From Robiginitomaculum sp. (lineage in GTDB: Bacteria; Pseudomonadota; Alphaproteobacteria; Caulobacterales; Maricaulaceae): DNA of 43,770 nucleotides. Below, in pieces: positions 1 to 43,770 of this stretch (position 1 is the stretch's first letter; each line of letters begins with the position of its first letter). Location: NCBI GenBank assembly GCA_016765135.1, contig JAESQN010000018.1, positions 1 through 43,770 on the forward strand. The letters are read 5' to 3'. Under the pieces are notes generated by a model. The model was not told the origin of the DNA, made no database searches, and was given only the letters and a program-made list of their open reading frames with translations. A program made the translations under genes and the position numbers.

Positions 1-90
1 GATGCTGATGCGGGATTTCAGGCCGAGAGCCAGAGTTCCTTCAAAATTACCGTCTTTGCTTTGGCTTACATATCCTAGTGCTTGTGCCAT
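1..90 (-). CDS. DUF736 family protein, N-terminal fragment
   Basis: The first 30 codons of a minus-strand gene that runs off the left edge. The start ATG (88-90) is preceded by a GGAGAC ribosome binding site. The visible protein begins MAQALGYVSQSKDG and continues with an NFEGTLALGLKSRI stretch, which matches the start of the DUF736 family (typically a G-x-F-x-G-T/x-I/L-x-T-L pattern). DUF736 proteins are small proteins of unknown function carried almost only by plasmids and integrative conjugative elements of Proteobacteria, so this marks the left part of the window as mobile DNA. The family assignment rests on only 30 residues. Confidence 0.6.
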   Translation of the reverse strand, partial: MAQALGYVSQSKDGNFEGTLALGLKSRISI

Positions 91-120
91 TTTTTAGTCT
101 CCATTTAATGCCAGCCAATT

Positions 121-376
121 TACGGAAGCCTGTCTCCCTGCTGACGGGGACCGAAGAGGCCTATGCCAAAAATCTGCATACCCCCTTCAAAATCTCTTCA
201 TGAAATGTGGGCGCAACAAAGTGGAGCAGGTCAGTTTCAAACTATTTTGGGCGCTCTTGCGCCGTGCGCGAGGAAGCTTTAGCCGGGGAAAATAGTTTGA
301 AACTGATCTTATGCAGATTTTTGGCATGGGCCAGGTCACCACCCAGACAGCAGGGAGATAAGGCTTTCGGACATTT
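121..376. repeat. Large imperfect inverted repeat in a 408-bp gene-free stretch
   Basis: The inner arms TCAGTTTCAAACTATTTT (231-248) and its exact reverse complement (289-306) enclose a 40-bp loop. The outer arms 121-180 and 310-370 are also reverse complements of each other with scattered mismatches; both contain the block ATGCCAAAAATCTGCATA or its complement (GCATGGGCC instead of GCATAGGCC on the right) and a CAGCAGGGAGA block. About 50 bp (181-230) are extra in the left arm. No convincing gene lies between 91 and 498. It may be the remains of a palindromic mobile element or a structural signal of the host element. Confidence 0.8.
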
Positions 377-498
377 GCTGATCTTTACTTGGGGACTGGA
401 GAATTGTGCGAGTGATAGGCTGTGTATGACAATGTGAAGATGATGATTTTTAAGAACCGGGTTCCTGGGTTAAGATTTTGTTTTCAGTATTGGTGTGA

Positions 499-801
499 AT
501 GATAGCGAAATGGATGGTAAGTTTCTTGATTTTTGGAGCGTTTACCTATGACGGTTGCCTGATTTATGGTGGTTGGAAGCGGATTGATAGGATGTCTGGT
601 AAGCTGCATATTTCGCTTATCCTGGCCCATCCGATGATTGGCCCGCGTAAGGTTTATGCTTATCGAGGTCGAGCCACTGGTAAGCCAAAAACACTTTTGC
701 AACCTTTAGAACCAGGCAGGATAGTCTCTGCTCAAATGACCGTTCTCTTTGGCCTAATAATCGGCGGGGTTTTGGTAATATTCGGCTTAAGCCTGATGTG
801 A
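499..801 (+). CDS. Small membrane protein of unknown function
   Basis: 100 residues, not recognised. A hydrophobic N-terminal segment (about residues 4-25, MVSFLIFGAFTYDGCLIYGG) and a strongly hydrophobic C-terminal helix (about 80-98, TVLFGLIIGGVLVIFGL) suggest two membrane crossings, with a basic, proline-containing middle. ATG start at 499; the ribosome binding site is weak. It lies 29 bp upstream of another small membrane protein on the same strand, so the two may be cotranscribed. No homologue inside the window. Being a gene at all is supported by its hydrophobic pattern and its tandem position with the next gene. Confidence 0.5.
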   Translation: MIAKWMVSFLIFGAFTYDGCLIYGGWKRIDRMSGKLHISLILAHPMIGPRKVYAYRGRATGKPKTLLQPLEPGRIVSAQMTVLFGLIIGGVLVIFGLSLM

Positions 802-830
802 TTGATAAAATCAAACAAATATGACATTCT

Positions 831-1169
831 ATGTTTGCAATGAAAAATGTTGAACTTGAACTAGATATTCAAATACTCCATGAAAAACATGGAGTCTCGC
901 ACCTTATATTAGAATCGCTCACCACTAACCCTAAAGAAGCGCGAGAATGTATTCGGTTCTTCAAACAAATGATGTTCCTGTTTAATGGTGGATTGATAGC
1001 TGTTGGTTTTGGTTTGCTATGGATCGGGCTAACACATCTCTCATACGTTGGGTACGCCTGTATATTAGCTGGGACTGTGTTGGTAATACGATTTACCTTG
1101 GTGTTCATGCGTCAAATAAATGCAGTGCGGGCAATGGAACATGTGGCTAAAAAACACTCGCTGATATGA
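831..1169 (+). CDS. Two-TM small membrane protein, paralogue of 5331-5666
   Basis: 112 residues of unknown function. A helical cytoplasmic-type N-terminus (about 1-48) is followed by two adjacent membrane helices (about 50-68 and 72-91) and a short basic tail ending in HSLI. It is clearly related to the minus-strand protein at 5331-5666: both have an L-x2-K pattern, then SL-T-x-P-x2-AR-x3-IR-x2-K, a helical hairpin, then RQ-x-NA and a terminal HSLI. That shared end suggests a conserved functional tail. A second ATG at 840 is an alternative start. The two copies flank a block of unknown genes in inverted orientation. Confidence 0.65.
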   Translation: MFAMKNVELELDIQILHEKHGVSHLILESLTTNPKEARECIRFFKQMMFLFNGGLIAVGFGLLWIGLTHLSYVGYACILAGTVLVIRFTLVFMRQINAVRAMEHVAKKHSLI

Positions 1170-1228
1170 GATGTTCAAGCACATATGAAGGTTTCTAGTG
1201 TTTTCTTGCTTGGGTTGTGATATATATA

Positions 1229-1309
1229 GTTGCGGCAAAATAAAGTTGGGATGAAACTGATTGACTTGCACTGCATATGCACAATCGTTTGACTATATTT
1301 TGCCGCAAC
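1229..1309. repeat. Perfect 14-bp inverted repeat
   Basis: GTTGCGGCAAAATA at 1229-1242 and its exact reverse complement TATTTTGCCGCAAC at 1296-1309 enclose 53 bp. It lies in the 199-bp intergenic stretch between two genes that converge here. No U-tract follows, so a simple intrinsic terminator is unlikely. Confidence 0.75.
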
Positions 1310-1311
1310 GT

Positions 1312-1361
1312 TTATCAGTAGACGTTGCGGCGCATTTGTGTGCCGCCCGTCTTGCTGATAA
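1312..1361. repeat. Long imperfect hairpin
   Basis: TTATCAG (1312-1318) pairs with CTGATAA (1355-1361), and the inside continues with imperfect pairing (GTTGCGGCGCA against TGTGCCGCC) around a TTTG loop, giving a stem of about 20 bp. It sits 8 bp past the stop of the minus-strand gene at 1369 and could stop its transcription, although no T-run is seen. Confidence 0.55.
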
Positions 1362-1368
1362 GTTGGCT

Positions 1369-1728
1369 TCAAGCGGCCTTCCGCTCCAAATGTTCTAAAA
1401 CATGCAAAACAACCCCTTGGCTAGGTGTAGCCTCGTTGTTGTAAATTTCGTCTGCTTTCCATAATTCCAACAAAACAAAAACATCTTTGCCATTTTGTAT
1501 CTTCATGGAACCCGCTTCGATTAACAAAGCTTGTTGCCTGTCAAGTAGCTGTGCTTGCTGGGCCGCTATGGACGCACTTTCATCCTCGTCTTTAGCGACA
1601 ATATCAGCCGTTTTAAACAAGTTCATTGAGATGAGTTTGTATTCGTTTAATATATCTGCAAGAGTACGCTCGCCCTCACCTTGACCGTGACTTTCATTTT
1701 CTGAAATATCTGTTTTTTTATTTTCCAT
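1369..1728 (-). CDS. Hypothetical acidic soluble protein
   Basis: 119 residues from the ATG at 1726-1728 (a TTG four codons upstream is possible but less likely). Not recognised. The N-terminus is polar and probably disordered (MENKKTDISENESHGQG). The rest is predicted helical and rich in Asp, Glu, Ala and Gln (for example DEDESASIAAQQAQLLDRQQ), with no membrane segment or signal peptide. It might act as a small adaptor or chaperone-like protein, but nothing in the sequence gives a function. It is divergent from the large gene at 1951, with a 222-bp gap that must hold both promoters. Confidence 0.55.
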   Translation of the reverse strand: MENKKTDISENESHGQGEGERTLADILNEYKLISMNLFKTADIVAKDEDESASIAAQQAQLLDRQQALLIEAGSMKIQNGKDVFVLLELWKADEIYNNEATPSQGVVLHVLEHLERKAA

Positions 1729-1950
1729 TGTATTTCCCAATTCACTTTGTGTTGCGGGCGCCTTGTGGCAAAAGTTTGATTTGCACCAGCATCAGCACGA
1801 ATCATCCCCGACATGTCAATATTGGGCAAGTAATTTCGAAAAATATAAGCACGGACGGGTACATAAAAGTTAATTAATTGTCAAAGCCCCTTAACAAGCA
1901 CCATAGTTTCATGTATTAGAGAACAGTAATGGCTTGGGGGCTAAGATTTA

Positions 1951-3549
1951 ATGAACCAGAGCGTTCGAGAAATAGTAGGGTTGGTGCATGCTTCTGGCAG
2001 CTTGGGGAAATCCAAGCGCCAGAGCGATTTGCTACGCTATCTGCTGACTGCAAAAGAACAAGGTCGCCTAGACAGCATCAGTCAATACAGTATCGCAATT
2101 GATGTTTTGGGTAGGCCAGAGAGTTTCGACTCGTCTACCGACAGTATTGTGCGCGGGGAGATGCACCGTTTGCGTAAAAACCTCAAACTGTTTAACGGTC
2201 AATCAAAAGGCCTGCATTTGAAAATACCTCGCGCCGAATTTGAGGTTGTTGTTAAAATTAAGACAGAAAACCAAAAATTTCCATTTCTCAAAATATACTA
2301 CAAGCCACTTGCATTTGCTGCCACCGCCTTGGTCGTTGCAACATTCGGGTTGGTCACTATGCCTGCCAATACACCGACTTCTGCGTTTGCTTCAAACTGC
2401 TCATCCATGATTCCAAATGTGAGCGTAGTGAATTCAGGCAGTTCAACAGACCTGCAATTATATGTAGGCAAAATTATTCGATCATCATTGTCACAATATA
2501 CCAATATTCAATTGGTCGATGATATCGAGGCTTGTGCGGATAACGGTACGCCGTCCTTCACGGTGGACTATATGGTGTTTGAGGAAAACGGAACGTACAG
2601 AGTTGCGCTGACAACGTATAATGAATTGCCGGCAAACATTGTGGGGTTCACAAACATTGGTGGAGTTATTGGCCAACCTGATGACAAGGATGATTTGTAT
2701 TATACTTTGGCCACATTGTTGAGTGAATTGGCTAAACCGTATGGCACTATCGCGCGACATTCTGTTACAAAAACATGGAATTCACAAACATATAAAAACA
2801 ATTATCGTTGTTTGATAGTTATGTATGATTCTTTTTCAGGTGAATCAAGCAGAGAGTATGAGGAAGCATTTTCATGTTTAAAAAACTCTGCCGAATCGAA
2901 TTTAGCATCATTAGATAATCTTGGAGGTTTGGCTGCTAGTTATCTTGAACAGGCACAAGGTTATCGAAGCAAAACTACGGATAATCCGCTTTTAGAGGCT
3001 CATAGAATTATTGAGGGCGCTGGAGATCGTTGGATTACCAGTGCTGAAATGACTACTGCTAAAATTGTATATGAAGCGGAACGCCCAGATTTTAGTGCTG
3101 AACGATTAAAAAGAACGCTCAACGATGCTGAAATAAGGTATAAGTCACACCCGCAAACCCTCTTGATAGTCGCCGCTTATACTGGCTATAAACTTGGCGA
3201 TTGGGAGCATGCCAAGCACCTTTCTAATCAAGTAAAGCGCATACATTCTGAAAGAGATAATTCGGTTTTTGTAATTGAAGCAGCCTATTCCATTTTATAC
3301 GAATCGCCTAAAACAAGCATGGAAGCGTGTAAAAACATTTACTCTAAAAACTCGTTGATAGCTAATTTGATTGTTCATGCTTGTGCCAGGCAAGCCCAAG
3401 ACAAAGTGTGGTTTGAAAAAACCCAATCGAATTTAAACCGGTTGCAATATTCAACCACCGCACGACAAATTAAATTTCTTAAAAATAAAAACTTAGATTC
3501 TGCATTCACAGATAAAATAATAGGAGCATTAAGCCTTCCTCCTGTATAA
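1951..3549 (+). CDS. Membrane-anchored winged-helix-like regulator with helical periplasmic part
   Basis: 532 residues. Residues about 20-95 resemble the N-terminal DNA-binding-like module that precedes TPR or adenylate-cyclase-type regions in many proteobacterial and acidobacterial proteins: SDLLRYLLTA, then YSIAIDVLGRPESFDSSTDS, IVRGEMHRLRKNLK and LHLKIPRAEFEVVV. One membrane helix follows (about 111-132). The rest would be periplasmic, with a mixed domain (about 145-260) and a helical, TPR-like end (about 300-525, with ALE and Cys-containing helical pairs). The layout matches CadC-type one-component signalling, with the DNA-binding part inside and the sensor outside. It is upstream of a small secreted protein that could be a target or a ligand. 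Target and signal are unknown. Confidence 0.6.
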   Translation: MNQSVREIVGLVHASGSLGKSKRQSDLLRYLLTAKEQGRLDSISQYSIAIDVLGRPESFDSSTDSIVRGEMHRLRKNLKLFNGQSKGLHLKIPRAEFEVVVKIKTENQKFPFLKIYYKPLAFAATALVVATFGLVTMPANTPTSAFASNCSSMIPNVSVVNSGSSTDLQLYVGKIIRSSLSQYTNIQLVDDIEACADNGTPSFTVDYMVFEENGTYRVALTTYNELPANIVGFTNIGGVIGQPDDKDDLYYTLATLLSELAKPYGTIARHSVTKTWNSQTYKNNYRCLIVMYDSFSGESSREYEEAFSCLKNSAESNLASLDNLGGLAASYLEQAQGYRSKTTDNPLLEAHRIIEGAGDRWITSAEMTTAKIVYEAERPDFSAERLKRTLNDAEIRYKSHPQTLLIVAAYTGYKLGDWEHAKHLSNQVKRIHSERDNSVFVIEAAYSILYESPKTSMEACKNIYSKNSLIANLIVHACARQAQDKVWFEKTQSNLNRLQYSTTARQIKFLKNKNLDSAFTDKIIGALSLPPV

Positions 3550-3659
3550 ATATCTATAAAAGTTGCATAAGTGCCCAAGCCTAAAAACTAATACTTTATT
3601 AACCATATCCCCTCACCATAGAGTTGTTAATTTTCAACTTTACCTAAAAGGGGGTTATT

Positions 3660-3926
3660 ATGAAAAAACTATTAGCAACAACCGCAATCTGTCTGGTTAT
3701 GGCAACGGGATTAAATGGCATTTCTAGTGCAAACGAAGCTGCTTCCGCAGTGGCATATAACGCTCAAGATTTCGCCGTAGCAAACGTAAAACAAAATGTG
3801 TATATGGCCGAAACAAGTCTTTATAGAGGCGACTTTCAACAAGTAGCACGATCCACATCAGTTAATGATCTATATTCTGGTATGGGTTCCGCTTTGATGG
3901 GTTCCATAAGAATGTTTCGCTATTAA
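3660..3926 (+). CDS. Small secreted protein of unknown function
   Basis: 88 residues with a clear Sec signal peptide (MKKLLATTAICLVMATGLNG, cleavage probably near ISSA-NEA). The mature part is about 60 residues, has no cysteine, and is rich in Ala, Ser, Asn and Tyr, ending SALMGSIRMFRY. A strong ribosome binding site (AAGGGGG) stands 8 bases before the ATG. A short palindrome, GTTG-N8-CAAC, lies in the leader. It sits between a membrane-bound winged-helix-like protein and an unknown 354-residue protein on the same strand, with 38 bp to the latter, so the three may form one response unit. Not recognised as a known family. Confidence 0.6.
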   Translation: MKKLLATTAICLVMATGLNGISSANEAASAVAYNAQDFAVANVKQNVYMAETSLYRGDFQQVARSTSVNDLYSGMGSALMGSIRMFRY

Positions 3927-3964
3927 AATTGTTAGTTCTCACAACCATCTATATTGAGGGCTAA

Positions 3965-5029
3965 ATGTTTCTAACAGCCGACACGGTTCGTTCCTTTGCG
4001 GTACAAAGGAACAGAGAGTTAAGCTTTGCCTATCTCAAAGAGAACGGTGAACTGCTATCTATTGCCGCGAGTTCTGGCCTATTGCTAGAACCTGCGGCAC
4101 TTGAGCATTATCGTAGTTTTTATGATGATGCCCTAAACACCTGTGAGTTTTTCCCGCAGTATTTCAGGTTTATCCTGGCTATAGTGATGGATTTGGAAGA
4201 CCTTGGCTATCAGGGAACCACCGGTGAGAAAATTTGTGATTATGTGGTATCTCAGGGGTATCTTGATTATGAGACCTCTGACACTCGGCGCTTGGAAATC
4301 CTTACTCTACTTGCCCGACGTAGGCCTGAAGGTGATATAGAACGCGAATATCGAGAAAAGCTGATTGAGAGCATAGATAAGTTTATCAGCAAGCCCGATC
4401 ATTTCATCAAATTCAACAAACCTTTATTTTATGAACTAACCCATTTCATATTTTTCCTGACAAATTACGGCCAGAATACCATACCACTCAAAAACCCACC
4501 TATAGAGTGCCTGACCAATGTGGGCATATTGGCACTTCTTGATGATGATGTGGATTTACTTGCCGAAATTTGTATCTGTTTCAAATTTCTAGGTGAGAAA
4601 CCGCCTGTGTTCTGGGAGAAATATGTAGAAAACGCATTAAGCGAAATTACCACATCGTTTGATGCGAGTGTCACATCTGCTCTAAACAGCGCAACTGATG
4701 AATATCACGCCTATTTTATGATGAACTGGCTACTCGCCTTGCGCAAACTGCCAACATTTACCGAAAATTTTAATGGCCGCCCGCCGTATTTTTCTTTGCC
4801 TGAAAAAGAACCGTCCGTACTACCCATACTCTCGGATGCGCTGTACAAAACCCAAATTGCCAAAACCATGTCACCAGAACAATGCTCGGCAACACTTCTA
4901 ACACTCTCTCCAAGCAACAAAACCCTGCTATCGGATGCACTCGCGTCTACACCACAAACAGCCATGCTTTTATTCAAATACAGCCAAGGTGTTTTCAACG
5001 AAAAAACCTTATCAATATTTACCCATTAA
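3965..5029 (+). CDS. Hypothetical helical protein, 354 aa
   Basis: A cytosolic protein without signal peptide or membrane helix. The ATG at 3965 follows a GAGGG ribosome binding site. It looks all-helical, with many Leu/Phe/Tyr repeats (for example FFPQYFRFILAIVMDLEDLG at about 60-79) and several HEAT-like helical pairs, and it contains scattered cysteines (TCEFFP, CLTN, EICICF). I do not recognise a family. Its position right after a short secreted protein hints at a maturation or regulation partner of that protein, but this is only context. Confidence 0.55.
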   Translation: MFLTADTVRSFAVQRNRELSFAYLKENGELLSIAASSGLLLEPAALEHYRSFYDDALNTCEFFPQYFRFILAIVMDLEDLGYQGTTGEKICDYVVSQGYLDYETSDTRRLEILTLLARRRPEGDIEREYREKLIESIDKFISKPDHFIKFNKPLFYELTHFIFFLTNYGQNTIPLKNPPIECLTNVGILALLDDDVDLLAEICICFKFLGEKPPVFWEKYVENALSEITTSFDASVTSALNSATDEYHAYFMMNWLLALRKLPTFTENFNGRPPYFSLPEKEPSVLPILSDALYKTQIAKTMSPEQCSATLLTLSPSNKTLLSDALASTPQTAMLLFKYSQGVFNEKTLSIFTH

Positions 5030-5078
5030 CTCTAAACACAAAAACTGGTTACATTTAAGCCCATCACAGGGTATTTCT

Positions 5079-5282
5079 ATGTCTGAATACATATGGGGTA
5101 TGGGAATGACAGTTTATGCAAATGGTGTGTATCAAAATGACGGTGCACTAGAAATGCTATATTCTCACGATCACCAGATTGCCCGGTGCATTGTTAGGCT
5201 GTATCACAAGGGTATAAAGGTTTCTGAGATTTGCAACAAACTTGGGGTCAGTCCACAAAGAGTAAGCGAAGTTCTTTTGTGA
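5079..5282 (+). CDS. Small helix-turn-helix protein
   Basis: 67 residues starting at the ATG at 5079; the longer reading frame upstream overlaps the preceding gene in another frame and is not needed. The C-terminal part is a canonical helix-turn-helix: ARCIVRLYHKGIKVSEICNKLGVSPQRVSEVLL is split by me into a first helix (about 35-45), a turn at KGIKVSE, and a recognition helix SPQRVSEVL. Such short resolvase/sigma-region-4-like modules bind DNA. It may regulate the unknown genes just upstream, which are on the same strand. Confidence 0.5.
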   Translation: MSEYIWGMGMTVYANGVYQNDGALEMLYSHDHQIARCIVRLYHKGIKVSEICNKLGVSPQRVSEVLL

Positions 5283-5330
5283 CAAGTCCAACCTGCTACT
5301 ACCCAGCTTTGCACTATAAACACCAGAAAA

Positions 5331-5666
5331 TTATATCAAACTGTGATAAGAGGCGATTTTTTCTATCTCGGATATAGCGTTTTTTTGTCTCAAGAATGAA
5401 GCTGCGAAATAACCGGCACCCAATATTCCTAATATGCCAAGAACCATTCCAAACCAAACAGCTCGCCAGTACAAACCCAGTCCCAACAACACTATCCCTA
5501 GCAATGCAGGCAATACAGATGTGGTAACAAGCCTAGTCTTGAGTAACCGGATATAGGTTCGTGCTACTTGAGGTGATGTAGCGAGGCTGGAAACAAGAAT
5601 CGAGCCAAGGTTATACTTGCTTCGCAAATATTCCAAATCTTCTGTAAGCCCTGATGAATTTGACAT
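5331..5666 (-). CDS. Two-TM small membrane protein, paralogue of 831-1169
   Basis: 111 residues, ATG at 5664-5666. An N-terminal helical part (ends near residue 45, TYIRLLKTRL) is followed by two membrane helices (about 48-68 and 72-93) and a short tail ending SYHSLI. It aligns along its full length with the plus-strand protein at 831-1169, including SLATSPQVAR against SLTTNPKEAR and RQKNA against RQINA. Function is unknown; conservation of the cytoplasmic N-part and the HSLI tail suggests a real protein-protein contact site. Confidence 0.65.
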   Translation of the reverse strand: MSNSSGLTEDLEYLRSKYNLGSILVSSLATSPQVARTYIRLLKTRLVTTSVLPALLGIVLLGLGLYWRAVWFGMVLGILGILGAGYFAASFLRQKNAISEIEKIASYHSLI

Positions 5667-6043
5667 ACATGTCCTATTTGATGTCCACTAAACCAAATTT
5701 TTGAATTATGTGTGCTAATGGTTAAAAAATCAAGCACGGTCTTTGGTTCCGCCTGTTCACGAGGCCGCGTATACTATTTACCAATGCCTGGCAAACAGCT
5801 TTAGCACCAACGGTTGTTTTGTCTCACCGTCTACAATCAGATTCATTGATGAGGGATCCTTACACCAAGGACTTGTTATGAATAGTAACAACCATCAAGG
5901 AAAACCATTATGGCCAACCAACATACAAAAGAATTTCAATAACACCCAAAGCACTCAGAAAATAGCTGCTTTTTGCAACACAAATACGGCTCGTACCCCT
6001 TTTGGGAGCGCGAGCCGCTTTACAGGCGGTGTATCGGGGGAGA
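5667..6043. other. 377-bp gene-poor stretch with short doubtful ORFs and a hairpin
   Basis: No gene I can defend. Two short plus-strand reading frames have fair ribosome binding sites: 5878-6090 (70 codons, AAGGA 7 bases upstream), whose end runs antisense into parB, and 5910-5942 (10 codons, MANQHTKEFQ). Both may be scars of lost genes. ACAGGCGG (6022-6029) pairs with CCGCCTGT (6049-6056) across the parB stop codon, but without a T-run. Confidence 0.4.
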
Positions 6044-7828
6044 CTATGCCGCCTGTTTTCTCGGTGTGGGTTTTGCTGTTCGCTTATTGAACAATTTCGC
6101 AATACGTTTCCAGTTTTGCGCGGGTGGGCATCCGCTTGTTTCACGGTAATGGATGGCAGGGAATGCCGCCCATCTTGGGAGCCAGTCGGGGCTTGCTTCG
6201 TCTACGCCATGCCCTGCCATGCGGTTCTTGATGATTTGCTTTTGGTTTTTGGCCGTGTCGGTGACACACCCTTGGGTTGTGGATTTTCCGGCTATGTCCG
6301 CGACCATCTGATTGACCACGCCTTTGTCGCGTAGGATGTCAAAGAACGCTTCATCAGGTGACCAGTAATTGCCAAAGTCCGCGCCCGTTAGAACACCAAC
6401 GGCTTCCACTGCGCCGCTATTGGCCGCTAGGGTTTCAGCCATGCAGAACGTCATTATTCGCAAGACTGATTTATCATCAAGGTCGAGCAAGGTGGCAAAG
6501 ACAGCGTTCAAGCTGAACATGCTTTCATAGCGGTGATATATCTGTGCGTTGTCTCCTTTAATGCCAAGCAATTTGATAACTACTTTGCGTTCTTCGGCAA
6601 GTTCCTGTTCCGCCCTGGAGTTTTTAACACTGGTTTGCGTGGCTTCCTTTCTGGTGTTTTGCTCATCCTTGGACACTTTCCAATGCCGTGAACCCGTTAT
6701 CATGTGTGCAACTGTCAGGCGCAGTGCCATCTTGGGGTGTTGGAGCAGTGCCGCCCGCGCAATGCTATGGCGGTGTAAATTCATATACTCCGCCATCGGG
6801 CCTGACATTTCAGGACGCGGTTTTGTGTCTGGCTTTTCGGCTCCGTTTTGCGTCTGGCGGTCTATCCGCCGTGCTTCGGCTTCTGGCAGAAAGCCCTCAT
6901 GGAATATCACATGTCCATCGTTCTTGACCTCGATATAGACATTGCCGCCTTGTTCCTTACTGCGCTCCACATGCTCCCATCCATAAAATGTTTGTCTCAC
7001 ATCACCGATGAACACGTTTTTCCAACCGTCTTTCTCGTATTGCTCCGCTTCCAGTGCAACAACGGTATTCTGACATGACCAGAATAAATCAGGGTCAGCG
7101 AATTGGCCGTGTTCGCCAAACAGGTCTGTGATGATGGTGCCCTTATATTCCTCCATAGGAAACAGGGCTTTATCGGTGGTGACAAGACCACCACCTGATA
7201 GCCATGCCTTTAACTGGTCGCCTTGCGGTGCATAATCATCAGACTTGAATATCTTTAGCCATGCCGCCTGCTGTTTCTTACTCGCCATAGTTAGGGCGCG
7301 GATGGTAGCAGGATTGATTTCCTCATCGGTGTATAATTTACGGAGTTGCGGCGAGAGCGAACCAAGGGCAAGCCGCTGTTTCACGGCGCGTTCGGTTATA
7401 CCAAACACGGCGGCGATCTCGGCAATGCTTTCGCCTTTGCCCGCGAGTTTCTTAAACGCTTCGTATTGCTCCATTTCTGTCGGGGCAAGACGGGCTATGT
7501 TTTCCAATATGCTGGCTTCCAAGCCAAGCGCATCATCGTCCGCGTCCATGATACAACAAGGTACGGGAGCAATTTTAGCTCCGTCTTTCTCAATCGCTTT
7601 CAAACAATAAAAACGTCTGCGCCCGGCAATAACACCGTAGGCATTTTTATTGCCCTTGGTTGGTTCCGCCCGTACTAAAAGCGGCTGACGAATACCGCGT
7701 TCTCTAACGCTCGGCAATATGTCCGATATATCAGGCGCTTTATTGCCTTTGGTCTTATTGCGCATATTCAGTTTCGAGATATGCAAATCCGCAAGCGTTA
7801 TATGTTTCAAGTCGAGTGGTTTGGTCAT
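6044..7828 (-). CDS. ParB/RepB/KorB-type partition or regulatory protein
   Basis: 594 residues. The N-terminal ParB nuclease-like domain (about 10-110) shows RERGIRQPLLVRAE and a GRRRF box (a variant of the family G-x-RR motif), then the helix-turn-helix region (about 130-165, SIAEIAAVFGITERAVKQRL) typical of ParB/KorB/RepB proteins. The long C-terminal part (about 200-594) is not recognised; it is the plasmid/ICE form of ParB rather than the roughly 300-residue chromosomal one. It would bind DNA and aid segregation, replication control or gene regulation of the mobile element. It is the last gene of a minus-strand operon that starts with ardA, 4 bp after the preceding gene. RBS GGAGA. Confidence 0.8.
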   Translation of the reverse strand: MTKPLDLKHITLADLHISKLNMRNKTKGNKAPDISDILPSVRERGIRQPLLVRAEPTKGNKNAYGVIAGRRRFYCLKAIEKDGAKIAPVPCCIMDADDDALGLEASILENIARLAPTEMEQYEAFKKLAGKGESIAEIAAVFGITERAVKQRLALGSLSPQLRKLYTDEEINPATIRALTMASKKQQAAWLKIFKSDDYAPQGDQLKAWLSGGGLVTTDKALFPMEEYKGTIITDLFGEHGQFADPDLFWSCQNTVVALEAEQYEKDGWKNVFIGDVRQTFYGWEHVERSKEQGGNVYIEVKNDGHVIFHEGFLPEAEARRIDRQTQNGAEKPDTKPRPEMSGPMAEYMNLHRHSIARAALLQHPKMALRLTVAHMITGSRHWKVSKDEQNTRKEATQTSVKNSRAEQELAEERKVVIKLLGIKGDNAQIYHRYESMFSLNAVFATLLDLDDKSVLRIMTFCMAETLAANSGAVEAVGVLTGADFGNYWSPDEAFFDILRDKGVVNQMVADIAGKSTTQGCVTDTAKNQKQIIKNRMAGHGVDEASPDWLPRWAAFPAIHYRETSGCPPAQNWKRIAKLFNKRTAKPTPRKQAA

Positions 7829-7832
7829 GGCG

Positions 7833-8081
7833 TCAGTCTCCTATTTTGCCAGTTGGTGGGGTTTGTAAATTGATGAAATCAAGTAGGTCAATCTGGGCGC
7901 GTGCAACTTCGTCAAACAGGCCAATATCGCACGACTTTTGCTGTGCATTCGGGTTCCGCTTGGGTGTCATGGGGTGATAAGTTCGGGCAGTGAATTTCTC
8001 GCCGAGGGTGACAGGGCGAACGCCATCAATCAGGGTCTGCTCTCCGACTTCGGTTTGCTCATATTTGGGTTTGGCTTTCAT
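7833..8081 (-). CDS. Hypothetical mobile-element protein
   Basis: 82 residues if started at the ATG 8079-8081, which overlaps the TGA of the upstream gene (ATGA), typical of translational coupling; a start at 8108 is possible but would overlap by 31 bases. The protein is polar and basic at its N-terminus (MKAKPKYEQ), with no membrane segment, a proline-rich middle (YHPMTPKRNP) and an acidic helical C-terminus (EVARAQIDLLDFINLQ). No family recognised. Its place between ardA and parB suggests a role in element maintenance. Confidence 0.6.
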   Translation of the reverse strand: MKAKPKYEQTEVGEQTLIDGVRPVTLGEKFTARTYHPMTPKRNPNAQQKSCDIGLFDEVARAQIDLLDFINLQTPPTGKIGD

Positions 8082-8563
8082 GCCGCGCTCTCGCAGAACA
8101 GAACGCAAAGCCGTTCACGTTCTAGCTTTGCCGCGTCCAGTGCTTCGGGTAGCAATTCATTAGGGACTTGGGATAGATACGCATTATCACTATCGGGGTA
8201 ATTGGCTTCTATTCCCCACAGGCTCGCGGCGTGGTCAGTGAGTTCGGTTTCGCCAATGCTGACAGATAGGATTATCCCGCAATAAAACCATTCGTCATTC
8301 TTCCATGCCGCCATGACGGACTCGGCCTTGGCTTGCTGTTCTTCAAACCGTTTGCGCCATCCGTTCCCTACGCCAATGAACCCTGCCGCGTTCGGGTCAA
8401 GGCTCGGCCAAAACCCACAATCGCGCTCGTCTGGTTTATCAACCGTATCATCATGGGCAATTCTTGCCGTGACTGTATATTCGCCAACGTCTACGCTGAT
8501 ACTATCTCCAAGGCAGACATAGGGTAAAAACTGCTCGCTAAATTCTGGTTCCCGCGCTCCCAT
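8078..8563 (-). CDS. Hypothetical protein linked to ardA
   Basis: 161 residues, soluble and acidic, with a beta-rich first half (VCLGDSISVDVGEYTVTARI at about 16-35) and a Trp-rich centre (FWPSLDP, WFYCGIILSVSIG). The C-terminus is helical with NELLPEALDAAKLERERL. The start ATG is 1 base past the ardA stop and its own stop overlaps the next start, so it is firmly inside the operon. Proteins of this kind are seen on plasmids and ICEs of Alphaproteobacteria beside ardA, but I know no function. Confidence 0.65.
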   Translation of the reverse strand: MGAREPEFSEQFLPYVCLGDSISVDVGEYTVTARIAHDDTVDKPDERDCGFWPSLDPNAAGFIGVGNGWRKRFEEQQAKAESVMAAWKNDEWFYCGIILSVSIGETELTDHAASLWGIEANYPDSDNAYLSQVPNELLPEALDAAKLERERLCVLFCESAA

Positions 8564-8564
8564 G

Positions 8565-9146
8565 TCAGTTATTCCAGAAAACGTGAATTTCTTTATAGCC
8601 TGTCTCTATAGAGAAAACGTCACCGCTCATTTCCATGTCACGCGCCATAGATTTATAGTCGATATAGTATTTCAGGCTATCGGGGATTTGGGTGGTGGAT
8701 TCGGTTAGCTCCTGCGCGAAATCCGCTAGGCTTTCATACTCGCCGTTGTATCGCTCAAGCGCCGACTCTGCGTCCTCTATATCGCCGCCGTAGTTTTCCA
8801 ATAACTTGCCGCCAAAGTCAGGGCAGTCTCCTAAAAACTCGGCAATCTCAACCACACGGGCAAAGCTGTCATTTTCATCAATGGTTACGCCTTGAAAATT
8901 CTCATAATCGTGAATTGACCATTCCTCTACCAGAGGAATTTGTGAGGATTTGAGCATGGCTTGCACCGCCTCCCAAATGCTGTCCTCATCCTCAACGTCT
9001 ATCCAACAGCCGTGTAATTGCCCGTCATTATATGCGGCAAGACAAGCCACATAGATTCGGGGTGTGTCGGGTTCTGGTCGGTAGCGTGGGGCAAGCTTTG
9101 CTTGGCTCTCGGTATGGTTCAATGTTCCAGTTCTGGCTTCTGTCAT
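8565..9146 (-). CDS. ardA: Antirestriction protein ArdA
   Basis: 193 residues. After an N-terminal extension of about 28 residues come the ArdA hallmarks: PRIYVACLAAYNDGQLHGCW (about 29-48), an EEWSIHDYENF box (about 75-85), an acidic helix with ALERYNGEYESLADFAQEL (about 131-149), and YIDYKSMARDME near the end. ArdA proteins are acidic DNA mimics that bind type I restriction enzymes in the cytoplasm and protect incoming mobile DNA during conjugation. RBS AGAGGAAA before the ATG. It is the first gene of a four-gene minus-strand operon ending in parB. The N-terminal extension is longer than in classical ArdA. Confidence 0.88.
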   Translation of the reverse strand: MTEARTGTLNHTESQAKLAPRYRPEPDTPRIYVACLAAYNDGQLHGCWIDVEDEDSIWEAVQAMLKSSQIPLVEEWSIHDYENFQGVTIDENDSFARVVEIAEFLGDCPDFGGKLLENYGGDIEDAESALERYNGEYESLADFAQELTESTTQIPDSLKYYIDYKSMARDMEMSGDVFSIETGYKEIHVFWNN

Positions 9147-9191
9147 AGCGGCAGTTTCCTCTTTTTTCCCGCACCAGCCTCCGCCGGAAGG

Positions 9192-9347
9192 GCGGGGGTG
9201 GGCGGTAAAGAGGCCCTCTTAGCCGGGCGCACAAGGGTGCGGGGCAAGGGTTTTGGTAGGAAAACTACAACGAATTATAGGGATGTAGAGCCAAAGCCCT
9301 TGCCCCGTGACCGCGCCCTGCTATCAGGGCCGCCCGCCCATCCCCGC
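9192..9347. repeat. Nested GC-rich inverted repeats upstream of ardA
   Basis: Inner arms 9240-9256 (GGGGCAAGGGTTTTGG) and 9291-9307 are reverse complements with one mismatch. Outer arms 9192-9205 (GCGGGGGTGGGCGG) and 9334-9347 are also reverse complements with one mismatch. The pieces between also pair loosely (CCCTCTTAGC against GCTATCAGGG). The whole lies in the roughly 300-bp region between ardA and the defence island, and could be a replication, transfer or regulatory structure of the element. Confidence 0.7.
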
Positions 9348-9366
9348 ATTTTCGAAGGAGGCGCTA

Positions 9367-9402
9367 ATGATTGAAAACAATGAGACATTGCAATCGCATT
9401 GA
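9367..9402 (+). pseudogene. Eleven-codon ORF behind a perfect ribosome binding site
   Basis: AAGGAGG (9355-9361) stands 5 bases before ATG 9367, but the frame (MIENNETLQSH) stops after 11 codons, exactly where the sequence turns AT-rich and the defence genes begin. I read it as the start of a mobile-element gene cut by insertion of the defence island. It could instead be a leader peptide for the helicase gene that starts 44 bases later. Confidence 0.35.
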
Positions 9403-9446
9403 ATCTCAATATACATAATACCGTAGAATGTAAGAGTGGGGGGAAT

Positions 9447-11066
9447 ATGAATTTAACAAATGCGCTCCGTAAAACGGGGTCGGCGACTCTAGCCAAGCTT
9501 GTTGGTGAAATGACACTAACCGCAATAAATCAAATCCTTAGAAAAGAAATAACAGAAGGTTCTATGGTGGAAATTCTTGTAGAAAGATTAGGTTCACAAA
9601 TTCTTTCTACTTCTGAAATTAGAAAATCTATATTGGAAATATTACCTGATAAAGATTTAGAGTTTGTACACTTTGGAACAAAAGAGGGGTGTGATGTTAC
9701 TGCCCTTCGAGGGAAAAATATTGCTTGGGGACGGGAGCAAGTAAAAGCTAGAAGGCTTATTGAAATTTTGGAGTTAGACGAAAAATACCTGCCTTCTAAA
9801 AATGAAGAATTTTCGAATGCCGTTGTAATCTCACCTAATCTCCACTTATTCGACTATCAGAGAAAAATTAAATCCAAGGCAGTTAATATCCTTGCTCCGA
9901 ACAGAGCTAGATTGCTAATGCACATGCCAACTGGCGCAGGGAAGACACGGACTACAGCAGAGACACTAGTGGACTTGTGGCGGCAGAATGCAGATCCTAA
10001 TGGCCTAATAGTCTGGCTGGCTCATTCAGAAGAATTGTGTCAACAAGGAGCAGAGACTCTTGAAAAAGTATGGCATGAGAGAGGTGATATGCCACTAAAT
10101 TTCTACAGAATGTGGTCTAACTTACCAAACCCTGACATTATTGAAGGGCCGGGAGTTGTCGTAGCTAGTTTACAAAGAATATATGCTTTATGGAAAAGTA
10201 AAAATAAAGAAAATAGAGAAATAATAAAGAATATAAGAAACCAATGTTTACTTATTGTAGTAGATGAAGCCCATAAGGCGGTTGCACCAACTTATCAGGA
10301 TGCGATTGAAGCTCTGCGTAACATTCAAATCACACGAATTTTGGGTTTGACGGCAACACCAGGGAGAGGAGTTGACGTTGATGAAAACAAAAAACTTATT
10401 GAGTTTTTTAATAATACAAAAATTACTCTTCAAAACAATGATGGCACGAATTTAGGTGACCCCATTGGATATTTGCAAAAACACAAATATTTAGCAAAAA
10501 TCAAACGTAAGGCAGTGCCGACTAACATTGATATTGACTTGACTCCTAAAGAAAAAGCGCATTTTGAGCGCTTCTTTGATTTGCCCGTTTCAGCAATCAA
10601 ACGCTTAGGAGAGGACACCGAAAGAAATGCTCTGATTATTGTTGAACTTGCCAAACAGTTTGAAGCAGGGCGAACCATTATATTATTTGCTTGTTCTGTA
10701 AATCATTCTCGTATGCTTACGGATCTGTGCCGACTACGAGGTATCGAAGCACGATCTATTGACGGAATGACAGCTAAGGAAGATCGTAAGCAGTGGATAG
10801 ATGACTTCAAGCAAGGAAAGTACAAGGTTCTCATAAATTATGGAGTATTAACTACGGGATTTGATGCTCCAAATACGGATACAGTAATGATCACTAGACC
10901 AACAGGTTCTGTTGTTCTTTACTCACAAATGATTGGTAGAGGTATCCGGGGCCTGAAGATGGGAGGCAATGAAGAGTGTCTTTTAGTTGACCTAGAAGAC
11001 AACCTTAGGGATTATCCAAGTGAGTCGCAGGCTTTTAATTATTTCCAATGGCCCGAGGAGAGTTAA
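9447..11066 (+). CDS. SF2 (DEAD/DEAH, ResIII-type) helicase
   Basis: 539 residues from the ATG at 9447, which follows a GGGGGG ribosome binding site; a TTG 16 codons upstream is weaker. The N-terminal 140 residues are not recognised. The helicase core has all main motifs: PTGAGKT (about 161-167), DEAH (about 273-276), LTATPGR (about 301-307), a helicase C domain with VLTTGFDAPNTD (about 468-479), and motif VI QMIGRGIRG (about 497-505). It would translocate on DNA using ATP. It is the first gene of a tightly coupled trio with a GHKL ATPase (2-bp gap) and a PLD-like nuclease (1-bp overlap). Such SF2 helicase plus MORC-type gene pairs are described as restriction-type systems. AT-rich relative to the ardA-parB block. 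Confidence 0.85.
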   Translation: MNLTNALRKTGSATLAKLVGEMTLTAINQILRKEITEGSMVEILVERLGSQILSTSEIRKSILEILPDKDLEFVHFGTKEGCDVTALRGKNIAWGREQVKARRLIEILELDEKYLPSKNEEFSNAVVISPNLHLFDYQRKIKSKAVNILAPNRARLLMHMPTGAGKTRTTAETLVDLWRQNADPNGLIVWLAHSEELCQQGAETLEKVWHERGDMPLNFYRMWSNLPNPDIIEGPGVVVASLQRIYALWKSKNKENREIIKNIRNQCLLIVVDEAHKAVAPTYQDAIEALRNIQITRILGLTATPGRGVDVDENKKLIEFFNNTKITLQNNDGTNLGDPIGYLQKHKYLAKIKRKAVPTNIDIDLTPKEKAHFERFFDLPVSAIKRLGEDTERNALIIVELAKQFEAGRTIILFACSVNHSRMLTDLCRLRGIEARSIDGMTAKEDRKQWIDDFKQGKYKVLINYGVLTTGFDAPNTDTVMITRPTGSVVLYSQMIGRGIRGLKMGGNEECLLVDLEDNLRDYPSESQAFNYFQWPEES

Positions 11067-11068
11067 TC

Positions 11069-12814
11069 ATGGAACAAACACAGCATTATATTTTTCCTGC
11101 TAAAACAGGCTTAAGCTCTTTCAGAGATTCAGGATATAGGGATACGTCTATGGCTGTCGCTGAACTAATCGACAATTCCATTCAAGCTAAGGCCGAGACA
11201 ATACGCTTACTAGCATTTGAGAAAATTGAGCAAGGCCGCGTAAATAAACAATCATCATTGTATAAAATAGCTGTCTTTGACGATGGAGAAGGAATGCCAA
11301 AAAGTGTTCTAGAGCTCTGCTTAGGGTTTGCTCAAGGGACAAGATTAAACAAACGTGATGGAATTGGTAGGTTCGGTGTTGGTTTGCCATTAGCGTCAAT
11401 TAGCCAGTGCAAGCGTGTTACCGTATACTCTTGGCAAGATGGCAATCGCCCCTTAATGACTTACATGGATATAGATGAAGTATTAGAACAAGATCAGAAC
11501 TTCACCAATGGAACGATTGAGAAAGATATCCCAAAACAGTACACTGATGCATTAGGAAATTTGATAGGAAAATCTGGAACTTTGGTTGTTTGGGATAAAT
11601 GTGACAGAGTAAATATTAAGAAAACCCAAACGCTCTTGAGGCACATGCAAACAGGGTTCTGCCGCATATATAGGCATTTACTTGATGATAATGACTCATA
11701 TGGAATTAAGAGAGATATAAAACTATTAAAAATTAATGATGAGGAAACAGTAGAGTTTTCCCTTACAGCCAACGACCCCCTTTACTTGCTTACACCTAAT
11801 AATTTGCCTGGCTTTGAAAGTAAGGCAACGAATGAAAGTTATCAAAAAATAATAAAAGAAAAAATTGAATATGCGCCAGGAGTTTTTTCAGAGATTGAAA
11901 TTCACGCTAGCTATATTAAAACAAATCCAGGTAGGTGGAAGAATGGTTCCGAGCAAGCCAAACATTATAAAAGGAATACAGGTATATCATTTGTACGAGC
12001 CGAAAGAGAAATAGACTTTGGGTGCTTTGGTTATTATAATCCCACGGAATTAACTGAACGGTACTGGGGCATAGAAGTTAGGTTTATGCCTGATTTGGAT
12101 GAATTCTTTGGAGTAACAAATAACAAACAAGCTGTACGCGGAATAAACTATCTCGATAAAGAAGAGTTAGAAGATTATGATGATGAATACATTGAAAATG
12201 ATTTACATTTAAAATTTCGTAATAAGCTTAGTCAGTACATAAAAAACTTACATGACCAACTAAAAAAAGAAGTCAACAATAGGGCAACGGCTCCATATGA
12301 TCCTGATCGTGATGTAAATGCTCCGTCACTTCCTGCTGCCGAAGAAGCAGAGTCTGCATCTGAAAGTCTCCAAAATGACAACACGCCTACCGGAACGCAA
12401 AGAAGTGCTAAGAAAAAAACTGAACAAGAAAAAGAAGACGAAATAAGAAGTGTAATCAAGGCTGCAAATCCGAATTTAAGTGATGAAGAAGTTCTTATTG
12501 CAGTCAAAGCGTTTAAAAAATTGAAATTAGCAATTTCTTTTGAAGGCTGGTATGGCGAACAATTTTTAACCGTTAAAGGCGTTGGTCAAACTTGTACCGC
12601 AATCATCAATAAGCAACACCCGTTCTACACCGATTTATACCAAGGTATTTGCGGTGGAGAGAACACACCTGTTGCCCAAGCCATGAATCTTTTATTGATG
12701 GCGTATGCTAGAGCAGAAGATGAATTATATAATGAAAAAGATACGCTTGAAAAATTTAGAAGCAAATGGGGCGCTCATGTGAGAACATTTTTAAATGACC
12801 TGAAAACCCATTGA
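11069..12814 (+). CDS. GHKL (MORC/paraMORC-like) ATPase
   Basis: 581 residues from the ATG at 11069, preceded by GAGGAG inside the helicase gene; an in-frame ATG at 11048 would overlap the helicase end. Bergerat ATP-binding fold: N box AVAELIDNSIQA (about 29-40), G1 box DDGEGMP (71-77), G2 box GIGRFGVGL (98-106), and SGTLVVWDK (about 168). A transducer-like middle is followed by a charged linker (about 410-460) and a C-terminal helical domain with HPFYTDLYQ and LLLMAYARAEDELY. MutL/Hsp90-like ATPases of this kind clamp or remodel DNA complexes. The C-terminal domain resembles that of the other GHKL protein at 15077-16759. Confidence 0.82.
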   Translation: MEQTQHYIFPAKTGLSSFRDSGYRDTSMAVAELIDNSIQAKAETIRLLAFEKIEQGRVNKQSSLYKIAVFDDGEGMPKSVLELCLGFAQGTRLNKRDGIGRFGVGLPLASISQCKRVTVYSWQDGNRPLMTYMDIDEVLEQDQNFTNGTIEKDIPKQYTDALGNLIGKSGTLVVWDKCDRVNIKKTQTLLRHMQTGFCRIYRHLLDDNDSYGIKRDIKLLKINDEETVEFSLTANDPLYLLTPNNLPGFESKATNESYQKIIKEKIEYAPGVFSEIEIHASYIKTNPGRWKNGSEQAKHYKRNTGISFVRAEREIDFGCFGYYNPTELTERYWGIEVRFMPDLDEFFGVTNNKQAVRGINYLDKEELEDYDDEYIENDLHLKFRNKLSQYIKNLHDQLKKEVNNRATAPYDPDRDVNAPSLPAAEEAESASESLQNDNTPTGTQRSAKKKTEQEKEDEIRSVIKAANPNLSDEEVLIAVKAFKKLKLAISFEGWYGEQFLTVKGVGQTCTAIINKQHPFYTDLYQGICGGENTPVAQAMNLLLMAYARAEDELYNEKDTLEKFRSKWGAHVRTFLNDLKTH

Positions 12815-13728
12815 TGTTACTTAACTCTTTAGAATTCAAAACGAAACTGAGTGATGCAATCACTTGCTCAAAAAATGACGTGTCAGTATTCTCTGCCTTT
12901 ACTAAAGAGCCAGCGCTTATCTGGATGCTTAATTTAGCTAGACATGACAATTATTCCATTGTCTCCCGATGGCACAAACATGATCTTGTGTGTAATGCTT
13001 CTGATTTATCATGCTATGAAATATGTAAAGAACGAGGCATCCCTTTTGGCATATCTTTGGATTTGCATGGGAAAGTGTATTCTGTAGATGGCCATATTTT
13101 TGTTAGTTCAGCTAACCTGACATCAAGAGGTATGGCTCTGAACTCTAGACATAATATAGAGTTTGGTGTTGGCTTTGAAGCTAGTATTGCTGACCAAGCG
13201 AAAATCAGTAACTTAAAGAATGATGTGCTTTGGCTGAATGACGAAATATTTGAACAAATGAAATCTGAGTTGGCGGCAGCAAACGATGATACGATAATTC
13301 ACCAACAACAGTGGTCTGATAAGATCACACAATTGGTATCGCAATCCGTACAGCAATTATGGGCGCACGAATTGTTATTCTCAACACCAGAGAGCTTGTT
13401 ACGCTTAGATTTTGACGATGCCGCGCACGTTCATGATTTTGAATTGCTGGGTCTTAACATTGACTATTTAACTCCAAAGGAATTAAAAAATAAATTTGGC
13501 TCGACACGCTTGTGCAAATGGTTGAGGGAAATTCTTCGAACGAATGAAACCGTTAGTTTTGGAAAATTGACAGCGGAACTACATTCGGCAATTATTGATG
13601 ACCCAACGCCATACCGACGCGACGTTAAAGGCTTCATCGCCGTCCTATACTCATGGGCAAAATTTATGGATGACGACTTTGAAGTTTCTAGGCCAAGACA
13701 TTCTGAAATTATGTCTCTTAGAGAATAG
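12814..13728 (+). CDS. Phospholipase D-like nuclease domain protein
   Basis: 304 residues. The ATG overlaps the TGA of the GHKL gene (TGATG), so translation is coupled; a TTG one codon upstream is also possible. A single HKD-like motif is visible, LDLHGKVYSVDGHIFVSSAN (about 82-101), with His85, Lys87, Asp92 and the SSAN segment. PLD nucleases with one HKD motif work as dimers. The C-terminal half (about 150-304) is alpha-helical and not recognised. It is the likely DNA-cutting subunit of the helicase-GHKL-PLD trio. It ends 2 bp from the convergent YwbE-AlbA_2 gene. Confidence 0.72.
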   Translation: MLLNSLEFKTKLSDAITCSKNDVSVFSAFTKEPALIWMLNLARHDNYSIVSRWHKHDLVCNASDLSCYEICKERGIPFGISLDLHGKVYSVDGHIFVSSANLTSRGMALNSRHNIEFGVGFEASIADQAKISNLKNDVLWLNDEIFEQMKSELAAANDDTIIHQQQWSDKITQLVSQSVQQLWAHELLFSTPESLLRLDFDDAAHVHDFELLGLNIDYLTPKELKNKFGSTRLCKWLREILRTNETVSFGKLTAELHSAIIDDPTPYRRDVKGFIAVLYSWAKFMDDDFEVSRPRHSEIMSLRE

Positions 13729-13730
13729 CA

Positions 13731-14534
13731 TCAATTAAAACGGGATTCGCAATAATCTACTATTTCTTCTCCCATAATTTCTCTGGTTGAGGCATCTGTA
13801 CGGATATAAAAGTAGTCCTTGCCCTGTAATTTCAAAAATACTTTTTTATCTGATTTTGCAACCACAATGCCACAAACTATGAGACCATCAATCGTTTCAA
13901 ATTTGATAGTAAAATATTTATTAATTTGATTGAAGAGACTTGAAGGTAGATAATCTTTGATCAAATCTACAATCATCCTGCGATAACCGTCTATACTGCC
14001 GTCCCTTAATGATGAGTATTCCAGCCCAATCCCGATTGTTTCATCAATTTTCTTTTCTTTATCTTCCTTCACTCCAATGACTAGCGTCCCGCCATCAGAA
14101 TTTAAAAAACCTGCCAATGTTTTGGCAATAATTATTTTTGATGTGTTCTTACCATAAGCCCGAAGTTCTTTCGATTGAGGTCTATGGTTTTCAATGTCCT
14201 CTTTTGTATATTTTGAACTCCATAAAACATCTGATTTAAACTCGACATTATGAGATTTTCCAGAAGCTATGGTGCCTTTCAAGCTGCCACGAGGCTTTAT
14301 TTCTTTGACCTTGATTGCAGGTTCGGTTGTTGGGCCTCCAAGGATATTTTTTACGCGGCCTTGTTCACCAGTCACAAGCTTAACTAATACGCCATGCGGA
14401 TGATTTTGATTTTTAGTGAGAACTTCACTAACTTGGCCTTGAACTCGCAGTAGCCTAGTGCGGTCAGATTGAGGGTTGATTTCAACCAACATCCCAGCTT
14501 TGATATTACCAACAATTTTATTACCTGGGGTCAT
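13731..14534 (-). CDS. YwbE-AlbA_2 (Schlafen-type) fusion protein
   Basis: 267 residues in two parts. Residues about 5-66 match the small YwbE family (DUF2196): GNIKAGMLVEI, QVSEVLT, then HPHGVLVKLVTGEQGRVKNI. Residues about 95-260 match the AlbA_2/Schlafen DNA-binding-like ATPase domain: VEFKSDVLWS, a helix IIAKTLAGFLNSDGGTLVIGV, then a late FYIRTDASTREI. YwbE domains are of unknown function; AlbA_2 domains are found in transcription regulators and defence proteins. The gene is cotranscribed, or at least collinear, with the downstream-facing ssp genes (57-bp gap to the GIY-YIG gene). The fusion makes it a candidate sensor or nucleic-acid-binding effector. Confidence 0.72.
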   Translation of the reverse strand: MTPGNKIVGNIKAGMLVEINPQSDRTRLLRVQGQVSEVLTKNQNHPHGVLVKLVTGEQGRVKNILGGPTTEPAIKVKEIKPRGSLKGTIASGKSHNVEFKSDVLWSSKYTKEDIENHRPQSKELRAYGKNTSKIIIAKTLAGFLNSDGGTLVIGVKEDKEKKIDETIGIGLEYSSLRDGSIDGYRRMIVDLIKDYLPSSLFNQINKYFTIKFETIDGLIVCGIVVAKSDKKVFLKLQGKDYFYIRTDASTREIMGEEIVDYCESRFN

Positions 14535-14591
14535 AGTTCAGTCCGTTTATGAGTAGTGTGTAAAGTGCATTGATTAAGCACAACTAGCTAC

Positions 14592-15071
14592 TTATGAAAA
14601 TTCATCATTAACTTTGGAAAGTATTATAATAAATTCATCTGATATCCTTGTACTTTCTTGAACAACCAAACTAGTTGCGCAATAACCATTTGAAGTTACG
14701 CGAGAAATTGGAGTATATGGCATTTTATTTTCAGCTAAAAAATTCATAATTCGCATTTGCACAAGAAATTCTACGGCCCTCCTATATTCATTTGAAGTTT
14801 GCCAAAACCCCCTATACTCTGAAAGCCCACTTCCATGGAATACAATTCCTGATAAATTAACATGACCATAATTAAATACCTCACAAACTCTTTTCCGAAA
14901 AGTGCTTGAGTTAGTCAATGAGATGTGTTGTGCCGCACGCCCCATTAGGCCATTATGAGAAAAAGTTTCTCCAATATACAGGGCATTAAACTCTTGTATC
15001 AACCCCATGTATATAAAAGGGCGGCGTGTAGCGGCATAGTCTGATGAAACAGTAATTTTTGCTACATGCAT
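14592..15071 (-). CDS. GIY-YIG-like nuclease
   Basis: 159 residues from the ATG at 15069-15071. The segment FIYMGLIQEFNALYIGET (about 19-36) fits the paired beta strands of the GIY-YIG fold (here xYM-...-YIG), followed by GLMGRAAQHI with the usual Arg (about 41-50) and, later, a helix with a conserved Glu (RRAVEFLVQMRI, about 97-108). The first half-motif is Y-M-G-L rather than G-I-Y, so the call is by pattern and not certain. It lies 5 bp downstream of the minus-strand GHKL gene and is probably part of the same transcript as sspBCD. A nuclease here could be the restriction partner of the phosphorothioation genes. Confidence 0.55.
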   Translation of the reverse strand: MHVAKITVSSDYAATRRPFIYMGLIQEFNALYIGETFSHNGLMGRAAQHISLTNSSTFRKRVCEVFNYGHVNLSGIVFHGSGLSEYRGFWQTSNEYRRAVEFLVQMRIMNFLAENKMPYTPISRVTSNGYCATSLVVQESTRISDEFIIILSKVNDEFS

Positions 15072-15076
15072 CAATA

Positions 15077-16759
15077 TTACAACTTTCGAATTTGTCGCAG
15101 TATGTCACTTAGCTCCATTCCAACTTGCTCGCGATATTCATTCATGATTTTTTCTGCTTTAATCGCATCAAAGTCGGTCGCATATAAAGTCGTATACTCT
15201 CCTCTAGCCATTGCATAAAAAAGAATGTCAAGTACTCTAATCATTTCTTGATTATCGGAATGTTGACTTATTATTTCACGATATAGTTGATGAGATTTAT
15301 TCACTCTTACAAACAAACCGTCTTTAGGGTCATGTGCACGCTCCCACAATTGACCATAATCGAGCTCTTTAACGTATTGGACTCTGGCTCGGTCATTTTT
15401 TAGGTGTTTAGCTTCATCTTCACTTGCTGTTGTGTTTTTTTCTAATGCAGTTCTGCGGCTTTTATTTTTTTTCCTGTCTGTATCTGATGAAGCTTCGTCA
15501 GAAAGTTTTTGTTTTCTATTTTGTAAACTCGCAACTTTATCCAATTCGACATTTACGGTTGAATGTGGATCTAATGTAGTGATTTTTGATAGTTCGGTAC
15601 CAGCATATTGCCACGCTAGTTTACTCTTTTTCTTAGCCTCTGAAATAAGAGGAGCTAGTTGAGCGTTTGCTACTTCCGACAACCGGATTTGGCTCTTTGT
15701 GACATCAATGTTTAGTATTTCATCAGAGTCGCTTTTTAAAAATATTCGTCCCCGAAAGGAATATAAATCTTGGTCACGGGAAATATGGCCATCCAAAGAA
15801 TCTGCCCAGGATATTAATCGCCCATTTCGGTAAATGTAGAATCCATAATGAGCCGCACCAATATTGTAATGCTCTCGGCACTGATTTTGACTTATACCAT
15901 TATCTTGTTGGGAAACTGTCGGTGGATGTGGCAATTGAGTTATTTCTATTAATGCAGTTATGCTCCCATCTTGCGTAAGGTTGAAATGTTGCTTTTCTTG
16001 TACCCACTTTACACTAAGACCATCCCATGTTCGTTCATCTAATTTTGATTCTTTGGCAGATATTTCTGTTACAAAAAGCGGATCAAAAGGCTTTATAGCC
16101 TCACCATTTAAAATAATAGAGATTTTACGCTGCGCTGGATCTAATCCTTCTAGGTAATAGTGGAATATCACGCCTGCTTTGCGTTCAATTTCCTCTAATA
16201 TTTTCTCCACTTTAGGAAGCGAGTTTTGGCGTATTTTATCAATTATTATTAAAGTTCCAGAGTTTCCTGTCCCAGCGACTTCGTCAAGCTGTTGAACTTG
16301 CTCTGTGCGAGCCTGAATTAAAGTGTACTCATATTTATCTTTCAACAAATCTTGGTCCACAGTTGCGGCCATTGTAGGTTCGTTCTTCAAACGCGATACA
16401 ATAGTGAGTCTTTTGCCTAAACTTGATGAAGCGGATTTCAAACCCATTCCAAATTTAGACAATGTATCGCTTGTATAGTTCTCACTAGATGACCCTATGG
16501 ACAGGGCATTATGCAGACCCTGCGTTGACATTCCTTGACCATTGTCCGCAATGGTGATTTTATCGATTTGCAGGCGCGTTGCACTAGGGTTAGTTGTTTT
16601 AACTTCAATAGGCTTAATCGTAATATGAACCTTTGTAGCTTCTGCAGAAATAGAATTGTCCAGAATGTCTAGTACAGCAGATGTTGGACTATATCCAATT
16701 TTACCGAGCGCTTCGAATAACCGAGCTGCATTAATGCTACCTTCTTGAATGTCACTCAT
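15077..16759 (-). CDS. Second GHKL (MORC/paraMORC-like) ATPase
   Basis: 560 residues starting at the ATG 16757-16759 (RBS AGGAAA); the longer upstream frame overlaps sspD and is rejected. Bergerat fold: N box VLDILDNSISAE (about 29-40), G1 box DNGQGMS (71-77), G2 box FGMGLKSAS (102-110), and SGTLIIIDK (about 185). A charged linker (about 400-450, many Lys and Glu) leads to a C-terminal domain with VNKSHQLYREI and ILFYAMARGEY. That domain matches, residue pattern by residue pattern, the end of the GHKL protein at 11069-12814. The gene follows sspD with a 31-bp gap, so it is probably cotranscribed with sspBCD. Likely role: ATP-driven DNA clamp or remodeller of the restriction side. Confidence 0.82.
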   Translation of the reverse strand: MSDIQEGSINAARLFEALGKIGYSPTSAVLDILDNSISAEATKVHITIKPIEVKTTNPSATRLQIDKITIADNGQGMSTQGLHNALSIGSSSENYTSDTLSKFGMGLKSASSSLGKRLTIVSRLKNEPTMAATVDQDLLKDKYEYTLIQARTEQVQQLDEVAGTGNSGTLIIIDKIRQNSLPKVEKILEEIERKAGVIFHYYLEGLDPAQRKISIILNGEAIKPFDPLFVTEISAKESKLDERTWDGLSVKWVQEKQHFNLTQDGSITALIEITQLPHPPTVSQQDNGISQNQCREHYNIGAAHYGFYIYRNGRLISWADSLDGHISRDQDLYSFRGRIFLKSDSDEILNIDVTKSQIRLSEVANAQLAPLISEAKKKSKLAWQYAGTELSKITTLDPHSTVNVELDKVASLQNRKQKLSDEASSDTDRKKNKSRRTALEKNTTASEDEAKHLKNDRARVQYVKELDYGQLWERAHDPKDGLFVRVNKSHQLYREIISQHSDNQEMIRVLDILFYAMARGEYTTLYATDFDAIKAEKIMNEYREQVGMELSDILRQIRKL

Positions 16760-16790
16760 ATTTTTTCCTACTTTATCAATTATGGTTAGC

Positions 16791-17627
16791 TTATTTATGG
16801 CAAATGACACATGCTTTGCCACCGCCGTAAATATCATCAATATCTAAGTTTGTGGCATTGGGCCTTAATGGGTTTTCTACTAGCTTAGCTTTTGCCTTGG
16901 CCAGTTTCTTTTCGTGGTCTTCTTTAATCTCTTTTATGCGCTCTGGTCTCGCGAGTTCCTCTAGGGTTTCGCGTTCACACCATGTAAATTTGGCCCCGCT
17001 ATCTTTTGCTGTCTTCTCATACGCTTTAGCTTCTTCAAACGCCTTAGGGTGATGTTCCATCAAGCCAACCCATTCTATTTTTCTTTGGAAGAAGCAAAAT
17101 GTGCAGCCGCTCCGGGTTCGCCATTTGTAATATGTAGGTACGCCAACGCCTGACGAATCTAATATTTCCATAATTGCGGCTTTATCCAAACCATCTTCCC
17201 GAAATGGAAGAACCGTTATGATTTTATCTTTCTTGCCCTTATAGCCTTCTCTATACGGTTCATCGGCGCGAATTGCGACATAGCTGTAAACCTTATAGCC
17301 ATCATCAGTGAAGGCTTTAAGCCATTGCTCAAATGGATGTAGCTTTAACATCCTAGTGCACCAACGTGTCTGCGCAGACGGTAGGAAGTTATTGTACTGA
17401 GTTAGCCAATAATCAAAATCTTTGTCGGGGTTAAGTCGTTTTACCTTCTGGCCTAAGAAACCTTCTAGCCTGAAAAGAAACTCATAGACTTCTGGCAGCT
17501 CTTTACCCGTATCGGTAAAGAAGTATTCAATCTCTAATTCGGGGTGATTTTGGCGCATGTAAATAGCTAAGGCCGCGCTATCTTTACCGCCGGAAACACC
17601 TAGAACATGCTTTACTTTATCCGTCAC
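16791..17627 (-). CDS. sspD: SspD-type PAPS-reductase-like ATP pyrophosphatase of DNA phosphorothioation
   Basis: 278 residues with a GTG start that overlaps the sspC stop (GTGA), preceded by GAGGAG. The PP-loop SGGKDS is at 12-17; Cys90 (RWCTRMLK), Cys175 and Cys178 (SGCTFCFF), and Cys273/Cys276 (ACVICHK) could bind an iron-sulfur cluster, as known for the related DndC. The protein adenylates or activates the DNA backbone so that sulfur can replace a non-bridging oxygen. Together with sspB, sspC and sspA it makes the Ssp set. The C-terminal CVICHK pair is an extra metal-binding-like motif. Confidence 0.85.
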   Translation of the reverse strand: MTDKVKHVLGVSGGKDSAALAIYMRQNHPELEIEYFFTDTGKELPEVYEFLFRLEGFLGQKVKRLNPDKDFDYWLTQYNNFLPSAQTRWCTRMLKLHPFEQWLKAFTDDGYKVYSYVAIRADEPYREGYKGKKDKIITVLPFREDGLDKAAIMEILDSSGVGVPTYYKWRTRSGCTFCFFQRKIEWVGLMEHHPKAFEEAKAYEKTAKDSGAKFTWCERETLEELARPERIKEIKEDHEKKLAKAKAKLVENPLRPNATNLDIDDIYGGGKACVICHK

Positions 17628-20600
17628 TCGGCCATCTCCTCAACCTTCTCATTTGCAAGTTTTAGACGTTCCCCCATGAATGCGATGGCGGCAATCATTT
17701 GGTCGCGCGCGCCTTTGGTTTCAACGCGAAGCAGTTCTTCAATCTTATCAGTTAGACTTTCAACTCGTTTTATATCGCTGTCTAGGAGCTCAAACTGCAA
17801 CTCTACTGGCGCGGCATTTGAGTTTAATCCGACAATCATAGCCATTGAACTTCGCTTATTCGCTCTGCCGTTGATATGTGCTACGGTTTCCAAATATCGG
17901 AATGTGCGGGCTAACTCAGAAAGCTTGAGCTGGGCGTGGTGGATGTCTGGGTCAATCCAATTTTGAACTGGCTTGCCAGATGCAAGTCCTGATAAATCAG
18001 CAACGCTCTCTAACTCTCCATCAAATTTTTGTAAGCGGCCAATAAATGCTTCCACAACATGATCGCCTGACAAGCCTTTGATGTTTTTTGACCGCTCTCG
18101 TAATTCTGCCAATGCCTCCGGGGATGAGTTAGGGACTTCCAGTTCTTGCAATAAAAGCGTTTTTAGCCTCGTCAGCATTTCTGGATAAGCTTGCAATATT
18201 TCCCGTAAACCTTCTTCAAGGTTATCAGAAATTATATCTACATCATCTGTGTTAGATACGCCTGCCAGAGTTGGTATGTCATCAAATAAGAAAGTGTTTG
18301 GATCATGTGCAGCGCTGAAAACTTGTCTTACTGATTTGGCATTTCTTGAAAGTAATTGGGTGCGCCGTACCCAAAGCGGAACTGCATCAAATGTTGCAAT
18401 CAAGGCGCGCGCGACATCAATAGTTTCTCCGTATTCTAATTTTTTCTCACCTTGTAACCGTGTTGCTAGATTAGCCATTTTCGCAAAAAGCTTATGAGAG
18501 TTTTCTGAAAGCTCCATCCACCTTAAGTCAATAAGATGCGGAGCTTTGAGTAAATATCCGATGTCTGTATCTTGTATCCTTGAGCGAAATAACCCTTGGC
18601 AGTAAAAAGCAAGGCTTGACCATGTTGTGATGACAAAAGCAATCAGAAGAAGCGGTGAGACGCCAGGCGAAATACCGTATGGTGCGGCTTGCCAAAAACT
18701 ATATATATCTTGAACACTTGTTACCTTGCCTTTGGATTGTTTTAATAGCTTTTTCGTATCTTCCCATAATGTAAATAGCTCTGGGTTTTCTTTTTTAACT
18801 GGTGCACGAAATTCCCATACTCCATCACTTTTTTCCACATACAAGTTATTAGCAATTAGGATGCTTTCAAATATCCCCCATTCAGCGGGATGCGCTTGAA
18901 TCCCTAGTCGGTGCTCACCGCTCTTGTCAAACATAGCGATTAACAGTTTGCGCAATCCAGTCATGGCGGAACTAGAGGGCTTTCGCCTATTGATAAGCTC
19001 ATTATGTATGATGGGCGCTTTCGAAAATACTTTGCCAGCTAGAGCATTGACTTCCGCGCCAATAACATTCCAGCGTATTTTGTTAATTGGTGAGGTAGGT
19101 GATGTAAAAATAAGGTTGCCAATCCCACGAAATATATTCTGCTCTGCTAAATCTTGTACCCGAGCAATACGCTCACCAATTTCTCTTTTTGCTACCTTAT
19201 CTCCGAATACATCATTGCTATCCCGAATAAAGCGAAGCAAGTGTAGTTCTTCGAGCAGGCGCTTGATTTCTTCTGTGGCATCAAATTGAGCGGTATAAAG
19301 ATGAAAGCGTTGGCCATTTGAGTGAGCGTTTTTGATGCACCTTAGCACCTCAGTCTTAGTTTCTCCGTGCATAGGAAACACTATAGCAAATAACGCGAAA
19401 CCTTCTCCATCTGCTTCGTATTTGTCAACAACAGAAGCAAGGTTAGAAATAGGTGTAAATACAATATCGCTCCACCGCAAAGTTCCCGTTTCGTGATAAT
19501 GCTGTTTTGCGACCACAGGGGGCAAGGAAATGAGATCTGATAAGGTTTCTAAATCTACCGGAGGGGCATTTTTTTGAGCCGCATCCATCGCATCTTCAAA
19601 ATCAAAGTCGCTGCCTTCAAAAACAGCGTAACCACCCACATGCTTTTTGAATTTAATAAGAGATTGTTTTTTTAGAACCTGAATTGCTTTATTCACCTTG
19701 GATGATGAGTAATTCGTCAAGCAGGCCTTCAAAACCTTATCAGATGGCGTTAGGCGTGATTGATCGCGTAGCCAATCTAGTATCGCTATCGTCTTGAGTA
19801 GATCTGTATGTATATCATCCCCGCCTTTAGCAATACAGCTTTCTAAAGCGTCTATAGTTAAGGCCCAACGATGCCCTTCACTAGAAGCTAGTATGGCTCC
19901 TCGAAGATTATATTTAAGATAATCCCAGAGCATAGCCGGTGTAAATGTAGCTTGAGTTTCCAATGTTGTATGCGTGATAAAATCTTGAAAACCGAATGAT
20001 TCCGCAGAGTTCAAAAACCCAAATAAGCTTCTTTGATTTTGCCCAAAACTCTTTCTTGAAATAGGGCCAAGCAAACAGGTGGTTGCAGGATGGAGCGGCC
20101 AAGCATTCACTAAAGTTTTAGTCATTGTTTGTGAGAATAGGTGTCGGTTTTTATCAACCTGTTTAGCAATAATAGTACATGTGTTTTTGAACTTTTCTTG
20201 TTGGTTTTGTTTTGTCTCTATGGCCCGGGCAAGCAATTCAATTTGTTCGTCGCCACTAATATCCACTAAAATATCGACAAAACGGCCTTGTATTTTTGCC
20301 CACTCTTCTCTGGATTTTCGTGAAAGTTGGCTAGCATATTCTTGGAACGACTGATGGAGTACGCCTACAATTATTAGCCGACCATTTGATCTAGCGGCCT
20401 TTTCAGCAAGCATTTGCAAGAAGTACACATCACCGCCATCGACTGCCGAATGCTCTAATGTCTTGCCCATTTCATCAACGAAAACGAGTAAGCCACCGTA
20501 ATCTTTTGTGTTTATCTCTACAAGTGCGTTAATATCCTGAACTAAATCGTTCTCACTTCTACCAGGCTTGCCATCTAGCAAGCCATCTCTTAGTAGTGCT

Positions 20601-20986
20601 TCCTCTATTAAAGAGGCGACGCTTGCCTTACGTCCTTCAATAGGAACGATTTGCCATCCCTTCTTGCCAACAGGCATACGAGACCAAAATTTTTGGCACC
20701 ACTCATCCCCAACTGAATTTTTCGCCCATTTTTTCGACTTAGGGGTTCCCGAGAGCATTGCAGCAAGCGCAATACCAAGGCTAGATTTGCCGCTCCCATA
20801 TGGCCCCGTCCATGTGAATGCACCTTGTTCAGATTCGCCGACAAGTGCCGCCATAGACATGAGCGCTTGTTTTGCTGTTTCTGGAAAAATATACCCTTCA
20901 AGCGCTGCATCACTAGTAATGTCATCCACAACATTTATTGAGCGTTTATAACGGCGATTTATTTTAACCTTTTGGGATAGCAACAT
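17624..20986 (-). CDS. sspC: SspC-type large P-loop ATPase
   Basis: 1120 residues from the ATG 20984-20986, which shares one base with the sspB stop (TGATG). Walker A GPYGSGKSSL (61-70); Walker B with LLVFVDEMGK (about 166-175). After the N-terminal ATPase domain comes a long region without a family I can name. It has winged-helix-like stretches near 400-450 (KVNKAIQVLKKQSLIKF) and a helical C-terminus. SspC is the ATPase of the Ssp single-strand phosphorothioation complex, placed between the SspB nickase and the SspD PP-loop enzyme. Assignment rests on gene order plus the P-loop; the size should be compared with known SspC. Confidence 0.75.
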   Translation of the reverse strand: MLLSQKVKINRRYKRSINVVDDITSDAALEGYIFPETAKQALMSMAALVGESEQGAFTWTGPYGSGKSSLGIALAAMLSGTPKSKKWAKNSVGDEWCQKFWSRMPVGKKGWQIVPIEGRKASVASLIEEALLRDGLLDGKPGRSENDLVQDINALVEINTKDYGGLLVFVDEMGKTLEHSAVDGGDVYFLQMLAEKAARSNGRLIIVGVLHQSFQEYASQLSRKSREEWAKIQGRFVDILVDISGDEQIELLARAIETKQNQQEKFKNTCTIIAKQVDKNRHLFSQTMTKTLVNAWPLHPATTCLLGPISRKSFGQNQRSLFGFLNSAESFGFQDFITHTTLETQATFTPAMLWDYLKYNLRGAILASSEGHRWALTIDALESCIAKGGDDIHTDLLKTIAILDWLRDQSRLTPSDKVLKACLTNYSSSKVNKAIQVLKKQSLIKFKKHVGGYAVFEGSDFDFEDAMDAAQKNAPPVDLETLSDLISLPPVVAKQHYHETGTLRWSDIVFTPISNLASVVDKYEADGEGFALFAIVFPMHGETKTEVLRCIKNAHSNGQRFHLYTAQFDATEEIKRLLEELHLLRFIRDSNDVFGDKVAKREIGERIARVQDLAEQNIFRGIGNLIFTSPTSPINKIRWNVIGAEVNALAGKVFSKAPIIHNELINRRKPSSSAMTGLRKLLIAMFDKSGEHRLGIQAHPAEWGIFESILIANNLYVEKSDGVWEFRAPVKKENPELFTLWEDTKKLLKQSKGKVTSVQDIYSFWQAAPYGISPGVSPLLLIAFVITTWSSLAFYCQGLFRSRIQDTDIGYLLKAPHLIDLRWMELSENSHKLFAKMANLATRLQGEKKLEYGETIDVARALIATFDAVPLWVRRTQLLSRNAKSVRQVFSAAHDPNTFLFDDIPTLAGVSNTDDVDIISDNLEEGLREILQAYPEMLTRLKTLLLQELEVPNSSPEALAELRERSKNIKGLSGDHVVEAFIGRLQKFDGELESVADLSGLASGKPVQNWIDPDIHHAQLKLSELARTFRYLETVAHINGRANKRSSMAMIVGLNSNAAPVELQFELLDSDIKRVESLTDKIEELLRVETKGARDQMIAAIAFMGERLKLANEKVEEMAE

Positions 20987-21945
20987 CACGCGGCCTTGTT
21001 TTTAGTGCTTGCCATATAGTCAGCTTTAAGACGGTCAATAGGGTCCTCATCAAACTTGGTGGTGGAACGCAAAATTTGATTCATTCCCGCAGTATTTGAC
21101 AAACGAATTTTGCCGTTTGTTGTGTCGCTTAATTTGCTCACACGTTCTGAAAGTTCATCAACTGTCATCCTGAATATTCTTCCTGGCCCAAAGGGCTCAT
21201 GGATCAAAGCTTCAAATGATAAGGTTTGAGTGGCTGGTGATGTGTTCTTCCAAAAATCCATTAAAGAATAAGCAAACATTGCATCACTAAGGGTGGTTTT
21301 CTCTTTCCATGAAAATGCGAATGCATTCGATGCGGTTTGCTTCATCAGCCCTAATTCTGTAAATGGAGAGCTAAGAGAATCCTCGACGCTTAACCGTTTG
21401 CTGATTTGCCTCAATGAATAGGTGCCAATTAAATTGTTGATGTCTTTTCTAAGCGTTTCCGCTGCAACACCTGACCACTCCCTTCGCCGAATAACTGTTT
21501 CGAGTGCAATGAGCGCTTGCTCTCGCTCAACCTGCGCTTCTGAATATTCGTTAAATACCCACAGGAACGTAGTTTTTTTAGATTGTGTGACCAAATGCCA
21601 ATGCAAAAGCCATAGTGAAGTGGGCTTTTCAAGATAGGGATCAACACCGAACTGCGGTGCAAATATAAAATTTCCTAGGTCTGTCGCGGCATAGCCGCTT
21701 AAGGCGTCGTCATTCGATGCAATTATACCGCAGGATAATGCCCAATGACGAATCGAGGCAACCATGTTTTTACCAACGCCGAGGCGAGCTATTGCACTAT
21801 GAGCCGTAAATATTTTTTCTGCCCATTCACCTGAATTAGACTGCTCAACTGCGTCAAAGGCCTTCTTTAGCCACCCATAACGTAGGTGGAAGGTTTCGTG
21901 GCCTGTAAATTTAGGTCTATAATTTTCATTAAAATAGTTTTGCAT
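20986..21945 (-). CDS. sspB: SspB-type DUF4007 nickase of DNA phosphorothioation
   Basis: 319 residues. The DUF4007 signature is at the N-terminus: FTGHETFHLRYGWLKKAF (13-30), followed by a LGVGKNMVASIRHWALSCGI block (about 55-74). In the Ssp system this protein nicks one DNA strand at the modification site. First gene of the minus-strand sspBCD operon, divergent from sspA with 81 bp between them that hold an inverted repeat. RBS GCGGGA. All three ssp genes overlap, as expected for subunits made together. Confidence 0.88.
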   Translation of the reverse strand: MQNYFNENYRPKFTGHETFHLRYGWLKKAFDAVEQSNSGEWAEKIFTAHSAIARLGVGKNMVASIRHWALSCGIIASNDDALSGYAATDLGNFIFAPQFGVDPYLEKPTSLWLLHWHLVTQSKKTTFLWVFNEYSEAQVEREQALIALETVIRRREWSGVAAETLRKDINNLIGTYSLRQISKRLSVEDSLSSPFTELGLMKQTASNAFAFSWKEKTTLSDAMFAYSLMDFWKNTSPATQTLSFEALIHEPFGPGRIFRMTVDELSERVSKLSDTTNGKIRLSNTAGMNQILRSTTKFDEDPIDRLKADYMASTKNKAA

Positions 21946-21986
21946 AATGTCCCGCCTACTGGTACTAACCTCCAGTTAAGGACATT
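21946..21986. promoter_or_regulatory. Candidate divergent operator between sspB and sspA
   Basis: AATGTCC (21946-21952) and GGACATT (21980-21986) form a perfect 7-bp inverted repeat, with an inner CTGG/CCAG pair (21959-21962, 21972-21975) nested around TACTAACCT. It lies directly at the sspB start and upstream of sspA, so a bound regulator could control both sides. No regulator gene is adjacent. Confidence 0.45.
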
Positions 21987-22026
21987 GTTACTATTACCAC
22001 CACCGAGAATCAACAGAGAATTGTCA

Positions 22027-23160
22027 TTGACTAGCATATACTTGGATCATCAAGCCACAATCCCTTTGCACCCAAAGGTGCGAGATGTCATGCTTGATTG
22101 CATGAAAAACATAATGGGAAACCCCCACTCTGCTGATCATACATATGGGTGGGATGCCCATGAGGTAGTGGAAAATGCTCGCTCTCAGATAGCTGATTTA
22201 ATTAGCTGTGAGAATGCGGAGATTGTTTTTACATCGGGCGCGACAGAAGCTAATAACACTGTCATCAAAAGTTTAATTTCCAACAATTCCACCCGCAAAA
22301 AAATAGTTGTTAGCGCCATTGAGCATAAATGTGTTTTAGAAGCAGCTTACGCACTTGAATTACATGGATATGAGGTCATTAAAGCCCGCGTTACGGACGA
22401 TGGAAGTATTGACTTGAATGCACTTGAAAAAATACTTACCCAAGATGTTGCGCTTGTTTCTATTATGTCAGTCAATAACGAAATAGGAACCATACAGCCG
22501 ATTAAAAAAATTGCGAAAATGGCGCGCAGGCACGGAATTCTTTTTCATAGTGACGCAGCCCAAAGCCCTATGCATTCTAATATTGATGTTGATGAGTTAG
22601 GCGTTGATTTCCTCAGCCTTTCTTCTCACAAAATGATGGGGCCGAAGGGTATCGGTTGCTTGTATGTTTCTCAACAATCCAATGAATTCCTACGACCTCT
22701 GCTTAGTGGTGGCGGGCAAGAAGATGGCAGGCGCTCGGGCACGCTCGCACCATTTTTATGTGCAGGCTTTGGAGAAGCTGCACAAATATTACAAACCGAA
22801 GGGAAAGAGCTTCGTGCAAATATCAAAAAATCAAGAGACCTTTTTTGGGCGACATTATCCTCTTTAGCGCAGAATTCAGTCAAAGTGGTTGGCCCGCCCC
22901 TTACTGAAAGGCATAGCGGTAACCTCAATGTGATGTTTAACCATAATGCCCACGATTTGCTAATGAAGCTACAGCCGCACATCGCTGCGTCTACTGGTTC
23001 AGCCTGCGCCTCTGGTAGCATCGATCCATCACATGTTTTAGAAGCTATTGGCCTTGAGAGAGCCGAGGCAGAAAACTGTATCAGGTTTAGCTTTGGGCCA
23101 AGTGAGAGCCGTCAAAGCATTATAGATTCCGCGCACTTTCTATCAAGCCAATTAATTTGA
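22027..23160 (+). CDS. sspA: SspA-type cysteine desulfurase
   Basis: About 377 residues. There is no good ATG: the ATG at 21886 would add a non-homologous, antisense-overlapping N-terminus. I take the TTG at 22027 (AGAGAA 6 bases upstream) just before IYLDHQATIP; a TTG at 22021 is nearly as good. NifS/IscS features: the start motif YLDHQAT, PLP-binding SHKMMGPKGIG (Lys in the SHK triad), and the catalytic Cys in STGSACASG. It takes sulfur from cysteine as a persulfide and hands it to the phosphorothioation enzymes. It is divergent from sspB rather than the first gene of the operon. Confidence 0.85.
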   Translation: MTSIYLDHQATIPLHPKVRDVMLDCMKNIMGNPHSADHTYGWDAHEVVENARSQIADLISCENAEIVFTSGATEANNTVIKSLISNNSTRKKIVVSAIEHKCVLEAAYALELHGYEVIKARVTDDGSIDLNALEKILTQDVALVSIMSVNNEIGTIQPIKKIAKMARRHGILFHSDAAQSPMHSNIDVDELGVDFLSLSSHKMMGPKGIGCLYVSQQSNEFLRPLLSGGGQEDGRRSGTLAPFLCAGFGEAAQILQTEGKELRANIKKSRDLFWATLSSLAQNSVKVVGPPLTERHSGNLNVMFNHNAHDLLMKLQPHIAASTGSACASGSIDPSHVLEAIGLERAEAENCIRFSFGPSESRQSIIDSAHFLSSQLI

Positions 23161-23179
23161 CTGAGGCTAAGGTTTTGAG

Positions 23180-24460
23180 CTAGCGGCGAGGGGGCAGGCG
23201 GGACCCGATATCTTCGACTCGCAAAGGTGCGCTCAGTGATAGGCCATCGAGTGTCCGCGCCCGTGATAATGCCACATAAGTTTGCCCCTTCGCAAATGCT
23301 CCTCGCCCCAAGTCAATTCTCACATCATCAAGCGTCAATCCTTGGGCCTTATGGATTGTTACAGCCCACGCCAAAATGAGAGGGATTTGCTGGAAGGTAG
23401 CTTTTGTCGCCTCCTCCATTTTTTGGTCAATATCATTCCACTTATAACTTATCGCTTCCCATTTTACCGGCTCAATTTTTCTCACTGCGTCACCGCTATC
23501 AAACTTCACATACACTTCGTCACTTTTCAGGTCGGTGATTGTCCCTAGCGACCCGTTGACCCATCTTTTAAGGGGGTCGTTTTTTACAGCCATGACACGC
23601 GCCCCTTTTTTTAGCGCGAGCTGCATGGGCGCGGGCACCCTATTGGAGTTGAACCGTCCTTTAGTGATGCTGTCATATTCTATTGCAGCGGATCCCAATT
23701 CTTGAAGACCTTTCTTATTGTATCTTTCAGCGATTGCATTTGTTGCTGTCAATAAAACGGGAGTATGCCCTTGCCGGTGCGGCCTAACACAAATTTCGTT
23801 TAGTGCGGAAACGGCCTTCTCTACATTACGGTCTAGCCTAATATCCGACAAAATTCTTACAAAATGTGCATCTTTCTGCCTGAATACTTTGGAGAGCTCA
23901 AAATGAACGGGCGCGTAATTCTCCAAGACATTCGAATTGTAGGCAAAGGGTCCCCCATAGCCCATCTGCGCCAGAATGCCCCTTTCGTGCGCAGGGATCA
24001 CAGGGGGAAGTTGGAAAAAATCACCAACTAAGAGGACTCTACATCCGCCAAAAGGAAGACTGGCATCTTGTGCTTGCCTCAAAACAATATCGATACCATC
24101 CAAAATATCAGCGCGAACCATAGAAACTTCATCGATTATTATGAGCTCTACCTTTTTCCAAAGTCTATTGCGGCGCTGATTGTTTAGTGCGTTTTCGTCA
24201 ATGACTTGGAAGGGGAACCGAAAAAATGAATGAATAGTTTGCCCACCCACATTAAGAGCGGCGACACCTGTTGGTGCTAATACAACCGTGTTTGGAATGT
24301 TACAAACGTTCTTAATGAAATTGACCAGTGTTGATTTCCCTGTCCCGGCTTCGCCCGTTACAAGAATGGGGGCTCTATCTTCAGAACGAATCTGTTCCAA
24401 AATATGACTAACTGTGGGATCACTCTCGTAGCAATCAGGAAATTGTTCTAACGTTGACAA
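23180..24460 (-). CDS. Pif1/RecD-like SF1B helicase (AAA_30 type)
   Basis: 426 residues from a TTG start with a very good ribosome binding site (GGAAGGA, 6 bases upstream). Motifs: GEAGTGKST (36-44), LIIIDEVSM (about 105-113), VGDFFQLPP (about 144-152), HKAQGLTLDDV (about 367-377) and TYVALSRARTL (about 394-404). This is the SF1B (Pif1/RecD2/Dda) pattern: a 5'-3' DNA helicase. It is short, without the N-terminal extension of RecD2. It converges on sspA with 19 bp between. It may unwind DNA around nicks made by SspB or repair damage from the restriction side, or it may be an unrelated passenger. Confidence 0.85.
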   Translation of the reverse strand: MSTLEQFPDCYESDPTVSHILEQIRSEDRAPILVTGEAGTGKSTLVNFIKNVCNIPNTVVLAPTGVAALNVGGQTIHSFFRFPFQVIDENALNNQRRNRLWKKVELIIIDEVSMVRADILDGIDIVLRQAQDASLPFGGCRVLLVGDFFQLPPVIPAHERGILAQMGYGGPFAYNSNVLENYAPVHFELSKVFRQKDAHFVRILSDIRLDRNVEKAVSALNEICVRPHRQGHTPVLLTATNAIAERYNKKGLQELGSAAIEYDSITKGRFNSNRVPAPMQLALKKGARVMAVKNDPLKRWVNGSLGTITDLKSDEVYVKFDSGDAVRKIEPVKWEAISYKWNDIDQKMEEATKATFQQIPLILAWAVTIHKAQGLTLDDVRIDLGRGAFAKGQTYVALSRARTLDGLSLSAPLRVEDIGSRLPPRR

Positions 24461-24855
24461 TTAGGGTCCTTCCGGCATTTCGCGCCGATATAGTTTAGTG
24501 AATTTTTGAATATGCAGGCGATATTAACATAATGCGATTTCACCAATCAGCCCACCATATTCCAATTTTTCCCAGCTTATTAGAGTGGCCTAGTAGGGCG
24601 CCGAACATGGGGAGGCTTAGACCCTTGATGCTTTGCTGTTCGTTGTTGGTGGCAAATACATTTTCCGATTCGAGTCCCTCAGAGGATTACCTACCCTCAA
24701 CATTAAACCTTCAACTACGTTTTTGTCCTAATCTCTGAATAGATATTGTTAGCTTATGTGATATTTATTTTGGTGCCCCCATGGTGCCCGATTGAAATAA
24801 GCAAAATTGACGATTTGGTGAATTTGGCTTAACTCATTGAATTTATTGATAAAAA
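24461..24855. other. 395-bp gene-free end of the mobile element
   Basis: No gene is supported; the 68-codon plus-strand frame at 24532 lacks any family pattern. The stretch must hold the promoter of the Pif1-like gene and, near its right end, the arm-like repeats at 24771. It lies between the last cargo gene and the 3' end of tRNA-Arg, the usual place of the attachment site. Confidence 0.6.
24771..24791. promoter_or_regulatory. Paired GGTGCCC repeats, 11 bp apart, near tRNA-Arg
   Basis: GGTGCCC starts at 24772 and again at 24783, so the repeats lie one helical turn apart. The pair stands 65 bp before the tRNA-Arg 3' end. Pairs with the same spacing occur next to the other two tRNA genes, so I read them as integrase arm-binding sites. 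Confidence 0.45.
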
Positions 24856-24936
<81 letters not shown>

Positions 24937-25039
24937 TGTGTGTCGTATGAATTCGCACTATGGGCGCGGATTATAGAAATGCCCTATAGAGCCTGCTTAA
25001 ACCTTTGCCAAGGGCTATTGCATACTTTAATATGACCCC

Positions 25040-26002
25040 ATGACGGTAAAAAGAATTATATCTTCGAAACTTTCGGCGGCCTTACTGGCTGCTAGCCTGA
25101 GCGTCGTCTTATTGTCGGCTTGCAAGCCAGGCAATAATGTGCGGCAAAAAGTGGCGGAAGCCCACAAGCGCTATGACGGGCCGGCTCTTTGGAAAGTTAC
25201 GGACCATGACAGCACGCTGTATCTTTTTGGCACCGTGCATTTACTGCCCGATGGTACGGATTGGCAGCGCCGTGATATGCAAGCTGCGTTTGACAATGTA
25301 GGCACCATGTTTTTCGAAACGCCGGACGATGCAAAGTCCGCCCTAAAAACCAGTGTTTTACAACGCCAGTACGGATTATATGACAGCGGCGAGCGTCTGA
25401 CAGATAAATTGGATATAGCCAATATCAACCGCTTGACTGCGGCAGCTTATAATACCGATGTGCCTTTGGCCCGGCTGGAGCGCTTTAAGCCGTGGCTAGT
25501 GGCTGACCTTCTGAGCATTGCCGCTGCTGACAAGGCCGGGCTAAAGTTTAGCAATTCCGCCGATAACTATTTGCGCACCCAAGCCAAACAAGCAGGCAAG
25601 TCCATCCAACATCTCGACACCATAGAGACATATTTTGACGTGGTAGCCAAACAGCCAATGGACATACAAATGCAAGCATTTGCACACACGATCAAGACGA
25701 TTGACACATTGGCTGATGACACCAAAATCGTCAACGCCGCGTGGTTAATCGGTGATGTAGGTAAATTGGAGCAAGACTTAATGATCCCCGCCAAAGCCCA
25801 ATCTCCAGAGATTTATGATGCCCTGTTTACCCGACGTAACATAAAATGGATCGAAACATTGGACGGGTTTATGAAAGGTGACAACAACGGCATGGCTGTG
25901 GTCGGCATAGGCCATTTGATCGGCTTTGACGGCTTGCCGACCCGGTTTACCGATCTGGGGTACAAGGTCGAACGCGTCCAACGCTTTGATTTGCCGAACT
26001 AG
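25040..26002 (+). CDS. TraB/GumN family lipoprotein
   Basis: 320 residues. A lipoprotein signal peptide (hydrophobic core about 12-26, lipobox LLSAC with Cys28) sends it to the cell envelope. The TraB/GumN family pattern is clear: LYLFGTVHLLP (about 60-70) near the start and VVGIGHLIG (about 291-299) near the end, the two GxxH-type motifs that suggest a metal-dependent hydrolase or peptidase-like fold. Related to pheromone-shutdown TraB and to Tiki proteases; its substrate is unknown. First chromosomal gene right of the tRNA-Arg. A weak hairpin (GGGG..AGCT/AGCT..CCCC) follows its stop. Confidence 0.85.
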   Translation: MTVKRIISSKLSAALLAASLSVVLLSACKPGNNVRQKVAEAHKRYDGPALWKVTDHDSTLYLFGTVHLLPDGTDWQRRDMQAAFDNVGTMFFETPDDAKSALKTSVLQRQYGLYDSGERLTDKLDIANINRLTAAAYNTDVPLARLERFKPWLVADLLSIAAADKAGLKFSNSADNYLRTQAKQAGKSIQHLDTIETYFDVVAKQPMDIQMQAFAHTIKTIDTLADDTKIVNAAWLIGDVGKLEQDLMIPAKAQSPEIYDALFTRRNIKWIETLDGFMKGDNNGMAVVGIGHLIGFDGLPTRFTDLGYKVERVQRFDLPN

Positions 26003-26139
26003 GGGCAAGCTCTGTAGCTCCCCTCTTGAGATGAAGGTTTGCACTTAAATATTGGGGCCATGTAAAAAAAATCTCTACCACACAAACCGTAATTAACAGG
26101 GCTGCACCTAGGGCCTGTGAAATAAGAGATACGTGACTA

Positions 26140-26583
26140 TTAGGGTTTCTTATTCGTGTGCAAAGCCTGTAAAATGTCTCGCCTGGCATCACTTATAGGG
26201 GCGGGGCGCCTGGTTTTTTCATTGACATAGACGTGTACGAAATACCCCTTGGCTATGAGAGTGCTGTCACTTTCTTTAAACAAACCGATTTCATACCGAG
26301 CACTGGAATTTCCAATCTTGCCTACGCGCAAGCCGGCTTGAATGGTCTCCGGATAGCTGGTAGGTGCTAAATACTGGCACTGGGTTTCTACCACTAGTCC
26401 AATGATCTCGCTTTCTCCTAAAACCAGCAAGCCGTTTTCGATCAGGAAATTATTCACTAGCGTATCGAAGTAGGTGTAATAGACTGCGTTGTTAATATGA
26501 CCATACTGATCATTATCGTTCCAACGGGTCTGGATATCCAATGTATATGGATAGGCCGCTAAAGTGTCGTGTTTATCAGCCAT
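26140..26583 (-). CDS. 4-hydroxybenzoyl-CoA-type thioesterase (hotdog fold)
   Basis: 147 residues. The catalytic region is typical of YbgC/FadM/4HBT enzymes: TRWNDNDQYGHINNAVYYTY (about 19-38), where the Asp of NDQYGH is the usual nucleophile region. One hotdog domain, no signal peptide; acts in the cytoplasm on acyl-CoA or related thioesters. Its ATG overlaps the stop of the iron alcohol dehydrogenase gene (TAATG), so the two are translated together. Substrate not predictable. Confidence 0.88.
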   Translation of the reverse strand: MADKHDTLAAYPYTLDIQTRWNDNDQYGHINNAVYYTYFDTLVNNFLIENGLLVLGESEIIGLVVETQCQYLAPTSYPETIQAGLRVGKIGNSSARYEIGLFKESDSTLIAKGYFVHVYVNEKTRRPAPISDARRDILQALHTNKKP

Positions 26584-27713
26584 TATGCGATTGCCTCGTA
26601 TATTTTGACGGTCGCGTCATAGGTCATTTTCCTGGGATTGTTGATTAACAATCTGGTTTTTGTCATAGCGTCCTTGGCCATCATGGGGATGGCGCTTGCG
26701 GGTATGTCGACGCTGCTTAAAGTTTGTGGTACATCCGTCACCTGCTTTATCCGGTGCATTTCGTCAATGAGCGCACTGCCGCTTTGTCCCAAAGAAAGAT
26801 GCGCGGCGATCTCTGCGTAATATTTTTCCGCTTTTGGCAGGTTATATTCCATGACCTCCGTCAGCACCAAAGCATTGGAAAGACCGTGGGGGATATGGAA
26901 AAATCCACCGAGCGGATAAGCCAAGGCATGGACGGCGGCGCACGGCGCGTTGGCGAACGCTTGCCCCGCCAGCATGGAGCCGATCAGCATATCCGTGCGG
27001 GCTTCTACGTCGTTTCCGTCTTGGCAAACCCGCTCAATCGCCCCGGTTAATTTGCTCAGGGCAGACAGGGCCAATGTGTCGGATATGGGATTTTTCTGTG
27101 GCAGGGATGTGTAGGCTTCGATGGCGTGCACCATAGCATCTATGCCGGTGGCAGCCGTGGTTAATTTTGGCAGGCCGAGCGTTAGGCTGGCATCCAGCAA
27201 CACCCTATCCGCATAAAGCACGTCCGCGACAATGCCCTGCTTCTCGGTTTCTCCGGTCGTGAGTATGGCAATATTGGTCACTTCCGAACCTGTCCCGGCG
27301 GTTGTCGGCACAAGCAGCAATGGCAAGCGCGGGCCTTTGGCAAGTCCTACCCCGTAAAGTTCCGACAGAGGCTGTGGCGAGGCGGCCAGATGGGCGATGA
27401 CCTTGGCCGTATCCATGGGGCTACCGCCGCCAAAGCCGACGATTAGATCGGCCTGAAATTCTTTGGCGGATTTTGCCGCGTCCAGGACAACTCCCTCTGG
27501 CGGGTCGGCGACAACAGCGTCAATGATTAGCACCTCATAGCCAGCGCCTTGTAAAGAACTAACGGCAGCATCCATCAAGCCCAGTCCGCGCACGCCTTTA
27601 TCCGTGACCATGCAAATGCGTTTGCCGGCACATAAACCCGCAACCAATTGATCAAACCTATCCGTGCCGCCAAAATCAATTCTGATGTCAGGGACGGTGC
27701 GAAAGATTTGCAT
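26583..27713 (-). CDS. Iron-containing alcohol dehydrogenase
   Basis: 376 residues, full length for the family. NAD-binding GGGSPMDTAK (about 94-103), PTTAGTGSEV (about 136-145), and the metal-binding region with Asp and His in GIDAMVHAIEAY (about 191-202) plus HALAYPLGGFFHIPHG (about 261-276). It oxidises alcohols or reduces aldehydes with NAD(P). Coupled by a one-base overlap to the thioesterase gene, which suggests one pathway (for example acyl or hydroxyacyl metabolism), but the substrate is not visible from sequence. Confidence 0.92.
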   Translation of the reverse strand: MQIFRTVPDIRIDFGGTDRFDQLVAGLCAGKRICMVTDKGVRGLGLMDAAVSSLQGAGYEVLIIDAVVADPPEGVVLDAAKSAKEFQADLIVGFGGGSPMDTAKVIAHLAASPQPLSELYGVGLAKGPRLPLLLVPTTAGTGSEVTNIAILTTGETEKQGIVADVLYADRVLLDASLTLGLPKLTTAATGIDAMVHAIEAYTSLPQKNPISDTLALSALSKLTGAIERVCQDGNDVEARTDMLIGSMLAGQAFANAPCAAVHALAYPLGGFFHIPHGLSNALVLTEVMEYNLPKAEKYYAEIAAHLSLGQSGSALIDEMHRIKQVTDVPQTLSSVDIPASAIPMMAKDAMTKTRLLINNPRKMTYDATVKIYEAIA

Positions 27714-27754
27714 AGTAACTACCTATTTTGTGGCCCTTAGGCCGTAGTGAAGAA

Positions 27755-28183
27755 TTACGATTGAGCGTATTGCTCCAGGGCCGGGCGGATTTTCTCCATA
27801 TCCGACCCTGCATTGGCGGCGGCGGATATGACGCCTTCTACGCCCATGTCTTTGACATTGGCGAAACACCAAAGCATGGCCGAGCGCATGCCACTGGCGC
27901 AATGGGCCAAGATTGGTTTGGGTAATTCGTCAAAAGCTTTGGTCATGGCATCGATTAAATCCAGGGACAATTGCCCTGGCTGCATGGGTATATGAGCGTA
28001 GGACAACCCGGCTGCTTTGGCCAGCTTTTCTATGTCGCCGGCAAATGGTTGGCCAGGTTTTTCCGTGTCCGGGCGATTATTGATGATGGTTTTAAAACCT
28101 GCCTCCGCAATGAAGTCGAGCTGCTCCGGGAACACTTGCATACATACGGACATATCGTCCGAGAGTTTTTGAAACTGTAACAT
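27755..28183 (-). CDS. TIGR01244/DUF442 family sulfur transferase-phosphatase
   Basis: 142 residues from the ATG 28181-28183 (RBS AAGGAAT); the longer frame upstream overlaps feoB and is rejected. It has the dual-specificity-phosphatase-like fold with the P-loop HCASGMRSA (about 96-104; Cys97 nucleophile, Arg102), and an FKTIINNRPDTEKPGQP block (about 30-46) typical of DUF442. This family is fused to the sulfide-detoxifying Blh proteins in many bacteria, where it moves persulfide sulfur. A palindrome just upstream may be its operator. Single-domain form here, without the metallo-beta-lactamase part. Confidence 0.85.
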   Translation of the reverse strand: MLQFQKLSDDMSVCMQVFPEQLDFIAEAGFKTIINNRPDTEKPGQPFAGDIEKLAKAAGLSYAHIPMQPGQLSLDLIDAMTKAFDELPKPILAHCASGMRSAMLWCFANVKDMGVEGVISAAANAGSDMEKIRPALEQYAQS

Positions 28184-28195
28184 GAATTTATTCCT

Positions 28196-28217
28196 TATAT
28201 TAGATAATGCTAATATA
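28196..28217. promoter_or_regulatory. Perfect 8-bp inverted repeat upstream of the DUF442 gene
   Basis: TATATTAG (28196-28203), a 6-bp spacer, then CTAATATA (28210-28217). It lies 12 bp before the start codon of the DUF442 gene. An AT-rich palindrome at this place fits an ArsR-type persulfide sensor such as BigR/SqrR, but no regulator gene is visible, so this is inference. Confidence 0.5.
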
Positions 28218-28248
28218 GAGCGGCGCGGGCTATATGCAAGACCTGTTT

Positions 28249-30114
28249 CTAGAAACCTAACGCCAGAGCCGCCCAATAAACAATACCAGATGCTACATAG
28301 GCCAATATGAACAAATAGGCAAACATGATAAGGGGCCATTTCCAGCTATTGGTTTCGCGCCTGGTGATGGCCAGGGTTGCGAGGCAGGACGGTGCAAAAA
28401 TAAACCACACCAAAAATGACAGCCCCATTGGTATCGTCCAGCCCGCCGCAACGGTAATGCCCAAAGCATCGCTATCAGCCACATTATAAACAATGGCCAG
28501 CGTAGACACCGCCACCTCGCGGGCCGCCATAGCAGGGATCAGGGCGATAGACATTTCCAGATTAAACCCGATAGGTGCCAAAACAGGCTCGATCACCCGG
28601 CCTAACATGCCGGCAAAACTGTTTCGGACATTGCCGTCATTATTCGGATAAGTGGAGAGAAACCAAATGATGATGGAGGCAGGGAGAATAATGCGCCCTG
28701 CCCTGTTTAAAAAGATTACAGCCCGTTGCCACAGGCCGAGCAGATATACTTTAGGAGACGGGAATTTGTAACTGGGCAGCTCCATCAATAACGGCGGTGC
28801 TTCCCCTTTGGTCAAAGTTTTCTTTAACACGAAAGACGCAAGCAGCGCAAAGACAATACCCGTCAACACCAACCACGACATGACCAGACCTTGCAGATTA
28901 AAAATACCAATGGAGGTTCTTGGGATAAACGCACCGACCAGCAGAAAATATATGGGCCAGCGGGCCGAGCAAGTCATGAGCGGCGCAATCATTATCGTGG
29001 TCAAACGGTCACGTTCGTTCTCAATTGTGCGCGCCGCCATTATGCCGGGTATGGCGCAGGCAAAACTGGACAAGAGCGGGATAAATGCCCGCCCGTTCAG
29101 CCCGACCTTGGCCATCAATGTATCCACCAAAAATGCGGCCCGTGCCAAATACCCCGACGCCTCCAGCGCTAAAATAAAAGCAAAGAGAATGAGGATTTGC
29201 GGTAAAAACACGATGACCGACCCGACCCCGGCAATAATGCCGTCCACCAAAAGTGCTTTTAGCCAACCGTCCGGCAGGCCTGAACCAATCAGTGCGCCAA
29301 ACCCGTTGACCCCGGCTTCGATCATGCCCATGGCTGGCCCGGACCAGGCATAGACGGCCTGGAACATCACAAACATAATACCCGCCAAAATGACAACACC
29401 CCAGACCGGGTGCAAAAACAAATCATCCAGCCGCTCGGAGGTATCGCGGGCATGGGGGGTGATCACCGTGCGGGTGGTTATGGCCCGCGCCGTGTGCTGG
29501 ATGGCTTTCAGGTTATCGCCAACGGGTGTGGGAATTTTCACACGCTTTGCCGCGATATCCTCAGCCCAGTCGTCCAGAAAATTGGTCACCGCTTCGCGTC
29601 CCGCCGTGCGCACGGCCACACAGGCAATAACGGGAACACCAAGCTCTTGTTCAAGCTCCACCAGATCAATTTCAACACCGTCACGCGCCGCCATATCCAT
29701 CATGTTCAGCACCACCACCATGGGTAGGCCGTAATTTTTAGCTTGCAAGACATTATGCAAATGGGTGCGGATATGGGAGGCGTCCATGACCACCATAATT
29801 CCGTCCGGGGCCGCTTCGCCGTCTAAATTACCGCGCACGGCGTCAATGGTGACGCGCTCGTCGGCGCTATGGCCACAGTCCCCGTAAACGCCCGGCAAAT
29901 CCAGAAATTCGATTTTGCGGCCTTTGCTTGAAACCATAATACCTTTGGCGTATTCCACCGTTACACCCGGATAATTGGCGACTTTGGCCCGTCCTCCCGT
30001 CAAGGCATTAAACAAAGACGACTTGCCGCAATTGGGCGCACCAAGTAATGCGATACGGATTGTTTTCGCGGTGGTCTTTACGTCTTGTATCCCCCTTGGC
30101 ATCCCCTTTGGCAT
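28249..30114 (-). CDS. feoB: Ferrous iron transporter FeoB
   Basis: 621 residues. N-terminal G domain with GAPNCGKSSLF (25-35), switch region TVEYAKG (about 50), DLPGVYG (G3), and NMMD (G4). After a helical spacer come the Gate domains (about 235-615) with about ten membrane helices and the AFVLDTLM/FACAIPGIMAAR region (about 340-365) carrying the conserved Cys. It imports Fe2+ across the inner membrane. It starts 1 base past feoA. Somewhat shorter than E. coli FeoB (773), as is common outside Enterobacteria. Confidence 0.95.
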   Translation of the reverse strand: MPKGMPRGIQDVKTTAKTIRIALLGAPNCGKSSLFNALTGGRAKVANYPGVTVEYAKGIMVSSKGRKIEFLDLPGVYGDCGHSADERVTIDAVRGNLDGEAAPDGIMVVMDASHIRTHLHNVLQAKNYGLPMVVVLNMMDMAARDGVEIDLVELEQELGVPVIACVAVRTAGREAVTNFLDDWAEDIAAKRVKIPTPVGDNLKAIQHTARAITTRTVITPHARDTSERLDDLFLHPVWGVVILAGIMFVMFQAVYAWSGPAMGMIEAGVNGFGALIGSGLPDGWLKALLVDGIIAGVGSVIVFLPQILILFAFILALEASGYLARAAFLVDTLMAKVGLNGRAFIPLLSSFACAIPGIMAARTIENERDRLTTIMIAPLMTCSARWPIYFLLVGAFIPRTSIGIFNLQGLVMSWLVLTGIVFALLASFVLKKTLTKGEAPPLLMELPSYKFPSPKVYLLGLWQRAVIFLNRAGRIILPASIIIWFLSTYPNNDGNVRNSFAGMLGRVIEPVLAPIGFNLEMSIALIPAMAAREVAVSTLAIVYNVADSDALGITVAAGWTIPMGLSFLVWFIFAPSCLATLAITRRETNSWKWPLIMFAYLFILAYVASGIVYWAALALGF

Positions 30115-30115
30115 C

Positions 30116-30367
30116 TTATTCCACCCCAGCCGTTTCGACCAAAATCATGGCCGCTTCAGCCGGACGCATGGCAATGGAGGCGCAATCATGGAGACGAATG
30201 TTCAGGGGCGAACCGCCAAATACCCCAACATGCAAAATCTCAACCATATCACCCTCCGTAAAACCAATTTCGCGCAAGCGCGTTTCTATCGCGCTGGTTT
30301 TCGCGTTAAAACCGCTAATGCGGGCGCGGGTACGCCGTGTGCGTAATGCCAGGTCAGCCAAAGTCAT
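30116..30367 (-). CDS. feoA: FeoA SH3-like accessory protein
   Basis: 83 residues with the FeoA pattern: ETRLREIGFTEGDMVEILH (about 29-47), then GSPLNIRLHDCASIAMRPAEA, where SLR/ASIAMR is the usual end. A small cytoplasmic SH3-like protein needed for FeoB function. First gene of feoAB, with a Fur-like palindrome about 40 bp upstream. Confidence 0.92.
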   Translation of the reverse strand: MTLADLALRTRRTRARISGFNAKTSAIETRLREIGFTEGDMVEILHVGVFGGSPLNIRLHDCASIAMRPAEAAMILVETAGVE

Positions 30368-30402
30368 AATTATGCTCTTCTTTGCTTTCCCACCCTGTTA
30401 AT

Positions 30403-30430
30403 GCGAATTGTTCGCAATAGCAATTGCGAA
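30403..30430. promoter_or_regulatory. Candidate Fur-type operator upstream of feoA
   Basis: GCGAA-TTG-TTCGC (30403-30415) overlaps a second repeat, TTCGCAAT-AGCA-ATTGCGAA (30411-30430); each is a perfect palindrome. Overlapping palindromes of GCGAAT/ATTCGC type resemble known Fur boxes in Alphaproteobacteria. It sits 36 bp before the feoA start, where an iron repressor would act. Confidence 0.55.
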
Positions 30431-30575
30431 ATAGCGTTAATTTGTCGCAATGCGCAAAAAGCGTATTTGAAGCATTTTTCACATAGAGGTCATTTTCACA
30501 TAGACACTGACCAGACCATCACCTATAACGCCGCCTCAAAGCAAATCGCGACCCGTTCGCGACCATGCTCAGAGA

Positions 30576-30651
30576 GGCCGCATAGCTCAGTTGGTAGAGC
30601 AACGGATTGAAAATCCGTGTGTCCCTGGTTCAAATCCAGGTGCGGCCACCA
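30576..30651 (+). tRNA. tRNA-Phe (GAA)
   Basis: A complete cloverleaf: acceptor GGCCGCA/TGCGGCC, D arm AGCTCAGTTGGTAGAGC, anticodon stem-loop CGGAT-TGAAAAT-CCGTG around anticodon GAA, T loop GGTTCAAATCC, and encoded CCA (30649-30651). Its 3' half is repeated at 34830, so a mobile element is inserted right behind it. Confidence 0.97.
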
Positions 30652-30665
30652 TTTATTTACTTACA
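30599..30665 (+). repeat. attL: 3' half of tRNA-Phe
   Basis: 67 bp that match 34830-34895 with two substitutions and one indel. The two substitutions pair with each other in the T stem of the tRNA (G:C here, A:T in the other copy). Confidence 0.9.
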
Positions 30666-30741
30666 TTAGTTAATGATTTCAATATGATAGAGTAAGACCA
30701 CCAACTTATCAAGGTGTTGTTGCCCTACCATCATATGAACT

Positions 30742-30759
30742 TAAGTGCTGGGTAAGTGC
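30742..30759. promoter_or_regulatory. Left arm repeats TAAGTGC x2, 11 bp apart
   Basis: TAAGTGC at 30742-30748 and 30753-30759. The same pair with the same spacing is found at the other end of the element (34745-34762). A likely integrase arm-type binding site. Confidence 0.6.
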
Positions 30760-30763
30760 AAAA

Positions 30764-30922
30764 CTGTGAAAATAGCCTGCTTTTCACAGCTTGAAACCAC
30801 TCGACGCTGCATGGCTTTAGTCACAGCCTCACTCTCACGACCTGTCACTACGGGATGGGCGTTACACTTTTTCTGTGACTGGGGCTACAATGGTGCGAAA
30901 CTGTCCACAAGAGGTACTGTGA
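30764..30922. repeat. Cluster of CTGTGA/TCACAG boxes and a hairpin
   Basis: Five copies within 160 bp: 30764, 30784 (reverse), 30821 (reverse), 30873 and 30917. The first two form a 9-bp hairpin CTGTGAAAA-N8-TTTTCACAG (30764-30789). It lies in the 344-bp gene-free left end of the element (30652-30995). It may be a binding site for the XRE protein, an excision factor or a helper replication protein. Confidence 0.6.
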
Positions 30923-30995
30923 CAGTTTCAATAAACTACAATTTCATATTAGCAATTTGTGACAACCCTGAACCTTCATAAAAAAGTGTGACGCT

Positions 30996-31820
30996 TTATG
31001 GTGCAGCTCTGCGAACGAAGCTTTCACACATGCTATGCATATGTGCAGCCCATTGTTTTGCTCTTGGGCCATCATCTGAGTATATAGTTGTGTGGTTACT
31101 AACTGACAAATAGAGTTGGCGTTCTGTATCTTTTTCACGAGCAAGAAAACTGACTGTTAAAAAATCCTCTACAGAGGCGTGTATCCAACGCAATATTTTT
31201 AATGTATTTTCATTTCCAAAAACAATAACTTTTCTGTCTGATTGTGTGGGTAGAATATATGCGTCAGAAGCTTGAAGTTTATATCCAATTTTTAATTCTG
31301 ATTTGAAAGGCAAGCCACTTAAGCCTGAACTTCCATCTTTCAAAGATAACATTGCTCTGGCTCCATCTCTATCATTGCAAGTGAAGTTTATGAAGCCAAT
31401 GCTATCTCGCTTCTTAACATCATCAGTTGATTTATACAGCGGCAAAAGCCATTCAGCTTCGAGGCTTGAAGTCGAAGGGCGGTCGTTTTTACTATCAATG
31501 TCAAGGTGGGAACTCACATGGTTAGTGGTATCACAGCTAACATACTTTTCTTTAGCTTCATGCTCAAATTTCCACCGTAAGCACCAACCTTTCTGATTGA
31601 TATCAAACTTCAACTGTTCAGCTAACTGGCAAGTAGGGTTGTTTTTCATATAACCATTTTCATATTTAGCCGCTTTGTATCCATCAATACAGCCCTTTAA
31701 CGCGACATCTTTTTTCTGGATTAGCTTTTGTATATCAACTGGTGGTTTTGCGAAGGCTATTGACGGTATCGTTAGAATTATGACCATGCTCGAAAGTGAC
31801 ATCATTTTGAAAAAATTCAT
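30996..31820 (-). CDS. Secreted protein of unknown function
   Basis: 274 residues from the ATG 31818-31820. A Sec signal peptide (about 1-22, SSMVIILTIPSIAFA-KPP) precedes a mature protein with several cysteines (KGCIDGYK, PTCQLAEQL, WCLRW, YVSCDTT, NFTCNDR, SMCESF). The N-part is helical; the C-part (about 120-250) looks beta-rich, with DSIGFINFTC, YKLQASDAYILPTQSDRKV and a late SVSNHTTIYSDDGPRAK. I do not recognise the family. It is divergent from the XRE gene (62-bp gap) and is probably cargo of the island that acts in the envelope. Confidence 0.6.
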   Translation of the reverse strand: MNFFKMMSLSSMVIILTIPSIAFAKPPVDIQKLIQKKDVALKGCIDGYKAAKYENGYMKNNPTCQLAEQLKFDINQKGWCLRWKFEHEAKEKYVSCDTTNHVSSHLDIDSKNDRPSTSSLEAEWLLPLYKSTDDVKKRDSIGFINFTCNDRDGARAMLSLKDGSSGLSGLPFKSELKIGYKLQASDAYILPTQSDRKVIVFGNENTLKILRWIHASVEDFLTVSFLAREKDTERQLYLSVSNHTTIYSDDGPRAKQWAAHMHSMCESFVRRAAP

Positions 31821-31882
31821 AAATTGCCGCCAAATTATTAATTTTAGACGATAATCGCCTACACGAATATCGTCTTTAATCC

Positions 31883-32134
31883 ATGGTTGCTTCCATGTCA
31901 ACGAAGCGCGAAATGATAAAAGGCAATATTTGTGGTTTCAACATCAGGGAGCTACGCAAGAAACTTGGTATGGCTCAGGTAGACTTGGCAGAAGCACTTA
32001 ATGTTGATTTTGGTTACGCATTTGACCAAAGTGATATTTCGGAAATTGAAAGGAAGTTTCGGGGCGTCAAAGATCATGAACTAAAGGCGTTGGCGTCTGT
32101 TTTAGAGACCACATCGGACAATCTTTTATCATAA
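31883..32134 (+). CDS. XRE-family helix-turn-helix regulator
   Basis: 83 residues. A lambda-repressor-like HTH: NIRELRKKLGMAQVDLAEAL (about 20-39), then DQSDISEIERKFRGV (recognition region about 48-62) and a closing helix LKALASVLETTSDNLL. It binds DNA as a dimer and probably controls the element; the many short repeats around it are candidate operators. The loop between the HTH helices (NVDFGYAFD) is longer than usual. Start uncertain: ATG codons at 31895 and 31913 are alternatives. Confidence 0.75.
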   Translation: MVASMSTKREMIKGNICGFNIRELRKKLGMAQVDLAEALNVDFGYAFDQSDISEIERKFRGVKDHELKALASVLETTSDNLLS

Positions 32135-32283
32135 CACAGAAGGTGCCCACCTTTTTATGGTGATTGCATTGTTTAATGGCCTAACTGTCAGCAACAGCGT
32201 CATTCAAAAAAATTTAATTTTTATTTTATACCCTCATTTGTGAATGAAGCTTCATTCCATAGCGGGCATAGAAATTGAAGTTT

Positions 32284-32742
32284 TTACTTTGCCACTATAA
32301 GCCTACAAGCGAGTTTTCTTTCTCCCCATCGCGTGGCAAAAGTATCTGAAACGATGAACCACCCTGAATTGATATTTGCCGCACCATGAAATTCACCCAT
32401 ACATGAACATTGACATTCATGTCCCTGAGCATTTTGACATGCGGGACAACATTTTTCCTGTTCACGATAAGGCTGTATCACGTAAAGGCTGCCTTCCCTT
32501 TGGACAAACTCGCGAACTAAATCATCAAACCAACTCTTCGGAACCTCCCAAAAGCTTCCCCGATAATCCCATTTTGGCCGAATGCGCCTATCACCCTTTA
32601 ACATAGTTTGCACTACGAAATTATGGGTTTGATGGTTAGCAATTCGGATGCGCAATTTTTCGCCTTTTCCATCGCGCCTAAGAATAACAGAAACTTTTCC
32701 ATTATTCCATAACGCGCGTATGCGTTTCTCGTCAGTCTCCAT
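32284..32742 (-). CDS. Zinc-ribbon-like protein of unknown function
   Basis: 152 residues. The first 90 residues form a beta-rich basic domain (RIRALWNNGKVSVILRRDGK, then LRIRIANHQTHNF). Then comes a cysteine cluster KCCPACQNAQGHECQCSCMG (about 97-116), four or more Cys followed by EFHG, which looks like a metal-binding knuckle. The C-terminus is DTFATRWGERKLACRLIV. I have seen this Cys-rich pattern in accessory proteins of mobile elements but know no function. Nucleic-acid binding is plausible. Confidence 0.55.
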   Translation of the reverse strand: METDEKRIRALWNNGKVSVILRRDGKGEKLRIRIANHQTHNFVVQTMLKGDRRIRPKWDYRGSFWEVPKSWFDDLVREFVQREGSLYVIQPYREQEKCCPACQNAQGHECQCSCMGEFHGAANINSGWFIVSDTFATRWGERKLACRLIVAK

Positions 32743-33116
32743 ATGTGATCACATGTTAAAATTTAGCACATGTATGTATGTAGCATTGTCCCTCAAATGT
32801 CACAATGGTTAAAGTGTGCAAAACACAGCTCACTTGTTTTGGATAATGCTTTTAGCCATACGTCTATTTTAAGACTCACTGAGAGTCATTTGGCTTTTCA
32901 ATAACCCAATGCACCAAAAAGTCAAAAAGACTCACCAGAAAGCATCTATGAGTCCTATAGCGACTATAGAGTGCCAGTTACAGTCCCAGTTTGGTCTTTA
33001 GCTTTTATTTTCGGTTCGTTTCTGTGGAAAGCGCCAAACCGAGAATATCATACTCGCCGTGTGACTGTGACTTTCGAGAGTTTAACTAGGCAAGTTTATC
33101 GTTTATCAATAATATT

Positions 33117-33426
33117 GAGTAACATTTGGCCTTTTTTGTACCCACTGTTTACGAGTTAAACTATTGAAACCATTAGGTAATATGCGTATTTAGGTGAGTA
33201 ACATTTGGGTATAAATCACTATTTTGTAATATATATTAAAGATAATAGTTATATATACTTCACGAAAACACAAAAAGAAGAAAAAAAGGTAGAGAAACAA
33301 TGTTACTCACCAAAAAGTCTTATAACCCTTTGAATTTATATATTAAAATGCCAAAAAACTGGGTATAAAAAAGGCCAAATGTTACTCACCCACTGGGTAT
33401 AAACACCAAACTTCGGTATACTTCAC
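33117..33426. repeat. Iteron-like repeat array in a 767-bp gene-free stretch
   Basis: Four GAGTAACATT boxes: plus at 33117 and 33196, minus at 33299-33308 and 33378-33387. The outer two extend to 28-bp inverted arms (33117-33144 and 33360-33387, 27 of 28 matching). GGGTATAAA occurs three times in the same direction (33207, 33361, 33395) and TATACTTCAC twice (33254, 33417). The DNA between is very AT-rich (33220-33300). This looks like an origin or excision/regulatory complex site of the element. Nothing coding seen from 32743 to 33509. Confidence 0.75.
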
Positions 33427-33509
33427 TTGCGCAATTCTTAACGGTGTTGGCCTAATCTTGACGTTTACTATTTTGCATGATTACCCGCTTGCCGTCATTA
33501 TCTCCAATA

Positions 33510-34730
33510 TCAAGATATTTTATCAAGCACCGCCACGGCTGCGGCTTTGTGATTTTCTGATAAATGGGCATATCTCAATGTCATTTCATATGAACTATGT
33601 CCAAGCAGCTCTCTTATTGTATTTAAATTCACGCCAGCCATTGCTAATTTCGAAGCAAAATGGTGTCTTAAGTCGTGCCAGCGAAAATTGGTAATTTTAG
33701 CTTGCTTGAGTATCAAATTCCAAGACTTCTTAACATCTGAAAATCTATTTCCTTGTTTGTTGGTGAAAACATAGCTTTGCGAGTTGCCGCATTGCAGTTT
33801 CCAATCAACCAATACCGTATATGCTTCTTCATTTAATGGAATATGCCGCGACTTTCGGCTTTTTGCATTGGTAGCCGTTACAGCTAGTTGGCGGAGGTCA
33901 ATATCTACATTGCGCCATTTAAGAGAAAACAACTCTCCTCTTCGTAAGCCTGTGTTTATTGACAAAATCACCATTGGCATAAGGTGATCAATATATAATT
34001 TGCAATCCATATTGTCGTACAATGGTTTGTGACGTTGCTCGCGCCATTTATTGGCTCTTGCCCTGCCCTGACGTTTAAGCACTTCACGAGCCGCTAGCGC
34101 GGCTCTTAATCTTTGCTCTTCATCAACCGATAAATAGCGAACGTTATTGTTTTTCACAGTTCTTATAAGTTTCATTTTTCGGAATGGGTGTTCATCAATA
34201 ATTCCCCATTCTTCGGCCTTTGTAAGCGAGGCTCTTAAATAAGCGAAACATCTATTGGCCGTTTGTGGCGAGTTTCCCCTAGCAATCTTTGCCACACGCC
34301 ATTTCTCCACTAACCTAGGGGTAATTTCATCTAACTTTGTGTTTGCAAACGCCACACAATCAACAGAAAGCTTCCGTTTTGTCTCTTTTGCTGATTTATG
34401 ATTTGCATCTACCCATGTGAAGTAATGTTCCTCTAAAAACTCTTTAAATGTATAGTTTTCCTTACTTCGTTTAACTTTTAGAGCGGGGTTTTCGCCTTGC
34501 TGGTAGGAAGCCAAAATATCTCTTGCCTGAACTCTTGCTGATTTTGCATCAAATACACTGTGATTACCAATTTTCACCCTCGCACCTCTACGATACTCAC
34601 AATAGTAAGTTTTTAGGCCGCTTGGTTGTACGCGAACTAAGAAACCTATTAGTTTGTCGTCTCGGATTTCATATGGTTTTATATTTGCTTGGGCTTTGTG
34701 TACGCTTGATTGTGTTAAGGTCGCTTTCAT
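33510..34730 (-). CDS. int: Tyrosine recombinase (phage-type integrase)
   Basis: 406 residues, intact. N-terminal arm-binding domain (DUF4102-like: LIGFLVRVQPSGLKTYYCEY, about 28-47), a SAM-like core-binding domain (about 95-190), and a catalytic domain with all key residues: Arg in NTGLRRGELFSL (about 268-279), Lys in AKSRKSRHIPL, HDLRHHFAS (His and Arg, about 353-361), and LLGHSSYEMTLRYAHL (His and the nucleophile Tyr, about 376-391). It inserts and excises the element at tRNA-Phe. The gene lies at the far end from the tRNA, next to attR, and reads inward. Confidence 0.95.
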   Translation of the reverse strand: MKATLTQSSVHKAQANIKPYEIRDDKLIGFLVRVQPSGLKTYYCEYRRGARVKIGNHSVFDAKSARVQARDILASYQQGENPALKVKRSKENYTFKEFLEEHYFTWVDANHKSAKETKRKLSVDCVAFANTKLDEITPRLVEKWRVAKIARGNSPQTANRCFAYLRASLTKAEEWGIIDEHPFRKMKLIRTVKNNNVRYLSVDEEQRLRAALAAREVLKRQGRARANKWREQRHKPLYDNMDCKLYIDHLMPMVILSINTGLRRGELFSLKWRNVDIDLRQLAVTATNAKSRKSRHIPLNEEAYTVLVDWKLQCGNSQSYVFTNKQGNRFSDVKKSWNLILKQAKITNFRWHDLRHHFASKLAMAGVNLNTIRELLGHSSYEMTLRYAHLSENHKAAAVAVLDKIS

Positions 34731-34744
34731 TGCATGTTCTTTCG

Positions 34745-34762
34745 TAAGTGCAATGTAAGTGC
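34745..34762. promoter_or_regulatory. Right arm repeats TAAGTGC x2, 11 bp apart
   Basis: TAAGTGC at 34745-34751 and 34756-34762, just upstream of the integrase start. The same pair lies at the left end (30742-30759), in the same orientation. Confidence 0.6.
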
Positions 34763-34829
34763 CAAATGGTAGCTTAGTTTAGCTATTTAACATCAAAAAC
34801 CCCACTAGAACTGGGCATTCTGTTGCTTT

Positions 34830-34895
34830 GCAACGGATTGAAAATCCGTGTGTCCCTAGTTCAAATCTAGGTGCGGCCACCATTTTTTACTTACA
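34830..34895 (+). repeat. attR: displaced 3' half of tRNA-Phe
   Basis: 66-bp copy of 30599-30665. Lacks the 5' half of the tRNA, so it is not a functional gene. The T stem reads CCTAG/CTAGG instead of CCTGG/CCAGG. Confidence 0.9.
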
Positions 34896-34956
34896 CTAAT
34901 TGTCCGTTTTTATATATAATTCCCAAACGTAAGTCCGGGCTAAGCGTTGACGTCAG

Positions 34957-35201
34957 GTACCTTCTTCGCGGTATTGCTCTATGAAGGTCGTCAAAGGTGG
35001 TCGATTTCGCGGTGGATTGATCCATGAACAATCCACGATCCATTTTGTTTTCCATGTTTTGTTTTCCATGTCACGCGCTCATGCTTGGGCGAGCTTTTTA
35101 GTAGGAAAAGACTGTGATTGTTGCGGCCATCCTGATCTGCGGATGACGGCTTGATGGTTGTTTCCTTTTTTGCGAATGGTTGCCATTTGGGCACTCTCCA
35201 T
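34957..35201 (-). pseudogene. Decayed tyrosine integrase, N-terminal fragment
   Basis: The reading frame from 35186 gives MATIRKKGNNHQAVIRRSGW, the classic start of phage integrases (MATIRKRG-x2-QA-x-VRRKG). After LAQA a TGA (35079-35081) stands where the family has Trp (A-W-ARDMENK follows in frame). Then a perfect tandem 14-bp duplication (35043-35056 and 35057-35070) shifts the frame; skipping one copy gives MDRGLFMDQST and TTFDDL, and after another shift IEQYREE. The fragment stops before the catalytic domain. Confidence 0.75.
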
Positions 35202-35210
35202 ATTTGAAGT

Positions 35211-35230
35211 GTGCCCAAATTGTGCCCGAG
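35211..35230. promoter_or_regulatory. Paired GTGCCC repeats, 11 bp apart, upstream of the dead integrase
   Basis: GTGCCC at 35211 and again at 35222. It stands just upstream of the integrase remnant, as the TAAGTGC pair stands upstream of the intact integrase. Read as a fossil arm site. Confidence 0.45.
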
Positions 35231-35338
35231 GACGATTACGCCGTTCCCCGCAAGGTGTTTTAAATATATCAGAGGGTCGACTTTGCGCTTGCAATCCCCA
35301 TGCTGCGGGGATAAATCACCGTCTACCTATATAGGTAA

Positions 35339-35413
35339 GGACGATTAGCTCAGCGGTAGAGCACTACATTGACATTGTAGGGGTCACTGGTTCAATCCCA
35401 GTATCGTCCACCA
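35339..35413 (+). tRNA. tRNA-Val (GAC)
   Basis: A complete cloverleaf: acceptor GGACGAT/ATCGTCC, D arm TAGCTCAGCGGTAGAGC, anticodon stem-loop CTACA-TTGACAT-TGTAG (anticodon GAC), T loop GGTTCAATCCC, and encoded CCA (35411-35413). Confidence 0.97.
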
Positions 35414-35752
35414 TTTTATTCCTCAAGTTTTAACAAAAATCCTGTATTCACAGACACTTGGTTGCAGTTGGGCGAGGTATCAAATCGGCGTGTATTTTCA
35501 TAACGTCGCTGTAAATCGCTAATTTAGGCTTCCAACTGTGCCCAGGCTGTGCCAGGGATTTATATTGTTAAATACCATGATTGGTTCAGTAGAGTGAAGT
35601 TTTGATCCTACCACAAGGTTGTGTCTTACCCCCTATCCGTGCTTGTACAGCTAGGTAGTGTACTCATAAACTTAAAGATTTAAATTCCCAATGTGAGATA
35701 GAATAAGGTCACCCGCGTGCTACTATTTCCGGGTTTGGAGAGGCAACTATTC
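35414..35752. other. 339-bp gene-free stretch behind tRNA-Val
   Basis: No gene seen. It contains a GTGCCC/GTGCCA pair, 11 bp apart (35538 and 35549), like those near the other integration sites, which suggests a lost or decayed element behind tRNA-Val. Otherwise nothing recognised. Confidence 0.55.
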
Positions 35753-36232
35753 CTACCCCATAACCTCATCACAACTGCCACCTCCGCCTTTAATGATAAA
35801 CCTGGATGTCCACCAATCAGTGTTTCTTGGGCCGCTTAGGCTCATGGCGCGGCGGTGGTAATTATAATAGCAGTCTTCGATTTTGAAGACAAAAAAGCAG
35901 TAAGTCCCGGTGAAAACTTTATTGCCGGGATATTTATAGCAAACTTTGTCGCCGCCGATAATGTTCCATATGCCTTGTTCTGACGGATGGCCCAGTTCTA
36001 TATAATCCGTGGTGCCGTCTTTGAAATGGTGTTCAGTAAACCGGAAATCTTTGATGCCGCCTGCGCTGTCTTTATATTCGGAAATGACGGTTTTATCTGT
36101 GAGCAAGGCCGTAAGGGCCGCACCTTTTATTTGCTCATAACCCGGCTTGGTGCCTGCATGTGCGGTTGGTGTCAAAAACACCGCCAAAAGCACGCCGAAA
36201 TATATCCACAGATATATAAAAGGGCGCCCCAT
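35753..36232 (-). CDS. Secreted Cys-rich protein, tandem paralogue 3
   Basis: 159 residues. The signal peptide ends at PTAHA-GTK (about 26). The mature domain carries the family pattern shared with the next two genes: DGTTDYIELG, KVCYKYPGNK, TYCFFVFK, DCYYNYH, the AMSLSGPRN block, and the ending GGGSCDE. Four Cys are conserved in all three copies and could form two disulfides in the periplasm. The start codon directly follows the stop of the upstream copy (TAGATG). Last gene of the three-gene cluster. No function known to me; a ligand-binding or lipocalin-like role is only a guess. Confidence 0.75.
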   Translation of the reverse strand: MGRPFIYLWIYFGVLLAVFLTPTAHAGTKPGYEQIKGAALTALLTDKTVISEYKDSAGGIKDFRFTEHHFKDGTTDYIELGHPSEQGIWNIIGGDKVCYKYPGNKVFTGTYCFFVFKIEDCYYNYHRRAMSLSGPRNTDWWTSRFIIKGGGGSCDEVMG

Positions 36233-36694
36233 CTAGCTGACCGGCTCGTCGCACGAACCGCCTGAGCCTTTGATAATCCACCGTGCGCCCCAGTCCTCGA
36301 AGCGGCGCGGGCCTTTCAGGCTCATGGCGTCTCTGGTATAGCTGTAATAACATGTGTCTTGTTTATAGACCCAAAAACACGAAATGCCTGTGTCCATATT
36401 GGGGTCGTTGGGGTATTTATAGCAGATTTTGTGTTTGCCCAGCGTGTACCAGACGCCCTTCGATTTGACCGGGCCTTCCTCGTAATCCGTGGTGCCGTCC
36501 GGGTGGTGCAATTCGCTGAAATTATAGGTTTTTGTCCGCTCGCGCATGAACCGGTATTCGCCGGTAATGGTATTGCCAGTCAGGAGTTGTTTTAATTGCT
36601 CGGCGGTGATGGGGGCATAATCTTTGTTGAGGGCGGTGGCGATTTGCGGGACAAACACCAACAAAGCTATCATAATGATTATTTTTCGTTTCAT
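36233..36694 (-). CDS. Secreted Cys-rich protein, tandem paralogue 2
   Basis: 153 residues with a signal peptide (MKRKIIIMIALLVFVPQIATA). Shared core: LLTGNTITGEYRF, PDGTTDYEEG, GVWYTLGKHKICYKYP, GISCFWVYK, DTCYYSYTRDAMSLKGPRR, and the end GSGGSCDEPVS. The GEY turn and the DGTTDY loop are the most conserved parts, which hints at the functional face. It lies 8 bp after the first copy and directly before the third, so the three form one operon. Divergence between copies is high, so the duplication is old. Confidence 0.75.
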   Translation of the reverse strand: MKRKIIIMIALLVFVPQIATALNKDYAPITAEQLKQLLTGNTITGEYRFMRERTKTYNFSELHHPDGTTDYEEGPVKSKGVWYTLGKHKICYKYPNDPNMDTGISCFWVYKQDTCYYSYTRDAMSLKGPRRFEDWGARWIIKGSGGSCDEPVS

Positions 36695-36702
36695 TGCGCG
36701 CC

Positions 36703-37185
36703 CTAACTTACTGGTTCATCGCACGTGCCGCCCGAACTTTTTCGGATGGCCCGCGATGACCATCTGTCCCAATTTCTCGGCCCGCGTAATGTCATATTGC
36801 GGGGCGCGAATTTGTAATAACACCCATCTGATTTGAAGACGAAGAAACAATAGGTCTGGGTGTAATATTGGCTTTTGGGGTATTTATAGCAGATTTTATC
36901 GTCCCCGATAATTTTCCAGCGACCGTCCTCGCTCTTGCGTCCTTCAATATAATCCGTAGTGCCGTCCTTAAAGTGAAATTCTGTGTAATTATAGGTGCGG
37001 GTGATGTCGCGGTACTCACGGTATTCACCGATCATCATGGTTTGGTTAAACACGAAGCGTAAATCATCGCCTTTCATCTGGACGGCACCAGCACTTTGGT
37101 TGGCATTACTATTGGCATGGGCATTAAAAGCCCCCGCTAACAGAACCAATGATAACCCTGCGACAATGTGTTTGATCTTGATCAC
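36703..37185 (-). CDS. Secreted Cys-rich protein, tandem paralogue 1
   Basis: 160 residues, first gene of the trio. A signal peptide (about 1-24, cleavage near NAHA-NSN) is followed by the shared domain: FNQTMMIGEYREY, KDGTTDYIEG, GRWKIIGDDKICYKYP, TYCFFVFKSDGCYYKF, MTLRGPRNWDRW, and SGGTCDEPVS. The same four Cys are present. It could be regulated as one transcript with the next two. Divergent from the small TM protein at 37250, with 64 bp between. Confidence 0.75.
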   Translation of the reverse strand: MIKIKHIVAGLSLVLLAGAFNAHANSNANQSAGAVQMKGDDLRFVFNQTMMIGEYREYRDITRTYNYTEFHFKDGTTDYIEGRKSEDGRWKIIGDDKICYKYPKSQYYTQTYCFFVFKSDGCYYKFAPRNMTLRGPRNWDRWSSRAIRKSSGGTCDEPVS

Positions 37186-37249
37186 ATCTGTTCTATATCA
37201 AGATAAACCAGACGCGGCAATTACCGTTTGCAGAAAAAAGGAAAATGTA

Positions 37250-37486
37250 ATGGCGCGGAAATATTCCCAGGCGGGTAAAGATGGGGCTGATAAAGACGGC
37301 AAGCGCGGATTTGAGCGCCCATCCGAAAGAATGTTCCGGCGTTCACGGGCGGCGGAAGACCGGCGGCGCAAATCACAAAACAAAGACGCCCGGTTTTTCA
37401 AAATCGTGTCGGGTGTTGCCACGGTCGGGATTTTTATCGTGCTTGTGATCATTGCTTTTATGACCAGGGTTTCTTACGGGGCTTGA
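37250..37486 (+). CDS. Small basic single-TM protein
   Basis: 78 residues from the ATG at 37250 (RBS AAGGAAA); the longer frame upstream overlaps the secreted-protein gene in antisense. A strongly basic, polar first part (about 1-48, many Lys and Arg) leads to one C-terminal membrane helix (about 52-70, VSGVATVGIFIVLVIIAF). It would sit in the inner membrane with its basic part in the cytoplasm. Function unknown. It lies upstream of asd, but 124 bp apart. Confidence 0.65.
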   Translation: MARKYSQAGKDGADKDGKRGFERPSERMFRRSRAAEDRRRKSQNKDARFFKIVSGVATVGIFIVLVIIAFMTRVSYGA

Positions 37487-37610
37487 TCATATCCTGTAGT
37501 GAGGAAACATCAGGGGCAGTGAGCATTTTCTGCTCTCGGTATTTGGGGCTTGCGTTCGTGATAATGGCTGGTTATGCGGTCACCCGCACATACAACAAGA
37601 AGGACGAAAA

Positions 37611-38630
37611 ATGGCACTGAAAATAGCCGTGGTCGGCGCAACAGGAAATGTCGGCACCGAAATGCTCAATATATTGGCCGAGAGCGATCTTGATGTCGGC
37701 GAAGTTTATGCCGTAGCTTCAAGGCGCTCTTTGGGCCGCGAGGTTAGTTATGGTGACCGGGATTTAAAATGCCTGGATATTGAACAATTTGATTTTGCCA
37801 GCATGGATATCGTACTGATGAGCGCGGGCGGAGATGTGTCGAAACAATGGTCGCCAAAAATTATCGCCGCAGGGGCCAAGGTTGTTATTGATAATTCGTC
37901 GGTTTGGCGCATGGACCCGGATGTGCCTTTAGTCGTACCAGAGGTCAACGCAGACGCGGTCGAGGGCTTTGCCAAAAAGGGGATTGTCGCCAATCCCAAT
38001 TGCTCAACCATTCAAATGGTGGTGGCCCTCAAACCTTTGCACGATGCGGCGACCATCAAACGTGTCGTGGTCTCCACTTACCAAAGCACGTCTGGCGGCG
38101 GGCGGGCAGCTATGGACGAGCTTTGGATCCAGACCAAAGGCATTTATGTCAATGACAGCCCTACACCCGAAATTTTCCCCAAGCAGATCGCCTTTAATGT
38201 TATTCCGCAAATTGATGTATTTATAGACGGCGGCGATACCAAGGAAGAATGGAAGATGAAGGCCGAGACCATGAAGATTTTGGACAGCGGGGTCAAAGTC
38301 ACGGCAACCTGTGTGCGCGTGCCTACGTTTATTGGCCATGCGGAAAGCTTAAACGTGGAATTTGTCCGCGAAATGACCGCCGACAAAGCCCGCAAAATCT
38401 TGCGCGAAAGCCCCGGCATTATGATCTATGACAAGCCGGAGGAAAAAGGCGGCTATATAACCCCGGTTGAAGCATCAGGCGAGTTTGCCACTTATGTGTC
38501 CAGGATCAGGGACGATAGCACTCAAGACAACACAATCAACATGTGGGTGGTCGCAGATAATCTACGCAAAGGCGCAGCCCTAAACGCGGTGCAAATCGCT
38601 GAGGTGATGGTGAATAAGGGTTTGGTTTAA
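37611..38630 (+). CDS. asd: Aspartate-semialdehyde dehydrogenase
   Basis: 339 residues, normal length. NADP-binding VGATGNVGTEML (about 8-19), the catalytic Cys in NPNCSTIQM (about 127-135), substrate-binding STSGGGRAAM (about 161-170), and the catalytic His in VPTFIGHAES (about 240-249). It reduces aspartyl phosphate to the semialdehyde in the cytoplasm, at the branch to lysine, diaminopimelate, threonine and methionine. RBS AAGGA. A weak inverted repeat (GGAAACC/GGTTTCC) follows the stop. The 187-bp gap to the next gene holds nothing else recognised. Confidence 0.96.
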   Translation: MALKIAVVGATGNVGTEMLNILAESDLDVGEVYAVASRRSLGREVSYGDRDLKCLDIEQFDFASMDIVLMSAGGDVSKQWSPKIIAAGAKVVIDNSSVWRMDPDVPLVVPEVNADAVEGFAKKGIVANPNCSTIQMVVALKPLHDAATIKRVVVSTYQSTSGGGRAAMDELWIQTKGIYVNDSPTPEIFPKQIAFNVIPQIDVFIDGGDTKEEWKMKAETMKILDSGVKVTATCVRVPTFIGHAESLNVEFVREMTADKARKILRESPGIMIYDKPEEKGGYITPVEASGEFATYVSRIRDDSTQDNTINMWVVADNLRKGAALNAVQIAEVMVNKGLV

Positions 38631-38817
38631 AGTATAAAACTATACCCAAAACACTTGGAAACCCGAATTTTATGGGGCAGGTTTCCCCTCCACTCGCATT
38701 ACCCTCACCTTGTTCCTCTCCCAAAAATATTTTCATTCATGTGATTGGCAGGATGGTTTTGGTGTGGTCATTGGGGGAGTTGGGTCATCCTTGTCCTGCC
38801 CTAATTGTCCACATAGC

Positions 38818-39945
38818 CTAAAACGTTTCGCCGCGCAGGTCTTTGCGTCCTAGTTCCCGCGCCGTTAAAGAGCCGATATAAAGCCAACCATCGCCTGGCT
38901 CCGTGGCACCTGTTGCCAGAGGATAAGCGCCGGACGGGTCTTGATATTGGGCCAAGACTTTACCGTTCATATCTATGGCAAGTATAAACCCGTAATTCAC
39001 GGCTTGGGGGCGCATGGCGGCGGGCAGGCGCTGCACGATTTTGCGCATAAATGGTTTGTCCGACAAATTATCCAAAGCTTCGGAGCGCGGACTGGTTAAC
39101 CCAATCCAATAGCGGCCGTCCTGGCCTTTGTTAAGGTTGTCGGGAAATCCGGGTAGATTATCCACTATAGTTTCCGTGGTGCCAGCTGTCAGGCCCGTGA
39201 GCCAATGGCGTTTAATGGCGTAGGTGCCGGTTTCGGCAAACAAAAAACACGCATCATCCGGACACATGGCCAGGCCGTTGGGGAAGCTTAGATTGTCCAG
39301 CACGATTTTGGTGCTTTTGTCCGCAGGATCATAGACTAATATACGTCCGGTCTTGCCGTGTTCCATCAACTCAAATAGCGAACCTGCCAGCGTGGAGCCT
39401 GAAGCTTCGGCGCCAAATTTGGTTGAGGCATCGGAGAAATAAATTTTGCCGTCTTGGGCTATGCCCATTTCGTCCGCGTAAAGAAGCGGGCTACCGTCGT
39501 CAGCTTTGTCGGTCAGGACGGTGATATTGCCGTCGTCGCTCATACTGAGCAAACCTTTGTGGGCATCGGCAATAATCAGATGACCATTTGGCGCGAATTG
39601 TAGACCCAGTGCCACCCCGCCAGTATTGGCAATGACCTTGTGCTGGTTGGTGCGCGGATTGATGCGGATTATATCGCCGCTTTGGGTCGAGGTATAGATG
39701 ATCATTTCCCCATTTGGCATCTCCCCGTCTTCCACACGCCCGGCCACATCTTCGGGGCCGTGATGGTCGCCAATGGACAGGGTTTTTAGCCCGGCCAATT
39801 TCATGTTGGGCGCAAACTCACCCTTATAACCAGGGTTTTTCGGTGCATTCCAGGCCACAGGCTCAATGGGTACGGGCCACAGGGTCAGATAGCCAATACC
39901 GGCAAGGATAAGTGCGAGGAGTAGCAGGGAAATTTTCTTGAGCAT
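38818..39945 (-). CDS. SMP-30/strictosidine-synthase-like beta-propeller protein
   Basis: 375 residues from the ATG 39943-39945 (RBS GAGG); a longer frame upstream overlaps the GST gene and is rejected. An N-terminal membrane anchor (about 4-23, ISLLLLALILAGIGYLTLW) precedes a six-bladed propeller with repeated blade motifs: NGEMIIYTST, LGLQFAPNGHLIIAD, YADEMGIAQDGKIYFSD, LDNLSFPNGLAMC and GFPDNLNKGQDGRYWIGL. This matches the SMP-30/APMAP/strictosidine synthase superfamily, usually lactonases or esterases that need a divalent metal. Third in a minus-strand series with the GST and the FAH-family hydrolase; it may open a lactone in the same pathway. Confidence 0.85.
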   Translation of the reverse strand: MLKKISLLLLALILAGIGYLTLWPVPIEPVAWNAPKNPGYKGEFAPNMKLAGLKTLSIGDHHGPEDVAGRVEDGEMPNGEMIIYTSTQSGDIIRINPRTNQHKVIANTGGVALGLQFAPNGHLIIADAHKGLLSMSDDGNITVLTDKADDGSPLLYADEMGIAQDGKIYFSDASTKFGAEASGSTLAGSLFELMEHGKTGRILVYDPADKSTKIVLDNLSFPNGLAMCPDDACFLFAETGTYAIKRHWLTGLTAGTTETIVDNLPGFPDNLNKGQDGRYWIGLTSPRSEALDNLSDKPFMRKIVQRLPAAMRPQAVNYGFILAIDMNGKVLAQYQDPSGAYPLATGATEPGDGWLYIGSLTARELGRKDLRGETF

Positions 39946-39953
39946 AATAAACC

Positions 39954-40622
39954 TCAGGTTTTTGGTGCGTCTGGTTGCACCATAGGGGCCGCGTCTGTAA
40001 ACGCTACCAGTTTCCCACATTGGTTTAAGATGCCCATTATGGTGGGGTAGGGGGTTATGTCCAGACCAAATCGTTCGTTGTTGAACATCTGGGCGTAAAG
40101 GCAAATATCGGCAATGCTCGGCGTGTCGCCGTGGCAGAAAAGCCCGGTCTCTGTTTCCTGTAGCCGGGTTTCCAGTGCCGTCATACCTGCATTGGCCCAT
40201 TCCAAGAACCAGGCTTTTTTCGCCGCGCCGTCCGCGCCAAATTCGCTTTCGATATAATGCAGCACCCGCAAATTATTGATGGGGTGAACATCCAGCGCGA
40301 TGATCTGGGCTAAGGCCCGCACCCTAGCCCGTCCAAGCGCGTCCTTGGGCAATAATGGTGGTTCAGGGTGTTGTTCGTCGAGATATTCCAAGATCGCCAT
40401 AGACTGGGTCAGTATTGTCCCATTTCCTAGTTTCTGACCTTTTATTTCAAAAGCTGGCACCAGACCTTGGGGGTTGAGCTTTAAATATGCGTCTGATTTA
40501 TGGGCCTTGTCCAGCAGGGCATAGGACACATATTCATAGGCAAGGCCTTTCATATTCAAGGCAACGCGCACCCGTAATGATGTGGTGGAACGGAAATAAT
40601 TGTGCAGAATATATTCAGACAT
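39954..40622 (-). CDS. maiA: Maleylacetoacetate/maleylpyruvate isomerase (zeta GST)
   Basis: 222 residues. GST N-terminal thioredoxin fold with YFRSTTSLRVRVALNMKG (about 9-26; Ser/Thr of the zeta-class SST motif), LNPQGLVPAF (about 49-58), LTQSMAILEYLDE (about 71-83), and the zeta-class signature DVHPINNLRVL (about 109-119). It isomerises the cis to the trans form with glutathione. It overlaps the FAH-family gene by 8 bases; the two work in sequence in tyrosine/homogentisate or gentisate breakdown. The ring-cleaving dioxygenase is not in the window, so the exact substrate stays open. Confidence 0.88.
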   Translation of the reverse strand: MSEYILHNYFRSTTSLRVRVALNMKGLAYEYVSYALLDKAHKSDAYLKLNPQGLVPAFEIKGQKLGNGTILTQSMAILEYLDEQHPEPPLLPKDALGRARVRALAQIIALDVHPINNLRVLHYIESEFGADGAAKKAWFLEWANAGMTALETRLQETETGLFCHGDTPSIADICLYAQMFNNERFGLDITPYPTIMGILNQCGKLVAFTDAAPMVQPDAPKT

Positions 40623-41289
40623 ATGTTACCTCTATACTTGGTAGGCCAGTTATGGTGCCTATCAGGGTTTCTCCGGCCAGAGCAGGGCCGACGCCTTCGG
40701 GCGTTCCCGTGTAAATCAAATCGCCAGCGGCCAAAGTTACGGTGTTGTTCAGATGGGCTATGATCTCTGATACGCTCCAGATCATTTTGTCCAGGGTTGA
40801 TTTTTGCTTTGTTACCCCGTTATTGGTCAGGCGGATTTCGGCGCGGTTTATACCCGGCGCATTGCCCGCTTTCACAAGCGCGGAACACGGCGCACTATTA
40901 TCAAAATTCTTGGCCATGTCCCAAGGCATACCGGCATTTTTGGCATCTGCCTGCAAATCGCGCCTTGTCATATCCAGTCCCACACCATATCCGAAAATCT
41001 CCGTCCGTCCGGCCATGGCCACGACCAGCTCGACCTCATAATGCAGATCTGTGGTTTGGGGCGGGTAGGGGAGTTCGGTGCCGGTCTCAACAATTGTCTC
41101 GCGGGATTTGGTGAAAAACATCGGGGTTGAGCGTGTCGGGTCGCCCCCCATCTCGCGTACATGCTCCGTATAATTACGCCCAACACAATAAATGCGCCGG
41201 ACAGGAAAACGGTCATCACTTCCTTGCTCGTTACTTCCCAGTATGGGCAAGCTTATGACCGGTGGTGGTGTGAACGCGTAATGTCCCAT
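40615..41289 (-). CDS. Fumarylpyruvate/fumarylacetoacetate hydrolase family protein
   Basis: 224 residues, the short single-domain FAH form. Motifs: RRIYCVGRNYTEHVREMG (about 31-48), then PMFFTKSRETIVETG, LHYEVELVVAMAG (metal-binding Glu residues, about 81-93), GYGVGLDMTRRDLQ (about 99-112), and the close DLIYTGTPEGVGP (about 192-204). It cleaves fumarylpyruvate or fumarylacetoacetate to fumarate and pyruvate or acetoacetate with a divalent metal. First gene of the three-gene minus-strand operon. The length and GRNY start fit fumarylpyruvate hydrolase (gentisate pathway) best. Confidence 0.88.
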   Translation of the reverse strand: MGHYAFTPPPVISLPILGSNEQGSDDRFPVRRIYCVGRNYTEHVREMGGDPTRSTPMFFTKSRETIVETGTELPYPPQTTDLHYEVELVVAMAGRTEIFGYGVGLDMTRRDLQADAKNAGMPWDMAKNFDNSAPCSALVKAGNAPGINRAEIRLTNNGVTKQKSTLDKMIWSVSEIIAHLNNTVTLAAGDLIYTGTPEGVGPALAGETLIGTITGLPSIEVTYV

Positions 41290-41429
41290 GCTCTATCCTT
41301 TTGTCGTACCTGTTTAAATCTACCTCACGATACGGGTCAAGGCATACCTTTAGCGGCGCGGCTTTACCCCCCTCCTTTGGCAGCGCATCTCTATCCATGG
41401 ATTATTTGGGAAAACGCATGTCATTTATA

Positions 41430-41455
41430 AAAATACAAAACTAGTTTTGTATTTT
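41430..41455. promoter_or_regulatory. Perfect 26-bp palindrome between divergent genes
   Basis: Half-site AAAATACAAAACT joined directly to its reverse complement, centred at 41442/41443. It lies in the 272-bp gap between the FAH-family operon (minus) and the ParB-N gene (plus), about 140 bp from the former and 106 bp from the latter. This is the size and shape of a TetR- or MarR-type operator; it could also be a terminator-like hairpin. No regulator gene is adjacent. Confidence 0.6.
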
Positions 41456-41561
41456 CTATTTTTGTGGAAAACATGACTAAATTACGTCTATATATGCGCG
41501 CAAGTTTATGCAGGAGCCAAATCGCTTTCAATTAAAATGAAAATGAATTACCCTGCTTTTT

Positions 41562-41807
41562 ATGAGAATCATAGATGTGCCTATTGAGAAAATTTATGTG
41601 CCGCTTGGCAAGCGAAAAGATGTGGACGAGGACAAGGTGTTGGCCTTGGCCGAGGATATTTTGGAAAACGGTCAGACCACCCCGATCTATGTGCGCGTCG
41701 GCAAAAACCGCTATGTGCTGGTCGAAGGCTTGTACCGGGTCGAAGCCCTAAAATTGCTTGGTGAAACCCACATAGAGGGCAATATTGTTCAGGCGCGTAA
41801 AGGGTGA
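41562..41807 (+). CDS. Stand-alone ParB N-terminal-domain protein
   Basis: 81 residues, a single ParB/sulfiredoxin-like domain: IDVPIEKIYVPLGKRKDVDE (about 4-23), LAEDILENGQTTPIYVR (about 29-45), then YVLVEGLYRVEALKLLGE, where GLYR replaces the GERR box of true ParB. Without helix-turn-helix or dimerisation parts it cannot be a classical ParB; a CTP- or nucleotide-binding role is possible. It is followed after 28 bp by the DUF4197 gene on the same strand. Confidence 0.75.
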   Translation: MRIIDVPIEKIYVPLGKRKDVDEDKVLALAEDILENGQTTPIYVRVGKNRYVLVEGLYRVEALKLLGETHIEGNIVQARKG

Positions 41808-41835
41808 CAACTTGAAAATGTCGTAAGGAGAATTT

Positions 41836-42579
41836 ATGACCAAAGCTAAACCAGTACAAATGAACCGCCGCCTCACTTTGGCCGGATTGTTGGCCTTGCC
41901 GCTATCAGCTTGTGAAACCCTGGACCCGGCTATCCTGGAAGGCATATTGGGCAGTGGTGTGTTGAGCCAGGCAGATGCGGCGCGGGGTATTCGTGCGGCG
42001 CTCAGCAATGGGGTGTTATCGGCATTGGGTATTGTGGGCCGCAATGGAGGGTTTCTCAATGACGGGCAAATCCGTATTCCTTTGCCGCAAACCTTGCGTG
42101 ATGTGCAATCGGTTTTGTCCAAAGTTGGTGCGGGCAGTGTGTTGAACCAACTGGAGGTACAATTAAACCGAGGGGCGGAACAGGCAGCACCTGTGGCCAA
42201 AGATATTTTCTTTGATGCAGTCAATGGCCTAACCATAGGTGATGCCATCAATATAGTGCGCGGGCCGCAAAATGCCGCCACGACCTATTTGCAAGACCGC
42301 ACAACACCGCGCCTGACCACCCTGTTCTCACCGATTATGGAAAACGCCCTCAGCGGTACGGGCGCGCTACGCCTGCTTGATCAGGCCAGCAACAGCTTGC
42401 GCAATATACCGTTTGCGCCGTCTTTGGGCGCGGGTGCCCGGTCTGATTTGATCGGACATGGTGTCCAGTACGGTCTCAAAGGTGTGTTTCATTATGTGGC
42501 CAAAGAAGAAGCTGCCATCCGCCGCGACCCGGCCAAGCGTACATCGGAAATCCTGCGCCGCGTATTTGGGCAAGTTTAG
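41836..42579 (+). CDS. DUF4197 lipoprotein
   Basis: 247 residues. Lipoprotein signal: RRLTLAGLLALPLSAC with Cys26, so it is lipid-anchored in the envelope. The body follows DUF4197: GIRAALSNGVLSALGIVG, NDGQIRIPLPQTLRDVQSVL (about 74-93), a long helical part FFDAVNGLTIGDAINIVRGP (about 124-143), TTYLQDRTT, and the end GVFHYVAKEEAAIRRDPAKR. RBS AAGGAG. Family function is unknown. Confidence 0.88.
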   Translation: MTKAKPVQMNRRLTLAGLLALPLSACETLDPAILEGILGSGVLSQADAARGIRAALSNGVLSALGIVGRNGGFLNDGQIRIPLPQTLRDVQSVLSKVGAGSVLNQLEVQLNRGAEQAAPVAKDIFFDAVNGLTIGDAINIVRGPQNAATTYLQDRTTPRLTTLFSPIMENALSGTGALRLLDQASNSLRNIPFAPSLGAGARSDLIGHGVQYGLKGVFHYVAKEEAAIRRDPAKRTSEILRRVFGQV

Positions 42580-42588
42580 AGTTAAGGC

Positions 42589-43224
42589 TTAGAGTACGGC
42601 TCTTACTGGCCCGTAACTTCTGCGGTGAATTGGACTTGCGCCTAACTTTAACAATACCTCTCTGTGGGCTTTGGTGGGATAGCCTTTATGGCCTGAATGG
42701 CCATAGCCGGGGAAGCGGATGTCGGCCCCGACCATAAGTCTGTCTCTTGTGGTTTTGGCGATGATGGAGGCTGCCGCTATGGACAGACTTTTAGCATCAC
42801 CTTTGACAATAGCTTGTACCGGGATAGTAAACTCGGGACAGCGATTGCCGTCTATGAGAATGTAATCCGGTGGTGCGGATAAATCTGCTACCGCCCTTTG
42901 CATGGCTTTCATGGTAGCGGCGAGAATATTGATGCGGTCGATTTCTTCTGGTTCCGCTATGCCAATGCCCACCTGTGCCGTTTGTATGATAATTTCAAAC
43001 AGGGCTTCGCGCTTGGTTTGCGACAATTTTTTGCTGTCATTCAGGCCGTCAGGGATGTGCTTTGGATCAAGTAACACTGCCGCAGCAACCACCGGCCCCG
43101 CCAAAGGCCCACGTCCGGCTTCGTCTACCCCCGCAATCATTGTCCCGCCGCTTTGGGCTTCATAGTGCCAATTTGGCGTAAATTTTTCTACACTTTGGCG
43201 CATTTCTTGCTTTTTTCTCATCAT
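42589..43224 (-). CDS. rnhB: Ribonuclease HII
   Basis: 211 residues. Catalytic signature GVDEAGRGPLAGPVVAAAV (about 32-50; Asp and Glu), LNDSKKLSQTKRE (about 60-72), DYILIDGNRCP (about 109-119), AASIIAKTTRDRLM (about 141-154), and the end PIHRRSYGPVRAVL. It removes RNA from RNA-DNA hybrids and single ribonucleotides. The first 30 residues are an extension; MIAGVDEAG is a possible shorter start. It converges on the DUF4197 gene (9-bp gap). Confidence 0.96.
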   Translation of the reverse strand: MMRKKQEMRQSVEKFTPNWHYEAQSGGTMIAGVDEAGRGPLAGPVVAAAVLLDPKHIPDGLNDSKKLSQTKREALFEIIIQTAQVGIGIAEPEEIDRINILAATMKAMQRAVADLSAPPDYILIDGNRCPEFTIPVQAIVKGDAKSLSIAAASIIAKTTRDRLMVGADIRFPGYGHSGHKGYPTKAHREVLLKLGASPIHRRSYGPVRAVL

Positions 43225-43318
43225 TGTTCAGCTTACATGCAGAAAATAACAGTTACAGGTCTTTTTTAAGACAGAATTGTTTGGTATAGACACACAACTA
43301 TAACTCAAGGAGAAGAAA

Positions 43319-43770
43319 ATGGGTATTCTAAAATTTGGCGCCAGAAAATTTGGGGCCAGTATGGCAATTTCGGTATCGGCTCTTGGTTTCGCAGGCATAG
43401 CCCATGCGGAGTTTGTGAAAACCGTCAGCACAGAAGCTGAATGTACGGCCCAGGACGGTTCGGTCATGGATTTAAGCGGTACACAACATTGCCTGGTTCC
43501 GGTGATCTCACCTGAGTTTCAAAAAATTGAATATGCAGGTGAGCTACGCGGTGTAACCACATGCACGGAAAAAAACACGCGCAAAACCCAAATTGGTGAT
43601 TTCTGCCTAATCGCTCTAGGAGAAAAAGTGGAAAATAAAGAACCAATCAAGACAGCATCAACCATGGCTGATAAGATGACAGACAAGATGACAGACAAGA
43701 TGACAGACAAGATGACAGACAAGATGACAGACAAGATGACAGACAAGATGACAGACAAGATGACAGACAA
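43319..43770 (+). CDS. Secreted protein with TDKM tandem repeat, partial
   Basis: 151 codons seen; the gene runs off the right edge. ATG at 43319 with RBS AAGGAGAA. A Sec signal peptide (cleavage about AHA-EFV, residue 31) is followed by a four-cysteine domain (CTAQDG, HCLVPV, TTCTEK, DFCLIA) of about 80 residues, then from about residue 116 a run of TDKM tetrapeptides. The domain is not recognised. The repeat would form an amphipathic, charged extension and may vary in copy number. The reverse strand across the repeat is also open but is a shadow. Confidence 0.8.
   Translation, partial: MGILKFGARKFGASMAISVSALGFAGIAHAEFVKTVSTEAECTAQDGSVMDLSGTQHCLVPVISPEFQKIEYAGELRGVTTCTEKNTRKTQIGDFCLIALGEKVENKEPIKTASTMADKMTDKMTDKMTDKMTDKMTDKMTDKMTDKMTD
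43669..43770. repeat. 12-bp tandem repeat, coding
   Basis: Unit AGACAAGATGAC, seven perfect copies from 43681 to 43764, a partial eighth to the window edge, and one degenerate copy before. Being 12 bp, it keeps the reading frame and encodes TDKM. Perfect copies point to recent expansion or frequent slippage. Confidence 0.95.

Follow-up and report, generated by a model that had tools for sequence, protein, structure and literature searches.

A helicase–MORC–PLD gene trio beside sspBCD, a probable undescribed restriction arm of a phosphorothioate phage-defence system

Which genes act on the restriction side of an Ssp-type phosphorothioate (PT) locus that has none of the known partners? Among 2,678 published sspBCD loci, 2,211 had neither sspE nor sspFGH adjoining, and the part of the publication consulted asks about other partners (PMC8092258). 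The same question is posed by a Robiginitomaculum sp. contig (JAESQN010000018.1), of which a stretch of 43,770 nucleotides, here called the window, was analysed. A first-pass annotation had placed sspB, sspC, sspD and a divergent sspA in it, and all four were found there by strong PADLOC matches (Table 1). The genes are adjacent, span 16791–23160 and constitute an Ssp core. The locus likely encodes restriction arms of the PT system as well. The seven partner genes, taken by the first-pass annotation as a single restriction side, instead appear to fall into two separable modules and some accessory genes.

Table 1. Genes of the PT locus and their neighbours. For sspA the open frame is given, the real start being probably later, as the family match begins at residue 51–52; for MORC no. 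2 the open frame begins at 16840 and 16759 is the likely start.
Feature	Coordinates	Strand	Basis
Trio gene 1, SF2 helicase	9447..11066	+	Pfam ResIII/Helicase_C; Walker A motif and DEAH box visible in the translation
Trio gene 2, prokaryotic MORC (GHKL) ATPase no. 1	11048..12814	+	HATPase_c_3
Trio gene 3, single-HKD PLD-superfamily protein, putative nuclease	12811..13728	+	HKD residues; AlphaFold fold
YwbE (DUF2196)–AlbA_2 fusion, accessory	13731..14534	-	Pfam; L029 homologue
Small GIY-YIG-like protein	14592..15074	-	Weak Pfam match; L268 homologue
MORC (GHKL) ATPase no. 2	15077..16759	-	HATPase_c_3; L268 copy
sspD, PAPS-reductase-like	16791..17627	-	PADLOC SspD 440 bits
sspC, large BrxC-like ATPase	17624..20989	-	PADLOC SspC 1121 bits, BrxC 285 bits
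sspB, DUF4007	20986..21945	-	Pfam DUF4007 E=2.8e-83; PADLOC SspB 311 bits
sspA, cysteine desulfurase, divergent	21886..23160	+	Pfam Aminotran_5; PADLOC SspA 429 bits, DndA 417 bits
Pif1/RecD-like SF1 helicase, neighbour gene	23180..24460	-	Pfam PIF1 E=6.3e-32

The trio starts with an SF2 helicase whose nearest solved relatives by sequence are RadD and SauUSI. Both GHKL proteins of the window contain HATPase_c_3 (Pfam E=9.6e-21 for no. 1 and 3.6e-27 for no. 2) and are prokaryotic MORC ATPases, judged by the motifs that they keep and by the solved structures closest in sequence, which are MORC proteins (MORC2, MORC4 and MORC3 for no. 1). In MORC no. 1 the E39, D42, N43, D78, G82 and G105–G112 motifs are invariant in 12 of 12 relatives. 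Compared by eye with the S5 motif GhXhhpXXRhl as given in PMC2292703, GFYIYRNGRLI of MORC no. 2 fits and GISFVRAEREI of no. 1 fits roughly. The third gene encodes a member of the PLD/HKD superfamily, a putative nuclease. Its Pfam match (PLDc_2, E=2.6e-4) is below the curated cut-off; H86, K88, S100 and N102 are invariant across 35 relatives, and the pattern HxK...(G/S)SxN is present in 59 of 61 cases. The AlphaFold model (pLDDT 94.6) has fold matches within the PLD superfamily, SauUSI, Nuc and R.NgoAVII among them. The matches take in lipid enzymes as well as nucleases and do not tell whether the protein is a nuclease or another kind of PLD enzyme. Among the partner identities proposed earlier, both GHKL proteins, the SF2 helicase, the YwbE–AlbA_2 fusion and the Pif1-like helicase are borne out by Pfam and the PLD protein by motif and fold despite its weak Pfam match, while the GIY-YIG assignment remains weak.

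The trio is a recurrent partner of sspBCD across many kinds of bacteria. A forward census was based on the best 80 of 399 MORC relatives found among 84,980 species genomes, and a locus was scored as ssp-bearing when at least two of sspB, sspC and sspD lay in the DNA examined around the MORC gene. Such was the case for 64 of the 80 loci and, within about 10 kb, for 43 of the 48 well-flanked ones (more than 8 kb on both sides), contradicting, for the trio, the suggestion raised by the first-pass annotation as a possible refutation that the partners do not co-occur with sspBCD. Fewer than two ssp genes were found in 16 of the 80 loci, many with short flanks, and in five of the 48 well-flanked loci, L047 and L049 having none. 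The helicase accompanies the trio MORC in 76 of the 80 loci. The third gene is a PLD gene in 56 and another putative nuclease (REv) in 8; none was found in 16, and the 10 of these that were inspected all lack an HKD motif after the MORC gene. A complete trio together with at least two ssp genes is present in 55 loci. As a control, the eight best other MORC loci, with flanks of about 9 kb, contained no ssp genes (0/8; Fisher p=9e-7). Within one 385-genome sample, DUF4007 was present in 4 of 4 genomes with a trio MORC, the Robiginitomaculum genome itself excluded, and in none of 16 genomes with other GHKL matches (15 profiled, the sixteenth having one weak match; p=2e-4). The Fisher values are too strong, most of all in the comparison with SspFGH, since the loci are related to each other and kinship was left uncorrected.

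The trio is also found on plasmids: 13 records match MORC no. 1 at 33–39% identity over at least 58% of the query. Twelve of these were examined, H48, which has the species and alignment values of H47, being left out, and 10 of the 12 carry at least two ssp genes. Plasmid and genome loci were themselves found with the MORC sequence alone. The profiles used in the census, however, were built on the plasmid set, for which the counts therefore largely repeat the existing annotation. Phages gave two partial matches to MORC no. 1.

In 79 loci, the window included, the trio follows ssp on one strand in 52, is convergent with it as here in 21 and is arranged otherwise in 6. Over 57 loci, pairwise distances for SspC are correlated with those for MORC no. 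1 (r=0.44; none of 2000 permutations as high). The correlation is 0.27 for SspC and the helicase and 0.22 for SspD and the helicase (1 of 2000 permutations); compared with 0.88 for SspC and SspD, the SspC–helicase value is modest, and therefore the modules have been exchanged. These data bear on the view that the trio acts by itself, as an ATP-dependent restriction module of the SauUSI or CglI kind that shares islands with sspBCD and works independently of PT. Its parts do resemble PLD–helicase restriction enzymes, MORC–helicase operons have been published in restriction-modification contexts (PMC2292703, in the text searched), and L047 and L049 carry a trio with no ssp nearby. We nevertheless regard PT independence as unlikely, given the ssp genes close to most well-flanked trio MORCs and to none of the eight other MORC genes, the prevailing same-strand order downstream of ssp, and a further locus (L029) in which sspBCD, the trio and a YwbE–AlbA_2 gene follow each other on one strand, overlapping or with short gaps between them.

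Does the trio correspond to a known restriction side of PT systems? The SspABCD–SspFGH system of Vibrio anguillarum FF-93 has the same PT core and likewise a three-gene restriction cassette beside sspBCD (PMC8092258), a likeness that could make the trio proteins divergent versions of SspF, SspG and SspH. That identity can be practically dismissed. The results section of PMC8092258 names no helicase, MORC or PLD protein, unlike the trio, and describes a Walker A motif in SspF and an FtsK-like C-terminus in SspH. The PADLOC models of SspE, SspF, SspG and SspH had no match at E<=0.01 among 10 window proteins, the trio included, and single-sequence SspF, SspG and SspH profiles had none in the window. 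Furthermore, a variant trio with a different third gene adjoins SspFGH-type genes in 6 of 10 loci (L013, L043, L052, L055, L060 and L095, of which L043 and L060 are close relatives), and SspF and SspG of L013 were confirmed by PADLOC. Because the variant trio sits beside SspFGH, the trio is not SspFGH, and the orthology that the first-pass annotation had left open is ruled out. SspABCD–SspE again has the same PT core, with a single DUF262–DUF1524 protein as its effector according to the portion of PMC10952713 consulted, and no such protein was matched among the ten window proteins scanned. The first-pass annotation was correct in reporting no SspE: the only GmrSD_N (DUF262) match of the genome lies on another contig and scores 689/630 bits as HEC-06/Orf5 and 64 bits as SspE. 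DndCDEA–PbeABCD likewise has a PT core, and its restriction side, too, contains an SF2 helicase and a PLD (HKD) domain (PMC6459918, in part). However, its core is Dnd, PbeA is a fusion, and the text consulted gives it an ABC ATPase as partner, together with small and DndE-like proteins, and not a MORC protein (PMC10853773). The window helicase matches PbeA models over the helicase core only, no PbeB–D match was obtained in PADLOC, and the window ATPases are of the GHKL and not the ABC type; orthology with PbeABCD was rejected.

How common is the trio among sspBCD loci? In a reverse census of 48 such loci, at least 15 carry it, a low estimate because several of the 48 stretches stop at contig ends, against 4 with SspFGH-type genes; the trio is thus a concrete, testable answer for part of the partnerless sspBCD loci. 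One weak SspE match (L184) was obtained, and the SspFGH and SspE counts are low estimates, the profiles having been made from one sequence for SspFGH and from two DUF262 proteins for SspE. The census leaves out the main loci of the centre genomes G385–G388, which had been chosen for having the trio, and genomes with weak or partial DUF4007 matches: G486 and G696 (Gammaproteobacteria), G1082, G1130, G1132 and G1167 (Cyanobacteria) and G1391 (Bacteroidota). A stretch was also dropped if it had one ssp gene at most (2 of 5 actinobacterial, 4 of 22 cyanobacterial and 2 of 12 from Bacteroidota), and L265 (Bacteroidota), with a divergent trio below thresholds, was left uncounted. Two cyanobacterial trio cases were counted after extending the stretch and seem the same as the Geminocystis and Cyanobacterium plasmids; the alphaproteobacterial case L142 seems identical with L073. 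A second stretch of G386, also inspected, is non-ssp.

The second GHKL gene has a separate history. MORC no. 2 is not a close copy of MORC no. 1, the two being 29% identical over residues 47–236 and falling in separate clades. In a tree of 36 hand-chosen rows, 20 trio MORCs, labelled ssp by trio membership although L049 has no ssp genes in the DNA examined, are on a single branch (support 99/98). MORC no. 2 pairs with a copy from L268 (100/100), which has a long branch, in a different clade; the two MORC lineages have separate origins in this tree. L268 comes from one Bacteroidota genome, where the pair of MORC no. 2 and GIY-YIG-like genes recurs beside sspBCD: the MORC copies are 32% identical over 575 aa, the adjoining genes encode homologous GIY-YIG-like proteins (BLASTP 4e-14), and a transposase and another gene lie between sspD and the pair. 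This module is therefore known from two loci, and the pair, proposed earlier as an Ssp partner, is supported by one other case. The GIY-YIG-like protein has Pfam E-values of 0.019 and 0.13, below the curated cut-off, its L268 relative scores somewhat better (E=0.0055) but still below it, and a single-sequence structure model reached a pLDDT of 35.8. Among 61 near relatives the best E-value besides its own was 0.0135, and plasmid tblastn with this protein gave no match. Of 90 genomes belonging to the same order as that of L268, 11 had MORC no. 2 matches, full-length in the L268 genome only. Scans of viral contigs for MORC no. 2, by itself and as the pair alignment, and for YwbE–AlbA_2 were unproductive. 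In Nocardiopsis (L018), a GHKL gene has an annotated GIY-YIG neighbour that aligns with the window protein at only 16%, with no ssp match.

The ends of the YwbE–AlbA_2 and PLD genes are 2 bp apart, and the product of the former combines the Pfam domains DUF2196 (YwbE) and SLFN_AlbA_2. A homologue (207 bits) directly follows the PLD gene in L029, and the earlier claim that it is an Ssp partner stands for this one other sspBCD–trio locus; plasmid tblastn gave six partial matches, each covering 80% of the query at most. To our knowledge, AlbA_2 domains by themselves have no nuclease activity, which would suit a role of MORC no. 2, the GIY-YIG-like protein and YwbE–AlbA_2 as a back-up suicide or regulatory set and not a restriction module. 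For Dnd loci, standalone GIY-YIG (URI) nucleases located at the margins have been proposed as back-up suicide effectors (PMC10853773, in part). Recurrence of the pair near sspBCD in another phylum argues for a module instead; the back-up role is a possibility that we would bet against. The Pif1-like helicase, also counted to the restriction side at first, shows no such link: none of the other loci examined gave a best profile match to it above 200 bits, and it was rejected as part of the system.

We therefore favour, as somewhat the better bet, a PT defence island in which SspABCD would put sulfur marks on host DNA and two restriction modules would share the mark. That the modules restrict DNA, how their proteins share the work and which way the mark acts are inferred. 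Module 1 would be the convergent helicase–MORC–PLD operon, in which the RadD/SauUSI-like SF2 protein may engage DNA and move along it, the MORC ATPase may serve as scaffold and as a clamp whose closure is driven by ATP, and cutting would fall to the PLD protein. Module 2 would comprise the second MORC and the GIY-YIG-like putative nuclease, co-directional with sspBCD, and YwbE–AlbA_2 would be an accessory nucleic-acid-binding protein. That unmarked invading DNA would be attacked while PT protects the host is a guess modelled on the published SspFGH (PMC8092258, in part). The trio could also be triggered by PT, as SspE is in the same paper: idle without PT, non-toxic alone, and active once PT is sensed on host DNA. 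An idle trio would make the ssp-less trio loci easier to tolerate, but these may carry ssp elsewhere in the genome, and the Pfam matches of the trio include no domain known to us to bind PT; such triggering is conceivable, if rather less than probable.

MORC ATPases are known mainly from eukaryotic gene silencing. Here bacterial MORC ATPases gain a defined candidate immune context, and their mechanism would become testable in E. coli. The chances seem to us evenly balanced that MORC was recruited at least twice independently to DNA-sulfur immunity, once with a helicase and PLD nuclease and once with a GIY-YIG-like nuclease, that the two arms share a single PT mark at this locus, and that the first is a common missing partner of the sspBCD loci published as lacking a known restriction side.

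Outside PT systems, the closest likenesses are SauUSI and R.NgoAVII, PLD-type ATP-dependent endonucleases that share a PLD domain and an SF2 helicase with the trio. SauUSI consists of one polypeptide and belongs to the type IV enzymes, acting on methylated DNA, and we know of no MORC protein in, or PT link of, this group. Prokaryotic MORC restriction-modification operons likewise combine MORC, an SF2 helicase and an HKD or other nuclease; they are described with methylases, and no PAPS-reductase, desulfurase or GIY-YIG partner appears in the text searched (PMC2292703). Figure 1 of that paper includes Anabaena variabilis in its species list, and the trio MORC of this species may be among its sequences. 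Type-4 BREX shares homologues of SspB, SspC and SspD (DUF4007, BrxC and PAPS reductase) and carries PglZ and BrxL (PMC12839542, in part), neither of which was matched among the ten proteins scanned at 9399–23157. No description of the trio as an Ssp partner was found in the literature searched; it seems to be a so far undescribed arm by which a known phage-defence system cuts DNA.

Around the tRNA-Arg gene at 24856, a search for attachment repeats returned none beyond a 13-bp word. The stretch carrying the PT genes and the trio has a patchy distribution.

The SF2 helicase, the first MORC-like GHKL ATPase (MORC no. 1) and the PLD-superfamily protein that enter the island from the left (the trio) form a real, recurrent and apparently undescribed partner module of Ssp phosphorothioation. 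The same island holds a second, rarer Ssp partner module, composed of MORC no. 2 and a small GIY-YIG-like protein. The sspA, sspB, sspC and sspD genes are firmly assigned from their sequences, and only 2 bp separate the final reading frames of the convergent plus- and minus-strand runs. The island is patchy, because DUF4007 (SspB) occurs in just 2 of the 14 genomes of the genus, its own genome counted.

Features of the island and its surroundings
Feature	Position in window	Strand	Remarks
ParB-like gene	6044–7828		left of trio
ArdA antirestriction gene	8565–9146		left of trio
SF2 helicase, MORC no. 1, PLD-like protein (trio)	9447–13728	plus	enters from left
YwbE-AlbA_2 fusion	13731–14534	minus	last of the run sspB, sspC, sspD, GHKL ATPase, small protein, fusion
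GIY-YIG-like small protein	14592–15074	minus	fifth of run
MORC no. 2 (GHKL ATPase)	15077–16759	minus	fourth of run
sspA, sspB, sspC, sspD	16791–23160	minus (sspB-C-D)	sspA divergent from sspB-C-D
tRNA-Arg			right side of ssp genes
tRNA-Phe partial direct repeat	30599–30665 and 34830–34895		66–67 bp, 95.5% identity; flanks integrase gene
Tyrosine integrase gene	33510–34730
Tandem repeat	43664–43770		self-BLAST, shifts in 12-bp steps; reaches contig end

The window spans one entire contig of an assembly totalling 2.87 Mb, and the terminal tandem repeat is perhaps the reason for the assembly stopping there. The tyrosine integrase region is probably a small element inserted in tRNA-Phe and distinct from the ssp genes. 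ArdA is a counter-restriction gene adjoining a putative restriction locus. Elsewhere in the same genome, on contig C22 (L133:7682–9379), a DUF262 protein that resembles GmrSD and is classed as HEC-06/Orf5 may be another modification-dependent restriction enzyme.

MORC no. 1 retains the ATPase motifs, and among solved structures its sequence comes closest to MORC2, MORC4 and MORC3. The trio helicase comes closest to RadD and SauUSI; an identity with RadD was rejected, the score lying below the NCBIfam cut-off (132 of 720 bits). The PLD protein contains a single HKD motif, invariant across 35 relatives, and its structure model is confident. All fold matches of the model belong to the PLD superfamily, with phosphatidylserine synthase first, SauUSI next, Nuc and R.NgoAVII lower, and modest TM-scores; its putative nuclease role therefore rests on genomic context. 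SauUSI and PbeA each unite in one chain pieces that are separate in the trio, to which the trio adds a MORC. According to PMC10853773, the surroundings of Dnd genes can include HKD-SF2 fusions as well as URI (GIY-YIG) nucleases that stand alone, and PMC12421847 describes Acinetobacter Ssp loci as mostly lacking sspE and sharing their region with genes for other restriction endonucleases.

A plasmid search with MORC no. 1 alone as query returned 52 records (40 listed); among the matches listed, 13 showed 33–39% identity over at least 58% of the query, and 12 of these were examined. A helicase gene was present in 12/12, the third gene was PLD in 10 and another gene in 2, and at least two of sspB, sspC and sspD were found in 10. 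One locus had SspD only within the stretch examined; in one Agrobacterium plasmid (L013), SspF, SspG and an FtsK protein adjoin the trio MORC in place of sspB/C/D. An alignment of the plasmid MORCs was then scanned against 84,980 species genomes, matching 442 stretches, 399 of them coding for relatives. Among the best 80 of these 399, a helicase accompanies the trio MORC in 76. PLD fills the third position in 56 of the 80 loci and an alternative putative nuclease does so in 8; the other 16 yielded no third gene, and all 10 of these that were inspected lack an HKD motif after MORC. At least two ssp genes lie near the trio MORC in 64 of the 80 within the sequence available per locus, and in 43 of the 48 with more than 8 kb on each flank. 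The co-occurrence with sspBCD implied by the first-pass annotation, which had proposed that unusual partner genes form the restriction side of an Ssp system without SspE, is thus borne out for the trio. In 55/80 the full trio is accompanied by at least two ssp genes. Judged by record titles, the ssp-positive loci come from at least a dozen phyla, many being MAGs, and 4 of 5 scoring loci on viral contigs carry ssp genes.

The association was specific to this type of MORC in the samples covered. No ssp genes were found at the 8 best other-MORC loci within the ∼9 kb examined on each side. In an even sample of 385 genomes, MORC no. 2 matched 21 at E≤0.001, including its own; 4 of the other 20 carry a trio MORC by profile, and DUF4007 was present in 4/4 of these versus 0/16 of the remainder, one of which is a weak, unprofiled match (Fisher p=2e-4). 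The trio also emerged from the survey of DUF4007 neighbourhoods proposed in the first-pass annotation, in which five samples of 385, 369, 246, 194 and 247 genomes were searched and examined loci with at least two ssp genes were counted. It was found in 4/7 sspBCD loci of Alphaproteobacteria (own locus left out), 1/10 of Gammaproteobacteria, 0/3 of Actinomycetota, 7/18 of Cyanobacteria and 3/10 of Bacteroidota, at least 15/48 overall. SspFGH-type genes occur in at least 4/48 (both totals are low estimates), and most sampled loci have neither. The trio is therefore a regular, though not the sole, sspBCD partner.

Across 57 loci, SspC distances correlate with those of MORC no. 1 (r=0.44) and of the helicase (r=0.27), values that none of 2000 permutations reached in either case, and SspD distances with those of the helicase (r=0.22; 1 of 2000). 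Within modules the correlations are 0.88–0.95 for ssp and 0.69 for helicase and MORC. The ssp core and the trio co-travel yet undergo exchange. Horizontal exchange of phosphorothioate (PT) cores and partners is described in two papers (PMC6459918; PMC8092258).

The alternative third gene, present in 10 loci including plasmids, encodes a VD-x-QVKS pattern in 8/8 inspected, compatible with a PD-(D/E)xK nuclease, and PADLOC labels the start of the protein 'Effector, Endonuclease' in both tested. SspFGH-type genes share the locus in 6 of the 10 (L043, L052, L055, L060, L095 and L013), where helicase and MORC are accompanied by the PD-(D/E)xK-like gene without PLD, versus 0/66 PLD-type trio loci (Fisher p=1e-6, inflated by locus relatedness). 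Because SspFGH-type genes coexist in one locus with the variant trio, the identity of the trio with SspFGH is ruled out. These data suggest that the third position of the trio is a nuclease slot and that some SspFGH loci also carry an undescribed MORC arm. In the literature searched (main text, chiefly of papers outside subscription journals), neither the trio nor any MORC linked to Ssp was found described.

DndB/DGQHR-family genes lie within Ssp loci L005, L010, L011, L015, L040, L087, L144, L145 and L250, all with the trio MORC except L144; both genes tested matched Pfam DndB. DndB itself is a Dnd-system gene; a shared regulator or sensor is possible. MORC no. 1 and PLD homologues also occur on a 4-kb contig labelled Heimdallarchaeota (L098), which has no ssp genes in the stretch examined and may be misbinned.

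MORC ATPases close around DNA upon ATP binding, and SF2 proteins of the trio-helicase type move on DNA. Most likely, host DNA would be marked by SspABCD and the trio would restrict, a predicted function: MORC no. 1 and the helicase would act in these ways and the PLD protein would do the cutting. SspFGH attacks unmarked DNA and SspE is PT-triggered, according to PMC8092258. By analogy with the former, we lean towards attack on unmarked DNA by the trio. A PT-triggered trio, like SspE, is less favoured; two loci in which the trio has no nearby ssp genes (L047 and L049) fit that mode better, or else fit ssp genes at a distance.

Beyond the trio, the proposed partner set held for MORC no. 2 with the GIY-YIG-like gene and for YwbE-AlbA_2 in one independent case each (L268 and L029, respectively). 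MORC no. 2 groups in a different clade from the trio MORCs; its catalytic N-box residue is D, shared with the L268 copy and six other clade members inspected, versus E in the trio MORCs. No ssp genes lie near other sampled members of the clade, and two annotated members adjoin dcm, vsr, HNH and helicase genes. The best plasmid match among those listed reached 172 bits. The sole close relative encountered (32% identity over 575 aa, 283 bits) is in Bacteroidota locus L268, which came from the DUF4007 search, MORC content not being a criterion. There it is followed by a GIY-YIG-like homologue (31% over 113 aa, E=4e-14), and the pair lies downstream of sspB-C-D, separated from sspD by a transposase and an 817-aa protein. 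The latter (L268:13137–15590) has a weak GHKL match at 119–183 and overlaps the MORC no. 2 homologue; no counterpart was seen in the window. YwbE-AlbA_2 recurs once, immediately after PLD in L029, where sspB-C-D-helicase-MORC-PLD-YwbE/AlbA_2 lie on one strand as a single run in which neighbouring genes overlap or are only a short distance apart.
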